Shown piece by piece: positions 1-64,000 of a stretch of 64,000 nt of DNA (positions are counted from its first letter, which is position 1; each line of letters starts with the position of its first letter). The DNA is from Tetragenococcus osmophilus. GTDB lineage: Bacteria > Bacillota > Bacilli > Lactobacillales > Enterococcaceae. The notes under the pieces are model-generated. The model saw only the letters and a program-made list of their open reading frames with translations. It ran no database searches and was not told the origin of the DNA. The DNA is taken from positions 186,001 to 250,000 of the forward strand of contig NZ_CP027783.1 of the NCBI RefSeq assembly GCF_003795125.1, read 5' to 3'. The position numbers and the translations under genes were made by a program.

Positions 1-2
1 AT

Positions 3-1751
3 TACGTGGTGCTATTTTCTGGACTAATGATTGCCGCAGGGATATTTTACATGTTTCAATCAATGGCAAGTAACGATGCTTTTTTATCAAGTAATTCTCC
101 TGTAGCTATGACAGGTATTATTTTTCAACTAGGTTCTGTTTTACTTGCTATTATCACTTTAGTTTACATTTTATACGCGAATTCTTTTTTGATGAGTATG
201 CGACAAAAAGACTATGCGATGTTTATGATGTTAGGTGCTAAACAACGTAAAATTGCCCTGCTCATTTTTATCGAAACATTTATTATCGGCCTTTTGGCAA
301 CACTTTTGGGCTCTCTTATAGGCGTAGGATTGTCTTCTATTGTAAACAAGCTTTTGACTAATCAATTGAACGTTCAAGTATCGCACTTTTCTCCTTTTAG
401 CGCAAAGGCGTTATTGATCACATTGATCTTTTTTACCTTATTGTTTTTAATTGCAGCTACGATCAATGCTTCTTCGATCGTTAAAAAGCCTATTTTATCT
501 TTATTAAAAGCCAACGAAACACCGACTGCTTCACGTCGCAAACCTATTATACTGTCACTAGAAGCTATCAGTGGTCTGCTTTTATTAGCAATTGGTTATT
601 ATATGATGGATAATGTCACAACCATCGGATTTTTAGCGCTAGTCGTTGCTTTAATTACAATTGTATTAGGCACCTATTTTGTTTTTCATTCCGTCATGAT
701 TTTTGGTTTGAACCTTTTAAAACGCTCAGACAATTTGAGATTGAAAAATTTAAATAATTTTACTTTGTCTCAGTTAAGTTTTCGTATTCAAGATTATACC
801 AAGATGCTTTCGATGGTGGCGATGATTTTTGCCTTAGCTTTAGGCGCGTTAACCGTCGGACTCGGATTCCACAATGAAATTCCAAAAATGACCGAGCAAA
901 CTTCAACTTATGATTTACTAATAAACAATAGCCAAGACGCTGACCAAAAGCAAATCGAAGAGTTAAATCCGACTTTGGATATTAGCTATCAGCTAAAAGA
1001 AGATGAAAACACCGTTTATTTTAATCAAGAACAATTTGATGAAGAGCCTTTAAACGCGATTTACTATGATACAACGCCTAAAAAGACCACTTATTCTGGT
1101 GAAGAATTAGCTAATGATGAAGTCAAGATGGATAGTCTGCGGACCTTATTGCTTCCCGAACAACAAGGAAAAGAAATGTCGATGGTAACTGAAGATGAAT
1201 TTAACGCGCTTAGTCAGCCATCTAGTCGCTTGCAAGTTGTTCAAGTAAAAGATTTTATGACGCAAAAAGATACTATCGGAAAAGTTGTTGACGAAAATGT
1301 AAAACAAAACCCGTCTTTAGCTCAAAGTCAATTTTCGATGAACCAAAAATATGACATTTACACACTTTATAATGAAATGTTTTCTGGACTTGAATTTATG
1401 GGATTTTTCCTCGGAATTGCTTTTTTGACGATGTTAGCGAGTTGCTTGATGTTTAAAATCCTATCAGGAGCAGCTAGTGATGTTGCTCGTTACGATATGT
1501 TAAATAAAATCGGTACACGAATGAGTCTATTAAAAAACTCAATCAAAAAAGAAATTGCAGTATTATTTTTAGCACCGGGGGTTTTAGGCGCAATTCATGT
1601 GCTATTTGGGCTAAAAATGTTTACCTCTTTACTCACTGAACCTTATGCCGGGATTTGGTTACCGTTTCTCATCTTCTTCATCTTGTACCTGCTTTATTAT
1701 TTGTTAACGGTCTGGTTATACACAGATATTGTTTTAAAGAAAAAAGAATAG
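3..1751 (+). CDS. FtsX-like ABC transporter permease (BceB type), 5' partial
   Basis: Integral membrane permease of the BceB/VraG type, which pairs with an ATPase and usually serves in resistance to cell-wall-active peptides. The reading frame is open from the left edge of the window and the first visible residues already lie in the first membrane helix, so the true start lies outside; a GTG at 6 is only an internal codon. About 580 residues remain, against 620-670 for the family. The FtsX core with the conserved stretch KDYAMFMMLGAKQRK is near residue 70. A hydrophilic extracellular domain covers roughly 290-450, and four more hydrophobic helices finish the protein. The ATPase gene would be expected just upstream. 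The substrate cannot be read from sequence. Confidence 0.85.
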   Translation, partial: YVVLFSGLMIAAGIFYMFQSMASNDAFLSSNSPVAMTGIIFQLGSVLLAIITLVYILYANSFLMSMRQKDYAMFMMLGAKQRKIALLIFIETFIIGLLATLLGSLIGVGLSSIVNKLLTNQLNVQVSHFSPFSAKALLITLIFFTLLFLIAATINASSIVKKPILSLLKANETPTASRRKPIILSLEAISGLLLLAIGYYMMDNVTTIGFLALVVALITIVLGTYFVFHSVMIFGLNLLKRSDNLRLKNLNNFTLSQLSFRIQDYTKMLSMVAMIFALALGALTVGLGFHNEIPKMTEQTSTYDLLINNSQDADQKQIEELNPTLDISYQLKEDENTVYFNQEQFDEEPLNAIYYDTTPKKTTYSGEELANDEVKMDSLRTLLLPEQQGKEMSMVTEDEFNALSQPSSRLQVVQVKDFMTQKDTIGKVVDENVKQNPSLAQSQFSMNQKYDIYTLYNEMFSGLEFMGFFLGIAFLTMLASCLMFKILSGAASDVARYDMLNKIGTRMSLLKNSIKKEIAVLFLAPGVLGAIHVLFGLKMFTSLLTEPYAGIWLPFLIFFILYLLYYLLTVWLYTDIVLKKKE

Positions 1752-1768
1752 TTTACACAAAAATGAGA

Positions 1769-1794
1769 GCTCCCTTTTTAAGGGAGCCTTTTGT
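1769..1794 (+). terminator. Rho-independent terminator after the permease gene
   Basis: An 8-bp perfect stem (GCTCCCTT/AAGGGAGC) with a three-base loop is followed by CTTTTGTTT, 18 bases after the permease stop codon. The remaining bases up to the next gene (about 1795-2040) hold no gene or structure that I can recognise. Confidence 0.85.
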
Positions 1795-2058
1795 TTAAGC
1801 GTATAAACCAATGACTATATTAATAGACAAATATAAGCTCTTCCGTTTATGATAAAGGTAAGCTTTAGTAGCTATCATCAAATGGAAAAATGAACTATTT
1901 CTTTAAATTTATTAGTAATAAATACATCAATAAAACTTCACCTATGAATAATGTAACGCAGTTTGCCATAAAGTGTATTGGTCTAATAAATTGAACACTT
2001 CGTTATTTGCAACATTTGTGTGCGTTAAAAATTCAGCTTATGAGAGGCGGTGAAGTTT

Positions 2059-2280
2059 ATGAATTTAACTTACCTTTTTATTATTGTAATAGCTTCTATT
2101 GTACTTATTTTTGGTTTTATTAATATATTTGCGCCTAAAACAGGCTGGTGGTTAGAAATTGGTTGGCGGATAAAAGACGCTGAACCTTCCCACGCGGCTT
2201 TGATTATGAACCGAGTTAGCGGTGGTTTCATGATTATTATTGCAAGTATAATCATTTATCGAATCATACAGTTAGTGTAA
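2059..2280 (+). CDS. Small two-helix membrane protein, DUF6199-like
   Basis: A 73-residue protein with two hydrophobic helices (about 3-25 and 52-70) around a conserved-looking polar loop containing KTGWWLEIGWRIKDAEPS. This loop pattern matches the small DUF6199 family of Firmicutes, whose function is unknown. I chose the ATG at 2059 because GGCGGTG lies six bases upstream; an in-frame GTG at 2050 would overlap that ribosome-binding site. It stands alone between two terminators, so it is probably monocistronic. Confidence 0.7.
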   Translation: MNLTYLFIIVIASIVLIFGFINIFAPKTGWWLEIGWRIKDAEPSHAALIMNRVSGGFMIIIASIIIYRIIQLV

Positions 2281-2290
2281 ATACACGATC

Positions 2291-2325
2291 AAAAGCTCAT
2301 TGCCAAATTGACAATGAGCTTTTTT
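2291..2325. terminator. Bidirectional terminator between convergent genes
   Basis: An 11-bp stem (AAAGCTCATTG/CAATGAGCTTT) has runs of A on the left and T on the right, so it can end transcription of both the small membrane protein gene (+) and the PepSY gene (-). Confidence 0.85.
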
Positions 2326-2328
2326 ACT

Positions 2329-2892
2329 TTAATCGTCGTCTTCTTCTACTTCTAATACTTCACCGTTTTCTGCATCCATGGTTACTTCAGTTTCATTTCC
2401 TTTTTCAAGAACATTGACTTCCCAAGTTTGTCTATCATCAGAAACACGCTCTAATTTCCATTCACGAGCTTTTCCGCTGTCAGCTTCTTTTTCCGCAATT
2501 TCAGTTGCTTTTTCTCGATCAATCGCGTCTTTTTGATTTAGTTCATAACGAGTTTCTTCTTCGTCATCATCTTCATCGTCCTTATCGCTTTTGTTATCGA
2601 TAATATCACCCGAAGCGGCATCAATTTCTGTATTATATTCGACTTTATCGTCATAACTTTCTACTTCATATACATAACCATCACGCGTAGGCTCTAATTC
2701 GATACTTTCAACCTTTTTCCCATATTCATCAGAAAAAGTATCCAGTGCTTCTTTTTCTGTCACTTCAATTTTGTCAGTATCAGAATTATCAAGTTCTTTA
2801 TCGCTGGTTGAAGCCCAAGCATAACTACCTCCTACGACAAAAACGGCTGCGATTGCAATACCACCAATGATTTTCTTCTTTAAATTTTTCAT
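2329..2892 (-). CDS. Exported PepSY-domain protein
   Basis: A 187-residue protein with an N-terminal signal or anchor helix (about 7-27) and two PepSY-like repeats (about 40-100 and 118-185) separated by a very acidic linker rich in D and E. PepSY domains are found in secreted or membrane proteins, and some inhibit peptidases; no enzyme active site is visible. It lies 94 bp downstream of a sensor kinase and response regulator on the same strand. PepSY genes often sit next to such systems, so it is likely to be a target or modulator of that pair (inference). The extreme acidity would suit a salt-adapted organism. Confidence 0.8.
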   Translation of the reverse strand: MKNLKKKIIGGIAIAAVFVVGGSYAWASTSDKELDNSDTDKIEVTEKEALDTFSDEYGKKVESIELEPTRDGYVYEVESYDDKVEYNTEIDAASGDIIDNKSDKDDEDDDEEETRYELNQKDAIDREKATEIAEKEADSGKAREWKLERVSDDRQTWEVNVLEKGNETEVTMDAENGEVLEVEEDDD

Positions 2893-2986
2893 TTTGCACG
2901 CCTTCTTTCTTCTTTTGTTACCTTTATATTAGCAAGGATTCCAATGAAAAAAATCAAAATAAAGAATAAATCAGATGAAAATTTCT

Positions 2987-4309
2987 TCATTTTTTAGGGA
3001 AATGAATGATAAATATTGTTCCTTTAGGCTTATTATCTTCTACCTGTATATCTCCTCCATATTTTGTCACAAGTGCTTTTACGATAGACAAACCAATGCC
3101 TGAACCATTAATTTCACTAGATCGTGATGGATCGATACGGTAAAGTCGCTCAAAAATTTTCTCTTTTTCTTCGTCTGCAATTCCGATTCCTTGATCGGCA
3201 ACTTGTAAGTTAATTTTGTCATTTTTTTGAAGTGAAACCTTAATTTCGCCAGTAGGCGCATATTTCAAAGCATTCTCTAATAGATTTTGAATAATTTGCT
3301 GCAAATCTGTTTTAGCCGCTTTAAAATAAATTTCTGGTTCTATTTGCAATATAAAATCTCGTTCAGACGATAATTGTAAGTCTTCTACTTCTTGTGTTAC
3401 AAGTGACGAAAAATCAATCATTTCTAAATTATTTTTGTTTTCCACACGGCCCAGAGTCAATAATTGTTCGCTCAACAATTCGATACGTTTAGATTCTTTG
3501 TCGATAAAAGCCAATGACTGTGGAATGACTTCTGGATGGGTTTCGCTTCTTCGTTGAATTAAATTCATGTGTCCACGAATCGCTGCTATTGGCGTTCGCA
3601 GTTCATGAGAAGCGTCACTGACAAATTGCTTCTCACGTTTGATCGCTTCTCGTTGTTTTTCTAGTAATGTATTAAATGCCATAGCCACTTGATAGATTTC
3701 TTGGAGATCTTCTGGAACAGTTAAATAACCTTGTGTTTCGTCTAGCTGATTCAATTCAGTAGACATTTTACTTAGTTTTTGGCTCCAACGTCCTACCATC
3801 CAATAAATGAGCACAGCCCCCACTATTAGACCCATTATATTTAATAAGAGATTGACCATTAATAAATTTATTGTAATATCTGCGATCGCTTCGCTATCAA
3901 TAATTAAAGATACTTCAGCATCATCTATTTCTTTTTCTTCATAATAATAACGGTCATCATCAACAAATACAAAATGCTCCAAAAAAGGGATTGTTTTGCC
4001 TTCAGAAACATCATTAAACGTCTCTGCTGCATCTTCTGAATAATAGGTTTCGCCATTTGATAAACGAACTTGCAAAGCTTCTCCTTCGTCTTGTATCACA
4101 TAGCTATTGACCAAGTCAGACCAACTTTGCCTTGAGGGTTCGCTATTTTCGATTGTGTCAAAAATGTGTTCACTTCGGTCAGAAACATAATCATAGACAA
4201 AAGCAACAGAAATACCGACAAAAATTAAATTCATTAAAAGCAATATTAGCGCAAATAACCCCATGAAGCGCACTGTTAATTGACGCTTGGCTGTTTGTTT
4301 ATTTTTCAT
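2987..4309 (-). CDS. Sensor histidine kinase with HAMP domain
   Basis: Membrane histidine kinase of about 440 residues. Two membrane helices (about 14-38 and 150-173) flank an extracellular sensor region of about 110 residues, followed by a HAMP linker. The dimerisation helix carries the phosphorylated His in SDASHELRTPIAAIRGH (about residue 235). The catalytic domain shows N-box NLLENALKYAP and G-boxes DQGIGI and GSGIGLSIV. The ATG at 4309 has GAGGG at proper spacing; an ATG two codons upstream directly abuts that site and is less likely. It overlaps the end of the response regulator gene by 11 bp, so the two are co-translated. The signal is unknown. Confidence 0.92.
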   Translation of the reverse strand: MKNKQTAKRQLTVRFMGLFALILLLMNLIFVGISVAFVYDYVSDRSEHIFDTIENSEPSRQSWSDLVNSYVIQDEGEALQVRLSNGETYYSEDAAETFNDVSEGKTIPFLEHFVFVDDDRYYYEEKEIDDAEVSLIIDSEAIADITINLLMVNLLLNIMGLIVGAVLIYWMVGRWSQKLSKMSTELNQLDETQGYLTVPEDLQEIYQVAMAFNTLLEKQREAIKREKQFVSDASHELRTPIAAIRGHMNLIQRRSETHPEVIPQSLAFIDKESKRIELLSEQLLTLGRVENKNNLEMIDFSSLVTQEVEDLQLSSERDFILQIEPEIYFKAAKTDLQQIIQNLLENALKYAPTGEIKVSLQKNDKINLQVADQGIGIADEEKEKIFERLYRIDPSRSSEINGSGIGLSIVKALVTKYGGDIQVEDNKPKGTIFIIHFPKK

Positions 4310-4997
4310 AAGCATCCCTCAATACATAACCCACACCGCGAATCGTCTGAATAAAAGAATCCGCATCAACTTCTTTTAATTTGTTACGTAACGTACGAAT
4401 ATATACGTCTACCACATTGGTTTGTCCAAAGTAATCATAACCCCAAACTTCGTTTAATAGATCGTCACGTTTTTTGACAACTTCAGGTTCTTTCATTAAC
4501 TGGTATAAGATTCCGAATTCCTTTGGTGTCAACTCGATTAGTTCATCTTCTACCTGTACTTGGTGTTTCGCTATATCCATGGTGATTTTCTTGTAGCGTA
4601 GTAAGTTGCTTTCTTCATTTTGTTCTTGCAAACGTCGTTCAATCACACGAATTCGTGCAAAAAGTTCTTCGATTTCAAATGGTTTGGTGATATAGTCATC
4701 TAAACCAGTATCTAAACCCACCACGATATCTGTTGTTTGCGTGCGCGCTGTCATCATAATAATCGGAATCTTACTTACCTTGCGAATCCGACGAGCAACA
4801 GTAATCCCATCTAAGCCAGGTAACATCCAATCTAATAAAATCAAATCAAAATGCTCTTTATTTTGTAAAAAAGTATCTAACGCTATTTGTCCATCTTTTT
4901 CCCAACTCGTTTTATACCCTTCAAATTGTAATTCACTTTGGATAAAACTAGCTAAACTTTCTTCATCTTCTACTAATAACAAGTTTAACGGTTTCAT
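4299..4997 (-). CDS. OmpR-family response regulator
   Basis: A 232-residue regulator. The receiver domain holds acidic residues near 10-11, phospho-acceptor Asp at about 56 (LLDWMLPG) and the conserved Lys in TKPFE. The C-terminal winged helix has the usual PKEFGILYQL and VDVYIRTLRNKL elements. The chosen ATG at 4997 follows AGAGGTGG by five bases; an upstream GTG lies inside that site. It is the first gene of an operon with its kinase, and the PepSY gene lies downstream. It diverges from the frameshifted cyclase gene across about 220 bp. Target genes cannot be read directly. Confidence 0.92.
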   Translation of the reverse strand: MKPLNLLLVEDEESLASFIQSELQFEGYKTSWEKDGQIALDTFLQNKEHFDLILLDWMLPGLDGITVARRIRKVSKIPIIMMTARTQTTDIVVGLDTGLDDYITKPFEIEELFARIRVIERRLQEQNEESNLLRYKKITMDIAKHQVQVEDELIELTPKEFGILYQLMKEPEVVKKRDDLLNEVWGYDYFGQTNVVDVYIRTLRNKLKEVDADSFIQTIRGVGYVLRDAYEK

Positions 4998-5220
4998 TTG
5001 TCCCACCTCTTGTTTTTTATTATAAAGGATATACTTACTTTTATTATAGCAAAACGATAAACTTTTCCTACATTATTTATTATTGAGCAATTTTGAAAAA
5101 TTGTCTTAAAAATAGAAGAAAAATTTAATGAAGATTTTTTCATTATTGTAAGCGTATTAAATGCAAAAGTATCATTTCATTGGTAAAGTGAAATTAATAA
5201 ATAATAGAAGGAGTGGTAAA

Positions 5221-5965
5221 ATGTACGAGTTACACGAGTTACTTGCTAAATTGAAAGATTATGAATGGGTCAATCTAACACATGTCGTCACTAAAGATAT
5301 CCCGGTGTATCATACGTTTAACCCTCTGTCAGAAACTACGATTTCAACACTTAAAGAAACAGGCTCTTATTCAGTGGAGTATAGCATCGGAAATTCTCAC
5401 GGTACTCATATCGACGCACCTAGTCATTTTGCTGAAGGAAAAACAGATATATTAAATATTCCACAAAAAGAACGCGTTCTACCTTTGTATGTTCTTCATT
5501 TAGAAGATAAAGTCAAAAAAAAATCCTGGATATGCAGTAACCGTCGATGATTTAAAAGATTTTGAAGCATCGTATGGAGAAATTCCTGAAGGCAGCTTTG
5601 TGGCTTTTTCAAGTGGATGGTATAAAAATTTTGATAATGAAGAAAAATGTTTAAATAAAGATGACGATGGTGTTGAGCAAACGCCAGGCTGGTCAATTCC
5701 AGCCTTAGAATTTCTAAGCCGTAAAAGAAATGTCACCGCAATTGGTCATGAAACACTAAACACTGACAGTGGCCCAGATGCCGCAGAAGCTAACTTTTTG
5801 CCGGCTCAACAATACTGGCTAAAAGAAGATAAATACCAAAACGAACTGCTAGCCAATTTAGACAAAGTACCAGCAGTTGGCAGTATCATCGTTACAGCCA
5901 TGCCACGCATCTTAGCCGCTCCTGGCTTCCCAGCTGAAGTATTTGCGATTGTGCCTAAAAATTAA
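5221..5965 (+). pseudogene. Cyclase-family hydrolase (kynurenine formamidase-like), frameshifted in an A9 run
   Basis: The first half (from ATG 5221, after GAAGGAGTGG) contains NSHGTHIDAPSHF, the metal-binding HxGTHxDxPxHF motif of the cyclase/arylformamidase family. The second half continues in another frame (GSFVAFSSGWYK, TDSGPDAAE, AAPGFPAEVFAIVP) to the stop at 5965. The frames join at a run of nine A at 5515-5523. Eight A would restore one protein of about 247 residues, close to the family length. As read, translation ends at 5550. The change could be a real mutation, length variation in the homopolymer, transcriptional slippage, or a sequencing error. No partner genes suggest the substrate. 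Confidence 0.85.
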
Positions 5966-5973
5966 ATTGGTAA

Positions 5974-6028
5974 ACCCCCATTTCTTGATTTGTTGAGTCC
6001 TCAACGCTCTGCGAAATGGGGTGTTTTT
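5974..6028 (+). terminator. Terminator after the cyclase gene
   Basis: A 9-bp stem (CCCCATTTC/GAAATGGGG) with a long loop is followed by TGTTTTTTATC. It lies just after the cyclase stop codon. Confidence 0.7.
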
Positions 6029-6128
6029 TATCTATTATTTAATCTCGGATAATCTATCTTAATTTCTTTATTCATCTTTGCATTCTCGGATAATCATTCT
6101 GCGTTTTTTTATCCAAGATAAAGCACAG

Positions 6129-7208
6129 CTATCCTGAAACAAAATAAGGTTCGTCAAACACTAAAGTTTTTTTGTCTGTGTCTATCGTTGTTTTCAATCC
6201 ATAAGGTAACAAAGTTCGAGGAAAAGCATGGCCAAAAGGTAGATTGTATAAAATAGGCAAGGTGTTATCTGCAATAATTTCTTTATAAACTTTTTTATAT
6301 TCATCGTAGTAAGCTTCATTTTGGGGTTTTCCTACAATTAACCCTTGGATCACTGAAAAAATTCCTTTGTCTTTAAAGACCGTCAGCATTTCTCTTAACT
6401 TTTCAGGCGAAGCTTTTTCTTCACTTGTTTCTAAAAACATAATTTTTCCTTTCCATTCTTCTAATGTTGGAAAAATATTATATTTTTGAACAATGTCATT
6501 TTGATCTGCATAACGTTCTCCAACTAAACATTCATATAAACTTTCTAAGCATCCACCAAGAAGTTGTCCAGACACGCTTTCTTCCCCTTGTAAAAGTTCA
6601 AAGCCATGGGTTTCATTATGTTTTGTCCTTTTTGTCCCGACAGAATCTACTGAAAAATTTTGCCGTTCTTCATACCACCATTGTGTTGCTGGAACAGCTG
6701 TTAGCTCCTTTCCTGCAAAATAACTTAAAAAAGTTTCTTTTGTATAAGGAAGCATATCATCTTCTAATTCAGCAAGATCGCTTAAAATATTTAACCCATA
6801 AAAAGATTCCATCCCTAATTGGTGAAACATCAAATGATTTACCGTCGTGTCAGAAAAACCGGAAAAAATTTTGGAATTGTTTTTCACATTTTGTATAAAA
6901 TCTTCATCTTCCATCAAATAAGGAAGCGAACGGTAGGTATCGTCTCCTCCAATGGCACAAAAAATTCCAGCAATTGAATCGTCTGCAAAAGCATCTTTTA
7001 AATCCCGAGCACGGGCTTCAGGATGATTTTTTAAATATTCCATTCCCTTTAACGAATTTGGCAATGTCAAAGGCTTCAAACCAAATGATTTCAATCTTTC
7101 TTTGCCAAGATCTAATTGATGAGACGCAAATGATTCTCCTAAAATCCCGCTTGATAAACTTACAATAGCCACTCTATCTCCTCTTTTTAGTCCCTTAGGT
7201 TTGTTCAT
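6129..7208 (-). CDS. S66-family peptidase (LD-carboxypeptidase / MccF-like)
   Basis: A 359-residue cytoplasmic protein of the S66 family, which cleaves LD bonds in recycled murein peptides or, in MccF, inactivates peptide-nucleotide antibiotics. The N-terminal half carries the nucleophile-elbow region FCAIGGDDTYRSLPYL near residue 85. The C-terminal half has GGCLESL, MFLETSEEKASPE and FGHAFPRTLLPYG, the last around the catalytic His. The nucleophile position appears to be Thr rather than the usual Ser. GGGGG lies seven bases before the ATG. It is a single gene, diverging from the DJ-1 gene. Antibiotic immunity versus murein recycling cannot be decided here. Confidence 0.85.
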   Translation of the reverse strand: MNKPKGLKRGDRVAIVSLSSGILGESFASHQLDLGKERLKSFGLKPLTLPNSLKGMEYLKNHPEARARDLKDAFADDSIAGIFCAIGGDDTYRSLPYLMEDEDFIQNVKNNSKIFSGFSDTTVNHLMFHQLGMESFYGLNILSDLAELEDDMLPYTKETFLSYFAGKELTAVPATQWWYEERQNFSVDSVGTKRTKHNETHGFELLQGEESVSGQLLGGCLESLYECLVGERYADQNDIVQKYNIFPTLEEWKGKIMFLETSEEKASPEKLREMLTVFKDKGIFSVIQGLIVGKPQNEAYYDEYKKVYKEIIADNTLPILYNLPFGHAFPRTLLPYGLKTTIDTDKKTLVFDEPYFVSG

Positions 7209-7364
7209 AATTAAGCCCCCTATTTTTATTTGTATTTAACACTTCGTAAGAACCCTTTTAAAATTATTTTCAAGTATAGCATACTTAATCATCATATAGC
7301 TTTATTAGCATGATCTTTTTTATTCTATGATAAAATAGCCCTACTAGCTACAAGGAGGGTAACG

Positions 7365-7958
7365 ATGATCGATGTAAATTTTTTAGTTTTTGATGAGTTT
7401 GAAACTTTGGATTTATTTGGCGTAGTAGAGATTTTCGGTCGTTTGCAAGATCGCTATCATTTGAATTACTACTCTATGAAAGGTGGGCTTGTTAAAAGTA
7501 GCCAAGGAGTAGAAATGATGACACAACCCATCACTCATTTGATAAATGGAGATATTATTATTCTCCCTGGGGGTAAAGGAACTAGAACTTTGGTAAATGA
7601 TCAAGAATGGATCGAAAAATTAAGACAAATCAGTCTAACAGCAACGAATGTACTAACCATTTGTACAGGGACTGCTTTGCTAGCAAAAACAGGACTTTTA
7701 AATAATAAAAAAGCTACTAGCAACAAAAGAGCTTTCGAATGGGTCAAATCCGTGAATGAATCAGTCCTTTGGCAAGAGAAAGCTAGATGGATAGCAACAG
7801 ATAAATATTATACTTCTTCAGGTGTATCTGCAGGAATAGATATGGCTTTAGGCTTTATTGCAGATCAATATGGTAAAAATCTAGCAAAAAAAATTGCGTC
7901 TGACATTGAATATATTTGGAATGATGATCCTAATAACGATCCGTTTGCTAAAAAATAA
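7365..7958 (+). CDS. DJ-1/PfpI-family protein
   Basis: A 197-residue protein of the DJ-1/PfpI (glutamine-amidotransferase-like) superfamily. The nucleophile elbow is LTICTGTALLA, with the reactive Cys near residue 104, and the N-terminal acidic motif is FDEFETLDLFG. There is no fused AraC DNA-binding domain. Members act as glyoxalases, isonitrile hydratases or stress proteins, and I cannot tell which applies. The start ATG follows AAGGAGGG. It is a single gene followed by a terminator. Confidence 0.82.
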   Translation: MIDVNFLVFDEFETLDLFGVVEIFGRLQDRYHLNYYSMKGGLVKSSQGVEMMTQPITHLINGDIIILPGGKGTRTLVNDQEWIEKLRQISLTATNVLTICTGTALLAKTGLLNNKKATSNKRAFEWVKSVNESVLWQEKARWIATDKYYTSSGVSAGIDMALGFIADQYGKNLAKKIASDIEYIWNDDPNNDPFAKK

Positions 7959-8073
7959 GATTGCTCCGTTTTCTATTATCTACTTTGTAAACTTCTTTGG
8001 TAAAAACGACATTCATTCTCTGATTTGAAATAATAATTTTGCATAAGTAGCATTATTTTGGCAAAGTATTAAA

Positions 8074-8108
8074 AACCCAGGTAGTAAGGAATCACTACCT
8101 GGGTTTAT
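8074..8108. terminator. Strong stem-loop terminator
   Basis: A 12-bp perfect stem (AACCCAGGTAGT/ACTACCTGGGTT) lies between the DJ-1 gene (+) and mazF (-), about 115 bases after the DJ-1 stop. A runs on the left and a short T run on the right allow use in either direction. Confidence 0.75.
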
Positions 8109-8200
8109 TAAACTCTCATGCAACTGAACATATCGACAAAGACAATAAAATAACTTATTAATAACAAGTTTACTACAATTAAAAGATGAGCACAGCTGTA

Positions 8201-8545
8201 TTATTCATCATCAACGCTAAATAATAACTTATAAATAGCAATGATCTCAGTTAATTCTTTTTTAGAAACCTTATCCACAATGTCTGCTTCCGTTACATTT
8301 CTTGCCTGTAGATCTAATGCAATTGTTTGGTCCAATAAGACTTTTCCATAAATAACTTTGGTACTTTCCAAAGAATAATACATGGGAAAATCACGTTTTG
8401 TTGAGCTAATGGGGGCTACAATTGTCATATTACTTGTTTGCTGCACCATATCGTGGCTTAAAGCAATTGCTGGACGTCGACTCCTCTGTTCATGACCTCG
8501 TCTTGGATTAAAGTCCACATAAAAAATATCTCCCTGGGTTACCAC
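8201..8545 (-). CDS. mazF: Type II toxin, MazF/PemK endoribonuclease
   Basis: A 114-residue MazF/PemK toxin, an mRNA endonuclease of SH3-like barrel fold. Family motifs are GDIFYVDFNPRRGHEQRSRRPAIAL at the N terminus (given here as family landmarks GDIFYVDFNP and RRPAIAL), IVAPISSTKR with the catalytic-region Ser/Thr, and KVLLDQTIALD. Its ATG overlaps the end of the antitoxin gene by seven bases, the usual coupled arrangement. The preferred cleavage sequence cannot be read from the protein. Confidence 0.92.
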   Translation of the reverse strand: MVTQGDIFYVDFNPRRGHEQRSRRPAIALSHDMVQQTSNMTIVAPISSTKRDFPMYYSLESTKVIYGKVLLDQTIALDLQARNVTEADIVDKVSKKELTEIIAIYKLLFSVDDE

Positions 8546-8802
8546 GGTAATTCGTTACCTTCTTCTTTCCCCCAATCTAACTCATGATCACGTTGTCCGT
8601 CATCTTGCCAGCCTGCAAAAAGGTCATGAATATTAGTCGGCTGTTTTTTTATAGGTGTTAAAATGATTGAGTTATTTTGGATAGTTACAGATAAGACTTG
8701 ATTATCTTCTAAACCTAATTGTTTTACAATATAACTTGGGATTCGAGTAGCTTTCGAATTTCCCCACTGTGTAATACGAGTTTGATCTTTAATGTTATTC
8801 AT
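8539..8802 (-). CDS. mazE: Type II antitoxin, MazE/AbrB-like
   Basis: An 87-residue antitoxin. The N-terminal swapped-hairpin AbrB/SpoVT DNA-binding fold is visible in TRITQWGNSKATRIPS and the following beta strands. The acidic tail (DDGQRDHELDWGKEEGNELPW region) would occupy the toxin groove. The ATG at 8802 sits eight bases after AAGGAG; a GTG three codons upstream overlaps that site and is rejected. It is the first gene of the mazEF operon and is expected to autorepress the promoter just upstream. Confidence 0.9.
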   Translation of the reverse strand: MNNIKDQTRITQWGNSKATRIPSYIVKQLGLEDNQVLSVTIQNNSIILTPIKKQPTNIHDLFAGWQDDGQRDHELDWGKEEGNELPW

Positions 8803-8837
8803 TATGATCACTCCTTAAAAAAATTTCCTTCACACAT

Positions 8838-8867
8838 AGTATAAACGACGTATATATATAAAGTCAA
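8838..8867 (-). promoter_or_regulatory. Predicted mazEF promoter
   Basis: On the minus strand, TTGACT (8862-8867) and TATACT (8838-8843) are 18 bp apart. The spacer is an alternating TATATATA tract ending in ACGTCGT, a plausible MazE operator. It lies between the end of gloB and mazE, so the toxin pair has its own promoter. Confidence 0.65.
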
Positions 8868-8887
8868 CAATAACTATTCACTTACAA

Positions 8888-9595
8888 TCAATTAAACCCA
8901 TCACGTTTATTTCTTAATTGAACAAACTCATCAAAATCATTCGCACGGATAAATGGGTTGATTTCTTTTTCTATTTCGATTGTCGAAGGCAAAGTTACTT
9001 CATTATTTTCTCTTTGTTGCTGAACTTTTTTTAATATTTCTTTTACAGCTGAATTTGACGGATCCATTTCTTTGGCAAAACGTAAATTGGTATCTGAATA
9101 CTCGTGAGCCGCATATACTTTGGTATTATCAGCTAGCTGTCCAAATTTATTAACTGTCTCAAACTGAGCTTGATAATCTCCTGTAAAGACTCTGCCACAA
9201 CCAGCCATAAATAAAGCATCTCCACAAAATACCTTATCGTCAACTAAATAAGCAATGTGTCCATTTGTATGCCCAGGAACTGACATAATTTCCCAACTAC
9301 TGTCTAATAAGTCAATGGTTTCTCCTTCATGCACTATATTTGTAGCATAAGTTCGACATTCCTCAGGACCATAAACCGCAGTATCCGGATATTCAGCTAC
9401 AATTTCTCTGACGCCACCGGTATGATCTGCATGATTATGAGTCAGTAAAATGGCAGACAAATGAACTCCCTCATGATGCGCTAAATAATCTAAAACAGGC
9501 TGCGCTTCCCCTGGGTCTACAACTACAAGATCGTTATCCTTTTGATAAAGCCAAATATAATTATCCGATAAAGCCTTTAAAGCTGTTACTGTCAT
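8888..9595 (-). CDS. gloB: Hydroxyacylglutathione hydrolase (glyoxalase II-like)
   Basis: A 235-residue metallo-beta-lactamase-fold hydrolase. Motifs in order are ALSDNYIWL, VVDPGEAQPVLDYL, LTHNHADHTGG (binuclear metal site), VPGHTNGHIAYL and CGDALFMAGCGRVF, the standard pattern of GloB. The C-terminal RFAKEMDP and INPFIR regions match the substrate-binding part. The family hydrolyses S-lactoylglutathione in methylglyoxal detoxification. Substrate identity depends on whether this organism makes glutathione. It is a single gene with AGGAG before the ATG. Confidence 0.85.
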   Translation of the reverse strand: MTVTALKALSDNYIWLYQKDNDLVVVDPGEAQPVLDYLAHHEGVHLSAILLTHNHADHTGGVREIVAEYPDTAVYGPEECRTYATNIVHEGETIDLLDSSWEIMSVPGHTNGHIAYLVDDKVFCGDALFMAGCGRVFTGDYQAQFETVNKFGQLADNTKVYAAHEYSDTNLRFAKEMDPSNSAVKEILKKVQQQRENNEVTLPSTIEIEKEINPFIRANDFDEFVQLRNKRDGFN

Positions 9596-9760
9596 CTTAT
9601 CTCCTACTTTCTATTATTTTTCTTATATTCATTTTACTGTAAATATAACTATATGTTAACTCATAGCTGCTACTTGAAAGGTTTTATTTTTGAGATTTAC
9701 ATTTAAGCGATTATAGTGTATTTTAAAATTATACTTAAAGTAACTTAAAATGGAGAGAAT

Positions 9761-10531
9761 ATGAATCAACAAAAACGACTATTGAAGATCATGGAAGAAC
9801 TAAAAAAGAAAAAATCTTTGAGTTTGCGAGATATTATTGAACTTACAAATTCTTCAAGAGATACAGCTCGGCGAGATACAATAAAATTATCTGATAACAA
9901 TTTAGTTGTAAGAAACTATGGTGGAATCAGCTTAGTCAACTCATTTAATAAGATAGATGGTTACTTAGATCGAACAAATAATATGACGCAAATAAAAAAA
10001 GAATTAGCTAAAAAAGCTGTCTCTTTAATAAATCAGAAAAAGCTCATCTATTTTGACGTTTCTACTACTATTTCAGCAATACCGCAGTTCTTACCAGCAA
10101 AAAAAGAACTTCATTCTGTCACAAATTCAATTGATATAGCAGATCAATTGCTAAGAAATACAAATTATAAAACAACAATGTTGGGCGGCGCTTTAGACGG
10201 AGAAACTCGCTCAGTAGCTGGCGGTTCTCCTTTGTTAGAACTTTCTAAATATCAAATCGATATCGCTTTTCTTAGCTGTGCTGGAATTGATGAGAAAGGT
10301 ATCTATTATGCACACGAAGAAGATATCGCAATGAAAACTAAGATTAAGGAGCAAAGCAAGCTCTTAGTCATCATATGTGATCATACTAAAGTGGAACTAA
10401 GCCATAATTTCCCCGTGTATTCATTTGATGACATTGATTTTTTTATAACAGATAGAAAACTTCCCACAGCACTCAGTGAAAAAATAGATCCAACAAAAAT
10501 TCTTTATACAAAGGAGAGCAAAAATGTTTAA
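9761..10531 (+). CDS. DeoR/GlpR-family transcriptional regulator
   Basis: A 256-residue repressor. The N-terminal DeoR helix-turn-helix spans about 5-60 (LSLRDIIELTNSSRDTARRD). The C-terminal sugar-phosphate-sensing DeoRC domain holds the FDVSTTIS, GGALDG and AFLSCAGIDEKG motifs. It overlaps the following HAD phosphatase remnant by eight bases, so the pair was an operon for sugar-phosphate metabolism. The rest of that locus is lost at the insertion sequence, which leaves this regulator orphaned. The effector is unknown. Confidence 0.85.
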   Translation: MNQQKRLLKIMEELKKKKSLSLRDIIELTNSSRDTARRDTIKLSDNNLVVRNYGGISLVNSFNKIDGYLDRTNNMTQIKKELAKKAVSLINQKKLIYFDVSTTISAIPQFLPAKKELHSVTNSIDIADQLLRNTNYKTTMLGGALDGETRSVAGGSPLLELSKYQIDIAFLSCAGIDEKGIYYAHEEDIAMKTKIKEQSKLLVIICDHTKVELSHNFPVYSFDDIDFFITDRKLPTALSEKIDPTKILYTKESKNV

Positions 10532-10757
10532 AACGATACTATTTGATGTAGATGGTACGATTATTGATACCCAGTACGTGATGACTAGATCTCTGCAAAA
10601 AACCTTATTAGAAGAAAAACAACTGGAAGTCCCTCTTGAAGATTTACATTTTATTTTAGGCATACCAGGTAGAGAAGCTATCAAAAAATTCAGTGAAAAT
10701 GATACAGAACTTGAGACTCTTCTAACTAAATGGAACAATAATATTTTACCTGAATGA
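10524..10757 (+). pseudogene. HAD-family phosphatase, truncated by IS1380-family element
   Basis: Only the first 75 or so residues of a HAD hydrolase remain: motif I FDVDGTIIDT and part of the helical cap. Full members have about 210 residues with motifs II-IV, all absent here. The last two codons and the TGA stop come from the inverted repeat of the insertion sequence that begins at 10749. The 3' part is not found on the far side of the element, so sequence was lost and not merely interrupted. The stub cannot be an active phosphatase. Confidence 0.88.
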
Positions 10758-10765
10758 TTTATAAA
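10749..10765. repeat. Left inverted repeat of the IS1380-family element
   Basis: CCTGAATGATTTATAAA is identical to the reverse complement of 12406-12422. Confidence 0.9.
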
Positions 10766-10770
10766 TTTTT

Positions 10771-10806
10771 CCAAGGATTATTCAAGCCTTGGCATGCTCT
10801 TTTTTC
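10771..10806 (+). terminator. Stem-loop just inside the left end of the IS
   Basis: CCAAGG/CCTTGG with a ten-base loop is followed, after a few bases, by CTCTTTTTTC. It probably blocks read-through from outside promoters into the transposase gene. Confidence 0.5.
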
Positions 10807-10903
10807 TAAAGGTTTCATTGCTTCACCTTCTGGGTGTACAAAAAGAACGCACTCTGTGTTATTGTAAAGTCGACGAAACATAACAATAAAGGAGTGCGTT
10901 CTT

Positions 10904-12226
10904 ATGTCTATCACTTTACAACAAAAATCGCTGACATTCAATGACCAAAAAGCCATTTCAGTCGCCAACGATGGTGGCAACTTAACCAATGACGCGGGGC
11001 TCGTCTTGCTTTCGGAGTTTTTAAATCAAATTCGTTTTGATTCACTGTTAGCGCAATACGTTCATATTCCAGAGCATCGTTCCTTCGCCCAACATGAATG
11101 GCTGGACGTCGTAAAACAATGGTTATTTCAATTGATCGCTGGTTATTCTCGAGACCGAGACGCCAACACCTTACAATATGATCGCCTTTTTAAGGAAGCA
11201 TTGAAACAAGAACGACTCAGTTCGCAATTTATGATGTCTACTTTGCTTCATACCTTAACAGAAGAAACTATCAACCAATTATTACAAGTGGCGAAAAAAC
11301 TTGGCGATTTAGACATGGACCAGCAAAACAGCCAACAACTCGTGCTTGATCTAGATTCCACCTGTTGTCCTACCTACGGAAAACAAGAAGCAGGGGAATA
11401 TATTTACCACTATGGCCTCCATGGGTATCATCCATTTGTGGCGTTCGAAGGGTTAACCGGGCTGGCATTAGATGTCCGTCATCGGCATGGAAAATTTTAT
11501 ACCTCGACCCATGCCGAAGAATACTTAAGTGAAATGTTGGCGCATTACCAACAACGTTCGAGTGATCCCACCATGCTCGTACGCGGGGATAGCGGCTTTG
11601 CCAAACCGGAAATTTATCAACAGTGTGAGTGTCGAGGCGCACATTATGTGATTAAACTAAAAAATAATGCCCGGTTGGTTCATCATGCGCAACATCTTGT
11701 CCAATATACCAACGGTACGGACTACACAAAGACCGAACATCAATATTTTAAGATGGCTTATCAAGCGGATTCTTGGGACCGATCTCGAACAGTAGCCATC
11801 AAAGCCACCAGAAAAGCCGAAACTTTACTTTTTTCCGAATTTCAATTTGTGGTGACCGATTTCGCTCATCTTTCGCCCCAAACCATTTTTCAGCTCTATC
11901 AAAAACGAGGGAATATGGAAAACTTCATTAAAGAAATGAAGACCGGATTTTTCGCTGATAAAACGGACAGCCCTTCCTTTTTAGCGAATAAAGCCCGTTT
12001 AGCTTTGAGCTTTATTGCCTATAATATCATCCATTTGATGAAACAGCTGACTTTTCCGCAAGAGCAAAAGACGACGGTGATTGACACGATCCGTTTTCAA
12101 CTATTTCATATTGCAGGAAAAGTCACAGAACACGCACGTCAAATTCAAATTCGCTTATCAAGTACGAATGTTTACAACACGCTTTTTTGGGAAGTTCTTA
12201 CACGCATTCAGCGATTGAATCTCTAG
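10904..12226 (+). CDS. IS1380-family transposase
   Basis: A 440-residue DDE transposase. Candidate catalytic residues lie in VLDLDSTCCPTYGKQ (first Asp), MLVRGDSGFAKPEIY (second Asp) and the Y(Q)KRGNMENFIKEMKTGF region (Glu), the usual IS1380 spacing. The N terminus (ANDGGNLTNDAGLVLLSEF) is typical of the family. The gene is intact with GGAGTG before the ATG, so the element could still move. Codon use is richer in G and C than in the neighbouring genes, consistent with recent arrival. Confidence 0.93.
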   Translation: MSITLQQKSLTFNDQKAISVANDGGNLTNDAGLVLLSEFLNQIRFDSLLAQYVHIPEHRSFAQHEWLDVVKQWLFQLIAGYSRDRDANTLQYDRLFKEALKQERLSSQFMMSTLLHTLTEETINQLLQVAKKLGDLDMDQQNSQQLVLDLDSTCCPTYGKQEAGEYIYHYGLHGYHPFVAFEGLTGLALDVRHRHGKFYTSTHAEEYLSEMLAHYQQRSSDPTMLVRGDSGFAKPEIYQQCECRGAHYVIKLKNNARLVHHAQHLVQYTNGTDYTKTEHQYFKMAYQADSWDRSRTVAIKATRKAETLLFSEFQFVVTDFAHLSPQTIFQLYQKRGNMENFIKEMKTGFFADKTDSPSFLANKARLALSFIAYNIIHLMKQLTFPQEQKTTVIDTIRFQLFHIAGKVTEHARQIQIRLSSTNVYNTLFWEVLTRIQRLNL

Positions 12227-12405
12227 TTTACTTTCGCCATTTTAAGCTCTATAAAAAGCTTGTCTTTCATTTTCTAGGAAGAACTTTATCTTTTTTTAAC
12301 CTAGTTCAATCGTCCTTTCCTATTCTTTATTAAAAAGCGGCGACAAAAATAGAAAATAACATAAATGGCACTTCGTGGGGCGGTCGAATGAGTTATCCAC
12401 AAAGT

Positions 12406-12422
12406 TTTATAAATCATTCAGG
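12406..12422. repeat. Right inverted repeat of the IS1380-family element
   Basis: TTTATAAATCATTCAGG is the reverse complement of the left repeat at 10749-10765. Confidence 0.9.
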
Positions 12423-12485
12423 AGTTCATTTTCATTTGGCAAACGTGTTATAATAAATGAAAACTTATTGGTTTAGGAGATAATT

Positions 12486-13409
12486 ATGAATAGGGATAAA
12501 ATGATGTTAAAAGCTGCACTGCTTTTTTACAAAGAAAATGTAAATCAAACAGATATAGCAAAACAGCTAGGCGTTTCTAGACCTACAGTGGCGGCTTTAC
12601 TTAAAGAGTCAGTTGAACGTGGAATAGTGAAAATTTCTATTCAAGATTCAGAAATAATGAATTTTGAACAACAAGAGCTCTTAGCTCAAAAATATGATTT
12701 ACAAAGCGTACGTATTTCTTCAGCCACAGGTTCTAAAGAAGAGGTCAAAAAAGAAGTAGGCAATCTATGTGCTACTTTTGTCGAAAATAACTTAAAACGA
12801 GTCCAAAGCTTGGGAATCGGTTGGGGAAGTACTCTAAACCAATTTGTCGAAGCAGCAAGTTATCACAATTTGGGAGACTTATCGATCGTGCCTTTAATCG
12901 GTGGTATTGATGTAACAGATGTTAAAAATCAATCCAACCATTTAGCATTCACCCTAGCCCAAAAGTATAATTGTCACGTTGATTATTTTTATGCACCTGC
13001 GATTGCTGAAAGTTTAGAAATGAAACAAACCTTTGAGCAATCACAATTTGTCCAAAATATTATCGATAAAGGAAAAAACGTCGATATGGCAGTTACAGCA
13101 GTTGGTAATCCGATAGAATCCTCCTCTTATCGGTATTTGGGTTATTTTAATGACACGGATATCCAACAAATGAAAGACAAAAAAGTTATCGGAGATATAT
13201 TAGCAACTTTTTTTAACCAAAATGGTGATCCCGTAACAACAAATATTTCGCAAAAAATGATTGGGATTACACTAGAAAATCTAAGGTCTATCAAAGAAGT
13301 GGTCGTTGTTGCTTCAGGTAAAGAAAAAGCGCCTAGTATTCAGCATTTATTAAAACGTGATGTTATCGATCATTTAATTATCGATACAGAAATTGCAGCT
13401 ACATTATAG
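12486..13409 (+). CDS. SorC-family sugar-binding transcriptional regulator
   Basis: A 307-residue regulator with an N-terminal helix-turn-helix (NVNQTDIAKQLGVSRPTVAALL, about residues 18-39) and a C-terminal sugar-phosphate-binding domain with GIGWGSTLNQF and VPLIGGID. It has its own start region (TTAGGAG before the ATG and TATAAT about 30 bases upstream). No transporter or kinase genes lie beside it. SorC regulators normally control adjacent sugar genes, so its targets may have been lost with the material missing at the neighbouring insertion sequence (inference). Confidence 0.87.
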   Translation: MNRDKMMLKAALLFYKENVNQTDIAKQLGVSRPTVAALLKESVERGIVKISIQDSEIMNFEQQELLAQKYDLQSVRISSATGSKEEVKKEVGNLCATFVENNLKRVQSLGIGWGSTLNQFVEAASYHNLGDLSIVPLIGGIDVTDVKNQSNHLAFTLAQKYNCHVDYFYAPAIAESLEMKQTFEQSQFVQNIIDKGKNVDMAVTAVGNPIESSSYRYLGYFNDTDIQQMKDKKVIGDILATFFNQNGDPVTTNISQKMIGITLENLRSIKEVVVVASGKEKAPSIQHLLKRDVIDHLIIDTEIAATL

Positions 13410-13487
13410 ATTTTCGCTAAATAAAAGATATTTTTGACGATTGGTAAACATGATACAATACGGTTATAAAAATAAAGGAGTATTTTT

Positions 13488-13970
13488 ATGTTTACTTTTG
13501 AAAATTATCAACCAAAATACCTAGCTAAAATGACCAGGATTTGGAACGATGTGTTAAAAGATGGAGTTGCTTTTCCAGGCGAAGAGTTATTTACCGAAAC
13601 TACATTTGAAAACTACCTAAAGGAACAAACGATAGTAAGATGTATGGTGTTTGACGGTGACTTAGCAGGATTTTATGTAGCCCATCCGAACAACATCGGC
13701 CGTTGTAGTCATATAGCAAACGCTAGCTACTGCATGGATAAATCTTACCGCGGACAAAAAGCTTTTCCAAAACTTGTTCAAGACTCACTCGCACAAGCAA
13801 AAACTGCAGGGTTCATGGGTATGCAGTTTAACGCAGTGGTTACTTCCAATAAGCCTGCAATCCATACTTACCAGCAAAATGGTTTTGAAATTGTGGGTAC
13901 TATCCCTGCTGGTTTTCGTTTAAAAGACGGAAGCTATTCAGATATGTATATTATGCATAGAAGCTTATAA
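13488..13970 (+). CDS. GNAT-family N-acetyltransferase
   Basis: A 160-residue single-domain acetyltransferase. The acetyl-CoA-binding region is visible as ASYCMDKSYRGQKAFPKLV followed by MGMQFNAVVTSNKPAIHTYQQNGF, the R/QxxGxG-like loop and the NxxAixlYxxxGF signature. AAAGGAG precedes the ATG. It is a single gene ending at a strong terminator. The acceptor substrate is unknown. Confidence 0.85.
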   Translation: MFTFENYQPKYLAKMTRIWNDVLKDGVAFPGEELFTETTFENYLKEQTIVRCMVFDGDLAGFYVAHPNNIGRCSHIANASYCMDKSYRGQKAFPKLVQDSLAQAKTAGFMGMQFNAVVTSNKPAIHTYQQNGFEIVGTIPAGFRLKDGSYSDMYIMHRSL

Positions 13971-14012
13971 AAAAGTACTTGAACCTTTTAAATTGGTTCA
14001 AGTACTTTTTTT
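13971..14012. terminator. Bidirectional terminator
   Basis: A long stem (AAAAGTACTTGAACC / GGTTCAAGTACTTTT) with T runs on both strands separates the convergent acetyltransferase and oxidoreductase genes. Confidence 0.9.
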
Positions 14013-14016
14013 AAAA

Positions 14017-14964
14017 TTATTCATTGACTAGCACGATTTGACCAAACTTCCCTTTTTGGTTGTATTCGTCATAAGCTTTTTTACCATCATCTAGTGCATA
14101 AGTCGCATGAAGCGGCACTGCCACTTCTTTCTTTTCAACAAATGGCAAAATTTCTTTTTCGACTGCTCGAATAGCCATTGCTTTGCCTTCTTTTGGTCTT
14201 TTGCGTAATGAACTCCCATAAACTACTGCTTGTTTAAAAGCAAATTTTGAAATATCTACATTCGCTTCAGCACCACTCATAAAACCAATACAAACAATTC
14301 TTCCGCCATAACTCAACGCATCGATGTTAGCCGCAAAATCTGCTGCGCCAATCAATTCAATGATAAGGTCATAAGGACCATAGTTTTGCATCTCATCTGG
14401 AGCGATAGCTTCATCTGCTCCGATTTTTTTCGTTTTTTCTCTAGTTTCTGAATTTCTAACAGAAGCTACCACTTCTGCACCTATTACTTTGGCAATTTGT
14501 ATAGCAGCAACACCTACAGCGCCAGCAGCTCCAGTAATCAACACACGTTCTCCTGGACGTAGATTTCCTTTCGTTGTTAACGCATCATGAGCAGTAATAA
14601 AAGCTTCTGGGAAACTTCCTGCTTCTTCCCAACTTAAAGAATCAGGCTTAGGCATTAAGAAGCGTTCGTTCACGGCAATAATCTCAGCTTGAGCGCCACC
14701 ACTTACTAGTCCCATGACATGGTCGCCAAGCGAAAAACGCTCGGTTTGCGGACCCATTTCCACCACTTCTCCAGCAAATTCTAGACCAGGGATATCCGCT
14801 GGCGCATCGACAGGCGCAGGATACCCCCCTAATTTTTGCATAACATCCGCATTATTCATTCCAGCAGCATGGATTTTGACAAGAACTTCTCCAACGTTTG
14901 CGTGGGGTGCTTCACGTTGCTTGACTTCAATCTCGTTATTTTCGGTTATTGTGACAGCTTTCAT
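14017..14964 (-). CDS. NAD(P)H-dependent quinone oxidoreductase (zeta-crystallin/PIG3-like)
   Basis: A 315-residue MDR-superfamily enzyme. The N-terminal GroES-like domain includes HAAGMNNADVMQKLGGYP and PGLEFAGEVVEMG. The Rossmann nucleotide-binding motif is ITGAAGAVGVAAIQIAK. It lacks the Cys/His zinc ligands of true alcohol dehydrogenases, so a one-electron or two-electron quinone reductase role is likely. I chose ATG 14964 because GGAAGAGG precedes it; an in-frame ATG six codons upstream has no ribosome-binding site. It is a single gene. Confidence 0.85.
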   Translation of the reverse strand: MKAVTITENNEIEVKQREAPHANVGEVLVKIHAAGMNNADVMQKLGGYPAPVDAPADIPGLEFAGEVVEMGPQTERFSLGDHVMGLVSGGAQAEIIAVNERFLMPKPDSLSWEEAGSFPEAFITAHDALTTKGNLRPGERVLITGAAGAVGVAAIQIAKVIGAEVVASVRNSETREKTKKIGADEAIAPDEMQNYGPYDLIIELIGAADFAANIDALSYGGRIVCIGFMSGAEANVDISKFAFKQAVVYGSSLRKRPKEGKAMAIRAVEKEILPFVEKKEVAVPLHATYALDDGKKAYDEYNQKGKFGQIVLVNE

Positions 14965-15025
14965 CCTACCTCTTCCTTTCATGTTAAACTATCTTTATCT
15001 ATCTTAAAGTTTAAATAAAAGAGGG

Positions 15026-16504
15026 TCAAATGTTTCCCTTTGGAACCAAAGATAATTGTTCTTTTTTAATCATATAAACTTCATCGGCTACTTCCTTTAC
15101 AAAATAAGGATCATGCGAGGTAAATAACACTGTTCCTTTGTAATTAGTAATTAGTTTTTCCAAGGCATCAATTGTCGATAAATCAATAAAATTGGTCGGT
15201 TCATCTAATATTAATACATTAGAAGAACGTGTAAATAATAAAGCAATAGATAATCTTGTAGCCTCTCCCCCACTTAAACCGGATAAAGGTTTATTTAACT
15301 CAAACTGAGCAAAATTTAAATTATTTAAAATACTACGAACAAGGCTTTCTGGATATTCTGTATGCTTCATCAAAAAAGACAAAATCGTTTCTTCTCCAAA
15401 AAATTTGTAATCCATTTGTTTATAAATGGAAAATACGACTTTAGGTGATAAAACAATTCCTTCTTTATTATTTACAATATAATTTAATAAAGTTGTTTTA
15501 CCACTGCCATTATCTCCTACAATCGCAATTTTCTTTCCTAGCCCAAATTGAAAATCCACCTGATTTAAAAGTACCTTATCACCTGCTGTTAACTTTACAT
15601 TTTCACCGCGAACAGGATACTTATTATGAATTTCTACTGATTTTGGTGTAGGAAAGATAATCTCTGATTTATTTTTATTAGGTGTTACTTCTTGTAATTT
15701 AGCTAAACGCGATTCCATAGATTTCGCAGATTTTTGGATCGACTTTTGAACTGTATCTTTTTGTTTGGAAGAAGACAAGCGGTCTGGCCGAATACTTTGT
15801 TGCTTTTTCTTATTCGAAACCTTACTTGCTTTTTCTGCTTGTTCTTTCTTTTTTACGATCGCTGTTTCTAGATGCTTTTTTTCTTGTAGATAATTTTCTT
15901 CCTCACGTTTTCTTTCAATTTCTTCTTGTTCTTTTTGTTGTTTATAAGCATCGTAATTGCCTTCATACTCAACTACTTTGCCATCTTGAACTTCCCATAT
16001 TTTATCTGCTAGTTGATTCAAAAAATATCGATCATGACTAACAAACAGCAACGTCCCATAATAATAACGTAATTCTTCCACCAACTTTTTAACGCTTTTT
16101 TGATCAAGGTGAGTAGTCGGCTCGTCTAATAATAGTCCCATCTGATAAGTTGAAAGAACTTGAGCCAAACGAAATTTTGAAGTTTCTCCACCGCTTAATG
16201 TTTGGATATTATTTTTCGGGATAGCCAGTTGACTTACCAGTTCCCAATCAAGAGAGTTTATATTAAATAATTCGTCAATTTCTGCTATTTGCGGGAAATA
16301 ATTAAATTCAGTTTCTTTTTGGACGGTTCCTTCTGGGTTTAAATCCCCATAAATAATTTTTAGTAAAGTCGATTTCCCCTGACCATTTTCACCAATAATG
16401 CCAATGCGATCATTTTCATAAGCAGATAGTTCTTTGATCGATAGAACTTCTTTTGCTCCAAAATTTTGTTTTATATTTGTTAATTTAACAGTTAAGTTTT
16501 CCAT
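15026..16504 (-). CDS. ABC-F ribosomal protection protein, Msr-like
   Basis: A 492-residue cytoplasmic ABC-F ATPase with two nucleotide-binding domains and no membrane helices. Walker A motifs are GENGQGKST and GDNGSGKTT, signature motifs are LSGGETSKFR and LSGGEATRLS, and Walker B motifs end in LLLDEPTTHLD and LILDEPTNFID. A long charged linker (about 195-265) lies between the domains, where ABC-F resistance proteins reach toward the drug site. Length and linker fit the Msr group, which dislodges macrolides from the ribosome. The gene is preceded by a macrolide-type leader peptide and a conditional terminator, which supports inducible antibiotic resistance. Msr versus another ABC-F subgroup needs a tree. 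Confidence 0.88.
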   Translation of the reverse strand: MENLTVKLTNIKQNFGAKEVLSIKELSAYENDRIGIIGENGQGKSTLLKIIYGDLNPEGTVQKETEFNYFPQIAEIDELFNINSLDWELVSQLAIPKNNIQTLSGGETSKFRLAQVLSTYQMGLLLDEPTTHLDQKSVKKLVEELRYYYGTLLFVSHDRYFLNQLADKIWEVQDGKVVEYEGNYDAYKQQKEQEEIERKREEENYLQEKKHLETAIVKKKEQAEKASKVSNKKKQQSIRPDRLSSSKQKDTVQKSIQKSAKSMESRLAKLQEVTPNKNKSEIIFPTPKSVEIHNKYPVRGENVKLTAGDKVLLNQVDFQFGLGKKIAIVGDNGSGKTTLLNYIVNNKEGIVLSPKVVFSIYKQMDYKFFGEETILSFLMKHTEYPESLVRSILNNLNFAQFELNKPLSGLSGGEATRLSIALLFTRSSNVLILDEPTNFIDLSTIDALEKLITNYKGTVLFTSHDPYFVKEVADEVYMIKKEQLSLVPKGNI

Positions 16505-16544
16505 GATAAATGCCCTTTCTTACTTAGGAAAAGGAAAAATGAGC

Positions 16545-16580
16545 ACACAAAAAGGATAGTCTTTTTACGGAACTATCCTT
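16545..16580 (-). promoter_or_regulatory. Transcription attenuator in the leader of the ABC-F gene
   Basis: On the minus strand a 9-bp stem (AAGGATAGT/ACTATCCTT, arms at 16572-16580 and 16552-16560) is followed by TTTTTGTGTG. It lies between the leader peptide and the ABC-F start, so it would stop transcription by default. Ribosome stalling on the leader peptide could prevent its formation, as described for other macrolide-inducible genes. Confidence 0.8.
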
Positions 16581-16664
16581 GCCATTTCAATTTATATTGA
16601 TTAGAAAAGTATACACTCATCCCTTGAAATCGCTATTCCTAAGACTTTTGAATTTTTTATTTAG

Positions 16665-16709
16665 TTATTTATTCAAAAGTAAAAAACGCAATCTCATAGA
16701 TGCAGTCAT
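16665..16709 (-). CDS. Leader peptide MTASMRLRFLLLNK controlling the ABC-F gene
   Basis: A 14-codon open frame on the minus strand encodes MTASMRLRFLLLNK. A strong ribosome-binding site AGGAGGGA lies eight bases upstream. The MRLR motif and the MTxSMRLR start match known macrolide-stalled leaders (ErmD type MTHSMRLRF, Msr type MTASMRL). The peptide is followed by a terminator hairpin and then the ABC-F gene. The function as a drug sensor is inferred from this motif and position. Confidence 0.85.
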   Translation of the reverse strand: MTASMRLRFLLLNK

Positions 16710-16746
16710 GCTATACTTCCCTCCTGTTAATAATTATTTCAGCTTT

Positions 16747-16775
16747 ATAATAACTGAATGCGACAAAAAAGTAAA
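16747..16775 (-). promoter_or_regulatory. Predicted promoter of the leader peptide / ABC-F unit
   Basis: On the minus strand TTTACT (16770-16775) and TATTAT (16747-16752) are 17 bp apart. They lie about 22 bp upstream of the leader ribosome-binding site. Confidence 0.65.
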
Positions 16776-16901
16776 CGTCTTTGTTTGATATTTAAATAAC
16801 AAGATCACATCCACTTATCTTCTAAAACCTACCGACCGTCTATAATCTATATACTTTTAAAGAAAAATAACTTATGCTTATTTCAAAGGAGGGGAACAGG
16901 A

Positions 16902-17336
16902 ATGAAAGTACAATTAGAAATCGATCAACAAATAGAAAAAGAAAGGATCATTTTAAAGGCGAAAGCACAAACGAGACAAATAAATGAAATTGTTGCCTAT
17001 ATTGAGAAAACATCCGCTCCCTTAATTGGAAAAAAACAGGAGAAAAGCTATCGCATTCCCGTAAGTAATTTTGTCAATTTCTATTCAAGCCAAAAGAAAG
17101 TCTATGGTCACACAGTGCAAGAAGAGTTTATTATCCAATTTCGTTTATATGAACTCGAAGAACAATTACCTGATTTTTTCGTCCGTATTTCTAATACTGA
17201 AATTGTGAACTTAAATTATATTCAACATTTCGAACTAACAAAAAGTGGATTAGTTCTTATTCATTTAACAAATGGAGAAAAAACAAGTTCATCCAAGAGG
17301 TATCTAAAAAAAGTAAAGGAGCGATTCCTATGTTGA
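16902..17336 (+). CDS. LytTR-domain transcriptional regulator
   Basis: A 144-residue protein with a C-terminal LytTR DNA-binding domain (about 50-142; YRIPVSNFVNFYSSQKKVY, FFVRISNTEIVNLNYIQHF, SSKRYLKKVKE) and no receiver domain. Such stand-alone LytTR proteins usually act with a small membrane protein encoded next door. Here the DUF3021 gene overlaps by seven bases. A TATAAT at 16841 has a poor -35, which fits an activator-dependent, possibly self-activated promoter (inference). It diverges from the ABC-F leader across about 125 bp. Confidence 0.88.
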   Translation: MKVQLEIDQQIEKERIILKAKAQTRQINEIVAYIEKTSAPLIGKKQEKSYRIPVSNFVNFYSSQKKVYGHTVQEEFIIQFRLYELEEQLPDFFVRISNTEIVNLNYIQHFELTKSGLVLIHLTNGEKTSSSKRYLKKVKERFLC

Positions 17337-17785
17337 AAAAAGTTGCTTTCCGCTTATTAGCTGGTGTTATCGTTGGAACTTTTATTGGGTTAGCTCTTTC
17401 CATTGGCTACTCTTTTTACTACGGTGAGGAAATTTATCAACCTGCAACACCCGAGTTTGTCAACTACTTTTCAAATGAATTATATGCATTCTTAGCTGCT
17501 ATCACTCTTTGGTCAGCTATGGGGAGTATTTTTTCATTAGGAAGTTTACTTTTTTCGGACACTGATTGGAGTATCTTAAAAATGACTTTAACCCACTTCA
17601 TTATCACTTATTTGACCTTTTTGCCTTTAGCTGTCTTAGCTGGATGGACTACCTTAGATCTAGGGATACTACTAGAATTTACCCTTACCTTCTTTATGAT
17701 TTATGTCGTGATCTGGTTTACGACTATGCTAAAAGTAAAAAAAGAAATTCAGACACTTAATGACCATTTAAAACAAAATAAATAA
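17330..17785 (+). CDS. DUF3021 membrane protein
   Basis: A 151-residue protein with four predicted membrane helices (about 9-29, 44-68, 80-104, 108-132) and a basic C terminus, matching the DUF3021 family. These proteins are found next to stand-alone LytTR regulators and are thought to hold them in check. Its ATG lies within the end of the LytTR gene, so the two are translated together. A terminator follows directly. Confidence 0.85.
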   Translation: MLKKVAFRLLAGVIVGTFIGLALSIGYSFYYGEEIYQPATPEFVNYFSNELYAFLAAITLWSAMGSIFSLGSLLFSDTDWSILKMTLTHFIITYLTFLPLAVLAGWTTLDLGILLEFTLTFFMIYVVIWFTTMLKVKKEIQTLNDHLKQNK

Positions 17786-17787
17786 AA

Positions 17788-17833
17788 AAATCCTTTCAAG
17801 ACGTCCTTTGAGACGCTTGAAAGGATTTTTTTT
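17788..17833. terminator. Bidirectional terminator
   Basis: An 11-bp stem (ATCCTTTCAAG/CTTGAAAGGAT) flanked by A7 and T8 separates the convergent DUF3021 and busAB genes. Confidence 0.9.
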
Positions 17834-17837
17834 AGTT

Positions 17838-19595
17838 TTATTCTTCTACCCATTCGTTGACTTTATCTTGGTTATCATCGATCCAGTCTTGTGCTGCATT
17901 TTCAGGGCTTGCGCCTTCTTCAATGTCTAGCATAACTGTTTCCATGTCTTCTTGATCCCAATTAAAGTTATCGATGATTTCATAAGCTTCTGGCATATCG
18001 TCTTCTAGTCCTTCACGAGCTAGTGCATCGATATGTTCTTCTTCACCCATTGTTCCTTCTGGATCATCTAGATATTTCAAGTCATATCTTTGGAACATCC
18101 AGTGAGGAGACCAACCAGTGATAACGATTGGATCTTCGTTGTCGATAGCAGTACCTAGTTGGGAAGTCATCGCACCACTAGAAGATGGTGTCACTTGCCA
18201 ATCAGACAGATTATCATAAGTTTCCACTGTGTCTTCTGCTGCTGAAACAACACCAGCACCTGGATCAATACCGATAATTTCTTGATCTGGCACTTGATCA
18301 TCTAAGTCTTCGATTGAATCCACATCCATATATTCTGGAACAGCAAGGCCAAGGTTAGCACCTTCTGTATGAGGACCTAATTCATCTACTTGATCTTTAA
18401 ATTGATCATATTGTGCTTTTTGGGTAACTGGCAACCAAGCAGAAAGTGTCGCATCGGATTCTCCATTAGCCACAGCTTCCCAGTTAACCGCATTATCCAA
18501 AGGTGTTTGTGTGACATTATAACCTTGGTCTTCTAAAACGAGAGCTAAGACATTTGTTGAAGCAACTTCTGTATCCCATTCAACATAAGAAAGATTGATA
18601 TTGCCACCATTTTCAGATGCAGCATCACTTGAGTCATCGCTTGTCATGTTATTGTAAGCAAAAATTCCTGCAATAACGGCTGCTACAACGACAACACCAG
18701 CAATAATCTTATTACGTTTTGATTTTTTAGCAGATGCGTTTTTACTTGTTTTAGCTTTAGTTGAATTCAATTTTTGTGTAAAACGATCCAAAATAATTGC
18801 TAAAATAACAACGGCAATACCATAAACAAAGCCGCTACCTACTTGAGAACGTTGTACAGCAGATAATACGCCTTGTCCAAGTCCAGGGGCTCCGATCATG
18901 GAAGCAACAACAACCATGGATAGAGCTAGCATCATTGTTTGGTTAATACCGGCAAAGATATTTCCCTTAGCTAGAGGTAATTCTAATTTAAATAGTTTTT
19001 GCCAGTTCGTTCCACCAAATGAATCCGAAGCTTCAGTTAATTCAGTCGGTACTTGGCGAATACCTAAGTTTGTCATCCGTACAGTTGGCGGTAGAGAAAA
19101 AATAACTGAAGCAAATGCCCCAGGAACCATCCCAATACCAAAGAAAGCAACTGCTGGGATCAAATAAACAAAGTTAGGCATGGTTTGCATAAAGTCAAGA
19201 ATCGGCGTAATGATATTTTTTGCCGTTTCATTTTTAGACATCAAAATACCCACTGGAACTCCGATAATTATAGAGATCACACTAGCTACAATAACCAATG
19301 TCACTGTACTTAACAGATCGCTCCATAAACCTTGATTATAAACAAGGAGTAATCCAAGAAATGTAAATGTTGGTAATTGCCATTTTTTTCCACCAAGGAA
19401 AAATGCAATTACCGTAGCCAATACAATAAAAAGCAACGGTGGAATAAATGACAAGCCCGATGTCATTCCATCCATTATGGTTTGTCCCAATGATTGTAAG
19501 AATGAGAAAAATGCTGACCAATGTTCCGTCAACCAATCAACACCATTATCGACCCATTCTGAAAGAGGGATTTCATTTTGTAGAAAATCAAGCAT
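17838..19595 (-). CDS. busAB: Glycine betaine ABC porter, fused permease and substrate-binding protein
   Basis: A 585-residue fusion typical of OpuABC/BusAB. Residues 1-280 form the permease with about six helices and the EAA-loop region ([26 protein letters not shown], partly conserved). A further helix near 290-310 leads to an extracellular OpuAC-like binding domain (about 330-585). Its aromatic-rich elements include [10 protein letters not shown] and [10 protein letters not shown], suited to a quaternary amine in a Trp/Tyr cage. It imports glycine betaine, an osmoprotectant, when salt is high. The start overlaps the end of busAA by eight bases, so the genes form one operon. Confidence 0.93.
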
Positions 19596-20838
19596 CTGCG
19601 CTCACTCCTTCCTTGTCAGCCGCTTCTTGGTTTTCTTTCAGTTCCTCGCTATCGTTTGTGTCTGTATCGGTCATTGCACCGATCACACTACCACGAACGA
19701 CAACGCCAACCACACGGTCATCATCGTCGACAACTGCTAAAGGAGCTGCAGAACCTTCAATCATTTCAAAAATATCGGTTACTAACGTATTTTTTTCAAC
19801 CTTTTGTACGTTTTTATCTAATACTTCTTTTAATGTTTTATCATTTTTACGTGCATCTAAAGCTTCTTCAGCTGTTAAACTACCTTTAAGGTGTCGCTTA
19901 CGATCTACAGCTAGTAGCATACTTACTTCTTCTTTACGCATCCGTTGTAAAGCAACGTTAGGACCATCTGCTTCTACATTAATCGTTAAAGCAGGCTCCA
20001 TAATATTTTCCGCTGATAGAACCTTCGAACGATCGATGTCTTCGGTAAATTCACGAACAAAGTCGTTGGCTGGATGAGTTAATATTTCTTCTCCTGTACC
20101 GATTTGCATGATCTCACCATCACGCATCAAAGCAATTCGATCTCCAATACGTAAAGCCTCATTCAAATCGTGCGTGATGAAAATAATGGTCTTTTGTACT
20201 TTTTCTTGCAAGTCCATCAAATCATCTTGCATATCCTTACGAATCAAGGGATCCAAAGCAGAAAACGCTTCGTCCATTAATAAAACTTCAGGGTCATTGG
20301 CGATAGCACGAGCTAGGCCAACACGTTGTTGCATCCCACCGGATAATTGATTCGGATATTGATCTTTGACTGAAAGTAAGCCAGAATTATCCAAAGCATC
20401 TTCCGCTTTTTTCTGACGTTCTTCCTTACCAACACCGCGGACTTCTAAACCGTACTCGGTATTTTCCAAAACGGTACGTTGGGGGAAAAGTCCAAAGTTT
20501 TGAAAAACCATATTCAATTTCGTTCGACGAACTTCACGTAAATCTTCTTTTGACATTTTTGAAACGTCTTGGTCATCAAGATAAACATCACCAGATGTTG
20601 GTTCAATCAAACGATTAAGCATCCGTACTAAAGTGGATTTCCCACTTCCGGATAAGCCCATAATAACAAAAACTTCGCCTTCATTAACATCAAAACTGAC
20701 ATCATGAACACCGACAGTTGCGCCAGTTTCTTCCAAGATATCTTGCTTGGATTTTCCAGCTTTTACTTGTTCAAGAGCTTGTTGGGTTCTTCGACCAAAA
20801 ATTTTGGTCAAATGTTCTACCCGAACTTTTGTACTCAA
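19588..20838 (-). CDS. busAA: Glycine betaine ABC porter, ATP-binding subunit with CBS domains
   Basis: A 416-residue ATPase of the ProV/OpuAA group. Walker A is GLSGSGKST, signature [14 protein letters not shown], Walker [14 protein letters not shown]-terminal tandem CBS domains (about 270-385) act in OpuA as ionic-strength or c-di-AMP sensors. The best start is TTG at 20838, nine bases after AAGGAG, giving [14 protein letters not shown]; there is no ATG in range. It is transcribed with busAB from a promoter just downstream of busR. Confidence 0.93.
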
Positions 20839-20898
20839 AAATAAACACTCCTTTATTTTCAATATATTTTCAGAAAGTTACATAAAAATGCCTACACT

Positions 20899-20928
20899 AT
20901 CGTAACGCCAGGTTGTCTCTTTTGTCAA
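20899..20928 (-). promoter_or_regulatory. Predicted busA promoter with repeated GACAA elements
   Basis: On the minus strand TTGACA (20923-20928) and TACGAT (20899-20904) are 18 bp apart. GACAA occurs three times around it (complements at 20944-20948, 20922-20926 and 20913-20917), which may be BusR contacts. This is inference from position; I did not match a defined BusR consensus. Confidence 0.55.
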
Positions 20929-20957
20929 AAGCAAAAAACTAATTTGTCTTATATTTT

Positions 20958-21608
20958 TTAGCTTTCATTCCCTGGATAAAAAAGCTGCTGCATCCGCTGC
21001 ATACTTAGTTCATGTCCTACAAAATAAATCGTATTACCAGCGCTTAATTTTGCATATGGACCTGGAGAAAGAAGCAATTCCGTATCTGTCTGAATACCAA
21101 CAATTGTGGCACCTGTTTTTTGCCAAATATGCAGATCTGATACACTTCTTTCTAACTCTTGCGCCTCTGAAGTCAACTTTAATTCAAAGGGGACAAAAGT
21201 CGAAACGTCATGCACCTTTTTCGTTTGATTAACTAAAACATCTAAAGAATCGGAAAAGTTATCTAGTTCTTCTTTCTGCCGTTGAACACTTTCTAAGAGA
21301 TCTTGACGAATCTCTTGGACCGATTGCACATTTTTATATTTTTCCACAAAAATTTGCGCGTTTTCTTTAGAAGAAACATAGGTCCCACTTCCCTGCCGCG
21401 CCTCCATAATATCCAAATCGATCAAAACATTAATCGCCTTACGGGCTGTCTCAGAAGAAGCGCTAAAATTACTGGCTAAAGTAGAACGGGCATGAATTTT
21501 TTGTCCTACTTTATAGCGGCCTTCAACAATTCTTTCTGCAATATCTACAGCTATTTGTTGGTACCGTGGTAAAGTAACTCGTTTTGATGGTTTTAAATTT
21601 TTTTCCAT
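20958..21608 (-). CDS. busR: BusR, GntR-family repressor of the glycine betaine porter
   Basis: A 216-residue regulator with an N-terminal GntR winged helix (about 1-75; RYQQIAVDIAERIVEGRY and SSETARKAINVL), a coiled coil (about 90-140) and a C-terminal RCK_C/TrkA_C domain (about 145-212). In Lactococcus and Streptococcus, BusR binds c-di-AMP through this RCK_C domain and represses busA. Location directly upstream of busAA on the same strand supports the same role. I chose ATG 21608, preceded by GAAAGGA; a TTG eight codons upstream is possible. Confidence 0.92.
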   Translation of the reverse strand: MEKNLKPSKRVTLPRYQQIAVDIAERIVEGRYKVGQKIHARSTLASNFSASSETARKAINVLIDLDIMEARQGSGTYVSSKENAQIFVEKYKNVQSVQEIRQDLLESVQRQKEELDNFSDSLDVLVNQTKKVHDVSTFVPFELKLTSEAQELERSVSDLHIWQKTGATIVGIQTDTELLLSPGPYAKLSAGNTIYFVGHELSMQRMQQLFYPGNES

Positions 21609-21735
21609 AAGTCCTTTCTCCCAGCTTTTCAATTATAATTTGCGCCAAAATAATAACACAATTATTAAAAAGAAAGCAAGAAACAGCTATCCTTGTCATA
21701 AAGCCTGATAAAAACTTTTTTCTACATTAAATAAA

Positions 21736-22467
21736 TTATGTGGTAGTTTCATAAATGGAATCATTTTGGATAGTAAAAGCTAACTCGCTTTTCTTTTTAT
21801 CTAAGAAAACCAGTCCTACATTCATCAAAAGTGGGCATACTACAAACCAAATACTATGTACACCATAAAAATACCATAGCAAATAGCCAACAATTACGCC
21901 TGTATAAAAGCTTACAATAGTGCTTACATAAAACTTTATTTTTTCTATTTTTTCTTTTCTATCTGGATGATTTTTTGTCAGCAAAAAATATTCAATCACT
22001 GAAATTGTCGTTTGCTTCAGATTATTGGAACAAAAAATCGTAGCACTCGCATACCCTTTTGCGCCTTTAAATATACACCACTGAAATGCTGCAGCAAAGA
22101 ATACTGGATAAAGGGCAATAATAGGGTTCATACTAAGCGGGAAAAAACCAATAATACCAGCGGCTATCAAGTCAAAAAATATAGAAAGATATCTCAAATC
22201 GATTTTTGTTTTGGAACTTTTTTCTAGTACGGTAGCAAAAATTATGCCACCCATAAAAAGAAAGGCTGCAATGATACGGATGAACCCTTCTGATAAATTC
22301 TTTCCTAAAATATTTCCTATCATTTCGATTAAATTAGCTGTTTGTGCTTGGCCTAAATTTCCCATACGACTTACAAGAGCGTACACACCAAAAAAGCCCC
22401 CGCAAAGAGCTATCAAATAGTGAATATAAGCGTCAATGCCATCTATTTTTTGTAAAAGATTTTCCAT
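21736..22467 (-). CDS. DUF1275 (YoaK-like) membrane protein
   Basis: A 243-residue protein with six or so hydrophobic helices. The ALCGGFFGVYALVSRMGNLGQAQTANLI segment near residue 20 and KGYASATIFCSNNLKQ near 140 match the DUF1275/YoaK family, whose members are membrane proteins without an assigned substrate. AAGGAGATT precedes the ATG. It is a single gene; nothing nearby suggests its role. Confidence 0.8.
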   Translation of the reverse strand: MENLLQKIDGIDAYIHYLIALCGGFFGVYALVSRMGNLGQAQTANLIEMIGNILGKNLSEGFIRIIAAFLFMGGIIFATVLEKSSKTKIDLRYLSIFFDLIAAGIIGFFPLSMNPIIALYPVFFAAAFQWCIFKGAKGYASATIFCSNNLKQTTISVIEYFLLTKNHPDRKEKIEKIKFYVSTIVSFYTGVIVGYLLWYFYGVHSIWFVVCPLLMNVGLVFLDKKKSELAFTIQNDSIYETTT

Positions 22468-23069
22468 TTATCTAATCTCCTTTTGTTTACATTTTTGCTT
22501 TTTTAAAGTTATAGTCTTTTCTTTTCCTAGGCAAGCAAAAAATAAACAATAATATTGTCACTTAAAGTTGATCAGATAATTATATACTTGCTTTATTTAC
22601 CCCGTATAGCTCCAGATAAGTATGCATACTTTCATACTTATTTTCATCAACTCGTCTTTGATAAATAACCACTAAGAAGATCATGAACTGATTAAACACA
22701 AAAAATGGTCTATATAGAGGATACTCTTCGAAAACTGATAAATCAAGCTTCCATTCACTCGGTAACCGTGGTATCTTGAAACTATACTAATACAAATCAA
22801 AGTCTTAGTATAATCTACAAAGTCCGAATACTTTTTACTCTATTGTTACACCTTTTCGTATTTCTCCTTCCATGAACCAGAGAAAGACAAAAGTATGATC
22901 ATTTAAAAAATTTCGTCAGTATATCAAAAAACTTGCTGTAATAATAAGCTAAAAAGTAATTCGGCTATGTAACTAGGCACTTCTTAATTGAAGTGTCTTT
23001 TATATTTATAAAGTTTTGCTGATTTTATGGAGTATAAACAAGAAGAAAAAAAGTATGGTCAAAACACAA
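22468..23069. other. 600-bp region without a recognisable protein gene
   Basis: No convincing open frame is present. Two structures stand out. An inverted repeat TATACTAA/TTAGTATA lies at 22783-22812, with a TATAAT at 22809. A terminator-like hairpin on the plus strand lies at 22976-23001 (GGCACTTC/GAAGTGTC then TTTTATATTT). The hairpin has no gene in front of it, so a small RNA or the remains of a lost gene is possible. Confidence 0.5.
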
Positions 23070-23124
23070 AAAAGAGGATATCCTCTGCATAGGATATCCT
23101 CCAAAAGGCTGATAAATCAGCTTT
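23070..23124 (-). terminator. Tandem terminators after rpmE2
   Basis: Downstream of rpmE2 on the minus strand are two hairpins. The first is a short GCTGA/TCAGC stem near 23107-23122. The second is a 10-bp stem GAGGATATCC/GGATATCCTC followed by TTTTTTG at 23070-23101. Confidence 0.75.
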
Positions 23125-23128
23125 TTTC

Positions 23129-23392
23129 TTATTCTGAAGCGTTGGCGTCTTTGAAACCGTACTTTTTGTTGAAACGGTCCACTGGGCCATCTGCTTGCGT
23201 GAATTTTTGTCTTCCAGTATAAAATGGATGGGAATCAGAAGTAACTTCCACACGAATTACTGGGTAAGTGTTGCCATCTTCCCATTCAATCGTTTCATCT
23301 GAGTTTTTTGTTGAACCTGACAAAAATTTAAATCCGGTCGTTGAATCCATAAATACAACTGGATGATATTCTGGATGAATACTTTGTCTCAT
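23129..23392 (-). CDS. rpmE2: 50S ribosomal protein L31, type B
   Basis: An 87-residue L31. The N-terminal [14 protein letters not shown] and central [13 protein letters not shown] are diagnostic. It lacks the CxxC zinc ribbon of type A L31, so it is the zinc-independent form. In this family of organisms it normally follows rho; here an ISLre2-family element of 1.6 kb separates the two and ends only 110 bp before the rpmE2 start. Its promoter must lie in that 110 bp or in the element. Confidence 0.95.
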
Positions 23393-23492
23393 AATGACTA
23401 CTCTCCTTTGCCCTGAGTTATTTACTAAATCAGAGTTATTTCTTTATAACATGAATATATTAACATTTTTTATTATGGGATGCAATTCATTC

Positions 23493-23501
23493 TTATAAGC
23501 T
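23493..23501. repeat. Target-site duplication, left copy
   Basis: TTATAAGCT flanks the ISLre2-family element on the left and is repeated at 25145-25153. Confidence 0.85.
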
Positions 23502-25144
23502 GTATGTGTCAAGTTTATTGAGGTTGAATAAAAAAACCGTCTTTTGGGCAGACACGAAGTTATTTTTCAACCTCACTTTCGTTCGGTTCGCCCTCATCAT
23601 CTCTAACAAAAACAAGTTTTTATTAGAGATAATTCGGGGTCATTATTAATTGATTTAGTCCTTTGGCGAATTGGCCTAAAGGTGCACTTTTCGCTTTTCC
23701 TTCGCCCATTTGCCCTTTAAACGCACCTTCATGAGCTTGAAAGTTAGGTTTTTTCTGTACCCAACGTTTCATAGCTTGCCAACGCTTTTCTTGAGCGACC
23801 ACGTCGTCCGGAAGGGCTTCGTATTGATTCAACCATCCTTCAAATTCTTGATTCCGTAAACTATCAATGACACGAATCATGGCTTGGGCACCGGTTTTTG
23901 TCCATAAACGACCTTGGCGCTTCATGCGATAGGTGATTTTTCGATGGGTACTTTCGATCGTGCCAATACATGCTTGGGGATCTCTGATTCCTCGTGCTTT
24001 CAATGATTTTAAATAAGGCCAATTTCTTTGAAGATAGTGATGCAGTAAACGTAAATGTTCTGAAGCCTCGGCTTCCTTTTCTTCAATCAAGCTTTCCGAG
24101 GTATCTAAAACAAGCTGGACCTCTTGCCAATCATAATGTTCAATCGCTCGTATCATACGATGTTGGAGTTGGGGAACAAAAGGCATTCGTTCTTTAATTT
24201 TACGATGGACATGGTATCGATCACGGAAGTGTTCATGACGCAAACAACCTAAAGCCAGTTCATCAAACACGGCTTTTTCATAGCCTGAACCGCCGTCACT
24301 ATTGGAAATGACAACGGTATGACTTAAATCATAATAGGCTTGAAGATAGGCCATCATTTCTTTGTATGCTTTTTGCCGATTCAGATGACTCACAAAGTGC
24401 GGGGCGATCATTTCCGAGCGATTCCCGACTTTCTGGCTGCCTTCACATACTTGAAAACGATGGACTTCAAGAGATTGTTTCTTCTGTCCGCCAATCTTTA
24501 CGCCGTCTCCTTCCAAATATAAATAAGGCACTTTTTTCTTGATGATCACGCCGTCATAACGACTTTCATGCGTGCTTCGTGTCTGGACCAGTTCACCGGT
24601 TTTAACCACCAACTGTTGCACATTTTGATGACTCATCTGCCAAGAAGTTAAACAGTCAATCGCTTGAGAAACATGACGATAAACCATGATACTGCCTAAT
24701 TGAGAGACGTTTCGCAGGACTAGCGAACTATAACGAAGCCCTTTTCGAATCCCTAGAAATTCATCTAAGGGGTAACGAATGTCATTGGCTTGATTTTTCA
24801 TTCGTCGACGAACATAGGTCACGGTCCCAAACAAAAAGGTGATGGTTCTCTCGCTTTTACGATCGACGCGAAAGCCTTCTTTCTTACATTGCGCACAAAT
24901 TTCTTCATCAAGCGTTTGAAACGCTAGTTGGGTAATTGTCGTGATCAATTGCGTAAAAAAGATCATCATAGCTCTTTCTCTTGCTAAAAAATTCGTTTCC
25001 TTCTTCATTACTTCCACTAAATCTGTTACAATAGATTCCATAAGAAACCGCCTTTGTTCATTAGTGCCTGTCACAGCCCAATGAATAGAGTAACGGTTTC
25101 TTTTTTATTCGTCTAGAGGGAACCTCAATAAATTTTACACTTAG
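23502..25144 (-). mobile_element. Insertion sequence, ISLre2 family
   Basis: A 1643-bp element between two copies of TTATAAGCT, a 9-bp target duplication as expected for ISLre2. The ends are imperfect inverted repeats of 24 bp with 20 matches, sharing TTTATTGAGGTT. One transposase gene fills it. The intact ends and duplication indicate simple transposition without later rearrangement. It sits in the intergenic space between rho and rpmE2. Confidence 0.9.
23623..25041 (-). CDS. ISLre2-family transposase (UPF0236)
   Basis: A 472-residue transposase of the ISLre2/UPF0236 type. Typical elements are CAQCKKEGFRVDRKSERTI (part of a conserved zinc-like region), TFLFGTVTYVRRRM, YLEGDGVKI, ISNSDGGSGYEKAVFDELALG and CIGTIESTHRKITYRMKRQGRLWT, each quoted only in part as a landmark. 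Acidic residues in the EGDGV and SDGG motifs are candidate catalytic positions. ATG 25041 follows AAAGGCGG; an upstream GTG is possible. The gene looks intact. Confidence 0.9.
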   Translation of the reverse strand: MESIVTDLVEVMKKETNFLARERAMMIFFTQLITTITQLAFQTLDEEICAQCKKEGFRVDRKSERTITFLFGTVTYVRRRMKNQANDIRYPLDEFLGIRKGLRYSSLVLRNVSQLGSIMVYRHVSQAIDCLTSWQMSHQNVQQLVVKTGELVQTRSTHESRYDGVIIKKKVPYLYLEGDGVKIGGQKKQSLEVHRFQVCEGSQKVGNRSEMIAPHFVSHLNRQKAYKEMMAYLQAYYDLSHTVVISNSDGGSGYEKAVFDELALGCLRHEHFRDRYHVHRKIKERMPFVPQLQHRMIRAIEHYDWQEVQLVLDTSESLIEEKEAEASEHLRLLHHYLQRNWPYLKSLKARGIRDPQACIGTIESTHRKITYRMKRQGRLWTKTGAQAMIRVIDSLRNQEFEGWLNQYEALPDDVVAQEKRWQAMKRWVQKKPNFQAHEGAFKGQMGEGKAKSAPLGQFAKGLNQLIMTPNYL

Positions 25145-25153
25145 TTATAAGCT
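25145..25153. repeat. Target-site duplication, right copy
   Basis: TTATAAGCT matches 23493-23501. Confidence 0.85.
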
Positions 25154-25181
25154 TTTTTGGGCTTTAAGAATCTTTAAAAAG

Positions 25182-26477
25182 CTATCTTCTAGTACTTCTT
25201 TTAGCTTTTTTGTCTGTAAAAGAAACATCTTGAAAGCTATCAAGAAACTCTTGGTTAGTTTTAGTTTTCTTCAAAAAACTGATAAATTGTTCGGTATATT
25301 CTAAAGAATCTCCTAGCATATTATTGCGCAAGCGCCAAGTTTCTTCTAATTGTTCTGGGCTCATTAATAATTCTTCTTTACGCGTGCTAGAGCGTTTCAA
25401 ATCAATGGCTGGGAAGATACGGCGTTCTGCTAATTGGCGAGAGAGGTGCATTTCCATGTTTCCAGTACCTTTAAATTCCTCATAAATCACATCATCCATC
25501 CGGCTTCCCGTATCGACTAAAGCTGTAGCTAAGATCGTCAAACTACCGCCTTCTTCAATATTTCTAGCTGCACCAAAGAATTTTTTGGGTTTATATAAAG
25601 CTGCAGGATCAATCCCGCCACTCAAGGTCCGTCCACTAGGAGGCACTACTAAATTATATGCCCGTGCTAGACGCGTGATACTATCCATCAAAATAACGAC
25701 ATCGCGTTTGTCTTCTACTAAACGCATTGCTCGCTCCAAAACCAACTCCGATACGCGGGTATGATTATTAGGCTGTAAATCAAAAGTAGAATAGACAACT
25801 TCACCATCTACACTACGCTCTAAGTCTGTTACTTCTTCAGGACGTTCATCAATTAAAAGGACGATCAATTCAACGTCTGGATTATTCTCGGTAATGCCAT
25901 TGGCCACTTCTTTTAAAATACTTGTCTTACCTGCTTTTGGAGGAGCTACAATCAAACCACGTTGGCCAAAGCCTACAGGAGAAAATAAGTCCATAATCCG
26001 GGTTGAAACCCGACCTGGAGTGGTTTCTAAAGTAAACGGTTCTTCTGGATAAAGAGCTGTTAAAGCTGGGAAGTGAGGACGTTTTTTAGCTTCTTCTGGA
26101 TTTTTTCCATTCACACTTTCTACGTGCATCAAACCATAATATCGCTCTGATTCTTTTGGTGGGCGCGCTTTTCCTGCTACTTTATCGCCATTTCTCAACC
26201 CGAAACGTCGAATTTGAGAATTGGAAATATAAATATCTTCAGCACTCGGTCCATAATTGATGGGCCGTAAAAAACCATACCCATCTTGGGAGATTATATC
26301 TAGGATTCCTTCCATATAAAAGAACCCTTGCTTTTCTGCTTGTGCTCGGATAACAGCTAATGATAATTCTTTTTTATTCATTTGACTATAATAAGAAATC
26401 TTAAAATCTCGCGCATAATTATAGATTTCTTTTAGCGTCATATCATCTAATTCCGCCATTGTTAAATAATCGCTCAT
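25182..26477 (-). CDS. rho: Transcription termination factor Rho
   Basis: A 431-residue hexameric RNA helicase that ends transcription of untranslated RNA. The N-terminal helical domain and cold-shock-like RNA-binding fold ([16 protein letters not shown] near 57) precede the RecA-like core. Walker A is APPKAGKTS, Walker [17 protein letters not shown], and the Q-loop/secondary channel region is [10 protein letters not shown]. It overlaps the upstream murA gene by four bases, so the two are co-transcribed. Confidence 0.97.
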
Positions 26478-27739
26478 TTTGTCTCCTCTTTCATTTCTAT
26501 AGCGGCGCCTAAATTAGTTAACTTATCAATAATATGGTCATAGCCGCGTAAAATATACTCTACCTTGCTAATTGTTGTCGTTCCTTCAGCCATTAGCCCT
26601 GCAATAATCAAACAAGCGCCTGCCCGTAAATCAGAAGCTTCGACTTCTGCTCCGTGTAATTGGCTTGGCCCGTTTATAATCATCGTATTTCCTTCAATAG
26701 AAGCATTAGCACCCATACGTACTAACTCAGGTATATGATTGGTTCTTTTGGAATAAATGGTGTCGACAACTTCGGAAGTTCCATTAGCTTTTTGCAAAAG
26801 GGAAGTAAGAGGCTGTTGTAAATCAGTTGCTAAACCTGGATAAGGATAAGTTTTCACAGTAGCAGGTTGTAAATTTTGTGTTTTAGGAACATAAATTGTA
26901 TCTTCCGTAATCTCTAATTCTACACCTATTTCTTCCAACTTAGAAATATAACTATCTAAATGTTCATAAATAACGTTTTTAATTTTGATACCTTCACCAC
27001 AAGCAGCGGCTATAGCTAAATAAGTTCCAGCTTCAATACGATCTGGAATAATGGCATGCCGGCAGCCATGTAAATTATCTACACCTTCAATGCGGATTTC
27101 ATCCGTGCCTGCTCCACGAATTTTTGCCCCCATATTATTTAAAAGCGTAGCTACATCAATAATTTCTGGTTCTCTTGCTGCATTTTCAATAATAGTATGG
27201 CCTTTAGCTTTTACCGCTGCCAGCATAATATTGATAGTAGCACCGATAGAAACCATATCTAAGAAAATACGATCGCCTTGTAAGCCTTTTTCTTGCGTAC
27301 GCAGATACATTGCGCCATGTTCATTAGTCACTTGCGTGCCTAATGTTTCAAATCCTTTAATATGTAAGTTAATCGGGCGAGGACCTAAGTCACAACCACC
27401 TGGCAATCCTACAACGCCTTCACCGAATTTACCTAATAATGCCCCCATAAAATAATAAGAAGCACGTAAGCTATTAATTTTTCCACTTGGCATTGGGACT
27501 GAAACGATGTGAGTTGGATCAATTTCTAGTTGATTGTTTGCAAAATTTGTTTTAACGCCCATAATTTCAAGAATTTCTATTAAGGAGTGAACATCTTGAA
27601 TATCAGGAACACCTTCTAAAGTAACTGGAGAATCTGCTAATATAGCAGCGGGGATTAATGCTACGGCACTATTTTTAGCTCCACTGATAGTAACTTCTCC
27701 TGACAATGGACGCGCGCCGTGAATTTCAATTTTTTTCAT
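26474..27739 (-). CDS. murA: UDP-N-acetylglucosamine 1-carboxyvinyltransferase
   Basis: A 421-residue enzyme of the first committed step of peptidoglycan synthesis, adding enolpyruvate to UDP-GlcNAc. The loop Cys that attacks PEP and reacts with fosfomycin is present in [11 protein letters not shown] (about residue 116). The [13 protein letters not shown] substrate motif is near residue 19. ATG 27739 follows AGGTG by six bases; an in-frame GTG three codons upstream overlaps that site. Position between fba and rho matches the second MurA paralogue (MurA2/MurZ) of enterococci. Confidence 0.95.
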
Positions 27740-27813
27740 GTTTTTCACCTATTAATTATTATTTAGTTTATATCCGCATTTATTCTACCACAACGCAGAG
27801 TGGGAAAAAAGCC

Positions 27814-27848
27814 AAAAAAACTCACGGATCAATGCTATGATCCGTGAG
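27814..27848 (-). terminator. Terminator after fba
   Basis: An 11-bp stem (CTCACGGATCA/TGATCCGTGAG) is followed on the minus strand by TTTTTTTGG. It separates fba from murA. Confidence 0.9.
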
Positions 27849-27865
27849 CGTCATTAAAAATAGGT

Positions 27866-28735
27866 TTATGCTTTATCAGCTGAACCGAACCAATCGATAT
27901 GGTTTTTCGCTTCTTTAATGATAGCTTCTTTACCTGGTGCTAATAATTTACGAGGGTCAAAACCTTTACCTTCTTGGTCTTTGCCTTCTTCAATGTATTG
28001 ACGTGTTGCTTTAGCAAATGCAATTTGGAATTCAGTATTTACGTTTACTTTAGAAATTCCCATTGTGATAGCTCTTTCGATTTGATCTTGTGGAATACCT
28101 GAGCCACCGTGCAATACTAGTGGAACGTCTTTTCCTACAGCATCAGTGATTGCTTGTAGATGATCAAAATCTAGACCTTTCCAGTTTTCAGGATATACCC
28201 CATGGATATTTCCGATACCACAAGCTAAAAAGTCAATACCTGTGTTAACCATTTGGATACATTCGTCAATATCAGCTAATTCGCCAGTACCGACAATACC
28301 GTCTTCTTCTCCGCCAATCGTTCCTACTTCACATTCAACAGACATGCCTTTAGCATGTGCTCTTTCAACAACGTCCTTAGTTTTTGCTAAGTTTTCGTCA
28401 AATGGAAGAGAAGAACCATCAAACATAACTGAGCTATAACCAGCTTCGATACATTCTAATGCATGTTCATATTCCCCATGGTCTAAGTGAAGAACTACGG
28501 GTACAGTAATATTCATTGATTCGATTAGGTTATTTACCATATCAACAACTAACTTATAACCCCCCATGTATTTTGCAGCGCCCATGGAAGTTTGAATTAA
28601 CACTGGTGCATTTTTTTCTTGCGCAGATTGAAGGATCGCTTGGGTCCATTCCAAGTTGTTTGTGTTATACGCGCCGATTGCATACCCATTCTTACGTGCT
28701 TCCTTAAAAATTTCTGAGCCTGATACTAATGGCAT
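27866..28735 (-). CDS. fba: Class II fructose-1,6-bisphosphate aldolase
   Basis: A 289-residue zinc-dependent aldolase of glycolysis. Zinc ligands appear in VLHLDHGEYEHALECIEAGYSSVMFDGS (first His pair, quoted in part: LHLDHG), GIGNIHG and VLHGGSGIP. The catalytic Asp is in LDHGE. The product site VNVNTEFQ binds the phosphate. It has TAGGAGG before the ATG and its own terminator, so it is expressed apart from murA and rho. A hairpin array lies upstream. Confidence 0.96.
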   Translation of the reverse strand: MPLVSGSEIFKEARKNGYAIGAYNTNNLEWTQAILQSAQEKNAPVLIQTSMGAAKYMGGYKLVVDMVNNLIESMNITVPVVLHLDHGEYEHALECIEAGYSSVMFDGSSLPFDENLAKTKDVVERAHAKGMSVECEVGTIGGEEDGIVGTGELADIDECIQMVNTGIDFLACGIGNIHGVYPENWKGLDFDHLQAITDAVGKDVPLVLHGGSGIPQDQIERAITMGISKVNVNTEFQIAFAKATRQYIEEGKDQEGKGFDPRKLLAPGKEAIIKEAKNHIDWFGSADKA

Positions 28736-28928
28736 AATAGTTTCCTCCTAAGTTTTAGTTAAACGTTTTTTTCAAGCCTTGCTTGACCAACACCTTTATT
28801 TTAGCAAATTATTTGACTTTTTTCTACTAAATCTGCTAGTTTCTATCGATTTTACAATATTTTTGCACTTTGAAAGTCATAATTGGAGAAAATTTTCGGA
28901 AAAATTGCTCGTTCTTTTCTTTTACTTT

Positions 28929-29175
28929 TGAATGAACATAATATCCTCTTTTCAGTGTTCATTCAGTATCTGAATGAACATTACTTTGGCTTTTTAATGT
29001 TCATTCGACTACTGATTGGACATTACTTTGGCTTTTTAATGTTCATTCGACTACTGATTGGACATTACTTTGGCTTTTTAATGTTCATTCGACTACTGAT
29101 TGGACATTACTTTGGCTTTTTAATGTTCATTCGATTGTTGAATGGACATTAGAACTCCTTTTTAGTGCTCATTCG
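28929..29175. repeat. Array of 25-bp hairpins every 42 bp (TGTTCATTC family)
   Basis: Five hairpins with arms like TGTTCATTC/GAATGAACA (or GATTGGACA) start at 28956, 28998, 29040, 29082 and 29124. Each is 25 bp, with a 17-bp spacer (TTACTTTGGCTTTTTAA in four cases), so the period is exactly 42 bp. Half units lie at both ends. The three central units are identical, which suggests recent duplication or strong selection. It fills the gap between the fba promoter region and the pyrG terminator. An open frame runs through only because 42 is a multiple of three. Confidence 0.85.
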
Positions 29176-29187
29176 ACAATAAAAAAA

Positions 29188-29220
29188 CCCGAAAAGCTAA
29201 CTTACTGCTTTTCGAGTTTT
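29188..29220. terminator. Terminator after pyrG
   Basis: A 10-bp stem (CCCGAAAAGC/GCTTTTCGAG, one G-T pair) has T runs on both strands, just after the pyrG stop. Confidence 0.88.
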
Positions 29221-29228
29221 TTACTTTT

Positions 29229-30836
29229 TTAAACTTCTTCTTTTGTTCCCATTGCAGCACCTACAAAAGCCTTTATTAGTCTTTGCGGACGGTTAGGTCG
29301 TGAGATTAATTCTGGATGGAATTGGCATCCAACAAAGAATTTATTCGTAGGAATTTCTACAATTTCTGCTAAATGATTATCTGGAGAAACTCCTGAGAAA
29401 ATCATGCCGTTTTCTGTGAAAATGTCACGGTAATCATTATTAAATTCGTAACGATGACGATGACGTTCTTGTACAACTTCTTCTTGATAAGCTTGTGCTG
29501 TCTTGGTTCCTTCTTGGATTTTACAAGGATAAAGGCCTAAACGTAATGTGCCTCCCATATCCTCTACACCTTTTTGTTCAGTCATAAGATCAATGACATT
29601 ATGTGGTGTACGTGGATCTCTTTCAGTTGTATTCGCGTTTTCTAATCCAATGACGTTTCGTGCGAATTCAACACAAGCCATTTGCATACCTAAACAAATT
29701 CCTAAAAATGGAATATCGTTCTCTCGAGCATAACGGATCGTAGCGATCTTACCTTCTATCCCACGATCACCAAAGCCACCTGGAACTAAAATGCCGTCTG
29801 CTCCTTGTAGTCGTTCTGCGACATTTTCTTCTGTAATTTCAGCTGAATTAATCAAATCAATTTGAACCTTAGCATCATAAGCAAATCCTCCATGCTTCAA
29901 TGCTTCCATCAATGAAAGATAAGCATCAGGTAGTTCGACATATTTACCTATTAAAGCAATACGTACTGTCTTTTTCAAATTTAAAACTCGGTCGATCAAA
30001 CCTTGCCATTCGCTCATATCCGCTTCTGGCGCATCTAATTTCAAATGATTCAAAACAATCTGGTCCATCCCTTGTTTTTGCAAATTCATCGGAATGGAAT
30101 AAAGAGTTTCAACATCTAATGACTCAATAACGGCTTCTGGAGCCACATCACAAAATTGTGCAAGTTTATTTTTAGTGCTTTGCCCAATAGGTTCCTCTGT
30201 TCTTACTACCAACAAATTAGGTTGGATACCTAAGCCACGCAATTCTTTCACGCTATGTTGTGTTGGTTTTGTTTTCATTTCGCCAGCTGCCTTCAAATAA
30301 GGAATTAACGTAGTATGAACATATAAGACATTATCAGCTCCAACTTCGCCTTTCATTTGACGCAAAGCTTCTAGAAAAGGCAAGGATTCAATGTCTCCTA
30401 CTGTACCTCCGACTTCTGTAATAATCACATCTGAATCAGTCATACTTGCAGCTCGCATGATTTTTTCTTTAATTTCATTTGTAATATGAGGGATTACTTG
30501 GACAGTAGCCCCTAAGTATTCGCCCTTTCTTTCTTTGCGAATTACTTCAGAATAAACTTTCCCGGTCGTCACATTGGAATATTGATTTAAATTAATATCA
30601 ATAAACCGTTCATAGTGTCCTAAGTCTAAATCTGTTTCTGCGCCATCGTCAGTCACAAATACTTCGCCGTGTTGATATGGGCTCATCGTTCCTGGATCGA
30701 CATTAATGTAAGGATCAAATTTTTGAATCGTTACTTTTAATCCTCGATTTTTCAATAAACGTCCTAACGAAGCAGCTACAATTCCTTTTCCAATAGATGA
30801 AACAACGCCGCCAGTTACGAAAATGTATTTGGTCAT
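29229..30836 (-). CDS. pyrG: CTP synthase
   Basis: A 535-residue enzyme that aminates UTP to CTP. The N-terminal synthetase domain starts with [14 protein letters not shown] (P-loop) and contains [20 protein letters not shown], cited as the family landmark [11 protein letters not shown]. The C-terminal class I glutamine amidotransferase has [11 protein letters not shown] with the nucleophile Cys, and FHPELISRP with the catalytic His and Glu. AAGGAG precedes the ATG. The leader carries a terminator and a G-rich transcript start, so CTP-dependent attenuation is likely. Confidence 0.97.
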
Positions 30837-30884
30837 AATTAAAAACTCCTTATCTTTTTTCAGGTGCTACATTTAGAAATAAAA

Positions 30885-30961
30885 GAAAACTCCCTATTCG
30901 ATTTGAATAGGGAGCATTATTTTTCTAAAACGATCAAAGCTCTTTTACTATAAGAGCGCCC
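30885..30961 (-). promoter_or_regulatory. pyrG leader attenuator (CTP-responsive type)
   Basis: The predicted transcript starts GGGCGCTC at 30961 and runs to a terminator with stem CTCCCTATTC/GAATAGGGAG (30890-30899 and 30905-30914) and TTTTCTTTT. In Bacillus and Lactococcus pyrG, low CTP causes extra G residues at the 5' GGGC start, and these pair with the CU-rich arm of the terminator. The CTCCC arm and GGGC start here fit that mechanism. This is inference from the family. Confidence 0.75.
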
Positions 30962-30968
30962 AAGCAAA

Positions 30969-30997
30969 ATATTACCTCGTTCAATTTAGAAAGTCAA
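30969..30997 (-). promoter_or_regulatory. Predicted pyrG promoter
   Basis: TTGACT (30992-30997) and TAATAT (30969-30974) on the minus strand are 17 bp apart and place the start at the GGG of 30961. It lies just after the glnA stop codon. Confidence 0.7.
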
Positions 30998-31015
30998 TCT
31001 TTATTCTCATTTTTA

Positions 31016-32356
31016 TTAATAAAGTTCTAAATATTGTTCTCTTTCCCATTCTGATACTGTCTGTCTAAAGGCGGACCATTCCATTTGTTTGGCTTCAATA
31101 AAGTTCTCATAAATATGAGAGCCTAGCGCTTCGATAACTACTTGATCATCTTTTAATTCTTTTAGCGCATTATGCAAAGTTGAAGGCAAATCAAAGATTT
31201 GTGCTTTTGTCCGCTCTTCTTCTGTCATAACATAAATGTTGCGGTCTACTCCTTCTGGAGGTACTAATTCATTTTGAATACCATCAAGTCCAGCTTCTAC
31301 TAATGTAGCTAATGCTAAGTATGGATTCGCGGATGGATCTACTGAACGCAACTCTAAACGAGTAGACATTCCGCGTGAAGAAGGCACCCGAATTAAAGGC
31401 GAACGATTATGACCAGACCAAGCCACGTGCACTGGCGCTTCATAACCAGGAACTAAGCGTTTATAGGAGTTTACCGTTGGATCACAAACAGCAGTGTAAG
31501 CACGAGCATGTTTAATCAAACCGGCTAAAAATTGGTAAGCTGTTTGGCTTAACTCTAATTCGCCATTTTCATCATAAAAGGCGTTTTTCTCTCCTTTAAA
31601 CAAAGACATATTACAATGCATGCCAGATCCGGCAATGCCATCCATTGGTTTAGGCATGAAAGTAGCATGTAGTCCATATTTTCTTGCGATGGTTTTTACT
31701 ACTAACTTAAAGGTTTGGATATTATCACATGCGTCGATAGCGTCAGCGTATTTAAAATCAATTTCGTGTTGACCAGGCGCAGCTTCGTGGTGAGAAGCTT
31801 CGACTTCAAATCCTAATTTTTCTAATTCTAATACAATATCCCGTCGGCAATTTTCCCCTAAATCCATAGGGGCGAAATCAAAGTAACCGCCGTGGTCATT
31901 TAAATTTTTCGTAATGTTTTCGTCTTTGTCTAATTGAAATAAGAAAAATTCAGGTTCTGGGCCTAATTCAAAAGAAGTAAAACCTAAATCTTGCATATGA
32001 TACAAAACACGTTTCAAATTTCCCCGCGGATCACCAGCAAAAGGCGTCCCATCTGAATTATAGATATCACAAATTAAACGAGCCACTTTTCCATGTTCAG
32101 CTTCCCAAGGAAAGATCATCCAAGTGGTTAAGTCAGGACATAAATACATATCACTTTCTTCAATACGTACAAATCCTTCGATAGAAGAACCGTCAAACAT
32201 CATTTTATTATCTAAGACCTTATCAATTTGGCTTATCGGTACTTCCACATTTTTTATCATACCGCTAACGTCGGTAAACATTAAACGTAAAAATCGGACA
32301 TTCTCGTTTTGGGCAATTTCTTTTATCTGTTCTGCAGTATAGTCTACTTTGGGCAT
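31016..32356 (-). CDS. glnA: Glutamine synthetase, type I
   Basis: A 446-residue ATP-dependent ligase forming glutamine from glutamate and ammonia. Active-site motifs are FDGSSIEGF, the [10 protein letters not shown] metal site, [11 protein letters not shown] and the NPYLALA region. Length and absence of an adenylylation-type tail fit the GSI-alpha class of Firmicutes, which is controlled by feedback and GlnR and not by adenylylation. It follows glnR by 48 bp in one operon. Confidence 0.97.
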
Positions 32357-32404
32357 AAATTTTTTCCTTCCTTTTTCCGCGGTTTATAGTAATAGACATG
32401 TAAC

Positions 32405-32785
32405 TTATAATTTGGGACCTTTCATGCCAAATGGATTTTTTTGGCTTAATCCACCTTGTGAAAGAATCTCATCGTAAAAAATACGCCTAACATCTTTATC
32501 TGTAAGTGGTTTTTTATCTTTTGCTTTTTTCTCATCTTCTTTTTGCATCTTATAAACATGCTTGATTCCTGCCATATTTAACCCATCAGCAAGATAGTCT
32601 TTAATCTCAAGCAGTACGTCGATGTCATTTAGCGAGTATAAGCGTCGATTGCCTTCACTTCTTTCTGGGTAAATTAAATTTTGTTCCTCATAGTAACGAA
32701 TTTGACGAGCCGTTAAATCCGTCAGTTTCATGACTGTACCAATTGGAAAAACAGACAACGAACGTCGCAGCTCTTTTTCACTCAT
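32405..32785 (-). CDS. glnR: GlnR, MerR-family nitrogen repressor
   Basis: A 126-residue repressor with an N-terminal MerR winged helix (about 10-80; VMKLTDLTARQIRYYEEQNLI, cited in part). The C-terminal tail senses feedback-inhibited glutamine synthetase in Bacillus. It is the first gene of glnRA and has a GlnR box in its own promoter, so it is autoregulated. AGGAG precedes the ATG. Confidence 0.95.
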   Translation of the reverse strand: MSEKELRRSLSVFPIGTVMKLTDLTARQIRYYEEQNLIYPERSEGNRRLYSLNDIDVLLEIKDYLADGLNMAGIKHVYKMQKEDEKKAKDKKPLTDKDVRRIFYDEILSQGGLSQKNPFGMKGPKL

Positions 32786-32827
32786 ACGCTTTCTCCTCTT
32801 TCCTTATGTTGGTCAATCTACTTAGCA

Positions 32828-32856
32828 ACTATACCAATTGCTAAGTCCCCTGTCAA
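32828..32856 (-). promoter_or_regulatory. Predicted glnRA promoter
   Basis: TTGACA (32851-32856) and TATAGT (32828-32833) on the minus strand are exactly 17 bp apart. An imperfect palindrome CTTAGCAA/TTGCTAAG spans the -10. Confidence 0.8.
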
Positions 32857-32863
32857 CTAATTA

Positions 32864-32880
32864 TGTGACAAAACCTCACA
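32864..32880. promoter_or_regulatory. GlnR box
   Basis: TGTGACAAAACCTCACA fits the GlnR/TnrA consensus TGTNA-N7-TNACA exactly. It lies just upstream of the -35 of the glnRA promoter. Confidence 0.85.
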
Positions 32881-32881
32881 C

Positions 32882-32921
32882 AAAAAAAGCAGCGGCAGAA
32901 AAAATGCCTTTCTGCTGCTAC
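32882..32921 (-). terminator. Terminator after hflX
   Basis: An imperfect stem (AGCAGCGGCAGAAA against TTTCTGCTGCT) ends in a T7 run on the minus strand. It overlaps the last codons of hflX and closes the miaA-hflX unit. Confidence 0.8.
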
Positions 32922-34162
32922 TTTGCTTGATTCATTTTCGTAATGGCAAAGGAATTTTCCTTAGCAAAACCTTTAATTATATATTGTTGTGTATTTTCAT
33001 CAAAATCAGTTGTTATAACTAATGTATTTTCCTTTAATTTTTCTAACAAACGCCCTTCATCTGGGGCTAAAACTAGCGTATAAGGTTGCAGTTCTTCTTT
33101 CATAATCCTTTGAATAGCTTTTGTAAGTTTTTCCTTACTATTCGGATCATTAGCTGAAAGCAATACGTGCGGATACTGAGTAGGTACAAACTGCTTTTCA
33201 TCAATTAAGTCTGCTTTATTATAAACCGCTAAAACAGGGACATTACGCAAGTTTAAATCCTCCATCAGCTGCACCACAGTTTGTTCTTGTTGTTGTCGAT
33301 TATCAGCAGAAGCATCAATTACATGCAAAATTAAATCCATATTTTGGCTTTCTTCTAAAGTAGAATGAAAAGCATCTACTAGTTGAGTTGGTAAGTCTTG
33401 GATAAACCCAACAGTGTCTGTTACCGTTACTTCAAAGCCTTCGGGCAGACGCCATTTTTTTGTTAGTGGATCTAAGGTAGCAAACAGCTGATCTTTTTCA
33501 TACGTATTTGCGCTAGTTAATAAATTTAATAGCGTCGACTTTCCCGCATTCGTATATCCAACTAGACCAATTTGGTATACTTCTTGTTCGTTGCGCTGTT
33601 GGCGAGTACGTCGGCGATGTTCTTCGACTTCTTTTAACTCATGACGAATGCTTGTCATTTTTTTACGAATCAAACGACGATCTGTCTCTAATTTCGTTTC
33701 ACCAGGACCACGAGTTCCGATACCGCCGCCTAAACGAGATAAAGTTTTCCCTTGCCCGATAATTCGAGGAAAGGAATATTCCAATTGAGCTAATTCAACT
33801 TGTAGTTTCCCTTCTTTAGAACGGGCACGTTTAGCAAAAATATCTAAGATTAATTGAATACGGTCAATTGTTGGTGTTTCTAACGTATTTTCAATAATTT
33901 GACCCTGGCGTGGCGTTAAGGCACGGTTAAAAATAACTAAATCAATATTTTCTTCATCGATGGTTTGTCGCAATTCTTCCATTTTTCCTTTACCAATAAT
34001 CGTCTGATGATCCACTTGGTTTCGGCTTTGTTCAATATTTGTTATAACATCTCCATGCGCTGTTTCCGCCAAATTAGCTAACTCTGCCATAGAGTCTTCA
34101 AAAGTAAGATAATTTTCCGACGTTTTTAACCCAACTAAAGCCACTCGTTCTTTTTTTGTCAT
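32918..34162 (-). CDS. hflX: GTPase HflX
   Basis: A 414-residue ribosome-associated GTPase that helps recover stalled or heat-damaged ribosomes. The N-terminal HflX domain has the glycine-rich RLGGGIGTRGPGETKLE linker, followed by a coiled coil. The G domain shows G1 GYTNAGKST, G3 DTVGF and G4 NKAD. ATG 34162 follows GGAGGTG; it begins one base after the miaA stop codon, so translation is coupled. Confidence 0.95.
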   Translation of the reverse strand: MTKKERVALVGLKTSENYLTFEDSMAELANLAETAHGDVITNIEQSRNQVDHQTIIGKGKMEELRQTIDEENIDLVIFNRALTPRQGQIIENTLETPTIDRIQLILDIFAKRARSKEGKLQVELAQLEYSFPRIIGQGKTLSRLGGGIGTRGPGETKLETDRRLIRKKMTSIRHELKEVEEHRRRTRQQRNEQEVYQIGLVGYTNAGKSTLLNLLTSANTYEKDQLFATLDPLTKKWRLPEGFEVTVTDTVGFIQDLPTQLVDAFHSTLEESQNMDLILHVIDASADNRQQQEQTVVQLMEDLNLRNVPVLAVYNKADLIDEKQFVPTQYPHVLLSANDPNSKEKLTKAIQRIMKEELQPYTLVLAPDEGRLLEKLKENTLVITTDFDENTQQYIIKGFAKENSFAITKMNQAK

Positions 34163-34163
34163 T

Positions 34164-35075
34164 TCACACCTCCAACCAATGACTAACTTCATTTTCTATT
34201 TCTGTAAATGCTTGAGGATCTTCTAGTAAATCGAACCAATGAAAAGACATCCGATTGTAAAACCAAGTAAGCTGTCTTTTAGCATAACGTCTTGAATTTC
34301 TTTTGATTTGTTCTGTTGTTTCCGCTAATGACTGTTCGCCAGAAAAATAAGGGAAAAATTCTTTATAGCCAATTCCTTTTGCTGCTTGGCTATCAGGAAA
34401 TTGCTTAACTAATTCAGCCTCTTTTGCTAAACCATCTTGTAGCATGGATTCTACACGGTTATTTATTCTTTCATACAAAACAGACCGCTCCGAAGTCAGA
34501 CCGATCATAAAACTATCGTATAATTTTTCCGGTGTTTTTTTAGGAGCAGCGATACTTTCTCCTGTTGTTTCCATCACTTCCAAGGCACGAATCACTTTAC
34601 GTTGATTATTCATATGAATCTTTGTAGCTGCTAGCGGATCTTTTTCTTGCAGTAATTCAAAAAGGGCTTCTGGGCCTTTATCTTGGGCAAAGTCTTCATA
34701 CTTTTGACGAATACGTTCATCTTTTTTTTGAGCACCTAACTGATAATCATAAAGGAGGGATTGAATATATAAGCCAGTCCCTCCTACAAGAATAGGTAAA
34801 TTCCCTCTATGATAAATTTCTGTGATTTTTTGTCTAGCTTGAGTTTGAAAATCAGCTACCGAATATGGATCTCCAATATCACAAATATCAATTAAATGAT
34901 GGCTGACACCTTGCTTTTCTTCTTCTGTAATTTTAGCGGTGCCAATATTTAGCCCGCGATAAATTTGCATAGAATCTCCACTGATAACTTCACCATTAAA
35001 TTGCTGTGCTAAACGAATGCTCAAAGCGGTTTTTCCTACAGCTGTTGGCCCTGCAATGACTAAGACTTTTTTCAT
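34164..35075 (-). CDS. miaA: tRNA dimethylallyltransferase
   Basis: A 303-residue enzyme that adds dimethylallyl to A37 of tRNAs reading UNN codons. The P-loop is AGPTAVGKTALS, followed by GDSMQIYRGLNIGTAK and the GGTGLYIQSLL and RNSRRYAKRQLTWF motifs. It overlaps the upstream GDPD gene by four bases and is next to hflX, the conserved miaA-hflX order. Confidence 0.96.
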   Translation of the reverse strand: MKKVLVIAGPTAVGKTALSIRLAQQFNGEVISGDSMQIYRGLNIGTAKITEEEKQGVSHHLIDICDIGDPYSVADFQTQARQKITEIYHRGNLPILVGGTGLYIQSLLYDYQLGAQKKDERIRQKYEDFAQDKGPEALFELLQEKDPLAATKIHMNNQRKVIRALEVMETTGESIAAPKKTPEKLYDSFMIGLTSERSVLYERINNRVESMLQDGLAKEAELVKQFPDSQAAKGIGYKEFFPYFSGEQSLAETTEQIKRNSRRYAKRQLTWFYNRMSFHWFDLLEDPQAFTEIENEVSHWLEV

Positions 35076-35809
35076 GTTTTTTGTTGGTTCCTTCTTTTAG
35101 CTGCTAACATTTTTTCTGGATAGTCCGTAAATACACCAGCTACTCGCAGTTCCATAACCTTAGCTAATGTTTCTTCGTCATTGACTGTCCACGGTCGAAC
35201 ATCTATTGGGTAATTGGGAACTTCGGCATCATGATCTAAAGCCCAGTCAATTCGTGGGTGAATGCCTTTAATATAAGAACGATCCAAAGCCATCGTAGGC
35301 GCTTCTTCTGAATCCCCCATGACAAGATCGATGCGAGCTTTAGGCTCAAGTTTATGAATTCGTTCTAAAGTATCAACGTTTAAACTACAATACCAATAAG
35401 TAAAAGGCCAATCTTGGCTCGTCATAAGGTTTGAAACTTTTTCTTCAATCTCAGGATATTGTTCAACGTTTGTTTTAAATTCGATCTCTACAATTCCTCG
35501 ATAATTACGCGCAACAAGCAAATCAGTTACTTCTTTTAACGTAGGAACTTTGGTTGATTCATATTTATCATCAAACCAACTTCCTGCATTCAAGGCTTTC
35601 ATATCGGCAAGAGTTTTATCTTTAATAGCTCCTTTACCATTGGTTGTGCGATTTACTTGTTCATCGTGCATAACTACAATTTCATTATCCTTAGTTAATT
35701 GAACATCTAATTCAATTCCTTCTGCACCTGCACGAATCGCTTCAGCAAACGAAGGCAGCGTATTCTCCGGCCCTGTCCCACTGGCTCCTCTATGAGCAAA
35801 AATTTTCAT
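35072..35809 (-). CDS. Glycerophosphodiester phosphodiesterase
   Basis: A 245-residue GDPD-family enzyme that releases glycerol-3-phosphate from deacylated phospholipids. Motifs are AHRGASGTGPENTLPSF at the N terminus, EGIELDVQLTKD and VVMHDEQVNRTTNG, with the paired His, Glu and Asp of the active site. It has no signal peptide and so is cytoplasmic. ATG 35809 follows GGAGTGAGA by good spacing; an upstream in-frame start lies 17 codons away without a site. It is the first gene of the GDPD-miaA-hflX unit. Confidence 0.92.
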   Translation of the reverse strand: MKIFAHRGASGTGPENTLPSFAEAIRAGAEGIELDVQLTKDNEIVVMHDEQVNRTTNGKGAIKDKTLADMKALNAGSWFDDKYESTKVPTLKEVTDLLVARNYRGIVEIEFKTNVEQYPEIEEKVSNLMTSQDWPFTYWYCSLNVDTLERIHKLEPKARIDLVMGDSEEAPTMALDRSYIKGIHPRIDWALDHDAEVPNYPIDVRPWTVNDEETLAKVMELRVAGVFTDYPEKMLAAKRRNQQKT

Positions 35810-35900
35810 CGATCTCACTCCAATCAGAGTTATTGTAACACGTATAGAAAAAATCAACAAAAAAAGAAGGGAAATGCGGAGCGCTCGCTTCTTTTAGACT

Positions 35901-36419
35901 TTATAATGGCTTAGAAAAGTAAGTGAGTGGTTCGTCGCTTAATTTTTTCATTTCGTTTTTCTTTTCATAAATCATTTCCGTCAATTCATCGGAAAGCTCT
36001 TCGACTAACATGCGCGCGCCTTTAAATGTATACCCTCCAATTTGTACTGTTTCTTCAGGAGATAAAACAATTTTACGCGTAGCAATTCTTTTGAAAAATT
36101 CATCCAAGAAATAATTTGGTAAATAAAAACTGTTTTGTGCCGCAAAAGAATGTAAATAAATATAATCATCTACCGTAATATAACAATCATCAAAAGCGTT
36201 AAAACTAGTATATTGTTCCATCATGATAACGCGCTTATCTAAAATTTCGACTATCTTTTTGTTTAACAATACCAATGTTTCAATCTCTTTGACTTTATGC
36301 TCAAGCAACCGTCGTTTTTCATCCTTACGTTGGTCAAATCGTATACGTAAATTAAATGCAACAGTTACTACAAGTGCGCCAATTAAAACCCCCAATAGTC
36401 CTATAAAAAACACTCTCAT
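35901..36419 (-). CDS. Membrane-anchored protein of unknown function
   Basis: A 172-residue protein with one N-terminal membrane helix (about 3-22), a basic coiled-coil segment (about 28-60) and a soluble domain. I do not recognise the family. The C-terminal part has no cysteines in pairs, no nucleotide motif and no repeat. It lies between the GDPD gene and clpP on the opposite strand to clpP. AGGAGG precedes the ATG. Confidence 0.75.
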   Translation of the reverse strand: MRVFFIGLLGVLIGALVVTVAFNLRIRFDQRKDEKRRLLEHKVKEIETLVLLNKKIVEILDKRVIMMEQYTSFNAFDDCYITVDDYIYLHSFAAQNSFYLPNYFLDEFFKRIATRKIVLSPEETVQIGGYTFKGARMLVEELSDELTEMIYEKKNEMKKLSDEPLTYFSKPL

Positions 36420-36496
36420 CTAACTTGCCTCCTCGTTTAATCGTTACTGATGAGTTTATCTTACCAAATTTTTTCTGTTATATCCAAGGTTTTATA

Positions 36497-36526
36497 TTTG
36501 ACCTTTATTGACCAAGTGTGTATACT
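36497..36526 (+). promoter_or_regulatory. CtsR box overlapping the clpP promoter
   Basis: TTTGACCTTTATTGACC (36497-36513) is the reverse of the CtsR heptad repeat GGTCAATAAAGGTCAAA. It covers the -35 TTGACC (36498-36503); the -10 TATACT is 17 bp later (36521-36526). A CtsR repressor bound here would block heat-shock expression of clpP. Confidence 0.88.
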
Positions 36527-36609
36527 AGCTATTAGAAAAAGTTAATTTGACGTGATATAATACTATTTAAACGTCATAATTTTCTATGAATGAAAGGGAG
36601 GAACATTAT

Positions 36610-37191
36610 ATGAATTTGATTCCAACAGTCATTGAACAATCATCTCGCGGAGAAAGAGCGTATGATATTTATTCTCGCTTATTAAAAGATCGCATTATTA
36701 TGTTAAGTGGCGAAGTAACTGATGATTTATCTAACTCCATTATCTCGCAACTACTATTTTTAGATGCGCAAGATTCAGAAAAAGATATCTATCTATATAT
36801 TAACTCACCAGGCGGTAGTGTTACAGCTGGCTTTGCAATTTATGATACAATTAACTTTGTCAAAGCAGACGTACAAACGATCGTATTAGGTATGGCCGCT
36901 TCTATGGGAAGTTTCTTACTAACAGCAGGTACAAAAGGTAAACGTTTTGCTTTACCAAATGCTGAAATCTTGATTCACCAACCATTAGGCGGTGCTCAAG
37001 GGCAAGCAACTGAAATTGAAATTGCTGCTCGTCATATCTTGAAAACACGTGATCGTTTAAATGAAATTTTGGCTGAACGTACAGGTCAACCAATTGATGT
37101 CATTAAACGCGATACAGATCGTGATAACTATATGACAGCTGAAGAAGCAAAAGAATATGGTTTGATCGATGAAATCATGACTAACAAATAA
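36610..37191 (+). CDS. clpP: ATP-dependent Clp protease proteolytic subunit
   Basis: A 193-residue serine peptidase that forms the tetradecameric chamber used with ClpC, ClpX or ClpE. The catalytic Ser is S98 in GMAASMGSF and His H123 in ILIHQPLGG; Asp lies in the C-terminal third. ATG 36610 follows GGGAGG; the upstream in-frame ATG at 36586 would extend the protein beyond the normal ClpP start. It is monocistronic, under CtsR control, and ends at a strong terminator. Confidence 0.97.
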
Positions 37192-37200
37192 ACAATAAAA

Positions 37201-37246
37201 ATGCCATTATCTTTACTATTTCAGGTAAAGATAATGGCATTTTTTG
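37201..37246 (+). terminator. Terminator after clpP
   Basis: A 15-bp perfect stem (arms 37201-37215 and 37226-37240) is followed by TTTTTTG, ten bases after the stop codon. After the hairpin array that follows, bases 37401-37529 hold nothing I can identify. Confidence 0.92.
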
Positions 37247-37277
37247 TATTCAAACAATTTTCTAAGGAAATGAAGAG

Positions 37278-37400
37278 GACTTATGTATTGAAAGTTAATT
37301 CAGGGCATAGATCTTTACGACTTATGTCCTGAAAGTTGATTCAGGTCATAGATCCTTACGACTTATGTTCTGAAAGTTAATTCAGATCATAAGTTAAGCG
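37278..37400. repeat. Hairpin array, three units every 41 bp (TTATGTCCTGAA family)
   Basis: Units start at 37278, 37319 and 37360. Each is an imperfect palindrome of about 32 bp (arms like CTTATGTCCTGAA and TTCAGGTCATAG) plus a 9-bp spacer (ATCTTTAC, ATCCTTAC types). The array is preceded by TTCTAAGGAAATG, shared with the array at 40390. It lies between convergent clpP and the response regulator. Confidence 0.85.
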
Positions 37401-37529
37401 TTGGTATCTCCATTTTGTAAAGGATCAAGGGAAGTTTAACAAATGAACCTTAATAACAACTTTTTAGCAGACTACGCTCCTTAAACAAAAGTGAGCTAAC
37501 GACAGAAAATTTTTTCCGTAGTTTTTATA

Positions 37530-38216
37530 TCATTTCTGGAATCGATAGCCAACGCCCCAGATAGTTTCAATAAACTGTGGTTGGGAAGGGTCCTTTTCGA
37601 TTTTTTCACGAATTTTACGGATATGAACTGTTACTGTTGTGTTATCGCCCATAGCGTCATAGCCCCAAATTTTTTCAAATAAATCATCTTTTGAAAATCC
37701 AATGTTTGGATTCATCGCTAAAAAGTATAACAAATCGTATTCCTTTGCTGTCAGTATTTTTTCTTTCTCGTCTATAAAAATCCGTCTGGCTTCAACATCA
37801 ATTTGCATATTTTTTACTTGAATTACTGAACTTACAGATTGTTTGTTTGTTAAACGGTCGTACCTTGAGATATGTGCTTTTACTCGGGCCACCAGTTCGC
37901 TGGGATTAAATGGTTTGACGATGTAGTCATCTGCGCCTCGGTTAAATCCGCGAATTTTGTCAATATCTTCTTTGCGAGCCGTTACCATCAAAATAGGAAT
38001 GTCTACTTGTTGGCGAAGACGTTCGCATAATTCAAAGCCATCGATATTGGGTAACATTAAATCTAATAAGATTAACTGATAGTTGTGCTTATTAATAAGT
38101 TGCAGTCCATCTTCGCCAGTCGTAGCAATATCGCTATCAAAGCCATTCATTTCTAGGTAGTCTTGTTCTAATTCAGCAATACTCTTTTCGTCTTCAATAA
38201 TCAGAATTCGTTGCAT
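37530..38216 (-). CDS. OmpR-family response regulator
   Basis: A 228-residue regulator with receiver Asp at about 52 (LLDLMLPN), conserved Lys in VKPFNPSE and a C-terminal winged helix (TAKEYDLLYFLAMN, TVTVHIRKIREKI). Its ATG directly follows the stop codon of the kinase gene, so the kinase is translated first, the reverse of the usual order. Candidate targets are the two small membrane protein genes upstream and the ABC exporter beyond (inference). Confidence 0.92.
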   Translation of the reverse strand: MQRILIIEDEKSIAELEQDYLEMNGFDSDIATTGEDGLQLINKHNYQLILLDLMLPNIDGFELCERLRQQVDIPILMVTARKEDIDKIRGFNRGADDYIVKPFNPSELVARVKAHISRYDRLTNKQSVSSVIQVKNMQIDVEARRIFIDEKEKILTAKEYDLLYFLAMNPNIGFSKDDLFEKIWGYDAMGDNTTVTVHIRKIREKIEKDPSQPQFIETIWGVGYRFQK

Positions 38217-39302
38217 TTATACCGCCTTCTTTAATGTGAAATAGATGCTGGTGCCTTCATTTAATGAGCTTTTTGCCCAAACAGATCCATCATGAGCCTG
38301 AATAATTTTTTTTACAATAGATAAGCCTAAACCACTGCCGCCTGTTTCAGAATTCCTTGAAGCGTCTGTTCGATAAAAGCTATCGAAAATAAATGGAATA
38401 TCTGCTTCATCAATCCCACTGCCGTTGTCCTTTATTTCCACAATTACCTCGTTTTTTGTACTTTCAAGAGACACTTGGAGTTGTTTTGGCGCTTGTTTCA
38501 TATATTTCATACTATTTTGAATAATATTCAATACGACTCGTTTTAGCTTCTCACGATCTGCATAAACAATATAACTTGCTGTTTTTTCGGCAGATAAATT
38601 TGCTTGACCGTTCTTTTTTTCCAAAAAGAAAGACATTTCATCAATGAAATCTGTAAAAAACGCGTAGAGGTCCACTTTTTCGAGTTGTAATTTTTCTTCT
38701 TGTAAATCCAGTTTTGAGTACAAAAACAACTCGTCAATTAATTCATTCATATCATTGGCTGTTTGATAAATCGTTTCTGTGTAGTGTTCTAATTTTTCAG
38801 GGGTATTGGTAACACCATCTTGAATGCCTTGAACATATCCCTTAATGGAAGTTAAAGGGGTCTTTAAATCATGAGAAATTTGAGCAATCAGTTCTTGACG
38901 ATTTGTTTCATAAGCTTTTTGTGCCTTTTCTGCTTCTTTTAATTTCAAACGCATTGTTTCAAAGTTATTGGAAAGCTCACCTAATTCATCTTTTTTGTCA
39001 GATTTTACGCTGTATTCTAAATCTCCTTCACTGATTCGTTTAGCTGCAGTGGATAATTTGGAAATTGGCTGAATAATACTCTTTGAAACAGAATAGGTCA
39101 GTAGACCATTTGTCAAAATTAGAACACCAACAATCGCCGCAAAACGAATCTGCATAAAGGTACTCATATTTACTTCGTTCATATTTCCTTGAAAAGCAAC
39201 AAATAAAATATAACCAATAACTATTTCTATAAGAAATAAAGAAATCACCGGGATCAAAATCATCGCAATATTGGATAGTATCAAACGTTTACGAATGGAC
39301 AT
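38217..39302 (-). CDS. Sensor histidine kinase
   Basis: A 361-residue kinase with two membrane helices (about 8-36 and 51-72) joined by a very short outer loop of about 14 residues. A HAMP domain follows, then phospho-His at about 144 in QISHDLKTPLTSIKGY. ATP-binding boxes are NIIQNSMKYMK, DNGSGI and GSGLGLSIV. The tiny outer loop fits an intramembrane-sensing kinase, a type often linked to ABC transporters and envelope stress. Confidence 0.92.
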   Translation of the reverse strand: MSIRKRLILSNIAMILIPVISLFLIEIVIGYILFVAFQGNMNEVNMSTFMQIRFAAIVGVLILTNGLLTYSVSKSIIQPISKLSTAAKRISEGDLEYSVKSDKKDELGELSNNFETMRLKLKEAEKAQKAYETNRQELIAQISHDLKTPLTSIKGYVQGIQDGVTNTPEKLEHYTETIYQTANDMNELIDELFLYSKLDLQEEKLQLEKVDLYAFFTDFIDEMSFFLEKKNGQANLSAEKTASYIVYADREKLKRVVLNIIQNSMKYMKQAPKQLQVSLESTKNEVIVEIKDNGSGIDEADIPFIFDSFYRTDASRNSETGGSGLGLSIVKKIIQAHDGSVWAKSSLNEGTSIYFTLKKAV

Positions 39303-39375
39303 CTAAGACCTCTCCTTTTTTATCCACTTGTACATAAAATTCATCTTACAGGACTTCTTTATTTTACCATGCTTC

Positions 39376-39828
39376 TTACTTTCCTCGCATTCTTTTTAAA
39401 AAATTGATAATAGAGGCAATTAAACCACTTATTACACCTACAATAGCTCCTGTTGTCAGACTACTAAAAAAAGCAAATACACGAATAATACTCGATGAAA
39501 CAAGGGGAGACAAATGACTCAAATTTCCACCTAATTGAATGGATGTATTAAAAGCTGTATTCCAAAATATTTGATGACTAAGTGCTAAAAAGATACCGTA
39601 AAATAAGCCGATGACAACTAATGATAGAAAAGGCCGTTTCACATTTTGCCAAACAATATAGCCGATCCAAATTATAATAGGAACAAATACAAATAAGCTA
39701 TTGACCAAACTCCCTTCTTCTATCAAAGATAAGTCATGCAAAATCACGCGAGGAAGGCCTAATAAAGACAGTACGAACAAAGTGACTAATGAGATTCCTA
39801 AATACTCATTTATTTTTTTGATAGACAA
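39376..39828 (-). CDS. Small polytopic membrane protein, unknown
   Basis: A 150-residue protein with four hydrophobic helices (about 12-33, 46-65, 70-92, 117-143). I do not recognise the family. The best start is TTG 39828, eight bases after AAGGAG; a longer open frame upstream has no ribosome-binding site. It overlaps the end of the next membrane protein gene by 19 bp, so the two are translated together and may form one complex. Confidence 0.7.
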   Translation of the reverse strand: MSIKKINEYLGISLVTLFVLSLLGLPRVILHDLSLIEEGSLVNSLFVFVPIIIWIGYIVWQNVKRPFLSLVVIGLFYGIFLALSHQIFWNTAFNTSIQLGGNLSHLSPLVSSSIIRVFAFFSSLTTGAIVGVISGLIASIINFLKRMRGK

Positions 39829-40223
39829 TTGTAACACTCCTTTTTGTTTATTCTTTTCTTTAATATCATGGCTGAAATATATCCTGTGATAAGCCCCCAA
39901 ATCATATTGGCAAGAAATATATTAATCAGGACTATTGGATTGGTTAATGGTCCTTGCAGTCTTCCATCTAACAGGGGCGAGAAAATACCGCTGCCTATTG
40001 TGGCAAATGTTGCATAACAAATACCAGCGCCGATCAATACTTGAATAGGATTTTCTAGCCCTTTTTTTGCAGTTACTCCGATCCATACTAACGAAATAAA
40101 TAGTGTCATTAGAATACTGCCTGCCGCTTCGTTTCCAAATACATCAATGAAACCAGTTATTTTCATTAATGGACGCGCTAAAACTAATACGCCTAAAATA
40201 AACATTAATTTTTTATTTTTCAT
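39810..40223 (-). CDS. Small polytopic membrane protein, unknown
   Basis: A 137-residue protein with four hydrophobic helices (about 5-20, 32-52, 60-80, 95-128) and a basic tail. It resembles the protein encoded next to it in size and layout and could be a distant paralogue, but I cannot name the family. ATG 40223 follows AAAGGAG; the frame upstream of it runs through a terminator and is not coding. It is the first gene of a possible unit with the partner gene and the kinase and regulator genes (gap of 73 bp). Confidence 0.7.
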   Translation of the reverse strand: MKNKKLMFILGVLVLARPLMKITGFIDVFGNEAAGSILMTLFISLVWIGVTAKKGLENPIQVLIGAGICYATFATIGSGIFSPLLDGRLQGPLTNPIVLINIFLANMIWGLITGYISAMILKKRINKKECYNCLSKK

Positions 40224-40307
40224 TAAATAGCACTCCTTTCTTATGTTCCAACTTAAAGGATGGCTATTATTAATTCCTAACCAACTTCTTAAATTATTAT
40301 TAAATAC

Positions 40308-40356
40308 AAAAAAGCCATTGCCTTTAGTGTGTGTTTTAGACAATGGCGCTTTTTTG
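40308..40356. terminator. Stem-loop terminator upstream of the membrane protein genes
   Basis: A stem GCCATTG/CAATGGC with flanking A6 and T6 lies about 85 bp upstream of the first membrane protein start. It has no gene in front of it except the hairpin array, so the array is bracketed by this and the terminator at 40489. Confidence 0.75.
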
Positions 40357-40389
40357 TGCTTATATAAGACTTCTAAGGAAATGCGGGTA

Positions 40390-40466
40390 GACTTATGTCC
40401 TGAAAGTCATCTCAGATCATAGATCCTTATGACTTATGTCCTAAAAACTAATTCAGGTCATAAGTC
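40390..40466. repeat. Hairpin array, two units every 41 bp (TTATGTCCTGAA family)
   Basis: Units start at 40390 and 40431. Arms are TTATGTCCTGAAA/CTCAGATCATAG and TTATGTCCTAAAA/TTCAGGTCATAAG. TTCTAAGGAAATG precedes the first unit, as in the array at 37278. It lies between two terminators. Confidence 0.8.
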
Positions 40467-40488
40467 TTTCTTTAAAGCTATATAAAAA

Positions 40489-40525
40489 AACGCGGCGCTG
40501 TTTTGAAGACAAGCGTCGCGTTTTT
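40489..40525. terminator. Terminator after the ABC exporter operon
   Basis: An 11-bp stem (AACGCGGCGCT/AGCGTCGCGTT) has A7 and T5 on its two sides, four bases from the exporter stop codon. Confidence 0.88.
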
Positions 40526-40528
40526 CTA

Positions 40529-42283
40529 TTATTCTTGATTAGCAAATTGGCTATTATATAAGTTAGCGTAAAAGCCATTTTTAGCAAGTAATGTTTCATG
40601 GTCGCCTTGTTCAATAATTGACCCATGATCCATAACTAAAATCAAATCAGCATCACGGATAGTCGACAAACGATGGGCAATAACAAAACTTGTACGGCCT
40701 TTCATGACTTGATCCATCGCTTTTTGAATTAACGCTTCAAGTCGTGTGTCCACAGAACTTGTTGCTTCATCTAAAATCAAAATAGCAGGATCAGAAATCA
40801 CAGCTCTGGCGATCGTCAGTAATTGTTTTTGACCTAAGGAAATATTATCTCCTTCAGAAGAAATTTCCATATTATATCCTTCTGGTATAGTGCGAATAAA
40901 ATGGTCCACATTGGCTGTTTTAGCGGCATCCACTACTTCATAGTCAGTGGCATTTAATTTACCAAAACGAATATTATCTGCAATTGTACCGCCATAAAGC
41001 CAAGCATCTTGCAATACCATACCAAATAATGAACGAACATCGCTTCGATTCATTTGTTTCGTATCAATGCCATCAATTTTTATCGCACCTTCATCCACGT
41101 CATAAAAACGCATCAGTAGATTGATAATGGTCGTCTTACCGGCGCCTGTAGGACCGACAATAGCAACTGTCTCTCCTGCATTAACGCTAAGATTTAAGTC
41201 TTCAATCAATGGTTCATTTGCTTTATAAGAAAAGCTAACATGATCAAATTCTACATCACCGCGAATATGTTCTGGCAAAGGAACTTCATCTTCACTAGCT
41301 TCTTCTTCATCTTCATCCAAGACTTCAAAAACACGTCGTGAGGAAGCTGAAGCACTTTGTAGCATAGCAGACAATTGAGTGATATTTCCCATTGGTTGAC
41401 TGACTTGCCAAATATATTGGATAAAGGCTTGTAATTGACCAACCACAATTGCGCCGCTTAGGACAAACAAACTGCCGACAACGGCAATAACAATATAAGC
41501 TAAATAAGCTGTCGATTGAACTAATGGCATCATTAGACCAGAAATAAATTGAGCTCTAAAACCATTATTTTTTACTGAACGGTTTACTTCTTTAAAGTTT
41601 TCTGCCGTTTCCTTTTCTTGGCCAAAAAGTTTAATGACGTTAAAGCCTGTCATATGTTCTTGAACAAAACCATTCATTTCACCTAAGGCATTTTGCATAC
41701 CATTAAAGTATTTTTGGGACCTTGAAATAATAAAACGAGAAATAAAGTAAGAAGCTGGAATCATAATTATAGCAGCTAATGCCATATAAACATTAATATA
41801 AAACATCATTGAGACTGATAGAACAATGCTCAAAAAGGCATTAACTAATTGAACTAACGACTGTTGTAAAGCTCCGCTGACGACGTCGACATCATTTGTT
41901 ACCCGAGAAAACACATTCCCTTGTTGTCGAGTATCAAAATAAGAAACGGGCAAACGATTGATTTTGTGAGAAATATCTTCCCGCAAGTCTTTCATTGCCG
42001 ATTGAACAACGCCAGTCATTAACAAACCAGCAGCCAATTGAGACCCACCATAGCCAACACCAATAACTATAATCGCGATGACGGTTTGTTTAATGTAATC
42101 AAAATTGATCGGGTCTCCATTTGAAAGGTTTCGACTAATTTCTGTTGTCGGAAGACCAGTCACATAAGGCAAGGCTGTATTAAAACCAACCGTTGCTATT
42201 ACCAAAAACATAACCAAAATAAATTTAAATTTATATGGTTTCAAATAATAACCTAGTCGTCTTAAAGAAGAAAAAGTATTCAT
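40529..42283 (-). CDS. Heterodimeric ABC exporter subunit, canonical ATPase half
   Basis: A 584-residue half-transporter: six membrane helices (about 1-320) and one nucleotide-binding domain. Walker A is GPTGAGKTT and Walker B ends ILILDEATSSVD with the catalytic Glu. The signature is degenerate (NISLGQKQ in place of LSGGQ). This pairs with the partner subunit, which has the opposite defect, giving one active and one degenerate ATP site as in LmrCD and EfrAB. Such pumps export drugs or lipids. It overlaps the partner gene by four bases. Confidence 0.93.
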   Translation of the reverse strand: MNTFSSLRRLGYYLKPYKFKFILVMFLVIATVGFNTALPYVTGLPTTEISRNLSNGDPINFDYIKQTVIAIIVIGVGYGGSQLAAGLLMTGVVQSAMKDLREDISHKINRLPVSYFDTRQQGNVFSRVTNDVDVVSGALQQSLVQLVNAFLSIVLSVSMMFYINVYMALAAIIMIPASYFISRFIISRSQKYFNGMQNALGEMNGFVQEHMTGFNVIKLFGQEKETAENFKEVNRSVKNNGFRAQFISGLMMPLVQSTAYLAYIVIAVVGSLFVLSGAIVVGQLQAFIQYIWQVSQPMGNITQLSAMLQSASASSRRVFEVLDEDEEEASEDEVPLPEHIRGDVEFDHVSFSYKANEPLIEDLNLSVNAGETVAIVGPTGAGKTTIINLLMRFYDVDEGAIKIDGIDTKQMNRSDVRSLFGMVLQDAWLYGGTIADNIRFGKLNATDYEVVDAAKTANVDHFIRTIPEGYNMEISSEGDNISLGQKQLLTIARAVISDPAILILDEATSSVDTRLEALIQKAMDQVMKGRTSFVIAHRLSTIRDADLILVMDHGSIIEQGDHETLLAKNGFYANLYNSQFANQE

Positions 42284-44013
42284 TTTCCTAACTCCTCCTT
42301 CGTTAATTGAGACGAAGCAATATCGTAATAAACCGAGCTTGTTTCTAACAACTCTTCATGGGTTCCTTTTCCAACAATATTTCCTTCGTTCAATACAATA
42401 ATTTCATCCGCATCCATAATCGTGCTAACACGTTGAGCAACGATCAATACCGTAGCATCGGTTGTTTCTTCATTAATTCTTTCGCGCACTTTTGCGTCTG
42501 TCGCAAAGTCTAAAGCAGAAAAACTATCGTCAAAAATGTAGATAGACGGTCTTCTTACTACTGCTCTAGCAATGGCTAGACGTTGTTTTTGACCACCAGA
42601 AAAGTTTGCGCCGCCTTCAGAAATATGCGTATCTAGTCCATCAGGCAGTTCAGCCACGAAATCACTAGCTTGTGCGATATCCAAAGCTTCTTCTAATTCG
42701 GCATCTGTCGCATCTTCTTTTCCGTAGCGCAAGTTTTCTCTAATTGTCCCTGAAAATAGGACAGCTGATTGTGGGATATATCCAATTTTTGCTCGCAAAG
42801 CGTCTATATCATAATCACGAACATCAACGCCATCAACTAAGACTTCTCCTTCACTAACATCGTAAAGGCGAGGGATTAATTGAATTAATGTAGATTTCCC
42901 ACTACCAGTACTACCAATAAAGGCGACTGTTTGACCAGGTTTTGCTGAAAAATCAGCGTCCCGAATCACAGGAGATTCGGCATGTCCTGGATAAGCAAAT
43001 GTCACCTCATCAAATGCAAGATAACCACTTGTTTCTGTTTGTGTAACCCCATTTTCTTTGGACTTAATGATTGGCTCTGTATCCATTGCTTCTTTAATCC
43101 GGTTTGCGGATACGGCCGCTCTTGGATACATCATAAATATGGTAGAAAACATCATAAATGAAAACAAAGCGTGGAAAATATATTCAATAAAAGCAATCAA
43201 ATTTCCTACTTCTAAAGTACCTTGGTCAATTTGGATACTTCCTTGCCAAATAATATAAGCCATAACAATGTTAAAAAGGAAGAAGAAACCGGGTTGAGCA
43301 GAAGACATCAAGCGAAATAGATTTTTAGAACTTTTTTCATAAGCTTTGTTAACTTTATCAAAACGTTCTTCTTCAAAATCTTCATTTACAAATGCCCGAA
43401 TCACACGCAAGCCTGATAAATTTTCACGTAAAATATTATTAATGCGGTCAAGGTTTCCTTGTTGCTTTCTTGATAGCGGGTTGGAAAATCCCGCAATTGC
43501 TACAACACCAATCAATAAGAAAGGTAATGCCATTAACACATAAGAAGCTAAACTTCCGCTGGTTCGCAGCACCATAACCAGACTTGCAATAAACATCATA
43601 GGCGTCATAAAGCCGGTCCGCAAAAAGTTTTGCATAAATAACATGACCTGATAAGCATCATTAGTTACACGAGTAATTAATGAAGAAACGCCTAACTGTT
43701 CATATTCATTGTGAGAATAATCTTGTATTTTCTCAAAAAGGTCCTGGCGAATGGAGGCCGTGACATTCGTAGTTATTCGTGTCATAAAATATCCTAACGA
43801 GATATTCATTAACACACCGACTATAACTACAGCTAACATAGTTAAGCCTATTTTTTTAATATAAGCATCATCATTATTGACTACACCCACGTCGATCATT
43901 TGACTTAATAGCGTAGGTAACCCTAGTTCAATAATAATAAACCCGAAAACACAAATGAAATTAAAGAATAATAACCCTTTGTTTTTCAAGGTATAATGCA
44001 CCATTAATTTCAA
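42280..44013 (-). CDS. Heterodimeric ABC exporter subunit, degenerate-site half
   Basis: A 577-residue half-transporter with six helices (about 1-310) and a nucleotide-binding domain. Walker A is GSTGSGKST and the signature NFSGGQKQRLAIARA is intact. Walker B ends YIFDDSFSALD, with Asp where the catalytic Glu should be, the mark of the LmrC/EfrA-type partner. The best start is TTG 44013, seven bases after AGGAGGG; an ATG three codons later is too far from that site. It is the first gene of the operon. Drug range cannot be read from sequence. Confidence 0.93.
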   Translation of the reverse strand: MKLMVHYTLKNKGLLFFNFICVFGFIIIELGLPTLLSQMIDVGVVNNDDAYIKKIGLTMLAVVIVGVLMNISLGYFMTRITTNVTASIRQDLFEKIQDYSHNEYEQLGVSSLITRVTNDAYQVMLFMQNFLRTGFMTPMMFIASLVMVLRTSGSLASYVLMALPFLLIGVVAIAGFSNPLSRKQQGNLDRINNILRENLSGLRVIRAFVNEDFEEERFDKVNKAYEKSSKNLFRLMSSAQPGFFFLFNIVMAYIIWQGSIQIDQGTLEVGNLIAFIEYIFHALFSFMMFSTIFMMYPRAAVSANRIKEAMDTEPIIKSKENGVTQTETSGYLAFDEVTFAYPGHAESPVIRDADFSAKPGQTVAFIGSTGSGKSTLIQLIPRLYDVSEGEVLVDGVDVRDYDIDALRAKIGYIPQSAVLFSGTIRENLRYGKEDATDAELEEALDIAQASDFVAELPDGLDTHISEGGANFSGGQKQRLAIARAVVRRPSIYIFDDSFSALDFATDAKVRERINEETTDATVLIVAQRVSTIMDADEIIVLNEGNIVGKGTHEELLETSSVYYDIASSQLTKEELGK

Positions 44014-44333
44014 AATTATTCCCTCCTCTACTTGTACAATTACTTTAAAGATAGCACACAGCAATGAAAAAAGTAAAGAAATAGGACACCCTTTTACCAA
44101 GTTTTTTCAATGCTTTTTCATTGTAACAAATGCTTCATTTTCATGTAATTTTCTTGTTTTTACTAGCGCATTTCTATACTTATTTTTATTTGTGTGATAA
44201 ACTATCCATGGACAATTGGTTATAACTTAAAGGAAGAATTAAGTTACCAAATACGGATTGGAACAGCAATTGCTTATTCAATTAAATAAAAAAGTCAAAT
44301 AAATATCAAAAGATAATAAAGGAGAACAAATAC

Positions 44334-44546
44334 ATGATTTACAAAGTTTTTTATCAAGAAACAAAAGAACGTAACCCTAAAAGAGAACAAACGCATTCTT
44401 TGTACATTGATGCTGACAATGAAGTGGCCGCTCGCCAAGCTGTCGAAGAAAATACCCCATATAATATCGAATACCTACAAGAATTAACTGGAAATCACTT
44501 AGAATATGAAAAAGAACATACAGATTTCCATTTAACGGAGTTTTAA
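44334..44546 (+). CDS. rpoY: RNA polymerase epsilon subunit
   Basis: A 70-residue protein (DUF1447) that binds RNA polymerase in Firmicutes. [16 protein letters not shown] and YNIEYLQ match the family. It is followed after one base by rnjA, the conserved rpoY-rnjA order. AAAGGAG precedes the ATG. Confidence 0.95.
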
Positions 44547-44547
44547 A

Positions 44548-46224
44548 ATGAAACTCTCGCTAAAAAACAACGAAACAGGGGTTTTCGCTGTTGGCGGACT
44601 TGGAGAAATTGGGAAAAACTGCTATGGGGTTCAATTCCAAGATGAAATTGTCTTAATTGACGCAGGAATTAAATTTCCAGAAGATGAATTGCTTGGCATT
44701 GACTATGTAATTCCCGATTACAGCTACATTGTACAAAATATCCAAAAGGTCAAAGCTTTGGTTGTGACTCACGGTCACGAAGACCATATAGGTGGGATTC
44801 CTTATTTATTAAAACAAGTAAATATTCCTATCTATGCAGGGCCATTAGCTTTGGCTTTAATTACGAATAAATTAGAAGAACATGGTTTACTACGCGATGC
44901 TGAACTTCATGAAATCAATGAAGACACTGTTATTCGTTTTCGTAAAACCTCCATCAGCTTCTTCCGAACAACACACAGTATTCCTGATGCTTTAGGAATT
45001 GTTGTTAAGACGCCGTCGGGAAATATCGTTGAAACTGGTGACTTTAAATTTGACTTTACACCAGTTGGCGAACCAGCAAATTTGCATAAAATGGCTAAAG
45101 TTGGTGAAGAAGGCGTACTTTGTTTACTTTCAGACAGTACAAATGCCGAAATTCCTACTTTTACCAAATCTGAAAAAACCATTGGCTCTTCGATAATCAA
45201 AATTTTTGAAAAAGTAGAAGGCCGAATCATTTTTGCTAGCTTTGCTTCCAATATTTTTCGTTTACAACAAGCCGCAGAAGCTGCGGTAGCTTATGGACGA
45301 AAAATTGCCGTTTTTGGTCGCAGTATGGAAAATGCAATAACCAATGGACAGCGTCTTGGTTATATCAATGTACCAGAAGGAACCTTTGTCGATGCTCGTG
45401 AATTAAACTCTTTACCAGCAGACAAAGTGATGATTTTATGTACAGGTTCCCAAGGTGAACCTATGGCTGCTTTAAGCCGTATTGCCAACGGAACACATCG
45501 ACAAATCCAAATCCAACCGGATGACACAGTCATCTTTTCTAGCTCTCCTATTCCAGGAAATACGACAAGTGTCAATCACTTGATTAACCAATTGCTAGAA
45601 TCTGGAGCTGAAGTTATTCATGGAAAACTGAATAATATTCACACTTCCGGACACGGTGGCCAAGAAGAACAAAAATTGATGTTACGCTTAATGAAGCCAA
45701 AATATTTTATGCCTATACATGGTGAATTTCGTATGTTGAAAATTCACAGCCAGTTAGCAGAAAATACAGGTATTGCTAAAGATCATTGTTTCTTAATGGA
45801 AAATGGAGACATGTTGGCTTTAACTGAAGACTCTGCTCGGCCGTGTGGTCATTTTAATGCTGACGATGTTTATATCGATGGCAGTGGCATTGGCGATATT
45901 GGAAATATTGTTTTGAAGGATCGCCGCGTGCTTTCTGAAGAAGGATTAGTTATAGCTGTTGCCACTATCGATAAAAATAAAAAGGAAATTTTAGCTGGTC
46001 CTGATATCCTCTCGCGTGGATTTGTTTATATGCGTGAGTCAGGCGAGTTGATTAAAAGAGGTCAAAATATCCTTTACAAGGCACTACGTAATGCGCTGAA
46101 CCAATCAGATACTAGTGAATATAAACTAAGAGAAGCAATGAGCCAAGCGCTACAGCCATTCCTTGTCGAACAAACACAACGCCACCCTATGATTTTGTCT
46201 ATGATCATGACACCAGACGACTAA
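44548..46224 (+). CDS. rnjA: Ribonuclease J1
   Basis: A 558-residue metallo-beta-lactamase/beta-CASP nuclease with 5'-3' exo- and endonuclease activity in mRNA decay and rRNA maturation. The metal motif is [16 protein letters not shown], the beta-CASP domain has [12 protein letters not shown], and [11 protein letters not shown] and [10 protein letters not shown] complete the active site. A C-terminal domain follows. It is co-transcribed with rpoY. Confidence 0.96.
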
Positions 46225-46250
46225 AAAAGTTAGTTAATTTCTTTTAATAA

Positions 46251-46318
46251 AAAATATCCGAACTATAAAAAGATGGCGCCCGCAAGCGGGACTCATCGAA
46301 TATAGTTCGGATATTTTT
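46251..46318. repeat. Long inverted repeat with AAAATATCCGAACTATA ends, copy 1
   Basis: Arms AAAATATCCGAACTATA (46251-46267) and TATAGTTCGGATATTTT (46301-46317) enclose 33 bases that hold a second hairpin CCCGC/GCGGG. T runs follow. It lies after rnjA and probably acts as its terminator. Two more copies are at 49813 and 58934. Confidence 0.85.
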
Positions 46319-46357
46319 GTTTTATTGCAGCTTTTTTATTGAAAATTTCTTGTAGAA

Positions 46358-46392
46358 AAAAAAGACCCCCGCAATAATACGAGAGTCTTTCT
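46358..46392 (-). terminator. Terminator after the cold shock gene
   Basis: An 8-bp stem with G-T pairs (GACTCTCG/CGGGGGTC on the minus strand) is followed by T8, 36 bases after the csp stop codon. Confidence 0.8.
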
Positions 46393-46427
46393 TATCAGTT
46401 TAGCTTTTTAAATATTGCTAGTTTTAA

Positions 46428-46628
46428 TTATACTTTTACAACATTAACAGCTTGAGGACCGCGATCTGATTCTTCAACATCAAATGTAACAGATTGTCCT
46501 TCTTCTAAAGTTTTGAATCCTTCTTCTTGGATTGCTGAAAAGTGGACAAATACGTCACTTCCGTCTTCACGAGAGATAAACCCGTAACCTTTTTCTGCGT
46601 TAAACCATTTTACTGTACCTTGTTCCAT
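46428..46628 (-). CDS. Cold shock protein, CspA family
   Basis: A 66-residue single cold-shock domain with RNP1 KGYGFISRE and RNP2 DVFVHFSAI. It binds single-stranded RNA and DNA as a chaperone. A stretch of about 160 bases upstream without a gene may hold a structured 5' leader, as is usual for csp mRNAs. GAGGAGG precedes the ATG. Confidence 0.96.
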
Positions 46629-46795
46629 TTCAAGTTTCCTCCTCGTGCATTATAGCACTTTATAAAAATTGTAACATTGCTCGTACTACATTAGAGACAA
46701 GTAACTTTGTGCCACTTCCATGTTCCAAACAAAATTACAAATCTCATTTTACTCTTGCGAGCGTTTTTTTGCAAGTAAAAATTACTCATAATAAA

Positions 46796-47473
46796 TTAAT
46801 CCCAAAATCCTTCTTCTCTTAAACTAACATACTTTGCATTTCCAATAACAAGATGGTCTAATATTTCTATTCCCATCATTTCTCCACATTGTTTCAACCG
46901 CCTAGTAAAAGCACGGTCATTTTCTGAAGGTGTTGGATCTCCGCTTGGATGATTATGAGAACAAATAATCCGCGCGGCACTACATCGCACAGCCTCCCGA
47001 AAGATCTCTCTCGGATGCGCGACAGATTGGTTAACTGAGCCTACAAACAATGTTTTTCGATAGATTACCTCGTTTTTTGTATTCAAATACAAACACAACA
47101 AATGCTCTTGGGAAAAATCCTTCATCTCATCAATTAATTGTTGAGCCAAGTCAAAGCTAGTGATAACTTTTCCGAACTTCGGTTGATTTGATCGATGGAT
47201 ACGATATCCTAATTCGATCATCGCTTGCAGTTCGATAGCTTTGATCTGTCCTACACCAGAAATCTGTTGTAACTCATTGAGACTAGCATTTTTTAATTCA
47301 TATAAACTAGGAAAAGTAGTCAAAACAAGTCCGGATAACTCCATTACATTGTATTTTTTGGAACCGGTGCGTAACAAAATTGCCAACAATTCTTGATTGG
47401 AAAGTGCCTGCACCCCATATTCTAATAAGCGTTCGCGGGGTAACGAACTAAGTGGTGTTTTATTTTTTTCCAT
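46796..47473 (-). CDS. radC: RadC-family JAMM-domain protein
   Basis: A 225-residue protein with an N-terminal helix-hairpin-helix (QISGVGQIKAIEL) and a C-terminal JAMM/MPN domain with SHNHPSGDPTPSEND, the zinc-binding HxHPSGxxxxSxxD motif. The family is called DNA repair RadC but its activity is unproven. It lies downstream of a HAD hydrolase gene and folC on the same strand. AGGAGG precedes the ATG. Confidence 0.93.
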   Translation of the reverse strand: MEKNKTPLSSLPRERLLEYGVQALSNQELLAILLRTGSKKYNVMELSGLVLTTFPSLYELKNASLNELQQISGVGQIKAIELQAMIELGYRIHRSNQPKFGKVITSFDLAQQLIDEMKDFSQEHLLCLYLNTKNEVIYRKTLFVGSVNQSVAHPREIFREAVRCSAARIICSHNHPSGDPTPSENDRAFTRRLKQCGEMMGIEILDHLVIGNAKYVSLREEGFWD

Positions 47474-47523
47474 AAAAAAGCCTCCTTGCGTCTTACACTA
47501 ATAAGTACGCAAAAAATGCTAAT

Positions 47524-48186
47524 TTATTTTTCTAGGATGGAAGAAACTTCATTTAAAGTAGGTAATACAGCTACTGTTTTTTCTTTAATAGCCGGTGTAG
47601 GCGTGATCAAATCTGGAACCATGATCACATCAATTACCGCTTGATCCGCCGCTAACACGCCGTTTTTAGAATCTTCTAGAATAAGTAACTCTTCCTTAGA
47701 AAAGGGAAAACGCGCAGCAGCTTTTTCAAAAATTTCTGGATCAGGTTTGGCTTTTTCTACATCCTCAAAAGAAACCACATGAGAAAATTCTTCTGTTAAT
47801 TGGTTTTTTTCCAAAAGAATATCAATAATCCTACGTTGATTACTAGAAGCAACACAGCATTGAATATTTTTTTCTTCTAAATAACACAAAAGTTCTTTTA
47901 GCCCTGGCTTGACATCAGCGGCCCCTGCTTCAAATAGCTCAACTGCTCGATCAAAAGATTCATTGATAAACTCGTTAACAGTTTCTTGTCCATAAAGTGG
48001 GTCATACATTTCATGATAGGCTTGCCATACTTCTTCATCGGAAATACCAATATATTTTTCATAGATAGCAAAGTCGTAAGAAAACCCCATTTTATCAGCA
48101 ACCTCTTGGGTAGCTTTATAATAGAGTGTTTCTGTATCAAACATTAACCCATCCATATCAAAAATAATTCCTTGCTTATTTTGCAT
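47524..48186 (-). CDS. HAD-family hydrolase (phosphoglucomutase-like)
   Basis: A 220-residue HAD phosphatase with motif I FDMDGLMFDTE, motif II VASSNQ, motif III KAKPDPEIF and motif IV ILEDSKNGVLAA. The C1 cap lies between motifs I and II. It is close to beta-phosphoglucomutase and other small sugar-phosphate phosphatases, and the exact substrate is unknown. AGGAGG precedes the ATG. It is 14 bases after folC. Confidence 0.9.
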   Translation of the reverse strand: MQNKQGIIFDMDGLMFDTETLYYKATQEVADKMGFSYDFAIYEKYIGISDEEVWQAYHEMYDPLYGQETVNEFINESFDRAVELFEAGAADVKPGLKELLCYLEEKNIQCCVASSNQRRIIDILLEKNQLTEEFSHVVSFEDVEKAKPDPEIFEKAAARFPFSKEELLILEDSKNGVLAADQAVIDVIMVPDLITPTPAIKEKTVAVLPTLNEVSSILEK

Positions 48187-48200
48187 AATATCCTCCTGTG

Positions 48201-49511
48201 TTAAGAAATAATGTCTTTAATCAACTGCCGTACTTCTGCTACAAAATAAAGTGACCCTGTTACTAAGATAATGTCATCTGATGAAATCTTGTCTAAAATA
48301 TTTGCTAGCCCGAACTGCCATAAAGAAACGATGGTAATCCGTTTTTCATTTACTTGTTGATAGTTTTTTTCCAAACGAAGAACACCTGGGTAATCAAAGT
48401 TTGTTAAATAAATTTTCGCCCGAGAAATTTCTAACAACTGTTGTAACATTCCTTCTACATTTTTTCTTTCTAAAGCAGAAAATAAAACAAAAATACGCCG
48501 TTCCTTAAACTCAGTATTCATGTTTTCAACAAGACGCTTCATTGCTTGTTCGTTATGCGCCCCATCCAATATAATCAAAGGGTCCTGGCTAATACGCTCC
48601 ATCCGTACAGGCCAGCTTGTTTTTTTCAAACCATTTTTTACTACTTTTTCGGTAAAAGGTAACTGGAACAACTGGCAAACATAATAAAAAAGTTGGATTG
48701 CAACAGCAGCGTTTTCTGTCTGATGTTTTCCTAGTAAAGAAGTGGTTAGTTTAGAAATTTTTCCTTTTTCATTATAAAAGTCAAACTGTTCGCCCCACTT
48801 GGGATCTGGTCCTTTATATTCAATTTGATAATCTTTAGCAAAATGAGAAACTTCTGCTTGCTGTCTTTGTGCTGTATCATCGATAACTGCAAGTGCATTT
48901 GCAGTTATATTTCCTGTAACAACAGGAATTCCCTTTTTAATAATTCCGGCTTTTTGCTCGGCAATTTCTTCTATGGTATCACCTAAGACTTCCATATGGT
49001 CCATCCCAATAGTAGTAATCGCCGTAAGTAGCGGCGAAACCACATTCGTACTATCATAAAGACCTCCTAAGCCCACTTCAAGCACTACTAAATCTACGTT
49101 AGCTTCCTTAAAATAAAGAAAAGCAGCAGCGGTCAATAGTTCAAACTCAGTAATCTCAAAAAGATCACTGTCCTGTTCTGCTGATTCTATCAAAGGTTGA
49201 ATTTTTTGTATTATAGTTGTTAATGTTTCATCAGAAATTGACTGACTGTTAATCGCTATCCGTTCATTCAGTTCTTCAATATAAGGTGAGGTAAAAGTTC
49301 CAACTGTCAATCCAGCTTCTTGCAACATGGCAGATAAGAAACTAACCGTTGAACCTTTCCCGTTTGTGCCAGCAACATGAACAACCTTTAGCTCTTTTTC
49401 CGGATGATGAAGTTGATCTAATAGTGCATTAATTCGTTGTAGACCCGGTTTTGAACCAAAACTTTGCCGGCTTTCAATAAATTGGACTGCTTCTTGCGCT
49501 GTTTTTATCAC
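48201..49511 (-). CDS. folC: Folylpolyglutamate / dihydrofolate synthase
   Basis: A 436-residue Mur-ligase-fold enzyme that adds glutamate to folates. The P-loop is VAGTNGKGSTVSFL, and MDHMEVLGDT and LDGAHNEQAM are the further signature motifs. The start is GTG 49511, seven bases after AGGTGA. It heads a unit with the HAD and radC genes. A TATAAT about 25 bp upstream marks its own promoter, since valS ends in a terminator-like repeat. Confidence 0.94.
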   Translation of the reverse strand: MIKTAQEAVQFIESRQSFGSKPGLQRINALLDQLHHPEKELKVVHVAGTNGKGSTVSFLSAMLQEAGLTVGTFTSPYIEELNERIAINSQSISDETLTTIIQKIQPLIESAEQDSDLFEITEFELLTAAAFLYFKEANVDLVVLEVGLGGLYDSTNVVSPLLTAITTIGMDHMEVLGDTIEEIAEQKAGIIKKGIPVVTGNITANALAVIDDTAQRQQAEVSHFAKDYQIEYKGPDPKWGEQFDFYNEKGKISKLTTSLLGKHQTENAAVAIQLFYYVCQLFQLPFTEKVVKNGLKKTSWPVRMERISQDPLIILDGAHNEQAMKRLVENMNTEFKERRIFVLFSALERKNVEGMLQQLLEISRAKIYLTNFDYPGVLRLEKNYQQVNEKRITIVSLWQFGLANILDKISSDDIILVTGSLYFVAEVRQLIKDIIS

Positions 49512-49580
49512 GTTATTTTCACCTCAGGTTGTATTATAACAAATTCCAAACCCATATACTATGAGAAGAAAATAAAAGCT

Positions 49581-49781
49581 GACTTATGTTCTGAGTTTAT
49601 TTTCAGGTCATAAATCCATTTGATCTATGTACTGAAATTACTCTCAGAACATCGTTTCCCTCTTTTTTTATCCCAAAACTTCTTTTCAGGACATAACTCC
49701 TGCTACTTTATGTACTGAGTTAGTTTTCAGGTCATAACTTCATCCGATTTATGTACTGAAATCATACTCAGTACATAGATT
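49581..49781. repeat. Hairpin array, about five units every 41 bp (TTATGTCCTGAA family)
   Basis: Unit starts are near 49581, 49622, 49664, 49705 and 49746. Arms are like CTTATGTTCTGA/TTTCAGGTCATAA and TTATGTACTGAAA/CTCAGTACATAG. The third unit has a degenerate left arm, but its spacing is kept. It lies between folC and the end of valS. Confidence 0.83.
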
Positions 49782-49812
49782 CAAGCTCGAGAAAAAAGTA
49801 CTTTTTGATAAT

Positions 49813-49894
49813 AAAATATCCGAACTACAGAGAAATTCCTTCTATGATTAGTTGTCACAGTAGCAATCTCATCAAATATAGTTCGGATACTTTT
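49813..49894. repeat. Long inverted repeat, copy 2, after valS
   Basis: AAAATATCCGAACTA (49813-49827) and TATAGTTCGGATA (49877-49889) form the stem. The interior differs from copy 1 except for ATCAAATATAG beside the right arm. It lies 15 bases from the valS stop codon and probably terminates it. Confidence 0.85.
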
Positions 49895-49908
49895 GGAGCT
49901 TTTTTTAA

Positions 49909-52554
49909 TTACTTATTTACTTCTTGTAATTGAGCTATACGGTCTTTTACCGTTTGTTGTTTTTCGCGATAATCTGCTTGTTTATCTCGCTCTTTTTGGA
50001 CAACTGCGTCAGGAGCATTCGCTACAAAACGTTCATTAGCTAATTTATTTTCCACTCGTTGTACTTCTTGGTTCCATTTTTCCAGTTCTTTTGCTAAACG
50101 ATCTAGCTCTTCTTGGATATTAATCAAACCAGCAAGCGGTAAATAAACGTTAGCTCCTGTTAGGACCGCAGACATAGCCGCTTCTGGTGGTTCTAGCTCG
50201 CTGCTGATCTCAAGTTTTTCTGGGTTACAAAAACGATCAATATAGTTTTTATTTTCTTTTAAGAACGTTTCAACTGCTGGATCACTTGTTTGAATAAGTA
50301 ATGTGATCGGTTTTGATAAAGGAGTATTAACCTCTGCACGAATGTTACGAACCGAGCGAATTAATTCTACGAGTACACTCATCCCTTGAGCAGCTTTTTC
50401 ATCATTAAACTCTGGATGGGCTACTGGGTATTGAGCTGTCACAAGTGAATCTCCTGTGTGCGGAATTTTTGTCCAAATCTCTTCTGTGACAAAAGGCATA
50501 ATTGGATGTAATAAACGCAACAGTTGATCGAGTACATAAACAAGTACACTTTTATTCATTTCTTGTGCCTTTTTATCTTCCCCATAAAGGGTTTCTTTAC
50601 TCATTTCGATATACCAGTCGCAAAAATCATCCCAGATGAAATTATATAATTGCCGCCCCGCTTCACCAAACTCGAAGCGATCAAATAACGCGGTAACTCT
50701 TTCTACTGTATGATTTAAACGAGTCAAAATCCAGCGATCGGCTACGGATTTGTCTCCGCTAAGATCGATATCTTGAGCGCTCATATCAGAGACATTCATC
50801 AAGACAAAACGTGCTGCGTTCCAAATTTTATTAATGAAATTCCAAGCGGCATCCATTTTTTCGTAACTAAAACGGACATCTTGCCCTGGAGAAGAACCAT
50901 TGGATAAGAACCAACGTAAAGCGTCAGCTCCGTACTGATCAATAACTTCCATCGGATCAATTCCATTACCTAAGGATTTACTCATTTTACGTCCATCTGC
51001 ATCTCGAATTAATCCATGGATCAACACATTTTCAAAAGGACGTTCATCAGTAAATTCTAAACTTTGGAAAATCATACGACTAACCCAAAAGAAGATAATA
51101 TCATAACCTGTAACTAAAGTACTTGTTGGGAAATACCGCTGATACATTTCATTTGAAGTATCTGGCCAGCCCATAGTTGAAAACGGCCATAAAGCGGAAC
51201 TAAACCAAGTGTCCAAAACATCTTCATCTTGTTGCCAGTTTTGACTATCTTGTGGAGCTTGCATGCCCACATACATTTCACCTGTTTCTTTATGATACCA
51301 AGCTGGAATTTGATGTCCCCACCATAATTGTCGTGAAATGACCCAATCATGAACGTTTTCCATCCATTGTAAGAAAGTTTGGTTAAATCGACCTGGATAA
51401 AAATGCACAGCATCTATACTTTCTTGGTTATCGATAGCTTGTTGCGCTAAAGGTCCCATTTTTACAAACCATTGTTTAGATAAACGTGGTTCAACTACAG
51501 CATCACTTCGTTCAGAGTGTCCTACACTGTGTACCATTTTTTCTACTTTGACTAAGCGACCCAATTCATCTAAATCTTTTACAATCGCTTTACGAGCAGC
51601 AAAGCGGTCCATATCAGTATAAGCTCCTGCTTTTTCATTCATTGTACCATCGTCATTCATCACATTAACACGTGGTAAGTCGTGTCGGTTACCTACTTCA
51701 AAGTCGTTCGGATCATGAGCCGGCGTAATTTTCACTACACCTGTTCCAAATTCTCGGTCAACATATTCATCTGCTACAATAGGAATTTCTTTATCCATTA
51801 ACGGTAAAATAACTGTTTTGCCAATCAATCCTTGATAACGTTCATCATCAGGATGCACCGCTACTCCAGTGTCTCCTAGCATAGTTTCTGGACGTGTCGT
51901 CGCAATCTCCACTACACCTGAACCATCGGTTAAAGGATAAATCATATGGTAGAAAGCACCTTCTACTTCTTTATGAATAACTTCTATATCAGACAAAGCG
52001 GTTCTTGCTTTAGGGTCCCAATTAATAATGTACTCGCCACGATAAATTAACCCCTTTTCATACAATTTGACAAACACTGTTCTTACAGCTTCCGATAAAC
52101 CATCATCTAGAGTAAAACGTTCGTGACTATAATCAAGCGACAAGCCTAATTTTGCCCACTGTTCTCTGATGTGTTGAGCGTACTCTTCTTTCCAATCCCA
52201 AGCTTGTTCCATAAATTTCTCACGGCCTAAATCATAGCGAGAAATTCCTTGTTCATTTAACTTTGCTTCTACTTTAGATTGAGTCGCAATCCCTGCGTGG
52301 TCCATTCCAGGAAGCCACAAAGTGTCAAATCCTTGCATACGTTTTTGACGAATAATCATATCTTGTAGAGTCGTATCCCAAGCGTGTCCCAAATGTAGTT
52401 TTCCAGTAACATTAGGAGGAGGGATTACTACTGAATACGGGGAAGCTTTTTTATCCCCACTAGGTTTAAATAAATCCTGTTCTAACCATTTTTGGTAGCG
52501 TCCACTTTCGACTTCTTGTGGATTATATTTTTTAGACAACTGCTTTTCTGACAT
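49909..52554 (-). CDS. valS: Valyl-tRNA synthetase
   Basis: An 881-residue class Ia synthetase. The HIGH motif appears as [12 protein letters not shown] (about residue 50) and KMSKS as KMSKSLGNG (about 525). The editing domain lies between. An anticodon-binding domain and a C-terminal coiled coil (about 815-880) complete it. It is preceded by a T-box leader, so uncharged tRNA(Val) controls its expression. Confidence 0.97.
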
Positions 52555-52606
52555 TTCTTTTCCTCCTCGTAATAAAAAGGTTATATGTTTTTATTTTATA
52601 TCAATT

Positions 52607-52840
52607 AAAAAAGCCCTAAGATGAGTAAACATCTTAGGGCGCTATTTACGCGGTACCACCTAAATTGCAGTCTTTAATTACTGCCACTTGCAAGTGAACT
52701 AACGGTCACGACCCGTTTGATCTTACTTTATTCAGATCAAAGACGCTCAAGCTACCTTCTCTGGTTACTGATGAAAATTTTGCAGCCTAGAATTTCCTCT
52801 CTAAAAATCAATAGGGCCAGTTACTCCTCTTAAGCTTTGT
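52607..52840 (-). promoter_or_regulatory. T-box riboswitch of valS
   Basis: The T-box element GGTGGTACCGCG lies at 52649-52660 (minus strand). It is followed by a terminator with stem GCCCTAAGATG/CATCTTAGGGC (52613-52623 and 52630-52640) and T6. Upstream, AGTAA and AGAGAGGAAATTC elements of Stem I are visible. A GTA (Val) in AAGGTAGC at 52753-52755 is the candidate specifier, but I could not fix the loop register with certainty. Confidence 0.93.
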
Positions 52841-52847
52841 CTGTTTT

Positions 52848-52876
52848 ATTTTACAATGTCGTTATCCTAAAGTCAA
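52848..52876 (-). promoter_or_regulatory. Predicted valS promoter
   Basis: TTGACT (52871-52876) and TAAAAT (52848-52853) on the minus strand are 17 bp apart, directly after the tpx stop codon. Confidence 0.7.
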
Positions 52877-52877
52877 T

Positions 52878-53372
52878 TTAAGTTAGCGATTTTGCAGCGT
52901 CTAAAGCCTTTTGATAATTAGGTTCGTCAGACATTTCAGGGACGATCTCTTCATAACGAATTGTTCCTTCTTGATCAAGAACAAAAATACTGCGCGCGAA
53001 TTTGTCTGCTTCAGGCATATAAAGATTATATGTTTTACCAAATGTGTTTTCCGGGTCGTGCAACATAATCATGTCGATACCCTTTTGTCCACACCAATTG
53101 GCTTGGTCTTCTTTCGTATTATTGGAAATTGTCACAAAGTTAATGTCTTCAAGCTGACTAGCTTCTTCATTAAAACGTTTCGCTTGTAAAGCACATACAC
53201 GTGTATTAATATCTGGTATTACGCTTAAAATAGTTGGTTTACCATTATCAAAATCTTCTAAAGTATACGTACGATCATACAAATCCTTTAAAGAAAAAGA
53301 TTCAGCTTTGTCACCAACTTCTGGTTGCTTCCCAGGAACTTCTAATTTTTCTCCCTTAAGTGTAATAAACAT
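52878..53372 (-). CDS. tpx: Thiol peroxidase
   Basis: A 164-residue atypical 2-Cys peroxiredoxin. The peroxidatic Cys is in NTRVCALQAKRFN and the resolving Cys in NWCGQKG. It reduces lipid and hydrogen peroxides using thioredoxin. ATG 53372 follows TAGGAGG; a start nine codons upstream lacks a site. It lies downstream of rex, 90 bp away. Confidence 0.95.
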   Translation of the reverse strand: MFITLKGEKLEVPGKQPEVGDKAESFSLKDLYDRTYTLEDFDNGKPTILSVIPDINTRVCALQAKRFNEEASQLEDINFVTISNNTKEDQANWCGQKGIDMIMLHDPENTFGKTYNLYMPEADKFARSIFVLDQEGTIRYEEIVPEMSDEPNYQKALDAAKSLT

Positions 53373-53489
53373 AATTTTCCTCCTACTATGGTTTAGCAAA
53401 GGAACTAAAACTCCTATTTGCTATTTCGCTAGTTCTTTGCAATCTATTCATAGTATAAAGCAGTCGAAAAAAATTATAAAAAAATATGC

Positions 53490-54152
53490 TTAGGATGTCA
53501 CAGCAAGTGATGTTTTTTTGTAATTGCGGTCAAAAAAGAGTAAAGTTAATAATTCTGTTGTAAGATCAATATAACGTATACTAATATTTGCAGGCACTTC
53601 TACACGATCTGGAGCAAAATTTAATATCGCAGTAATCTCACTGTTGACGACAATATCAATGGCTTCTTGCGCATATTCACTAGGTACTGTAGAAATGGCT
53701 GTTTTTACATTTTTTTCTTGTATCACTTGCTTAAAATCATCCATACTATAAACGTAAAAGCCCGCAATAGTTTGTCCTATAATTGCCGGATCATTATCAA
53801 AAACACAGGTAATCATAAGATTTTGGTTTCGACGAAAGTTATTATTCGCTAACGCTTTTCCTAAATTACCAAAGCCAACAATGGCGATCTTATTTTCTTC
53901 ATTGCTATCTAAGATTTCACTAAAAACTTTAATTAAAAAAGCTACTTCGTATCCATAGCCGCTACGCCCTAACTCTCCTAGATAAGAAAAATCACGCCGG
54001 ATGGTTGCAGGAGGCACTTGTGTAATTTCGGAAAGTTCTTTTGATTTAATCCTAGCTATCCCCTTAGAATCTAAAATGGTTAAATTTCTTAAATACAAGG
54101 GCAATCTTTTGGCTGTAGCCCGTGGTATCGTTTTCGTATTATATTTTTTCAC
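53490..54152 (-). CDS. rex: Redox-sensing repressor Rex
   Basis: A 220-residue repressor with an N-terminal winged helix (about 1-80; SKELSEITQVPPATIRRDFSYLG) and a Rossmann domain (VGFGNLGKALANN) that binds NADH or NAD+. It controls fermentation and NADH-oxidation genes in Firmicutes. The start is GTG 54152, with a weak GGGGA site upstream. It shares the strand with thiI but is separated from it by a hairpin array and the thiI terminator. Confidence 0.96.
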   Translation of the reverse strand: MKKYNTKTIPRATAKRLPLYLRNLTILDSKGIARIKSKELSEITQVPPATIRRDFSYLGELGRSGYGYEVAFLIKVFSEILDSNEENKIAIVGFGNLGKALANNNFRRNQNLMITCVFDNDPAIIGQTIAGFYVYSMDDFKQVIQEKNVKTAISTVPSEYAQEAIDIVVNSEITAILNFAPDRVEVPANISIRYIDLTTELLTLLFFDRNYKKTSLAVTS

Positions 54153-54287
54153 TTGCCCGTCCCCTTTTTGTTAATGTATTCACATAAAAGTTTACCACGG
54201 CTTTTTTAATTTAGCAACAAGAAGGGAGTTTATCTATAAACCTTCTTTTTAAATCTGAAAAAAGTCCGATAACTTTGAATTCTAATA

Positions 54288-54488
54288 CTATTGGTGGGAC
54301 ATTAAACGATGTGGCACCAATCTATATGTTATTGGTGGCATCTTTCTTCGATGTGCCTCCAATCCGTAAGTTATTGGTAGTAACTTTCTCGGTGTGCCAC
54401 CAATCCGTAAGTTATTGGTAGTAACTTTCTCGATGTGCCTCCGATCTGCAAATTATTGGTGGCATCTCTTTTGATGTGCCTCCAATAA
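54288..54488. repeat. Hairpin array, five units every 41-42 bp (ATTGGTGGCAC family)
   Basis: ATTGG starts at 54290, 54331, 54373, 54414 and 54455. Each unit pairs ATTGGTGGCA-like and TGTGCCTCCAAT-like arms around a 9-12-base loop, and a spacer such as CCGTAAGTT follows. The sequence is unrelated to the other arrays, but the spacing is the same. It lies between the rex start and the thiI terminator. Confidence 0.85.
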
Positions 54489-54556
54489 ATTATTGCATAA
54501 TAACATAGCTAATTACTGATTAAGATATTGCTCACATTTTCATTAATTGTATCTAG

Positions 54557-54584
54557 AAAAAAAGAGAGCCTAGCTAGGCTCTCT
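54557..54584 (-). terminator. Terminator after thiI
   Basis: A 10-bp stem (AGAGAGCCTA/TAGGCTCTCT) with T6 on the minus strand lies 15 bases after the thiI stop codon. Confidence 0.9.
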
Positions 54585-54598
54585 CAAAAATTTATTTT

Positions 54599-55810
54599 TT
54601 ATAATAATTCAGCAAATTCGTCCGCTTGTTCTTGAGGATTTTCTGGCAAAATTTGGTCAACTTTAATATTGGCCAAAGCACGCTCAACTAAACCTGAAAT
54701 GTCTAGTCTTTCTTCATATTGATGAACTTTATCTAAGTGAGGACGGGTTTTAGGTTGTGTAGGTGCAAAAATTGTACAACAATCCTCAAAAGGTTGAATG
54801 GACAAGTCAAAAGTATCGATTTGTTGTGCTGTATCAATAATTTCTAGTTTATCCATCGTAGCTACTGGTCGAATAATGGGTGTGTCCGTAACTTCATTGA
54901 TTGCCACCATACTTTGTAAAGTTTGTGAAGCTACTTGACCTAAAGATTCGCCATTTAAAATAACCAAACCTCGACGCAATTGGCGAATACTATCTGTTAG
55001 ACGCAACATCATACGTCGTGTGATCGTCATCCAATAACCTTCAGGCACTTTATTTTTTATTTCTTCTTGTACTTCAGTAAATGGCACTTCAATAAATTGG
55101 ATTTGCCCTACATAAGGCGCGAGTTTTGCCGTAAGGTCTTTGGCTTTTTGTAAAGCTTGTTCACTTGTATAAGGTGGACTGGCAAAATGAACTGCCTCAA
55201 TTTCCACTCCACGTTTCATTGCCATATAGCCAGCCACTGGTGAATCAATTCCTCCAGAAAGCATTAACATTCCTTTGCCGCTTGTACCAACTGGCAGACC
55301 TGCTGCCCCGGAAATTGTTTCATAAGATAAAAAGGCTCCATTACTACGTATCTCTACTCGTAAATTGATATCAGGCTTTTTCATTTGTACTTTAATATTA
55401 GGAAAACAATCAATAACCGCATCGCCTACTGTTACATTTAATTCATCACTGGTTTGTTCAAATGTGTGGTCACTACGTCTGGCAGTCACTTTAAACGTTT
55501 CTTCTCCAGTATAAATTTCTTTCATTATCTCTTGGGCACATTGCTTAATTTGCTCAATATCTTTTTCTAAGCGTATACTTGGCGAAAAATTTTGAATGCC
55601 AAACACTTTTTGTAATTTAGGAATAATCAAATCGCTATCTTCCCCATTTAAAACCAAATGCATACGATCACGATCGGCATGAATCTTTAGTGCCGGAAAA
55701 TCAATAAGCGCTTGGCGTACATTTGAAGCAAGTTTCATAATAAATGACCGACGATTCTTCCCTTTTGTCGATAGTTCCCCATAGCGAACCATAATTTCAG
55801 AATATTTCAC
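54599..55810 (-). CDS. thiI: tRNA 4-thiouridine synthetase
   Basis: A 403-residue enzyme with an N-terminal ferredoxin-like and THUMP region (about 1-165) and a PP-loop domain with [12 protein letters not shown]. It lacks the rhodanese domain, as is usual in Firmicutes, and takes sulfur from the adjacent cysteine desulfurase. A Cys pair in EDCCTIFAP is near residue 343. The start is GTG 55810, after AGGAGG. Confidence 0.95.
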
Positions 55811-55821
55811 TAAAACACCTC

Positions 55822-56964
55822 CTAGTTAATTTTTGAAAAACGTTGATATAATTGATTGAATACAACCATAAACTGCTCAACTTCTGCTACCGTATTACTT
55901 TCATCTAAACTAATTCTTATCGCGCAAGTTGCCAATGCGCTGGCTACATTCATAGCAGCTAATGTACTTGACGCTGTATTTTTTTTACTTGAACAAGCGC
56001 TAGTCGTTGAGGTAATAATTTCTTTTTCCTCTAAAGCATGAACTAAAACTTCTCCGCGGATTCCTTTTAATGCAAGGCATAAAATATGAGGAGCCCCATC
56101 TTTTTCTGGAGAAAAGATCGTCACTTTGTCATAATTACGGAGTTCCTCAATCAGAGTTGCTTTTAAGTTCATTAGGTGCTCAGGTCTTTGAGCTATTTTT
56201 TCAAAGGTCATGCGCAACGCTCTTGCCATCGCGACGATGGCTGGCACGTTTTCTGTGCCACTACGTTGCTCACCTTCTTGTCCGCCGCCTGTCATTAATG
56301 GTTGCAAACGACGCCCTTTCTTCCAGTAAATAAAGCCCACGCCTCGCGGACCATGAAATTTATGCGCCGAAAAGGCAGCAAAATCTACCCGTGAGGTCAG
56401 CCATTCTTGTGTATCAATTTTAGCAATTGCTTGCACTGCGTCTACATGAAAATGAATCTTAGGGTATTTTTCTAACAATTTACTAATCTCTTGAATCGGT
56501 TGTATTGTACCTACTTCATTATTAACAGCCATCACAGAAACCAATATTGTATCTTCTCTAATCAATTCTGCAAGCTGCTCAACATCAACAATTCCTTCTT
56601 CAGTCACTGGAGCTTGGTCAATCTCAAACCCAAAATTTGCTAATTGTTCAGCTGTCTTTTTCACTGCGGGATGCTCAATACTAGAAATAATCAAGTGTTT
56701 TCCATACGATTGCTTTTCAAAAGCAGTCCCTTTTAAAATCCAGTTGTCACCTTCTGTACCACCACTAGTAAAAGCGATCTCTTCATTTGATACTTGAAGT
56801 GTGTCGGCAATTTGTTTACGCGCTTGTTCTAATAAACGACTTGCTTGAACTCCTAGGTAATGTAAGCTGGAAGGATTTCCGAAAACTCGCTTACTTGTTT
56901 TTACATATGTATCTAAACTTGCAGGATAAATTTCTGTTGTTGCACTATTATCAAAATAGATCAT
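55822..56964 (-). CDS. Cysteine desulfurase (NifS/IscS family), sulfur donor for ThiI
   Basis: A 380-residue PLP enzyme. The PLP Lys is in [13 protein letters not shown] and the active Cys in [11 protein letters not shown] (about residue 323). The N-terminal YFDNSATTE motif is standard. It is encoded 11 bases before thiI and supplies persulfide for thiouridine. In related genomes ezrA lies next upstream; here a group II intron separates them. Confidence 0.94.
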
Positions 56965-57040
56965 TTATCTACGATCCTCTCTTTCAAAATACTGTTTCAT
57001 TATATCCACATCCGTCCTTTGTTTCAAGTTACAAGGCTGA

Positions 57041-57111
57041 ATAGGGTAGAGGGGAAATAAATTTCCGCCCCTCCCGTCGCACCGTACGTACGGTCCTCGT
57101 ATACGGCGCTA
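57041..57111 (-). ncRNA. Group II intron domains V and VI
   Basis: Domain V: GCGCCGTA pairs with TACGGTGC, with AGC at its base. Domain VI: GGGAGGGG pairs with CCCCTCTACCC, leaving a bulged A as the branch-point candidate near the 3' end. Confidence 0.8.
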
Positions 57112-57125
57112 CATTTGTACTGTTT

Positions 57126-58424
57126 TCACGCTTTATTTAGATAGTAGGATAAAGGATCAACCAATCCAGGTCGATCCTTTTTCTTTATGGCTAAAACTTT
57201 CGGACTTAACGTAAAGTTGACAACGTCCATCCCGCATTTCCTATACCAACCTAATCTAGAATTAGCGACCTTATAAATGTCTTCTTTCTTGAAATGACAA
57301 TTGAATAGTCGATTCAATTGTTGTAAATTCATATAGATTCGTCGCGGAAGTTTCCATTGCTTTATAATAATGACACGGACTTTATGTCGTAACCATTGAC
57401 CAAACTTCGCTAGATAGGTTTTCATACTGCCGATACGGTAGTAATTGATCCAGCCTCTTATAATCTGGTTCAGCTTTGTAAATGTCACAGCTAAAGGTCG
57501 CGACACGGCATGTTTCCTTTTAAGAACTTCTTTGGTTTTGTCATAGAGTTTTGTTTTACTGACTTTACTCGGTTTACACTGCCAACCTTTTTGGTTCTTC
57601 CAAAAGGTAAATCCTAAAAATTGACTTTGTGTCGGTCGTACGACCTTAGTTTTTGTGACATTGATTTGCAAGAATAGTTTTCTTTCAATCCAACCAGTAA
57701 TAGATTTCATCACTCGATTGGCTGCCATCTCGCTTTTGACAAAAATATCCGTATCATCCGCGTAACGAACGAAATGCAGCCCCCTTGCTTCTAATTCTTT
57801 ATCCAGTTTATCCAGATAAATATTCGCTAAAACTGGGCTTAACGGACCTCCTTGCGGAACTCCGGTTTCGTTCGGGCTAACGAAGCCATTCTCCATAATA
57901 CCTGCTTTTAAGAAAACACGTATTAAATGAAGGGTTTCTCTATCTTTGACCCGTTCTCTAAGGGTCGAGATTAATTGATCATGATTAACTGTATCAAAAT
58001 ATTTCTCAATATCCATATCAATGAGCCATTCATAGCCTTCATTCAAGTAATCAAGGACTTTTTCAATCGCTTGATGAGCACTTCGACCCGGGCGGAAACC
58101 ATAACTGGTTTCGCTGAAGTGGACATCGAAGATGCGACTTAATTGTTGCGCAGTTGCCTGTTGCACCACACGGTCCACCACACTTGGAATCCCTAAAGGT
58201 CTTTGCTTCCCATCAGATTTAGGGATATAAACTCTTTTAACCGCCTTTGGTCGGTAGGTCATCGACCGAATCTCCTGAACAAGGGTATGTCCATGTTGAT
58301 AGAAATAATGGTCGAGTTCATCGACTGTCATCTCATCAACACCCGGAGCCCCTTTATTCTTTTTGACCTGTTCGATGGCTTGCGTGATATTTTGATGACT
58401 CGTAATCTTTTCAATGAATCTCAT
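57126..58424 (-). CDS. ltrA: Group II intron reverse transcriptase/maturase
   Basis: A 432-residue intron-encoded protein. Reverse transcriptase motifs are RVYIPKSDGKQRPLGIP, IDMDIEKYFDTVNHD, GVPQGGPLSPVLANIYLD and VRYADDTDIF with the catalytic YADD. The maturase (domain X) region has FTKLNQIIRGWINYYR. No C-terminal HNH endonuclease is present, in line with class C. The frame is intact, so splicing and mobility may still occur. GAGGAAC precedes the ATG. Confidence 0.95.
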   Translation of the reverse strand: MRFIEKITSHQNITQAIEQVKKNKGAPGVDEMTVDELDHYFYQHGHTLVQEIRSMTYRPKAVKRVYIPKSDGKQRPLGIPSVVDRVVQQATAQQLSRIFDVHFSETSYGFRPGRSAHQAIEKVLDYLNEGYEWLIDMDIEKYFDTVNHDQLISTLRERVKDRETLHLIRVFLKAGIMENGFVSPNETGVPQGGPLSPVLANIYLDKLDKELEARGLHFVRYADDTDIFVKSEMAANRVMKSITGWIERKLFLQINVTKTKVVRPTQSQFLGFTFWKNQKGWQCKPSKVSKTKLYDKTKEVLKRKHAVSRPLAVTFTKLNQIIRGWINYYRIGSMKTYLAKFGQWLRHKVRVIIIKQWKLPRRIYMNLQQLNRLFNCHFKKEDIYKVANSRLGWYRKCGMDVVNFTLSPKVLAIKKKDRPGLVDPLSYYLNKA

Positions 58425-58933
58425 GCGCTGTTCCTCCTCTAGTCGTAGATTTATCCAAGACCGCCCCCACTATCTTTCCCATCAATAGTTACGTTCTATT
58501 GTTCTAGGGTATCCTCGTTTTCGGACTCCTTGGACATTTTCTTCTAGCGATTCACACTATACAAACATTCGGCCCTTTACTACCTAAACAGTAGCTACTA
58601 TGGCCTCAGCTGACTTCTTACGACAAACCTTTTTCGACCGTTCGTTCACAAACGTCCGTAAGAGCTCCCAGGGTAAGACATTTATCTTTCTCTCCATAAC
58701 CTCTTGATTTACTGTCTTGGTTTTACGTTTACCTTTTGGACTTCAGCTTGATATGCAGCCTTATCCACCATTTAGCCTCATCAAGTTCCTGTTCGTAGGC
58801 TTGAAAGATTTGCGACACCACTTCCTTCACCCCATCATCACTGATTTCAGCTTGTGGCTCGCTACGCTTGGCGGTAACTACCTGCGACTGGACTTTCACC
58901 AGCTAGATAAATGCCATGCCTGGCACACATAAT

Positions 58934-59035
58934 AAAATACCCGAACTATAAAAAGATTCGTTCGGCTTTTTCGCAAGCCCTTATCGCAAATACACGATAA
59001 TTAGCAAATCTTATCAAATATAGCTCGGATATTTT
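58934..59035. repeat. Long inverted repeat, copy 3, between ezrA and the intron
   Basis: AAAATACCCGAACTATA (58934-58950) and TATAGCTCGGATATTTT (59019-59035) form the stem. The interior also has AAAAGAT beside the left arm and ATCAAATATAG at the right arm, as in other copies. It acts as the probable ezrA terminator and is the site next to which the intron inserted. Confidence 0.85.
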
Positions 59036-59061
59036 CATTTTTCTTATAATACAGATTCTAG

Positions 59062-60789
59062 TTATTGCACTAGACTTTCGCGATTTTCATAATAAAAATC
59101 TTCAATTTGCTTAAATACTCCAGGCTCTACTCTTTCTAAAGCATTACCAATTTCATCAAGCGCGTCTTTATAACGATATTCATAATTAAATAAATCCAGT
59201 GCTCGTTCAATTGCAGTTCTTACTTCCGTATGGGAGTAACGATAACGATTAGCATATTGCATCATTTGCTCTGTCAAAGCTGCTTCGTCGATCATATCGT
59301 GGGTTTTTTCTGTTAAAATGCTCAGGTCCTCTTCACAGATAGTCACCATTTGATTTACTTCATCTATATCTACACGCGTCCGATTTAAGGTATCATCTAA
59401 TTCTTCTATACGGTCCGTCACATTATAAAAAGAATCTAAATAATCACTTGGTAAACCAGGAAGTCGTTGCTTTTCTACGAAACGTTTCAGATTACGTAGT
59501 CTAAACTCAAGATCCTCTGCTTTTTCCTGTGCCGCTTTTTCGTCCTTACGTAGATCACGCAATGACTGATCGATTTCAACTTGTTCGCTTTCCACACTAT
59601 CTAAAATCTTATAAGCGTCCTTATAAAAACTTTCTACTTCGGAATAAGGAATTTCTTCAGCTTCCAATTTAGGATCAACAGAATCATTTCGCCGTGCAAT
59701 CTCTTCAATTTCTGATTGGAAACTTCTAGCTCTAGCTAATTCATTATGATTCAACGTATAACTTTGTGAAGTATGGTCAAGTTCGATTAATAGCTGACGA
59801 TTGTTGTTGGTAGCATGTACAATAGCATCGGCAAGCGCCTTGCGATTTTGTGTCACATAACGTTTCGCGGCAATTTCACGTTCCATCACTTCATATAGTT
59901 GATCAATTTGTTGAGCTGTTTCAACATTGGCTTCTTCTACCGTTGTGATCTCAACTTTTTCTAAATCATCTAATGTATTTTGTACTCGGTGATTTACATG
60001 TTGGATATTTTCTGCAAAATTTTCTACAGGAAGTACATACCCTTGTTCCATTAGTGTTTGATAACCTTCAGTGATTTCTTCTAATTGCTCAGGAAATGTT
60101 TTTTGTAGACTTTCATACTCGTCCGGGATCTTTCGCATCAGTTCTTCTAATACAAAAGTATTTTTTTCAGCCGTTTCTAACACATCATGAGCTTCCACTG
60201 GGTCCCCTGAAGTATTCAAAGTAATAAAGCTTGTAAATTCACTTTCCACATTTTTTATTTGTTTTTGAATTTCAGCAAAAGCGGGGCCGAACTGATCGCC
60301 ACGTTCTCTTAAAGCTTTTTTCATCTCTTCATAAACATTTAAAGCTTGTTGGATTTTTTCTGAGTTTCTTTCTTCACTTTCGCGTAACTCTTTGAATCCA
60401 TCACGGATTTTTTGAATTTCAGCTTCCATATTATCCATGGTCGCCTGTGCTTTAGCAATCGCCGTTTGCGCTTTGACAAAACGAAAAGCTTCGTTTAGAT
60501 TTTCTACTTCAAAAATTTGGCTTTCCAGCTCCGCAAATTTTTCTGTAGAAATTTTCTCCCACTTTTCCTCCCATTCTTTAAAAGAGGACTGACTCTGACC
60601 GACCAAATGCTTTTTTCTTATCTCTTCGATCTCATCATTAATAGGTAAATCAAGCAGCGCTTTTTTACGATCCTCTAAGGCTTTTAGTTTGTCCTGATTT
60701 TTTTTACGCATATAAAATCCTACGCCGTAGATAATCGCTGCAATAACTATAATAGCCATAACGATTCCTATGATTAGATTACTTCCCAT
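59062..60789 (-). CDS. ezrA: Septation ring formation regulator EzrA
   Basis: A 575-residue division protein with one N-terminal membrane helix (about 4-24) and long coiled-coil spectrin-like repeats through the cytoplasmic part. It tunes FtsZ ring placement and links division to wall synthesis in Gram-positive cocci. GGAGGC precedes the ATG. It is the last gene before the intron-interrupted junction with the cysteine desulfurase gene. Confidence 0.95.
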   Translation of the reverse strand: MGSNLIIGIVMAIIVIAAIIYGVGFYMRKKNQDKLKALEDRKKALLDLPINDEIEEIRKKHLVGQSQSSFKEWEEKWEKISTEKFAELESQIFEVENLNEAFRFVKAQTAIAKAQATMDNMEAEIQKIRDGFKELRESEERNSEKIQQALNVYEEMKKALRERGDQFGPAFAEIQKQIKNVESEFTSFITLNTSGDPVEAHDVLETAEKNTFVLEELMRKIPDEYESLQKTFPEQLEEITEGYQTLMEQGYVLPVENFAENIQHVNHRVQNTLDDLEKVEITTVEEANVETAQQIDQLYEVMEREIAAKRYVTQNRKALADAIVHATNNNRQLLIELDHTSQSYTLNHNELARARSFQSEIEEIARRNDSVDPKLEAEEIPYSEVESFYKDAYKILDSVESEQVEIDQSLRDLRKDEKAAQEKAEDLEFRLRNLKRFVEKQRLPGLPSDYLDSFYNVTDRIEELDDTLNRTRVDIDEVNQMVTICEEDLSILTEKTHDMIDEAALTEQMMQYANRYRYSHTEVRTAIERALDLFNYEYRYKDALDEIGNALERVEPGVFKQIEDFYYENRESLVQ

Positions 60790-61080
60790 TTAGCTGCCTC
60801 CATTTTTGATTCTTTTCATCAACTTGTAATAAAAGACAGATGAATTGATTTCCTTTTTACTGAATCCCATAGAGTTACAAACTTTTCTACAGGAAAGACA
60901 TCTAGAACGATTATAGCATAAAGACCAGCAGCAATCACTATGAATTCTTAAAAAAATAATACTTCCACAAGGCAGTTTTTTCCATTTTTTTGATTTACTA
61001 TTGCTTGAAACCTTGATTTATAATCCATTTAACGGTACGCTATTAAAAAAGTTTTTGAATTAGACAGGCGGAGATAATTT

Positions 61081-62430
61081 ATGAAAGCAGCAAAATTTGG
61101 CGGTAGTTCATTAGCAAATGCCACTCAGCTAAAAAAAGTCGTAGAAATTGTCAAGGCAGATGATACTCGTCGTTTTATTGTCGTTTCTGCTCCTGGCAAA
61201 AGATTTGCAACAGACAAAAAAGTAACCGATTTGCTAGTTGAACTCTATCAAAAACGGAATAAAAATGAATCAACTGATTCTCTGATTAATGAAATTTTTG
61301 AACACTACAAAGAAATCGGACAAGACTTTCAAATTGAAGAAAGTATCTTGCAACAAATTTATCAATCACTCCTTGATTTAAAAGAATTAGCTATTGAAGA
61401 CAATCCTCACTTTTTTGATAAAATTTTATCAAGTGGCGAAAACAATAATGCTAAATTAATTGCAGGTGTGTTACAAGCAGAAGGTGTTAACGCCCGTTAT
61501 ATTGATCCTCAAGAATTAGGGATTATCGTCTCAGACGAGCCCTTGAACGCTCGTATTTTATCAAGCTCTTATAAATCAATTCATCATTGGCACAATAGCC
61601 CTGAAATTTTAATTATCCCTGGCTTTTTTGGCTATACCGAAAAAGGCGAAGTTTGTACCTTTTCTCGAGGAGGGTCAGACATTACTGGCGCAATTATCGC
61701 TGCAGCAATGAATGTAGACTTGTATGAAAACTTTACGGATGTTAACGGTATTTCCGCTGCTCATCCCGGTGTTATTCATCATCCTGAGCCTATTCGCGAA
61801 ATTACTTACCGTGAAATGCGTGAACTTTCTTATGGAGGATTTTCAATTTTTCACGATGAAGCACTAATGCCTTCTTACCGCGCCAAAATTCCGGTAGTAA
61901 TCAAAAACACCAATGACCCTAGTCATCCGGGGACTTTGATTACCACTGAACGGAAAAACAAGGACCAACCTATTGTTGGAATTGCCAGCGACAGTGGCTT
62001 TAGCATGATTTATCTTAATAAATATTTGATGAACCGGGAAGTCGGATTTACCTTAAGAGTACTCGAAATTTTCAAAGACTTTGGTTTAAATTATGAACAT
62101 ATGCCTTCAGGAATTGATGATATTTCTATTATCTTACGAGCAAATCAACTTACTCCGGAAATAGAAGAAGAATTATTACGCAAAATCGCTTATGTCATTG
62201 ACCCAGATGAGCTACGAATTACACATAACCTTTCGATGGTTATGATCGTTGGCGAAGGGATGAAACAGCGAGTAGGAAGCATGGCTGAAAGCACAGCAGC
62301 TTTGGCTAGGAAAAAAATTAATATCGAAATGATTAACCAAGGTGCTTCCGAGGTTAGTATTATGTTTGGTATTCATGAAGATCGCGAACAAGATGCTATC
62401 CGGACTTTGTATTATACTTTTTTTGAATAA
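61081..62430 (+). CDS. Aspartate kinase
   Basis: A 449-residue kinase of the first step from aspartate to lysine, threonine, methionine and diaminopimelate. The N-terminal KFGGSSLAN and the RGGSDITGAIIA nucleotide/aspartate motif are clear. Two ACT domains at the C terminus (about 300-449) give feedback control. No lysine riboswitch is visible in the 290 bp upstream. GGCGGAG precedes the ATG. It is a single gene. Confidence 0.93.
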   Translation: MKAAKFGGSSLANATQLKKVVEIVKADDTRRFIVVSAPGKRFATDKKVTDLLVELYQKRNKNESTDSLINEIFEHYKEIGQDFQIEESILQQIYQSLLDLKELAIEDNPHFFDKILSSGENNNAKLIAGVLQAEGVNARYIDPQELGIIVSDEPLNARILSSSYKSIHHWHNSPEILIIPGFFGYTEKGEVCTFSRGGSDITGAIIAAAMNVDLYENFTDVNGISAAHPGVIHHPEPIREITYREMRELSYGGFSIFHDEALMPSYRAKIPVVIKNTNDPSHPGTLITTERKNKDQPIVGIASDSGFSMIYLNKYLMNREVGFTLRVLEIFKDFGLNYEHMPSGIDDISIILRANQLTPEIEEELLRKIAYVIDPDELRITHNLSMVMIVGEGMKQRVGSMAESTAALARKKINIEMINQGASEVSIMFGIHEDREQDAIRTLYYTFFE

Positions 62431-62446
62431 AATGAAGCTAAACTGA

Positions 62447-62678
62447 AAGCTATGTCCTGAATTAATTTTTAGGACATAAGTCCATCTGATTTATGTCCTG
62501 TAGAAAATTACAGGACATAGATCTACTCAACTTATGTCCTGTAATTGCCATCTACCCTTTTTATGAAGTGATTTTTTGCCAAATAGGACATAAGTACGCC
62601 AAACTTATGTCCTGAATCAAATTTTAGCACATAACTTTTTAAAACCTATGTTCTTAAATTAAATTCAGGACATAGATA
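62447..62678. repeat. Hairpin array, about six units, mostly every 41 bp (TTATGTCCTGAA family)
   Basis: Unit starts are near 62447, 62488, 62529, about 62565, 62602 and 62643. Arms are very regular in the second unit (TTATGTCCTGTA/TACAGGACATAG). The fourth unit is degenerate and shortened. It lies between convergent aspartate kinase and the peptide-binding gene. Confidence 0.83.
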
Positions 62679-62711
62679 TAATGATTTTTTTCTTAAATTT
62701 GTTTTCTAATA

Positions 62712-62740
62712 AAAAAGACCGACTATATAGTCGATCTTTT
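62712..62740. terminator. Terminator after the oligopeptide-binding gene
   Basis: A 9-bp stem (GACCGACTA/TAGTCGATC) flanked by A6 and T6 lies four bases from the stop codon. Confidence 0.9.
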
Positions 62741-62743
62741 TTA

Positions 62744-64000
62744 TTATTCTTCTATGGACGCCCATTTGTAATCGTATTTCGCACCAGCTCCATGAGTCAC
62801 AATTCCTTTAACATTGTCTGAAATCAGATGACCTTCAGCTTTTTGATAAACTGGAATGACACCCATTTCTTCATTTATGATACTTTCTGCGTCAAGTAAG
62901 TCTTGGAAACGCTCTTCAGGTTCATTAGCGTGAGTTGTCGAAGCTTCTTCAACTAGCTGATCGTATTCCTCGTTACTCCATTGACCACGGTTATAAGAAT
63001 TACCGGTTTGGAATAAATCCGTAAAACTGCTCGGGTCCGCATAATCTGCTGCCCAGCCGCCAACTACTGCATCAAATTCTCCTGATTCAGAACGATCTAG
63101 ACGTACACTAAAAGGTACAGTCGAAGTCGTAACATCTAATCCTTCAAGATCTTTCCATGCGCCTTGAATATATTCAGCTGCCTTTTTAGAAGCATCTGTG
63201 TCTTCAGCTAACAGATCGAATTCAAGTGTATCAATGTCTAGATCTTCTTTAGCTTTTTCCCAATGTTCTTGGGCTTTTTCGGGATCATAAGTCAATGTAG
63301 AATCAGAAACTTCTGTAAAATCCTCATCTGTCTCAGGATCTTTCCCCGTTTCTTTAGGTAATAGGTTTGTCGAAGCTTCTGAGCCATCACCTAATACTTG
63401 CTCGACTAAAGAATCACGGTCCAAAGCATAAGAAAGAGCTAGCCGAAGATCTTTGTTATTAAACGGTGAATCTTCTTCTCTTTGATTTAATTCAATATAA
63501 GCAGTACGTGCTTCTTTTACGGATTGGTATTCTGGATCATTTGCGTTTTGTTGCGCTAACTCTCCTGTAAGAACAACATCATCCGTTTGTCCATCTTGGA
63601 ATAAGTTTAGCCCTGTAGAAGATTCTTTCACTACCGAAACGTTAATTTCATCTAAATCTACATTTTCATTATCCCAATACTCTTCATTGGCAGTATAACT
63701 CCATTCTGTATCTGAACCAGCGCCATCAAATTCCGTTAAAGCAAAAGGTCCGTTATAAATCGAATCATCACTAGTTTCAGCATAAGCATCCCCTTTTTCT
63801 TCCACTACTTCTTCTGGTTGAGGAAAGAAAGAAGGAAAGGCTAATAAGTTATCAAAAAAAGGTGTTGGAGTATCTAGTTTAACTTCTAATTCGTAATCAT
63901 TTACCGCTGTAATCCCTAATTCAGAAGGATCTTTATCTCCTTCAATAATATCATTTCCATTTTCAACATAGCCATAAAGATAAGCATATTCTGCCGCCGT
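62744..64000 (-). CDS. Oligopeptide ABC transporter substrate-binding protein (OppA family), 5' partial
   Basis: The frame stays open to the right edge of the window, so the start lies beyond it; about 419 C-terminal residues are visible. FDNLLAFPSFFP, GPFALTEFDG, LRLALSYALDRDSLV and GGWAADYADPSSF match family 5 peptide-binding proteins (OppA/DtpT-type partner). A GTG at 63805 is internal. The protein would be a lipoprotein that delivers peptides to an Opp permease, probably encoded beyond the window. It is acidic. Confidence 0.92.
   Translation of the reverse strand, partial: TAAEYAYLYGYVENGNDIIEGDKDPSELGITAVNDYELEVKLDTPTPFFDNLLAFPSFFPQPEEVVEEKGDAYAETSDDSIYNGPFALTEFDGAGSDTEWSYTANEEYWDNENVDLDEINVSVVKESSTGLNLFQDGQTDDVVLTGELAQQNANDPEYQSVKEARTAYIELNQREEDSPFNNKDLRLALSYALDRDSLVEQVLGDGSEASTNLLPKETGKDPETDEDFTEVSDSTLTYDPEKAQEHWEKAKEDLDIDTLEFDLLAEDTDASKKAAEYIQGAWKDLEGLDVTTSTVPFSVRLDRSESGEFDAVVGGWAADYADPSSFTDLFQTGNSYNRGQWSNEEYDQLVEEASTTHANEPEERFQDLLDAESIINEEMGVIPVYQKAEGHLISDNVKGIVTHGAGAKYDYKWASIEE

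What the first reader, a model, noticed from the sequence alone, without database searches (positions are those of the whole stretch)
28929..62678. Six intergenic hairpin arrays from three unrelated sequence families share a 41-42 bp period
Arrays at 28929 (TGTTCATTC), 37278, 40390, 49581 and 62447 (TTATGTCCTGAA), and 54288 (ATTGGTGGCAC) have no common sequence. All are series of two to six imperfect palindromes repeated every 41-42 bp. Hairpin and spacer lengths differ (25+17, about 32+9, about 33+9), but their sum is kept. That is about four turns of B-DNA, so each palindrome would face the same side of the helix. All lie between transcription units, next to terminators. This looks like a system built on phasing: a DNA-binding or nucleoid protein, a transcription insulator, or an RNA structure series. 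I know of no described family that matches.
Basis: partly seen in the sequence, partly recalled or inferred. Interest (0 to 1): 0.8.

Follow-up and report, generated by a model that had tools for sequence, protein, structure and literature searches.

The report
Phased DNA arrays paired with nuclease-like proteins
The regularly spaced mirror-image DNA repeats between genes in this bacterium appear to be the matching landing sites of a family of nuclease-like proteins, each with its own DNA word and its own array beside its gene, a pairing we did not find described.

Summary
The six window arrays are three word families (F1 ATTGGNGGCA, F2 TATGTNCTGA, F3 GAATGAACAT). In the genus samples 47 of 56 intergenic tandem arrays of period 25 or more, CRISPR rows aside, repeat at 40-42 bp or a multiple. 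Loop and spacer letters vary freely, yet their lengths hardly change, against 0.14-0.21 indels per substitution in ordinary intergenic DNA. So spacing is constrained.

The families are linked. Each window family has a large array directly 3' of a gene for a NERD-domain (nuclease-related) protein, and the three proteins are paralogs. In the genus 14 of 20 further NERD 3' flanks carry a 40-42-bp array, against 43 of 649 genes. In Enterococcaceae these proteins are confined to this genus, as are F1 and F3 units but for one weak match. Words follow the protein tree. Five Jeotgalicoccus species show the pairing with 51-bp arrays.

Best reading: arrays are binding sites of paralogous NERD proteins whose geometry sets the period. 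Binding, cutting and function are untested; RNA structure is not supported.

The parts
28927..29177 (.). F3 array, 6 units of 42 bp, word GAATGAACAT/ATGTTCATTC; matching NERD gene elsewhere in the genome at C1:683678-684643(+)
37277..37396 (.). F2 array, 3 units of 41 bp, word TATGTNCTGA/TCAGNACATA, 3' of clpP; matching NERD gene at C1:2234776-2235765(-)
40389..40467 (.). F2 array, 2 units of 41 bp
49580..49782 (.). F2 array of the commonest 202-203-bp form: 5 unit positions, third degenerate; 3' of valS; an F2 array at the orthologous site in G005, none in G001-G004 and G006-G008
54286..54490 (.). F1 array, 5 units of 41/42 bp, word ATTGGNGGCA/TGCCNCCAAT; matching NERD gene at C1:353206-354192(-)
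62446..62679 (.). F2 array, about 5 unit positions with 10 bp missing in the degenerate middle; longer F2-type array at the orthologous site in G008, remnants in G003, gone in G005
29182..29222 (.). terminator-like hairpin beside the F3 array (coordinates by eye); in G003 an F3 array lies inside the loop of the orthologous hairpin
37197..37244 (.). two-way terminator-like hairpin between clpP and the F2 array
40484..40527 (-). terminator-like hairpin beside the F2 array (by eye; not listed by the scan)
49815..49895. long-loop terminator-like inverted repeat ATATCCGAACTA...TAGTTCGGATA beside the F2 array (by eye; not listed by the scan)
54562..54585 (-). terminator-like hairpin beside the F1 array
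62720..62733 (.). terminator-like hairpin beside the F2 array

Best explanation
The arrays are chromosomal recognition arrays of a family of paralogous NERD-domain proteins (PD-(D/E)xK nuclease-like N-terminus, four-cysteine zinc ribbon, helical C-terminus by eye). Each paralog has a private word of about 10 bp. Words stand in inverted pairs, as a dimer would need, and the pairs repeat at a distance fixed by the protein clade: 41-42 bp here, 51 bp in Jeotgalicoccus, both close to whole helical turns, so that bound dimers could stack on one face. One array lies directly 3' of each gene; others are scattered over the ends of transcription units. SHOWN: linkage, co-occurrence across genomes, matching of words to the protein tree, length constraint, word conservation at scattered sites. 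INFERRED: that the protein binds the array, as an oligomer. GUESSED: the role. I think a maintained site at unit ends (boundary or roadblock) is the likeliest, because scattered arrays keep their words and spacing while the letters between have changed freely, which neutral relics would not do. The confidence below is for the pairing and the origin of the period, not for this role.
For: Linkage: in G000 four near-full NERD genes lie 5' of arrays of four different families (two of these stretches were fetched for their arrays, one was placed on a known F3 hit, one was blind). Of 20 further NERD 3' flanks 14 pass (lag 40-42, z at least 3.5, a threshold set after seeing the flanks) against 43 of 649 genes (Fisher 6e-12; 11 of 16 after merging orthologs, 1e-9); all 14 also have identity of 0.6 or more, as have 32 of the 649. 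Outside the family: 6 of 6 NERD genes in the 80 loci have an array on a flank against 16 of 1103 other genes, six of those 16 being the far neighbour of the same arrays. Co-occurrence: NERD 9 of 105 Enterococcaceae genomes at E 1e-15, exactly the window's genus; F3 7 of 105, F1 9 of 105 of which 8 in the genus and one single weak match outside; F2 was searched in the genus only. Specificity: F1 partners form one clade in four species, F3 and F2 partners likewise in two each; word similarity against protein identity r=0.44, 0 of 5000 permutations, and r=0.30, 3 of 5000, for pairs under 75% identity. Constraint. Active-site-like E38, D71, K86 and four Cys are invariant in 11 aligned proteins, the most distant 19% identical to the first; Pfam NERD in 10 of 10 tested.
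Against: No binding or cutting data. Six of the 20 flanks fail: a pseudogene (L253), a divergent broken copy (L270), one apparently intact gene with no array (L267), and three with only one or two units by eye (L251 and its ortholog L269, L263). A third very large array, F2 with 9 units (L247), lies 18 bp from the end of a gene that is not NERD, and the two F2 arrays of L250 have no NERD gene in view. Several dispersed words (TGAATGAGC, AATGAAGGGAAG, AGGGAGT, TTGTTCTAT, CATTCTC) were not seen in any NERD flank looked at. F1 arrays persist in G001 and G005, and F3 in G003, where no intact matching gene was seen. In Mesobacillus the array is on the 5' side. The structure model is poor (mean pLDDT 52) and its best PDB match has E=0.03. 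Periods of 41-42 and 51 bp do not prove helical phasing. Several automatic words are plainly not the array word; all were kept.
Confidence: 0.8

Rival explanations
1. Selfish or half-domesticated pair, working like REPtrons: the NERD nuclease nicks or cuts its arrays and so drives their copying, unit gain and loss and spread; scattered arrays are non-autonomous passengers tolerated at unit ends. (A rival about the role only; it shares the pairing with the best explanation.)
For: Many paralogs, broken gene copies, an exact one-unit length difference of 41 bp between sister species, a 202-203-bp five-unit form at 8 of 13 listed F2 arrays, avoidance of divergent regions (1 of 41 against 71 of 277), an F3 array inside a terminator loop in G003.
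Against: Between scattered arrays the loops and spacers differ widely while words are kept, so there is little sign of recent copying; no clean new insertion with target duplication was seen among the orthologous pairs held; no match of one NERD protein in the plasmid or phage collections and none of an F2 array in plasmids.
Confidence: 0.35
2. Common descent only: one ancestral 41-bp hairpin array spread, and its words drifted by within-array homogenisation; the shared period is inherited and no protein is involved. NERD genes sit beside arrays by hitch-hiking.
For: Words do drift at one orthologous site (F3 in G000, G005, G003, G007); units are homogenised within several arrays.
Against: Length is kept at heavy substitution; scattered loci keep the same word; repeated NERD linkage with private words in Enterococcaceae, Jeotgalicoccus and Mesobacillus; different families occupy one orthologous site in different species.
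Confidence: 0.08
3. RNA: the arrays are transcribed as hairpin series with a role in termination or RNA stability.
For: They can fold and lie beside terminators.
Against: No compensatory change in F2 beyond shuffles, weak at most in F3 and F1; RNA loops and linkers would not need fixed lengths on both sides.
Confidence: 0.05
4. Defence: host arrays mark or sequester the nucleases, which attack DNA lacking arrays; word turnover is an arms race. (Also a rival about the role only.)
For: Nuclease-like residues kept, many paralogs with divergent words, broken copies; three of five proteins give weak partial matches to models of defence proteins.
Against: Those matches are far below any cut-off; no defence-island context was examined; no test.
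Confidence: 0.15

Closest known systems
REPtron: TnpA_REP (RAYT) gene with its REP palindromes
   Same: Gene associated with its own repeats, repeats in high copy number, protein and repeat co-evolve (abstract and section list of PMC8266576 seen; details beyond it recalled)
   Different: There a HuH transposase acting on single-stranded REP hairpins; here a NERD PD-(D/E)xK-like zinc-ribbon protein, phased multi-unit arrays, word rather than stem conserved
BIME arrays (alternating REPs; recalled)
   Same: Tandem series of inverted palindromes between genes
   Different: Other sequence, other protein; no period shared between unrelated families that I know of
EFAR / Efa-1 repeats of Enterococcus faecalis
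   Same: Intergenic, hairpin-forming, in the same bacterial family
   Different: Efa-1 is 163 bp and folds as a pair of adjacent stem-loops (passages of PMC2267715 seen); no NERD partner in those passages; the original EFAR paper is not held (recalled)
BOX elements of Streptococcus pneumoniae (recalled; named in passages of PMC2267715)
   Same: Modular intergenic hairpin repeats with variable copy number
   Different: One family, different unit length, no matching gene known to me
CRISPR arrays and the non-CRISPR arrays of PMC10910872
   Same: Fixed words with variable stretches of fixed length between them; a figure legend of that paper names NERD among putative CRISPR auxiliary genes
   Different: Variable stretches of 6-11 nt and inverted words here; section 15 of that paper (read) describes six other array systems and does not name NERD, which occurs once in the held main text, in the legend; its supplement was not read

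Membership tests
REPtron (TnpA_REP/REP) | Matching gene is a HuH/Y1 transposase | tested here: not met
   The proteins beside arrays match Pfam NERD and no transposase model
REPtron (TnpA_REP/REP) | Repeat copies beside the gene and dispersed between genes | tested here: met
REPtron (TnpA_REP/REP) | Stem structure of the repeat kept | tested here: inconclusive
   86-92% of cells paired, but no covariation beyond shuffles in F2 and weak in F3 and F1
EFAR / Efa-1 | About 163 bp, two adjacent stem-loops | tested here: not met
   Units of 41/42 bp, about 2-10 per array; Efa-1 from passages of PMC2267715
EFAR / Efa-1 | Sequence of the family | not testable with these tools
   No EFAR sequence held
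MITE | Terminal inverted repeats with target-site duplication at filled versus empty sites | tested here: inconclusive
   Arrays present or absent at orthologous sites, flanks too diverged for exact ends
CRISPR | Constant repeat with unique spacers of about 30 nt | tested here: not met
   Variable stretches are 6-11 nt between inverted words
CRISPR | cas genes nearby | not tested
   No search for cas genes was made
NERD-domain proteins (PF08378) | Profile match above the gathering score | tested here: met
   10 of 10 proteins tested, 35 to 65 bits against 22.1
Active PD-(D/E)xK nuclease | Cutting activity | not testable with these tools
   Only residue conservation and predicted strand order

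The most novel reading that the evidence does not exclude
A widespread bacterial system of paired nuclease-like protein and phased DNA array: each genome holds several NERD paralogs, each reading its own word on arrays whose period is set in helical turns by the protein clade. The bound arrays are working chromosomal sites at transcription-unit ends, and word specificity turns over quickly while site and period persist.
Probability: 0.4. Interest if true: 0.92.

Novelty: categorically new. Interest (0 to 1): 0.83.

Why it matters
It gives a candidate partner to a class of unexplained intergenic repeats and a candidate target to a domain family whose role is mostly unknown to me. The NERD profile used here finds 75 of 398 Bacilli genomes, many with several copies, so the pairing, if general, would be common and overlooked. 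The set of paralogs with readable words is also a natural experiment in how DNA specificity evolves, and it makes the old question of what such hairpin repeats are for directly testable with purified proteins.

Tried and rejected
1. An independent 20.5-bp lattice of words: rejected as an arithmetic result of a 41-bp period with inverted words (note). 2. RNA element: rejected on covariation. 3. Known RNA family: no Rfam match at the arrays. 4. EFAR: passages in the library give a different architecture. 5. Mobile on plasmids or phages: no match of one NERD protein or of one F2 array in plasmids. 6. Naming the organism: not achieved. It is an Enterococcaceae genome of 2.38 Mb (window 36% GC) in a genus with 9 held genomes; the intron query found no plasmid; Tetragenococcus is only a guess from memory. 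7. Word versus spacer change between orthologous F2 arrays of G000 and G005: too few changes (4 of 334 against 10 of 415). 8. Structure prediction gave a poor model. 9. Literature: searches listed no paper that I recognised as linking NERD proteins to hairpin arrays; one (PMC10910872) names NERD as a putative CRISPR auxiliary gene (passages and section 15 seen). Papers outside this library were not searched.
Full report
1. WHAT WAS CLAIMED AND WHAT IS THERE. The six arrays are real and at the stated places. They belong to three word families: F1 (54286-54490), F2 (37277, 40389, 49580 and 62446) and F3 (28927-29177). Units were aligned as A1 (39 of 46 F2 hits; 4 of other length and 3 near-duplicates left out), A2 (18 of 23 F3 hits; 4 false hits and one duplicate left out) and A3 (11 F1 units: 6 of 7 hits, one false, plus 5 taken from the frame of the arrays). 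Arrays start with the word and end with its inverse in nearly all cases, so the hairpin unit is defined. Arrays of 202-203 bp, five unit positions, are the commonest F2 form (8 of 13 listed).

2. THE PERIOD IS A RULE OF THE GENUS. I sampled 40 stretches of 20 kb of the window's genome (at least two were shifted to include F3 hits) and, with the window, examined 459 intergenic regions, 121 kb. Palindrome centres pile up at 41-42 bp and its multiples and half, with almost none in shuffles. In samples of this genome and of the 8 other held genomes of the genus (G006 and G008 thinly) TRF gave 61 intergenic arrays of period 25 or more; 5 are CRISPR rows; of the other 56, 47 have period 40-42, 82-84 or 124, and 9 do not (31, 67, 71, five at 88-93, 235). 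Many different words are involved. The same scan of named loci of other genera gave varied periods, and 17 other Enterococcus loci show no such peak.

3. THE SPACING IS CONSTRAINED. Half-sites were found by word alone, without assuming any spacing. Counting steps of 12-34 bp between neighbours, the F2 loop step is 19 in 60 of 61 cases and the spacer step 22 in 43 of 43; F3 23 in 18 of 18 and 19 in 17 of 17; F1 21 in 27 of 28 and 20 in 22 of 23. Over longer distances F2 also shows a few departures: 1 pair at 40, 4 at 42, 2 at 73 and 1 at 114, the last three being about 10 bp off the frame. Between arrays the loop and spacer letters differ at 49-69% of sites; random would be about 72% at this base composition (my estimate). 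Ordinary intergenic regions show 180 indels per 861 substitutions (63 pairs, G000-G005), 14 per 103 (19 pairs) and 19 per 89 (21 pairs). Such sequence turnover without length change needs a constraint. In 12 F2 arrays from 12 sites, chosen for their length of 196-197 bp (12 of the 23 F2 arrays), word columns have 0.87 pairwise identity and the rest 0.44. This is what a trans-acting reader of the word would leave. Compensatory base changes are absent in F2 and weak at best in F3 and F1, so the word and not the stem is kept.

4. PLACE. Of 41 F1-F3 arrays with both neighbours held (43 found in all held genus sequence, 2 at edges; some are orthologs of each other), 31 lie between genes of one direction, 9 between converging and 1 between diverging genes; intergenic regions of at least 150 bp in this genome are 169, 37 and 71 by the same rough gene calls (Fisher 2e-4). 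All but one are therefore 3' of some gene. This may only reflect tolerance. At orthologous sites arrays come and go, differ by exactly one unit, drift in word (F3 at the 28929 site in four species), or are replaced by a different family of the same period: F2 in G000 and a GGGTYAG family in G003 at one site; a TTGAATAA family in G005 and an AGGGAGT family in G001 and G002 at another; F1 in G000 and a GCCCGGCA family in a longer interval of G006 at the 54288 site, with a weaker signal of a further family in G002 and G003.

5. THE PROTEIN. Of the large arrays fetched, the F2 array of L248 and the F1 array of L249 each lie 10-20 bp 3' of a gene, and the two proteins are 39% identical NERD-domain proteins. 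The third, F2 in L247, and two in L250 have no NERD neighbour. Two more paralogs in earlier stretches lie 5' of the F3 array and of a fourth family; a fifth, cut short, has no array. A profile of the four finds 38 matches in all 9 genomes of the genus, six in G000. These divide as follows. Five in held sequence have an array (four in G000 and the F2 ortholog in G005), one cut short has none. For 20 I fetched the 3' flank: 14 have a 40-42-bp array with its own word, against 43 of 649 ordinary genes. For six the coordinates of F1 or F3 units found earlier fall within about 230 bp of the 3' end: G002:C12, G003:C76:61663, G004:2545130 and G007:C20 for F1, G007:C6 and the broken G005:C41 copy for F3. 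Six were not examined (G008:C152 at a contig edge, and fragments in G001, G003 twice, G005 and G006). So 25 of the 32 looked at have an array.

6. WORDS FOLLOW PROTEINS. In a tree of 23 proteins, two of them open pieces of broken genes, the F1 partners are one clade (100/100), as are the F3 partners and the F2 partners. Sister proteins have related words by eye: TTGATTAA, TTGAATAA, TTGAGTAA and CGGATAA in one clade; GGACATAA, GGACAAAA and AGCTCATAA in another. With words picked automatically for 19 proteins (several plainly wrong, all kept), word similarity correlates with protein identity, r=0.44 (0 of 5000 permutations), and r=0.30 below 75% identity (3 of 5000).

7. OTHER GENERA. NERD proteins of this type occur in 9 of 105 Enterococcaceae genomes, all in this genus, where F3 units (7 of 105) and F1 units (9 of 105, one of them a single weak match outside the genus) also are. 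F2 was searched in the genus only: 4 of 9 genomes. Among the 80 named loci fetched around clpP the profile finds 6 genes: 5 Jeotgalicoccus with a 51-bp array directly 3' (one of them, L069, in two frames; L063 with a different word), and one Mesobacillus with a 42-bp array on the 5' side; 16 of 1103 other genes have such an array on a flank, six of them the far neighbour of these same arrays. The profile finds 75 of 398 Bacilli genomes, 37 of 146 genera; their flanks were not seen.

8. MECHANISM. Residues typical of a PD-(D/E)xK centre (E38, D71, K86) and four cysteines are invariant in 11 aligned proteins. The poor model shows the alpha-beta-beta-beta-alpha-beta order expected of that fold (recalled) and weak likeness to Holliday-junction resolvases and other nucleases, nothing significant. 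The simplest reading is a dimer on each inverted word pair and stacking at the array period. What the bound protein does is open: boundary function, selfish spread, or defence.

9. NOVELTY. No search of the held literature showed this pairing. One paper names NERD among putative CRISPR auxiliary genes in a legend, which may be the same arrays seen as CRISPR-like; its supplement was not read. The logic resembles REPtrons, but the defining transposase is absent. The membership claim therefore fails while the likeness in working remains.

Noticed in passing
L149 (G000 C1:2242888-2247700): A long array of about 61-bp period with repeat GATCACCCCCGCTTATGCGGG that looks like a type I-E CRISPR (type recalled).
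   Followed up: no
window 57041-58847: Group II intron on the minus strand, Rfam matches to three parts; no near match of 57041-58850 in the plasmid collection.
   Followed up: partly
window 49815-49895; also in the orthologous interval of G007 and in other intervals of G000: A long-loop inverted repeat ATATCCGAACTA...TAGTTCGGATA recurs; in G007 it sits inside another hairpin, as if it inserts into terminator loops.
   Followed up: no
G000 C1:1710473 and L168, L201, L234, L235: A G+C-rich tandem family of 88-93 bp period shared by G000, G001 and G002, outside the 41-bp rule.
   Followed up: no
L087:4858-4950, L054:about 10890-11140, L098:18320-18430: Psychrobacillus, Rummeliibacillus and Mesobacillus arrays with direct (not inverted) words about every 21 bp, pair period 42; only L098 has a NERD gene in view.
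   Followed up: partly
L230 (G003), orthologous to window 28736-29228: An F3 array plus a second terminator-like hairpin lies inside the loop of the old terminator hairpin.
   Followed up: no
L251 and L269: A transposase-like gene (IS256 type by eye, recalled) follows the short CTAGAGT array of one NERD gene in both G000 and G005.
   Followed up: no
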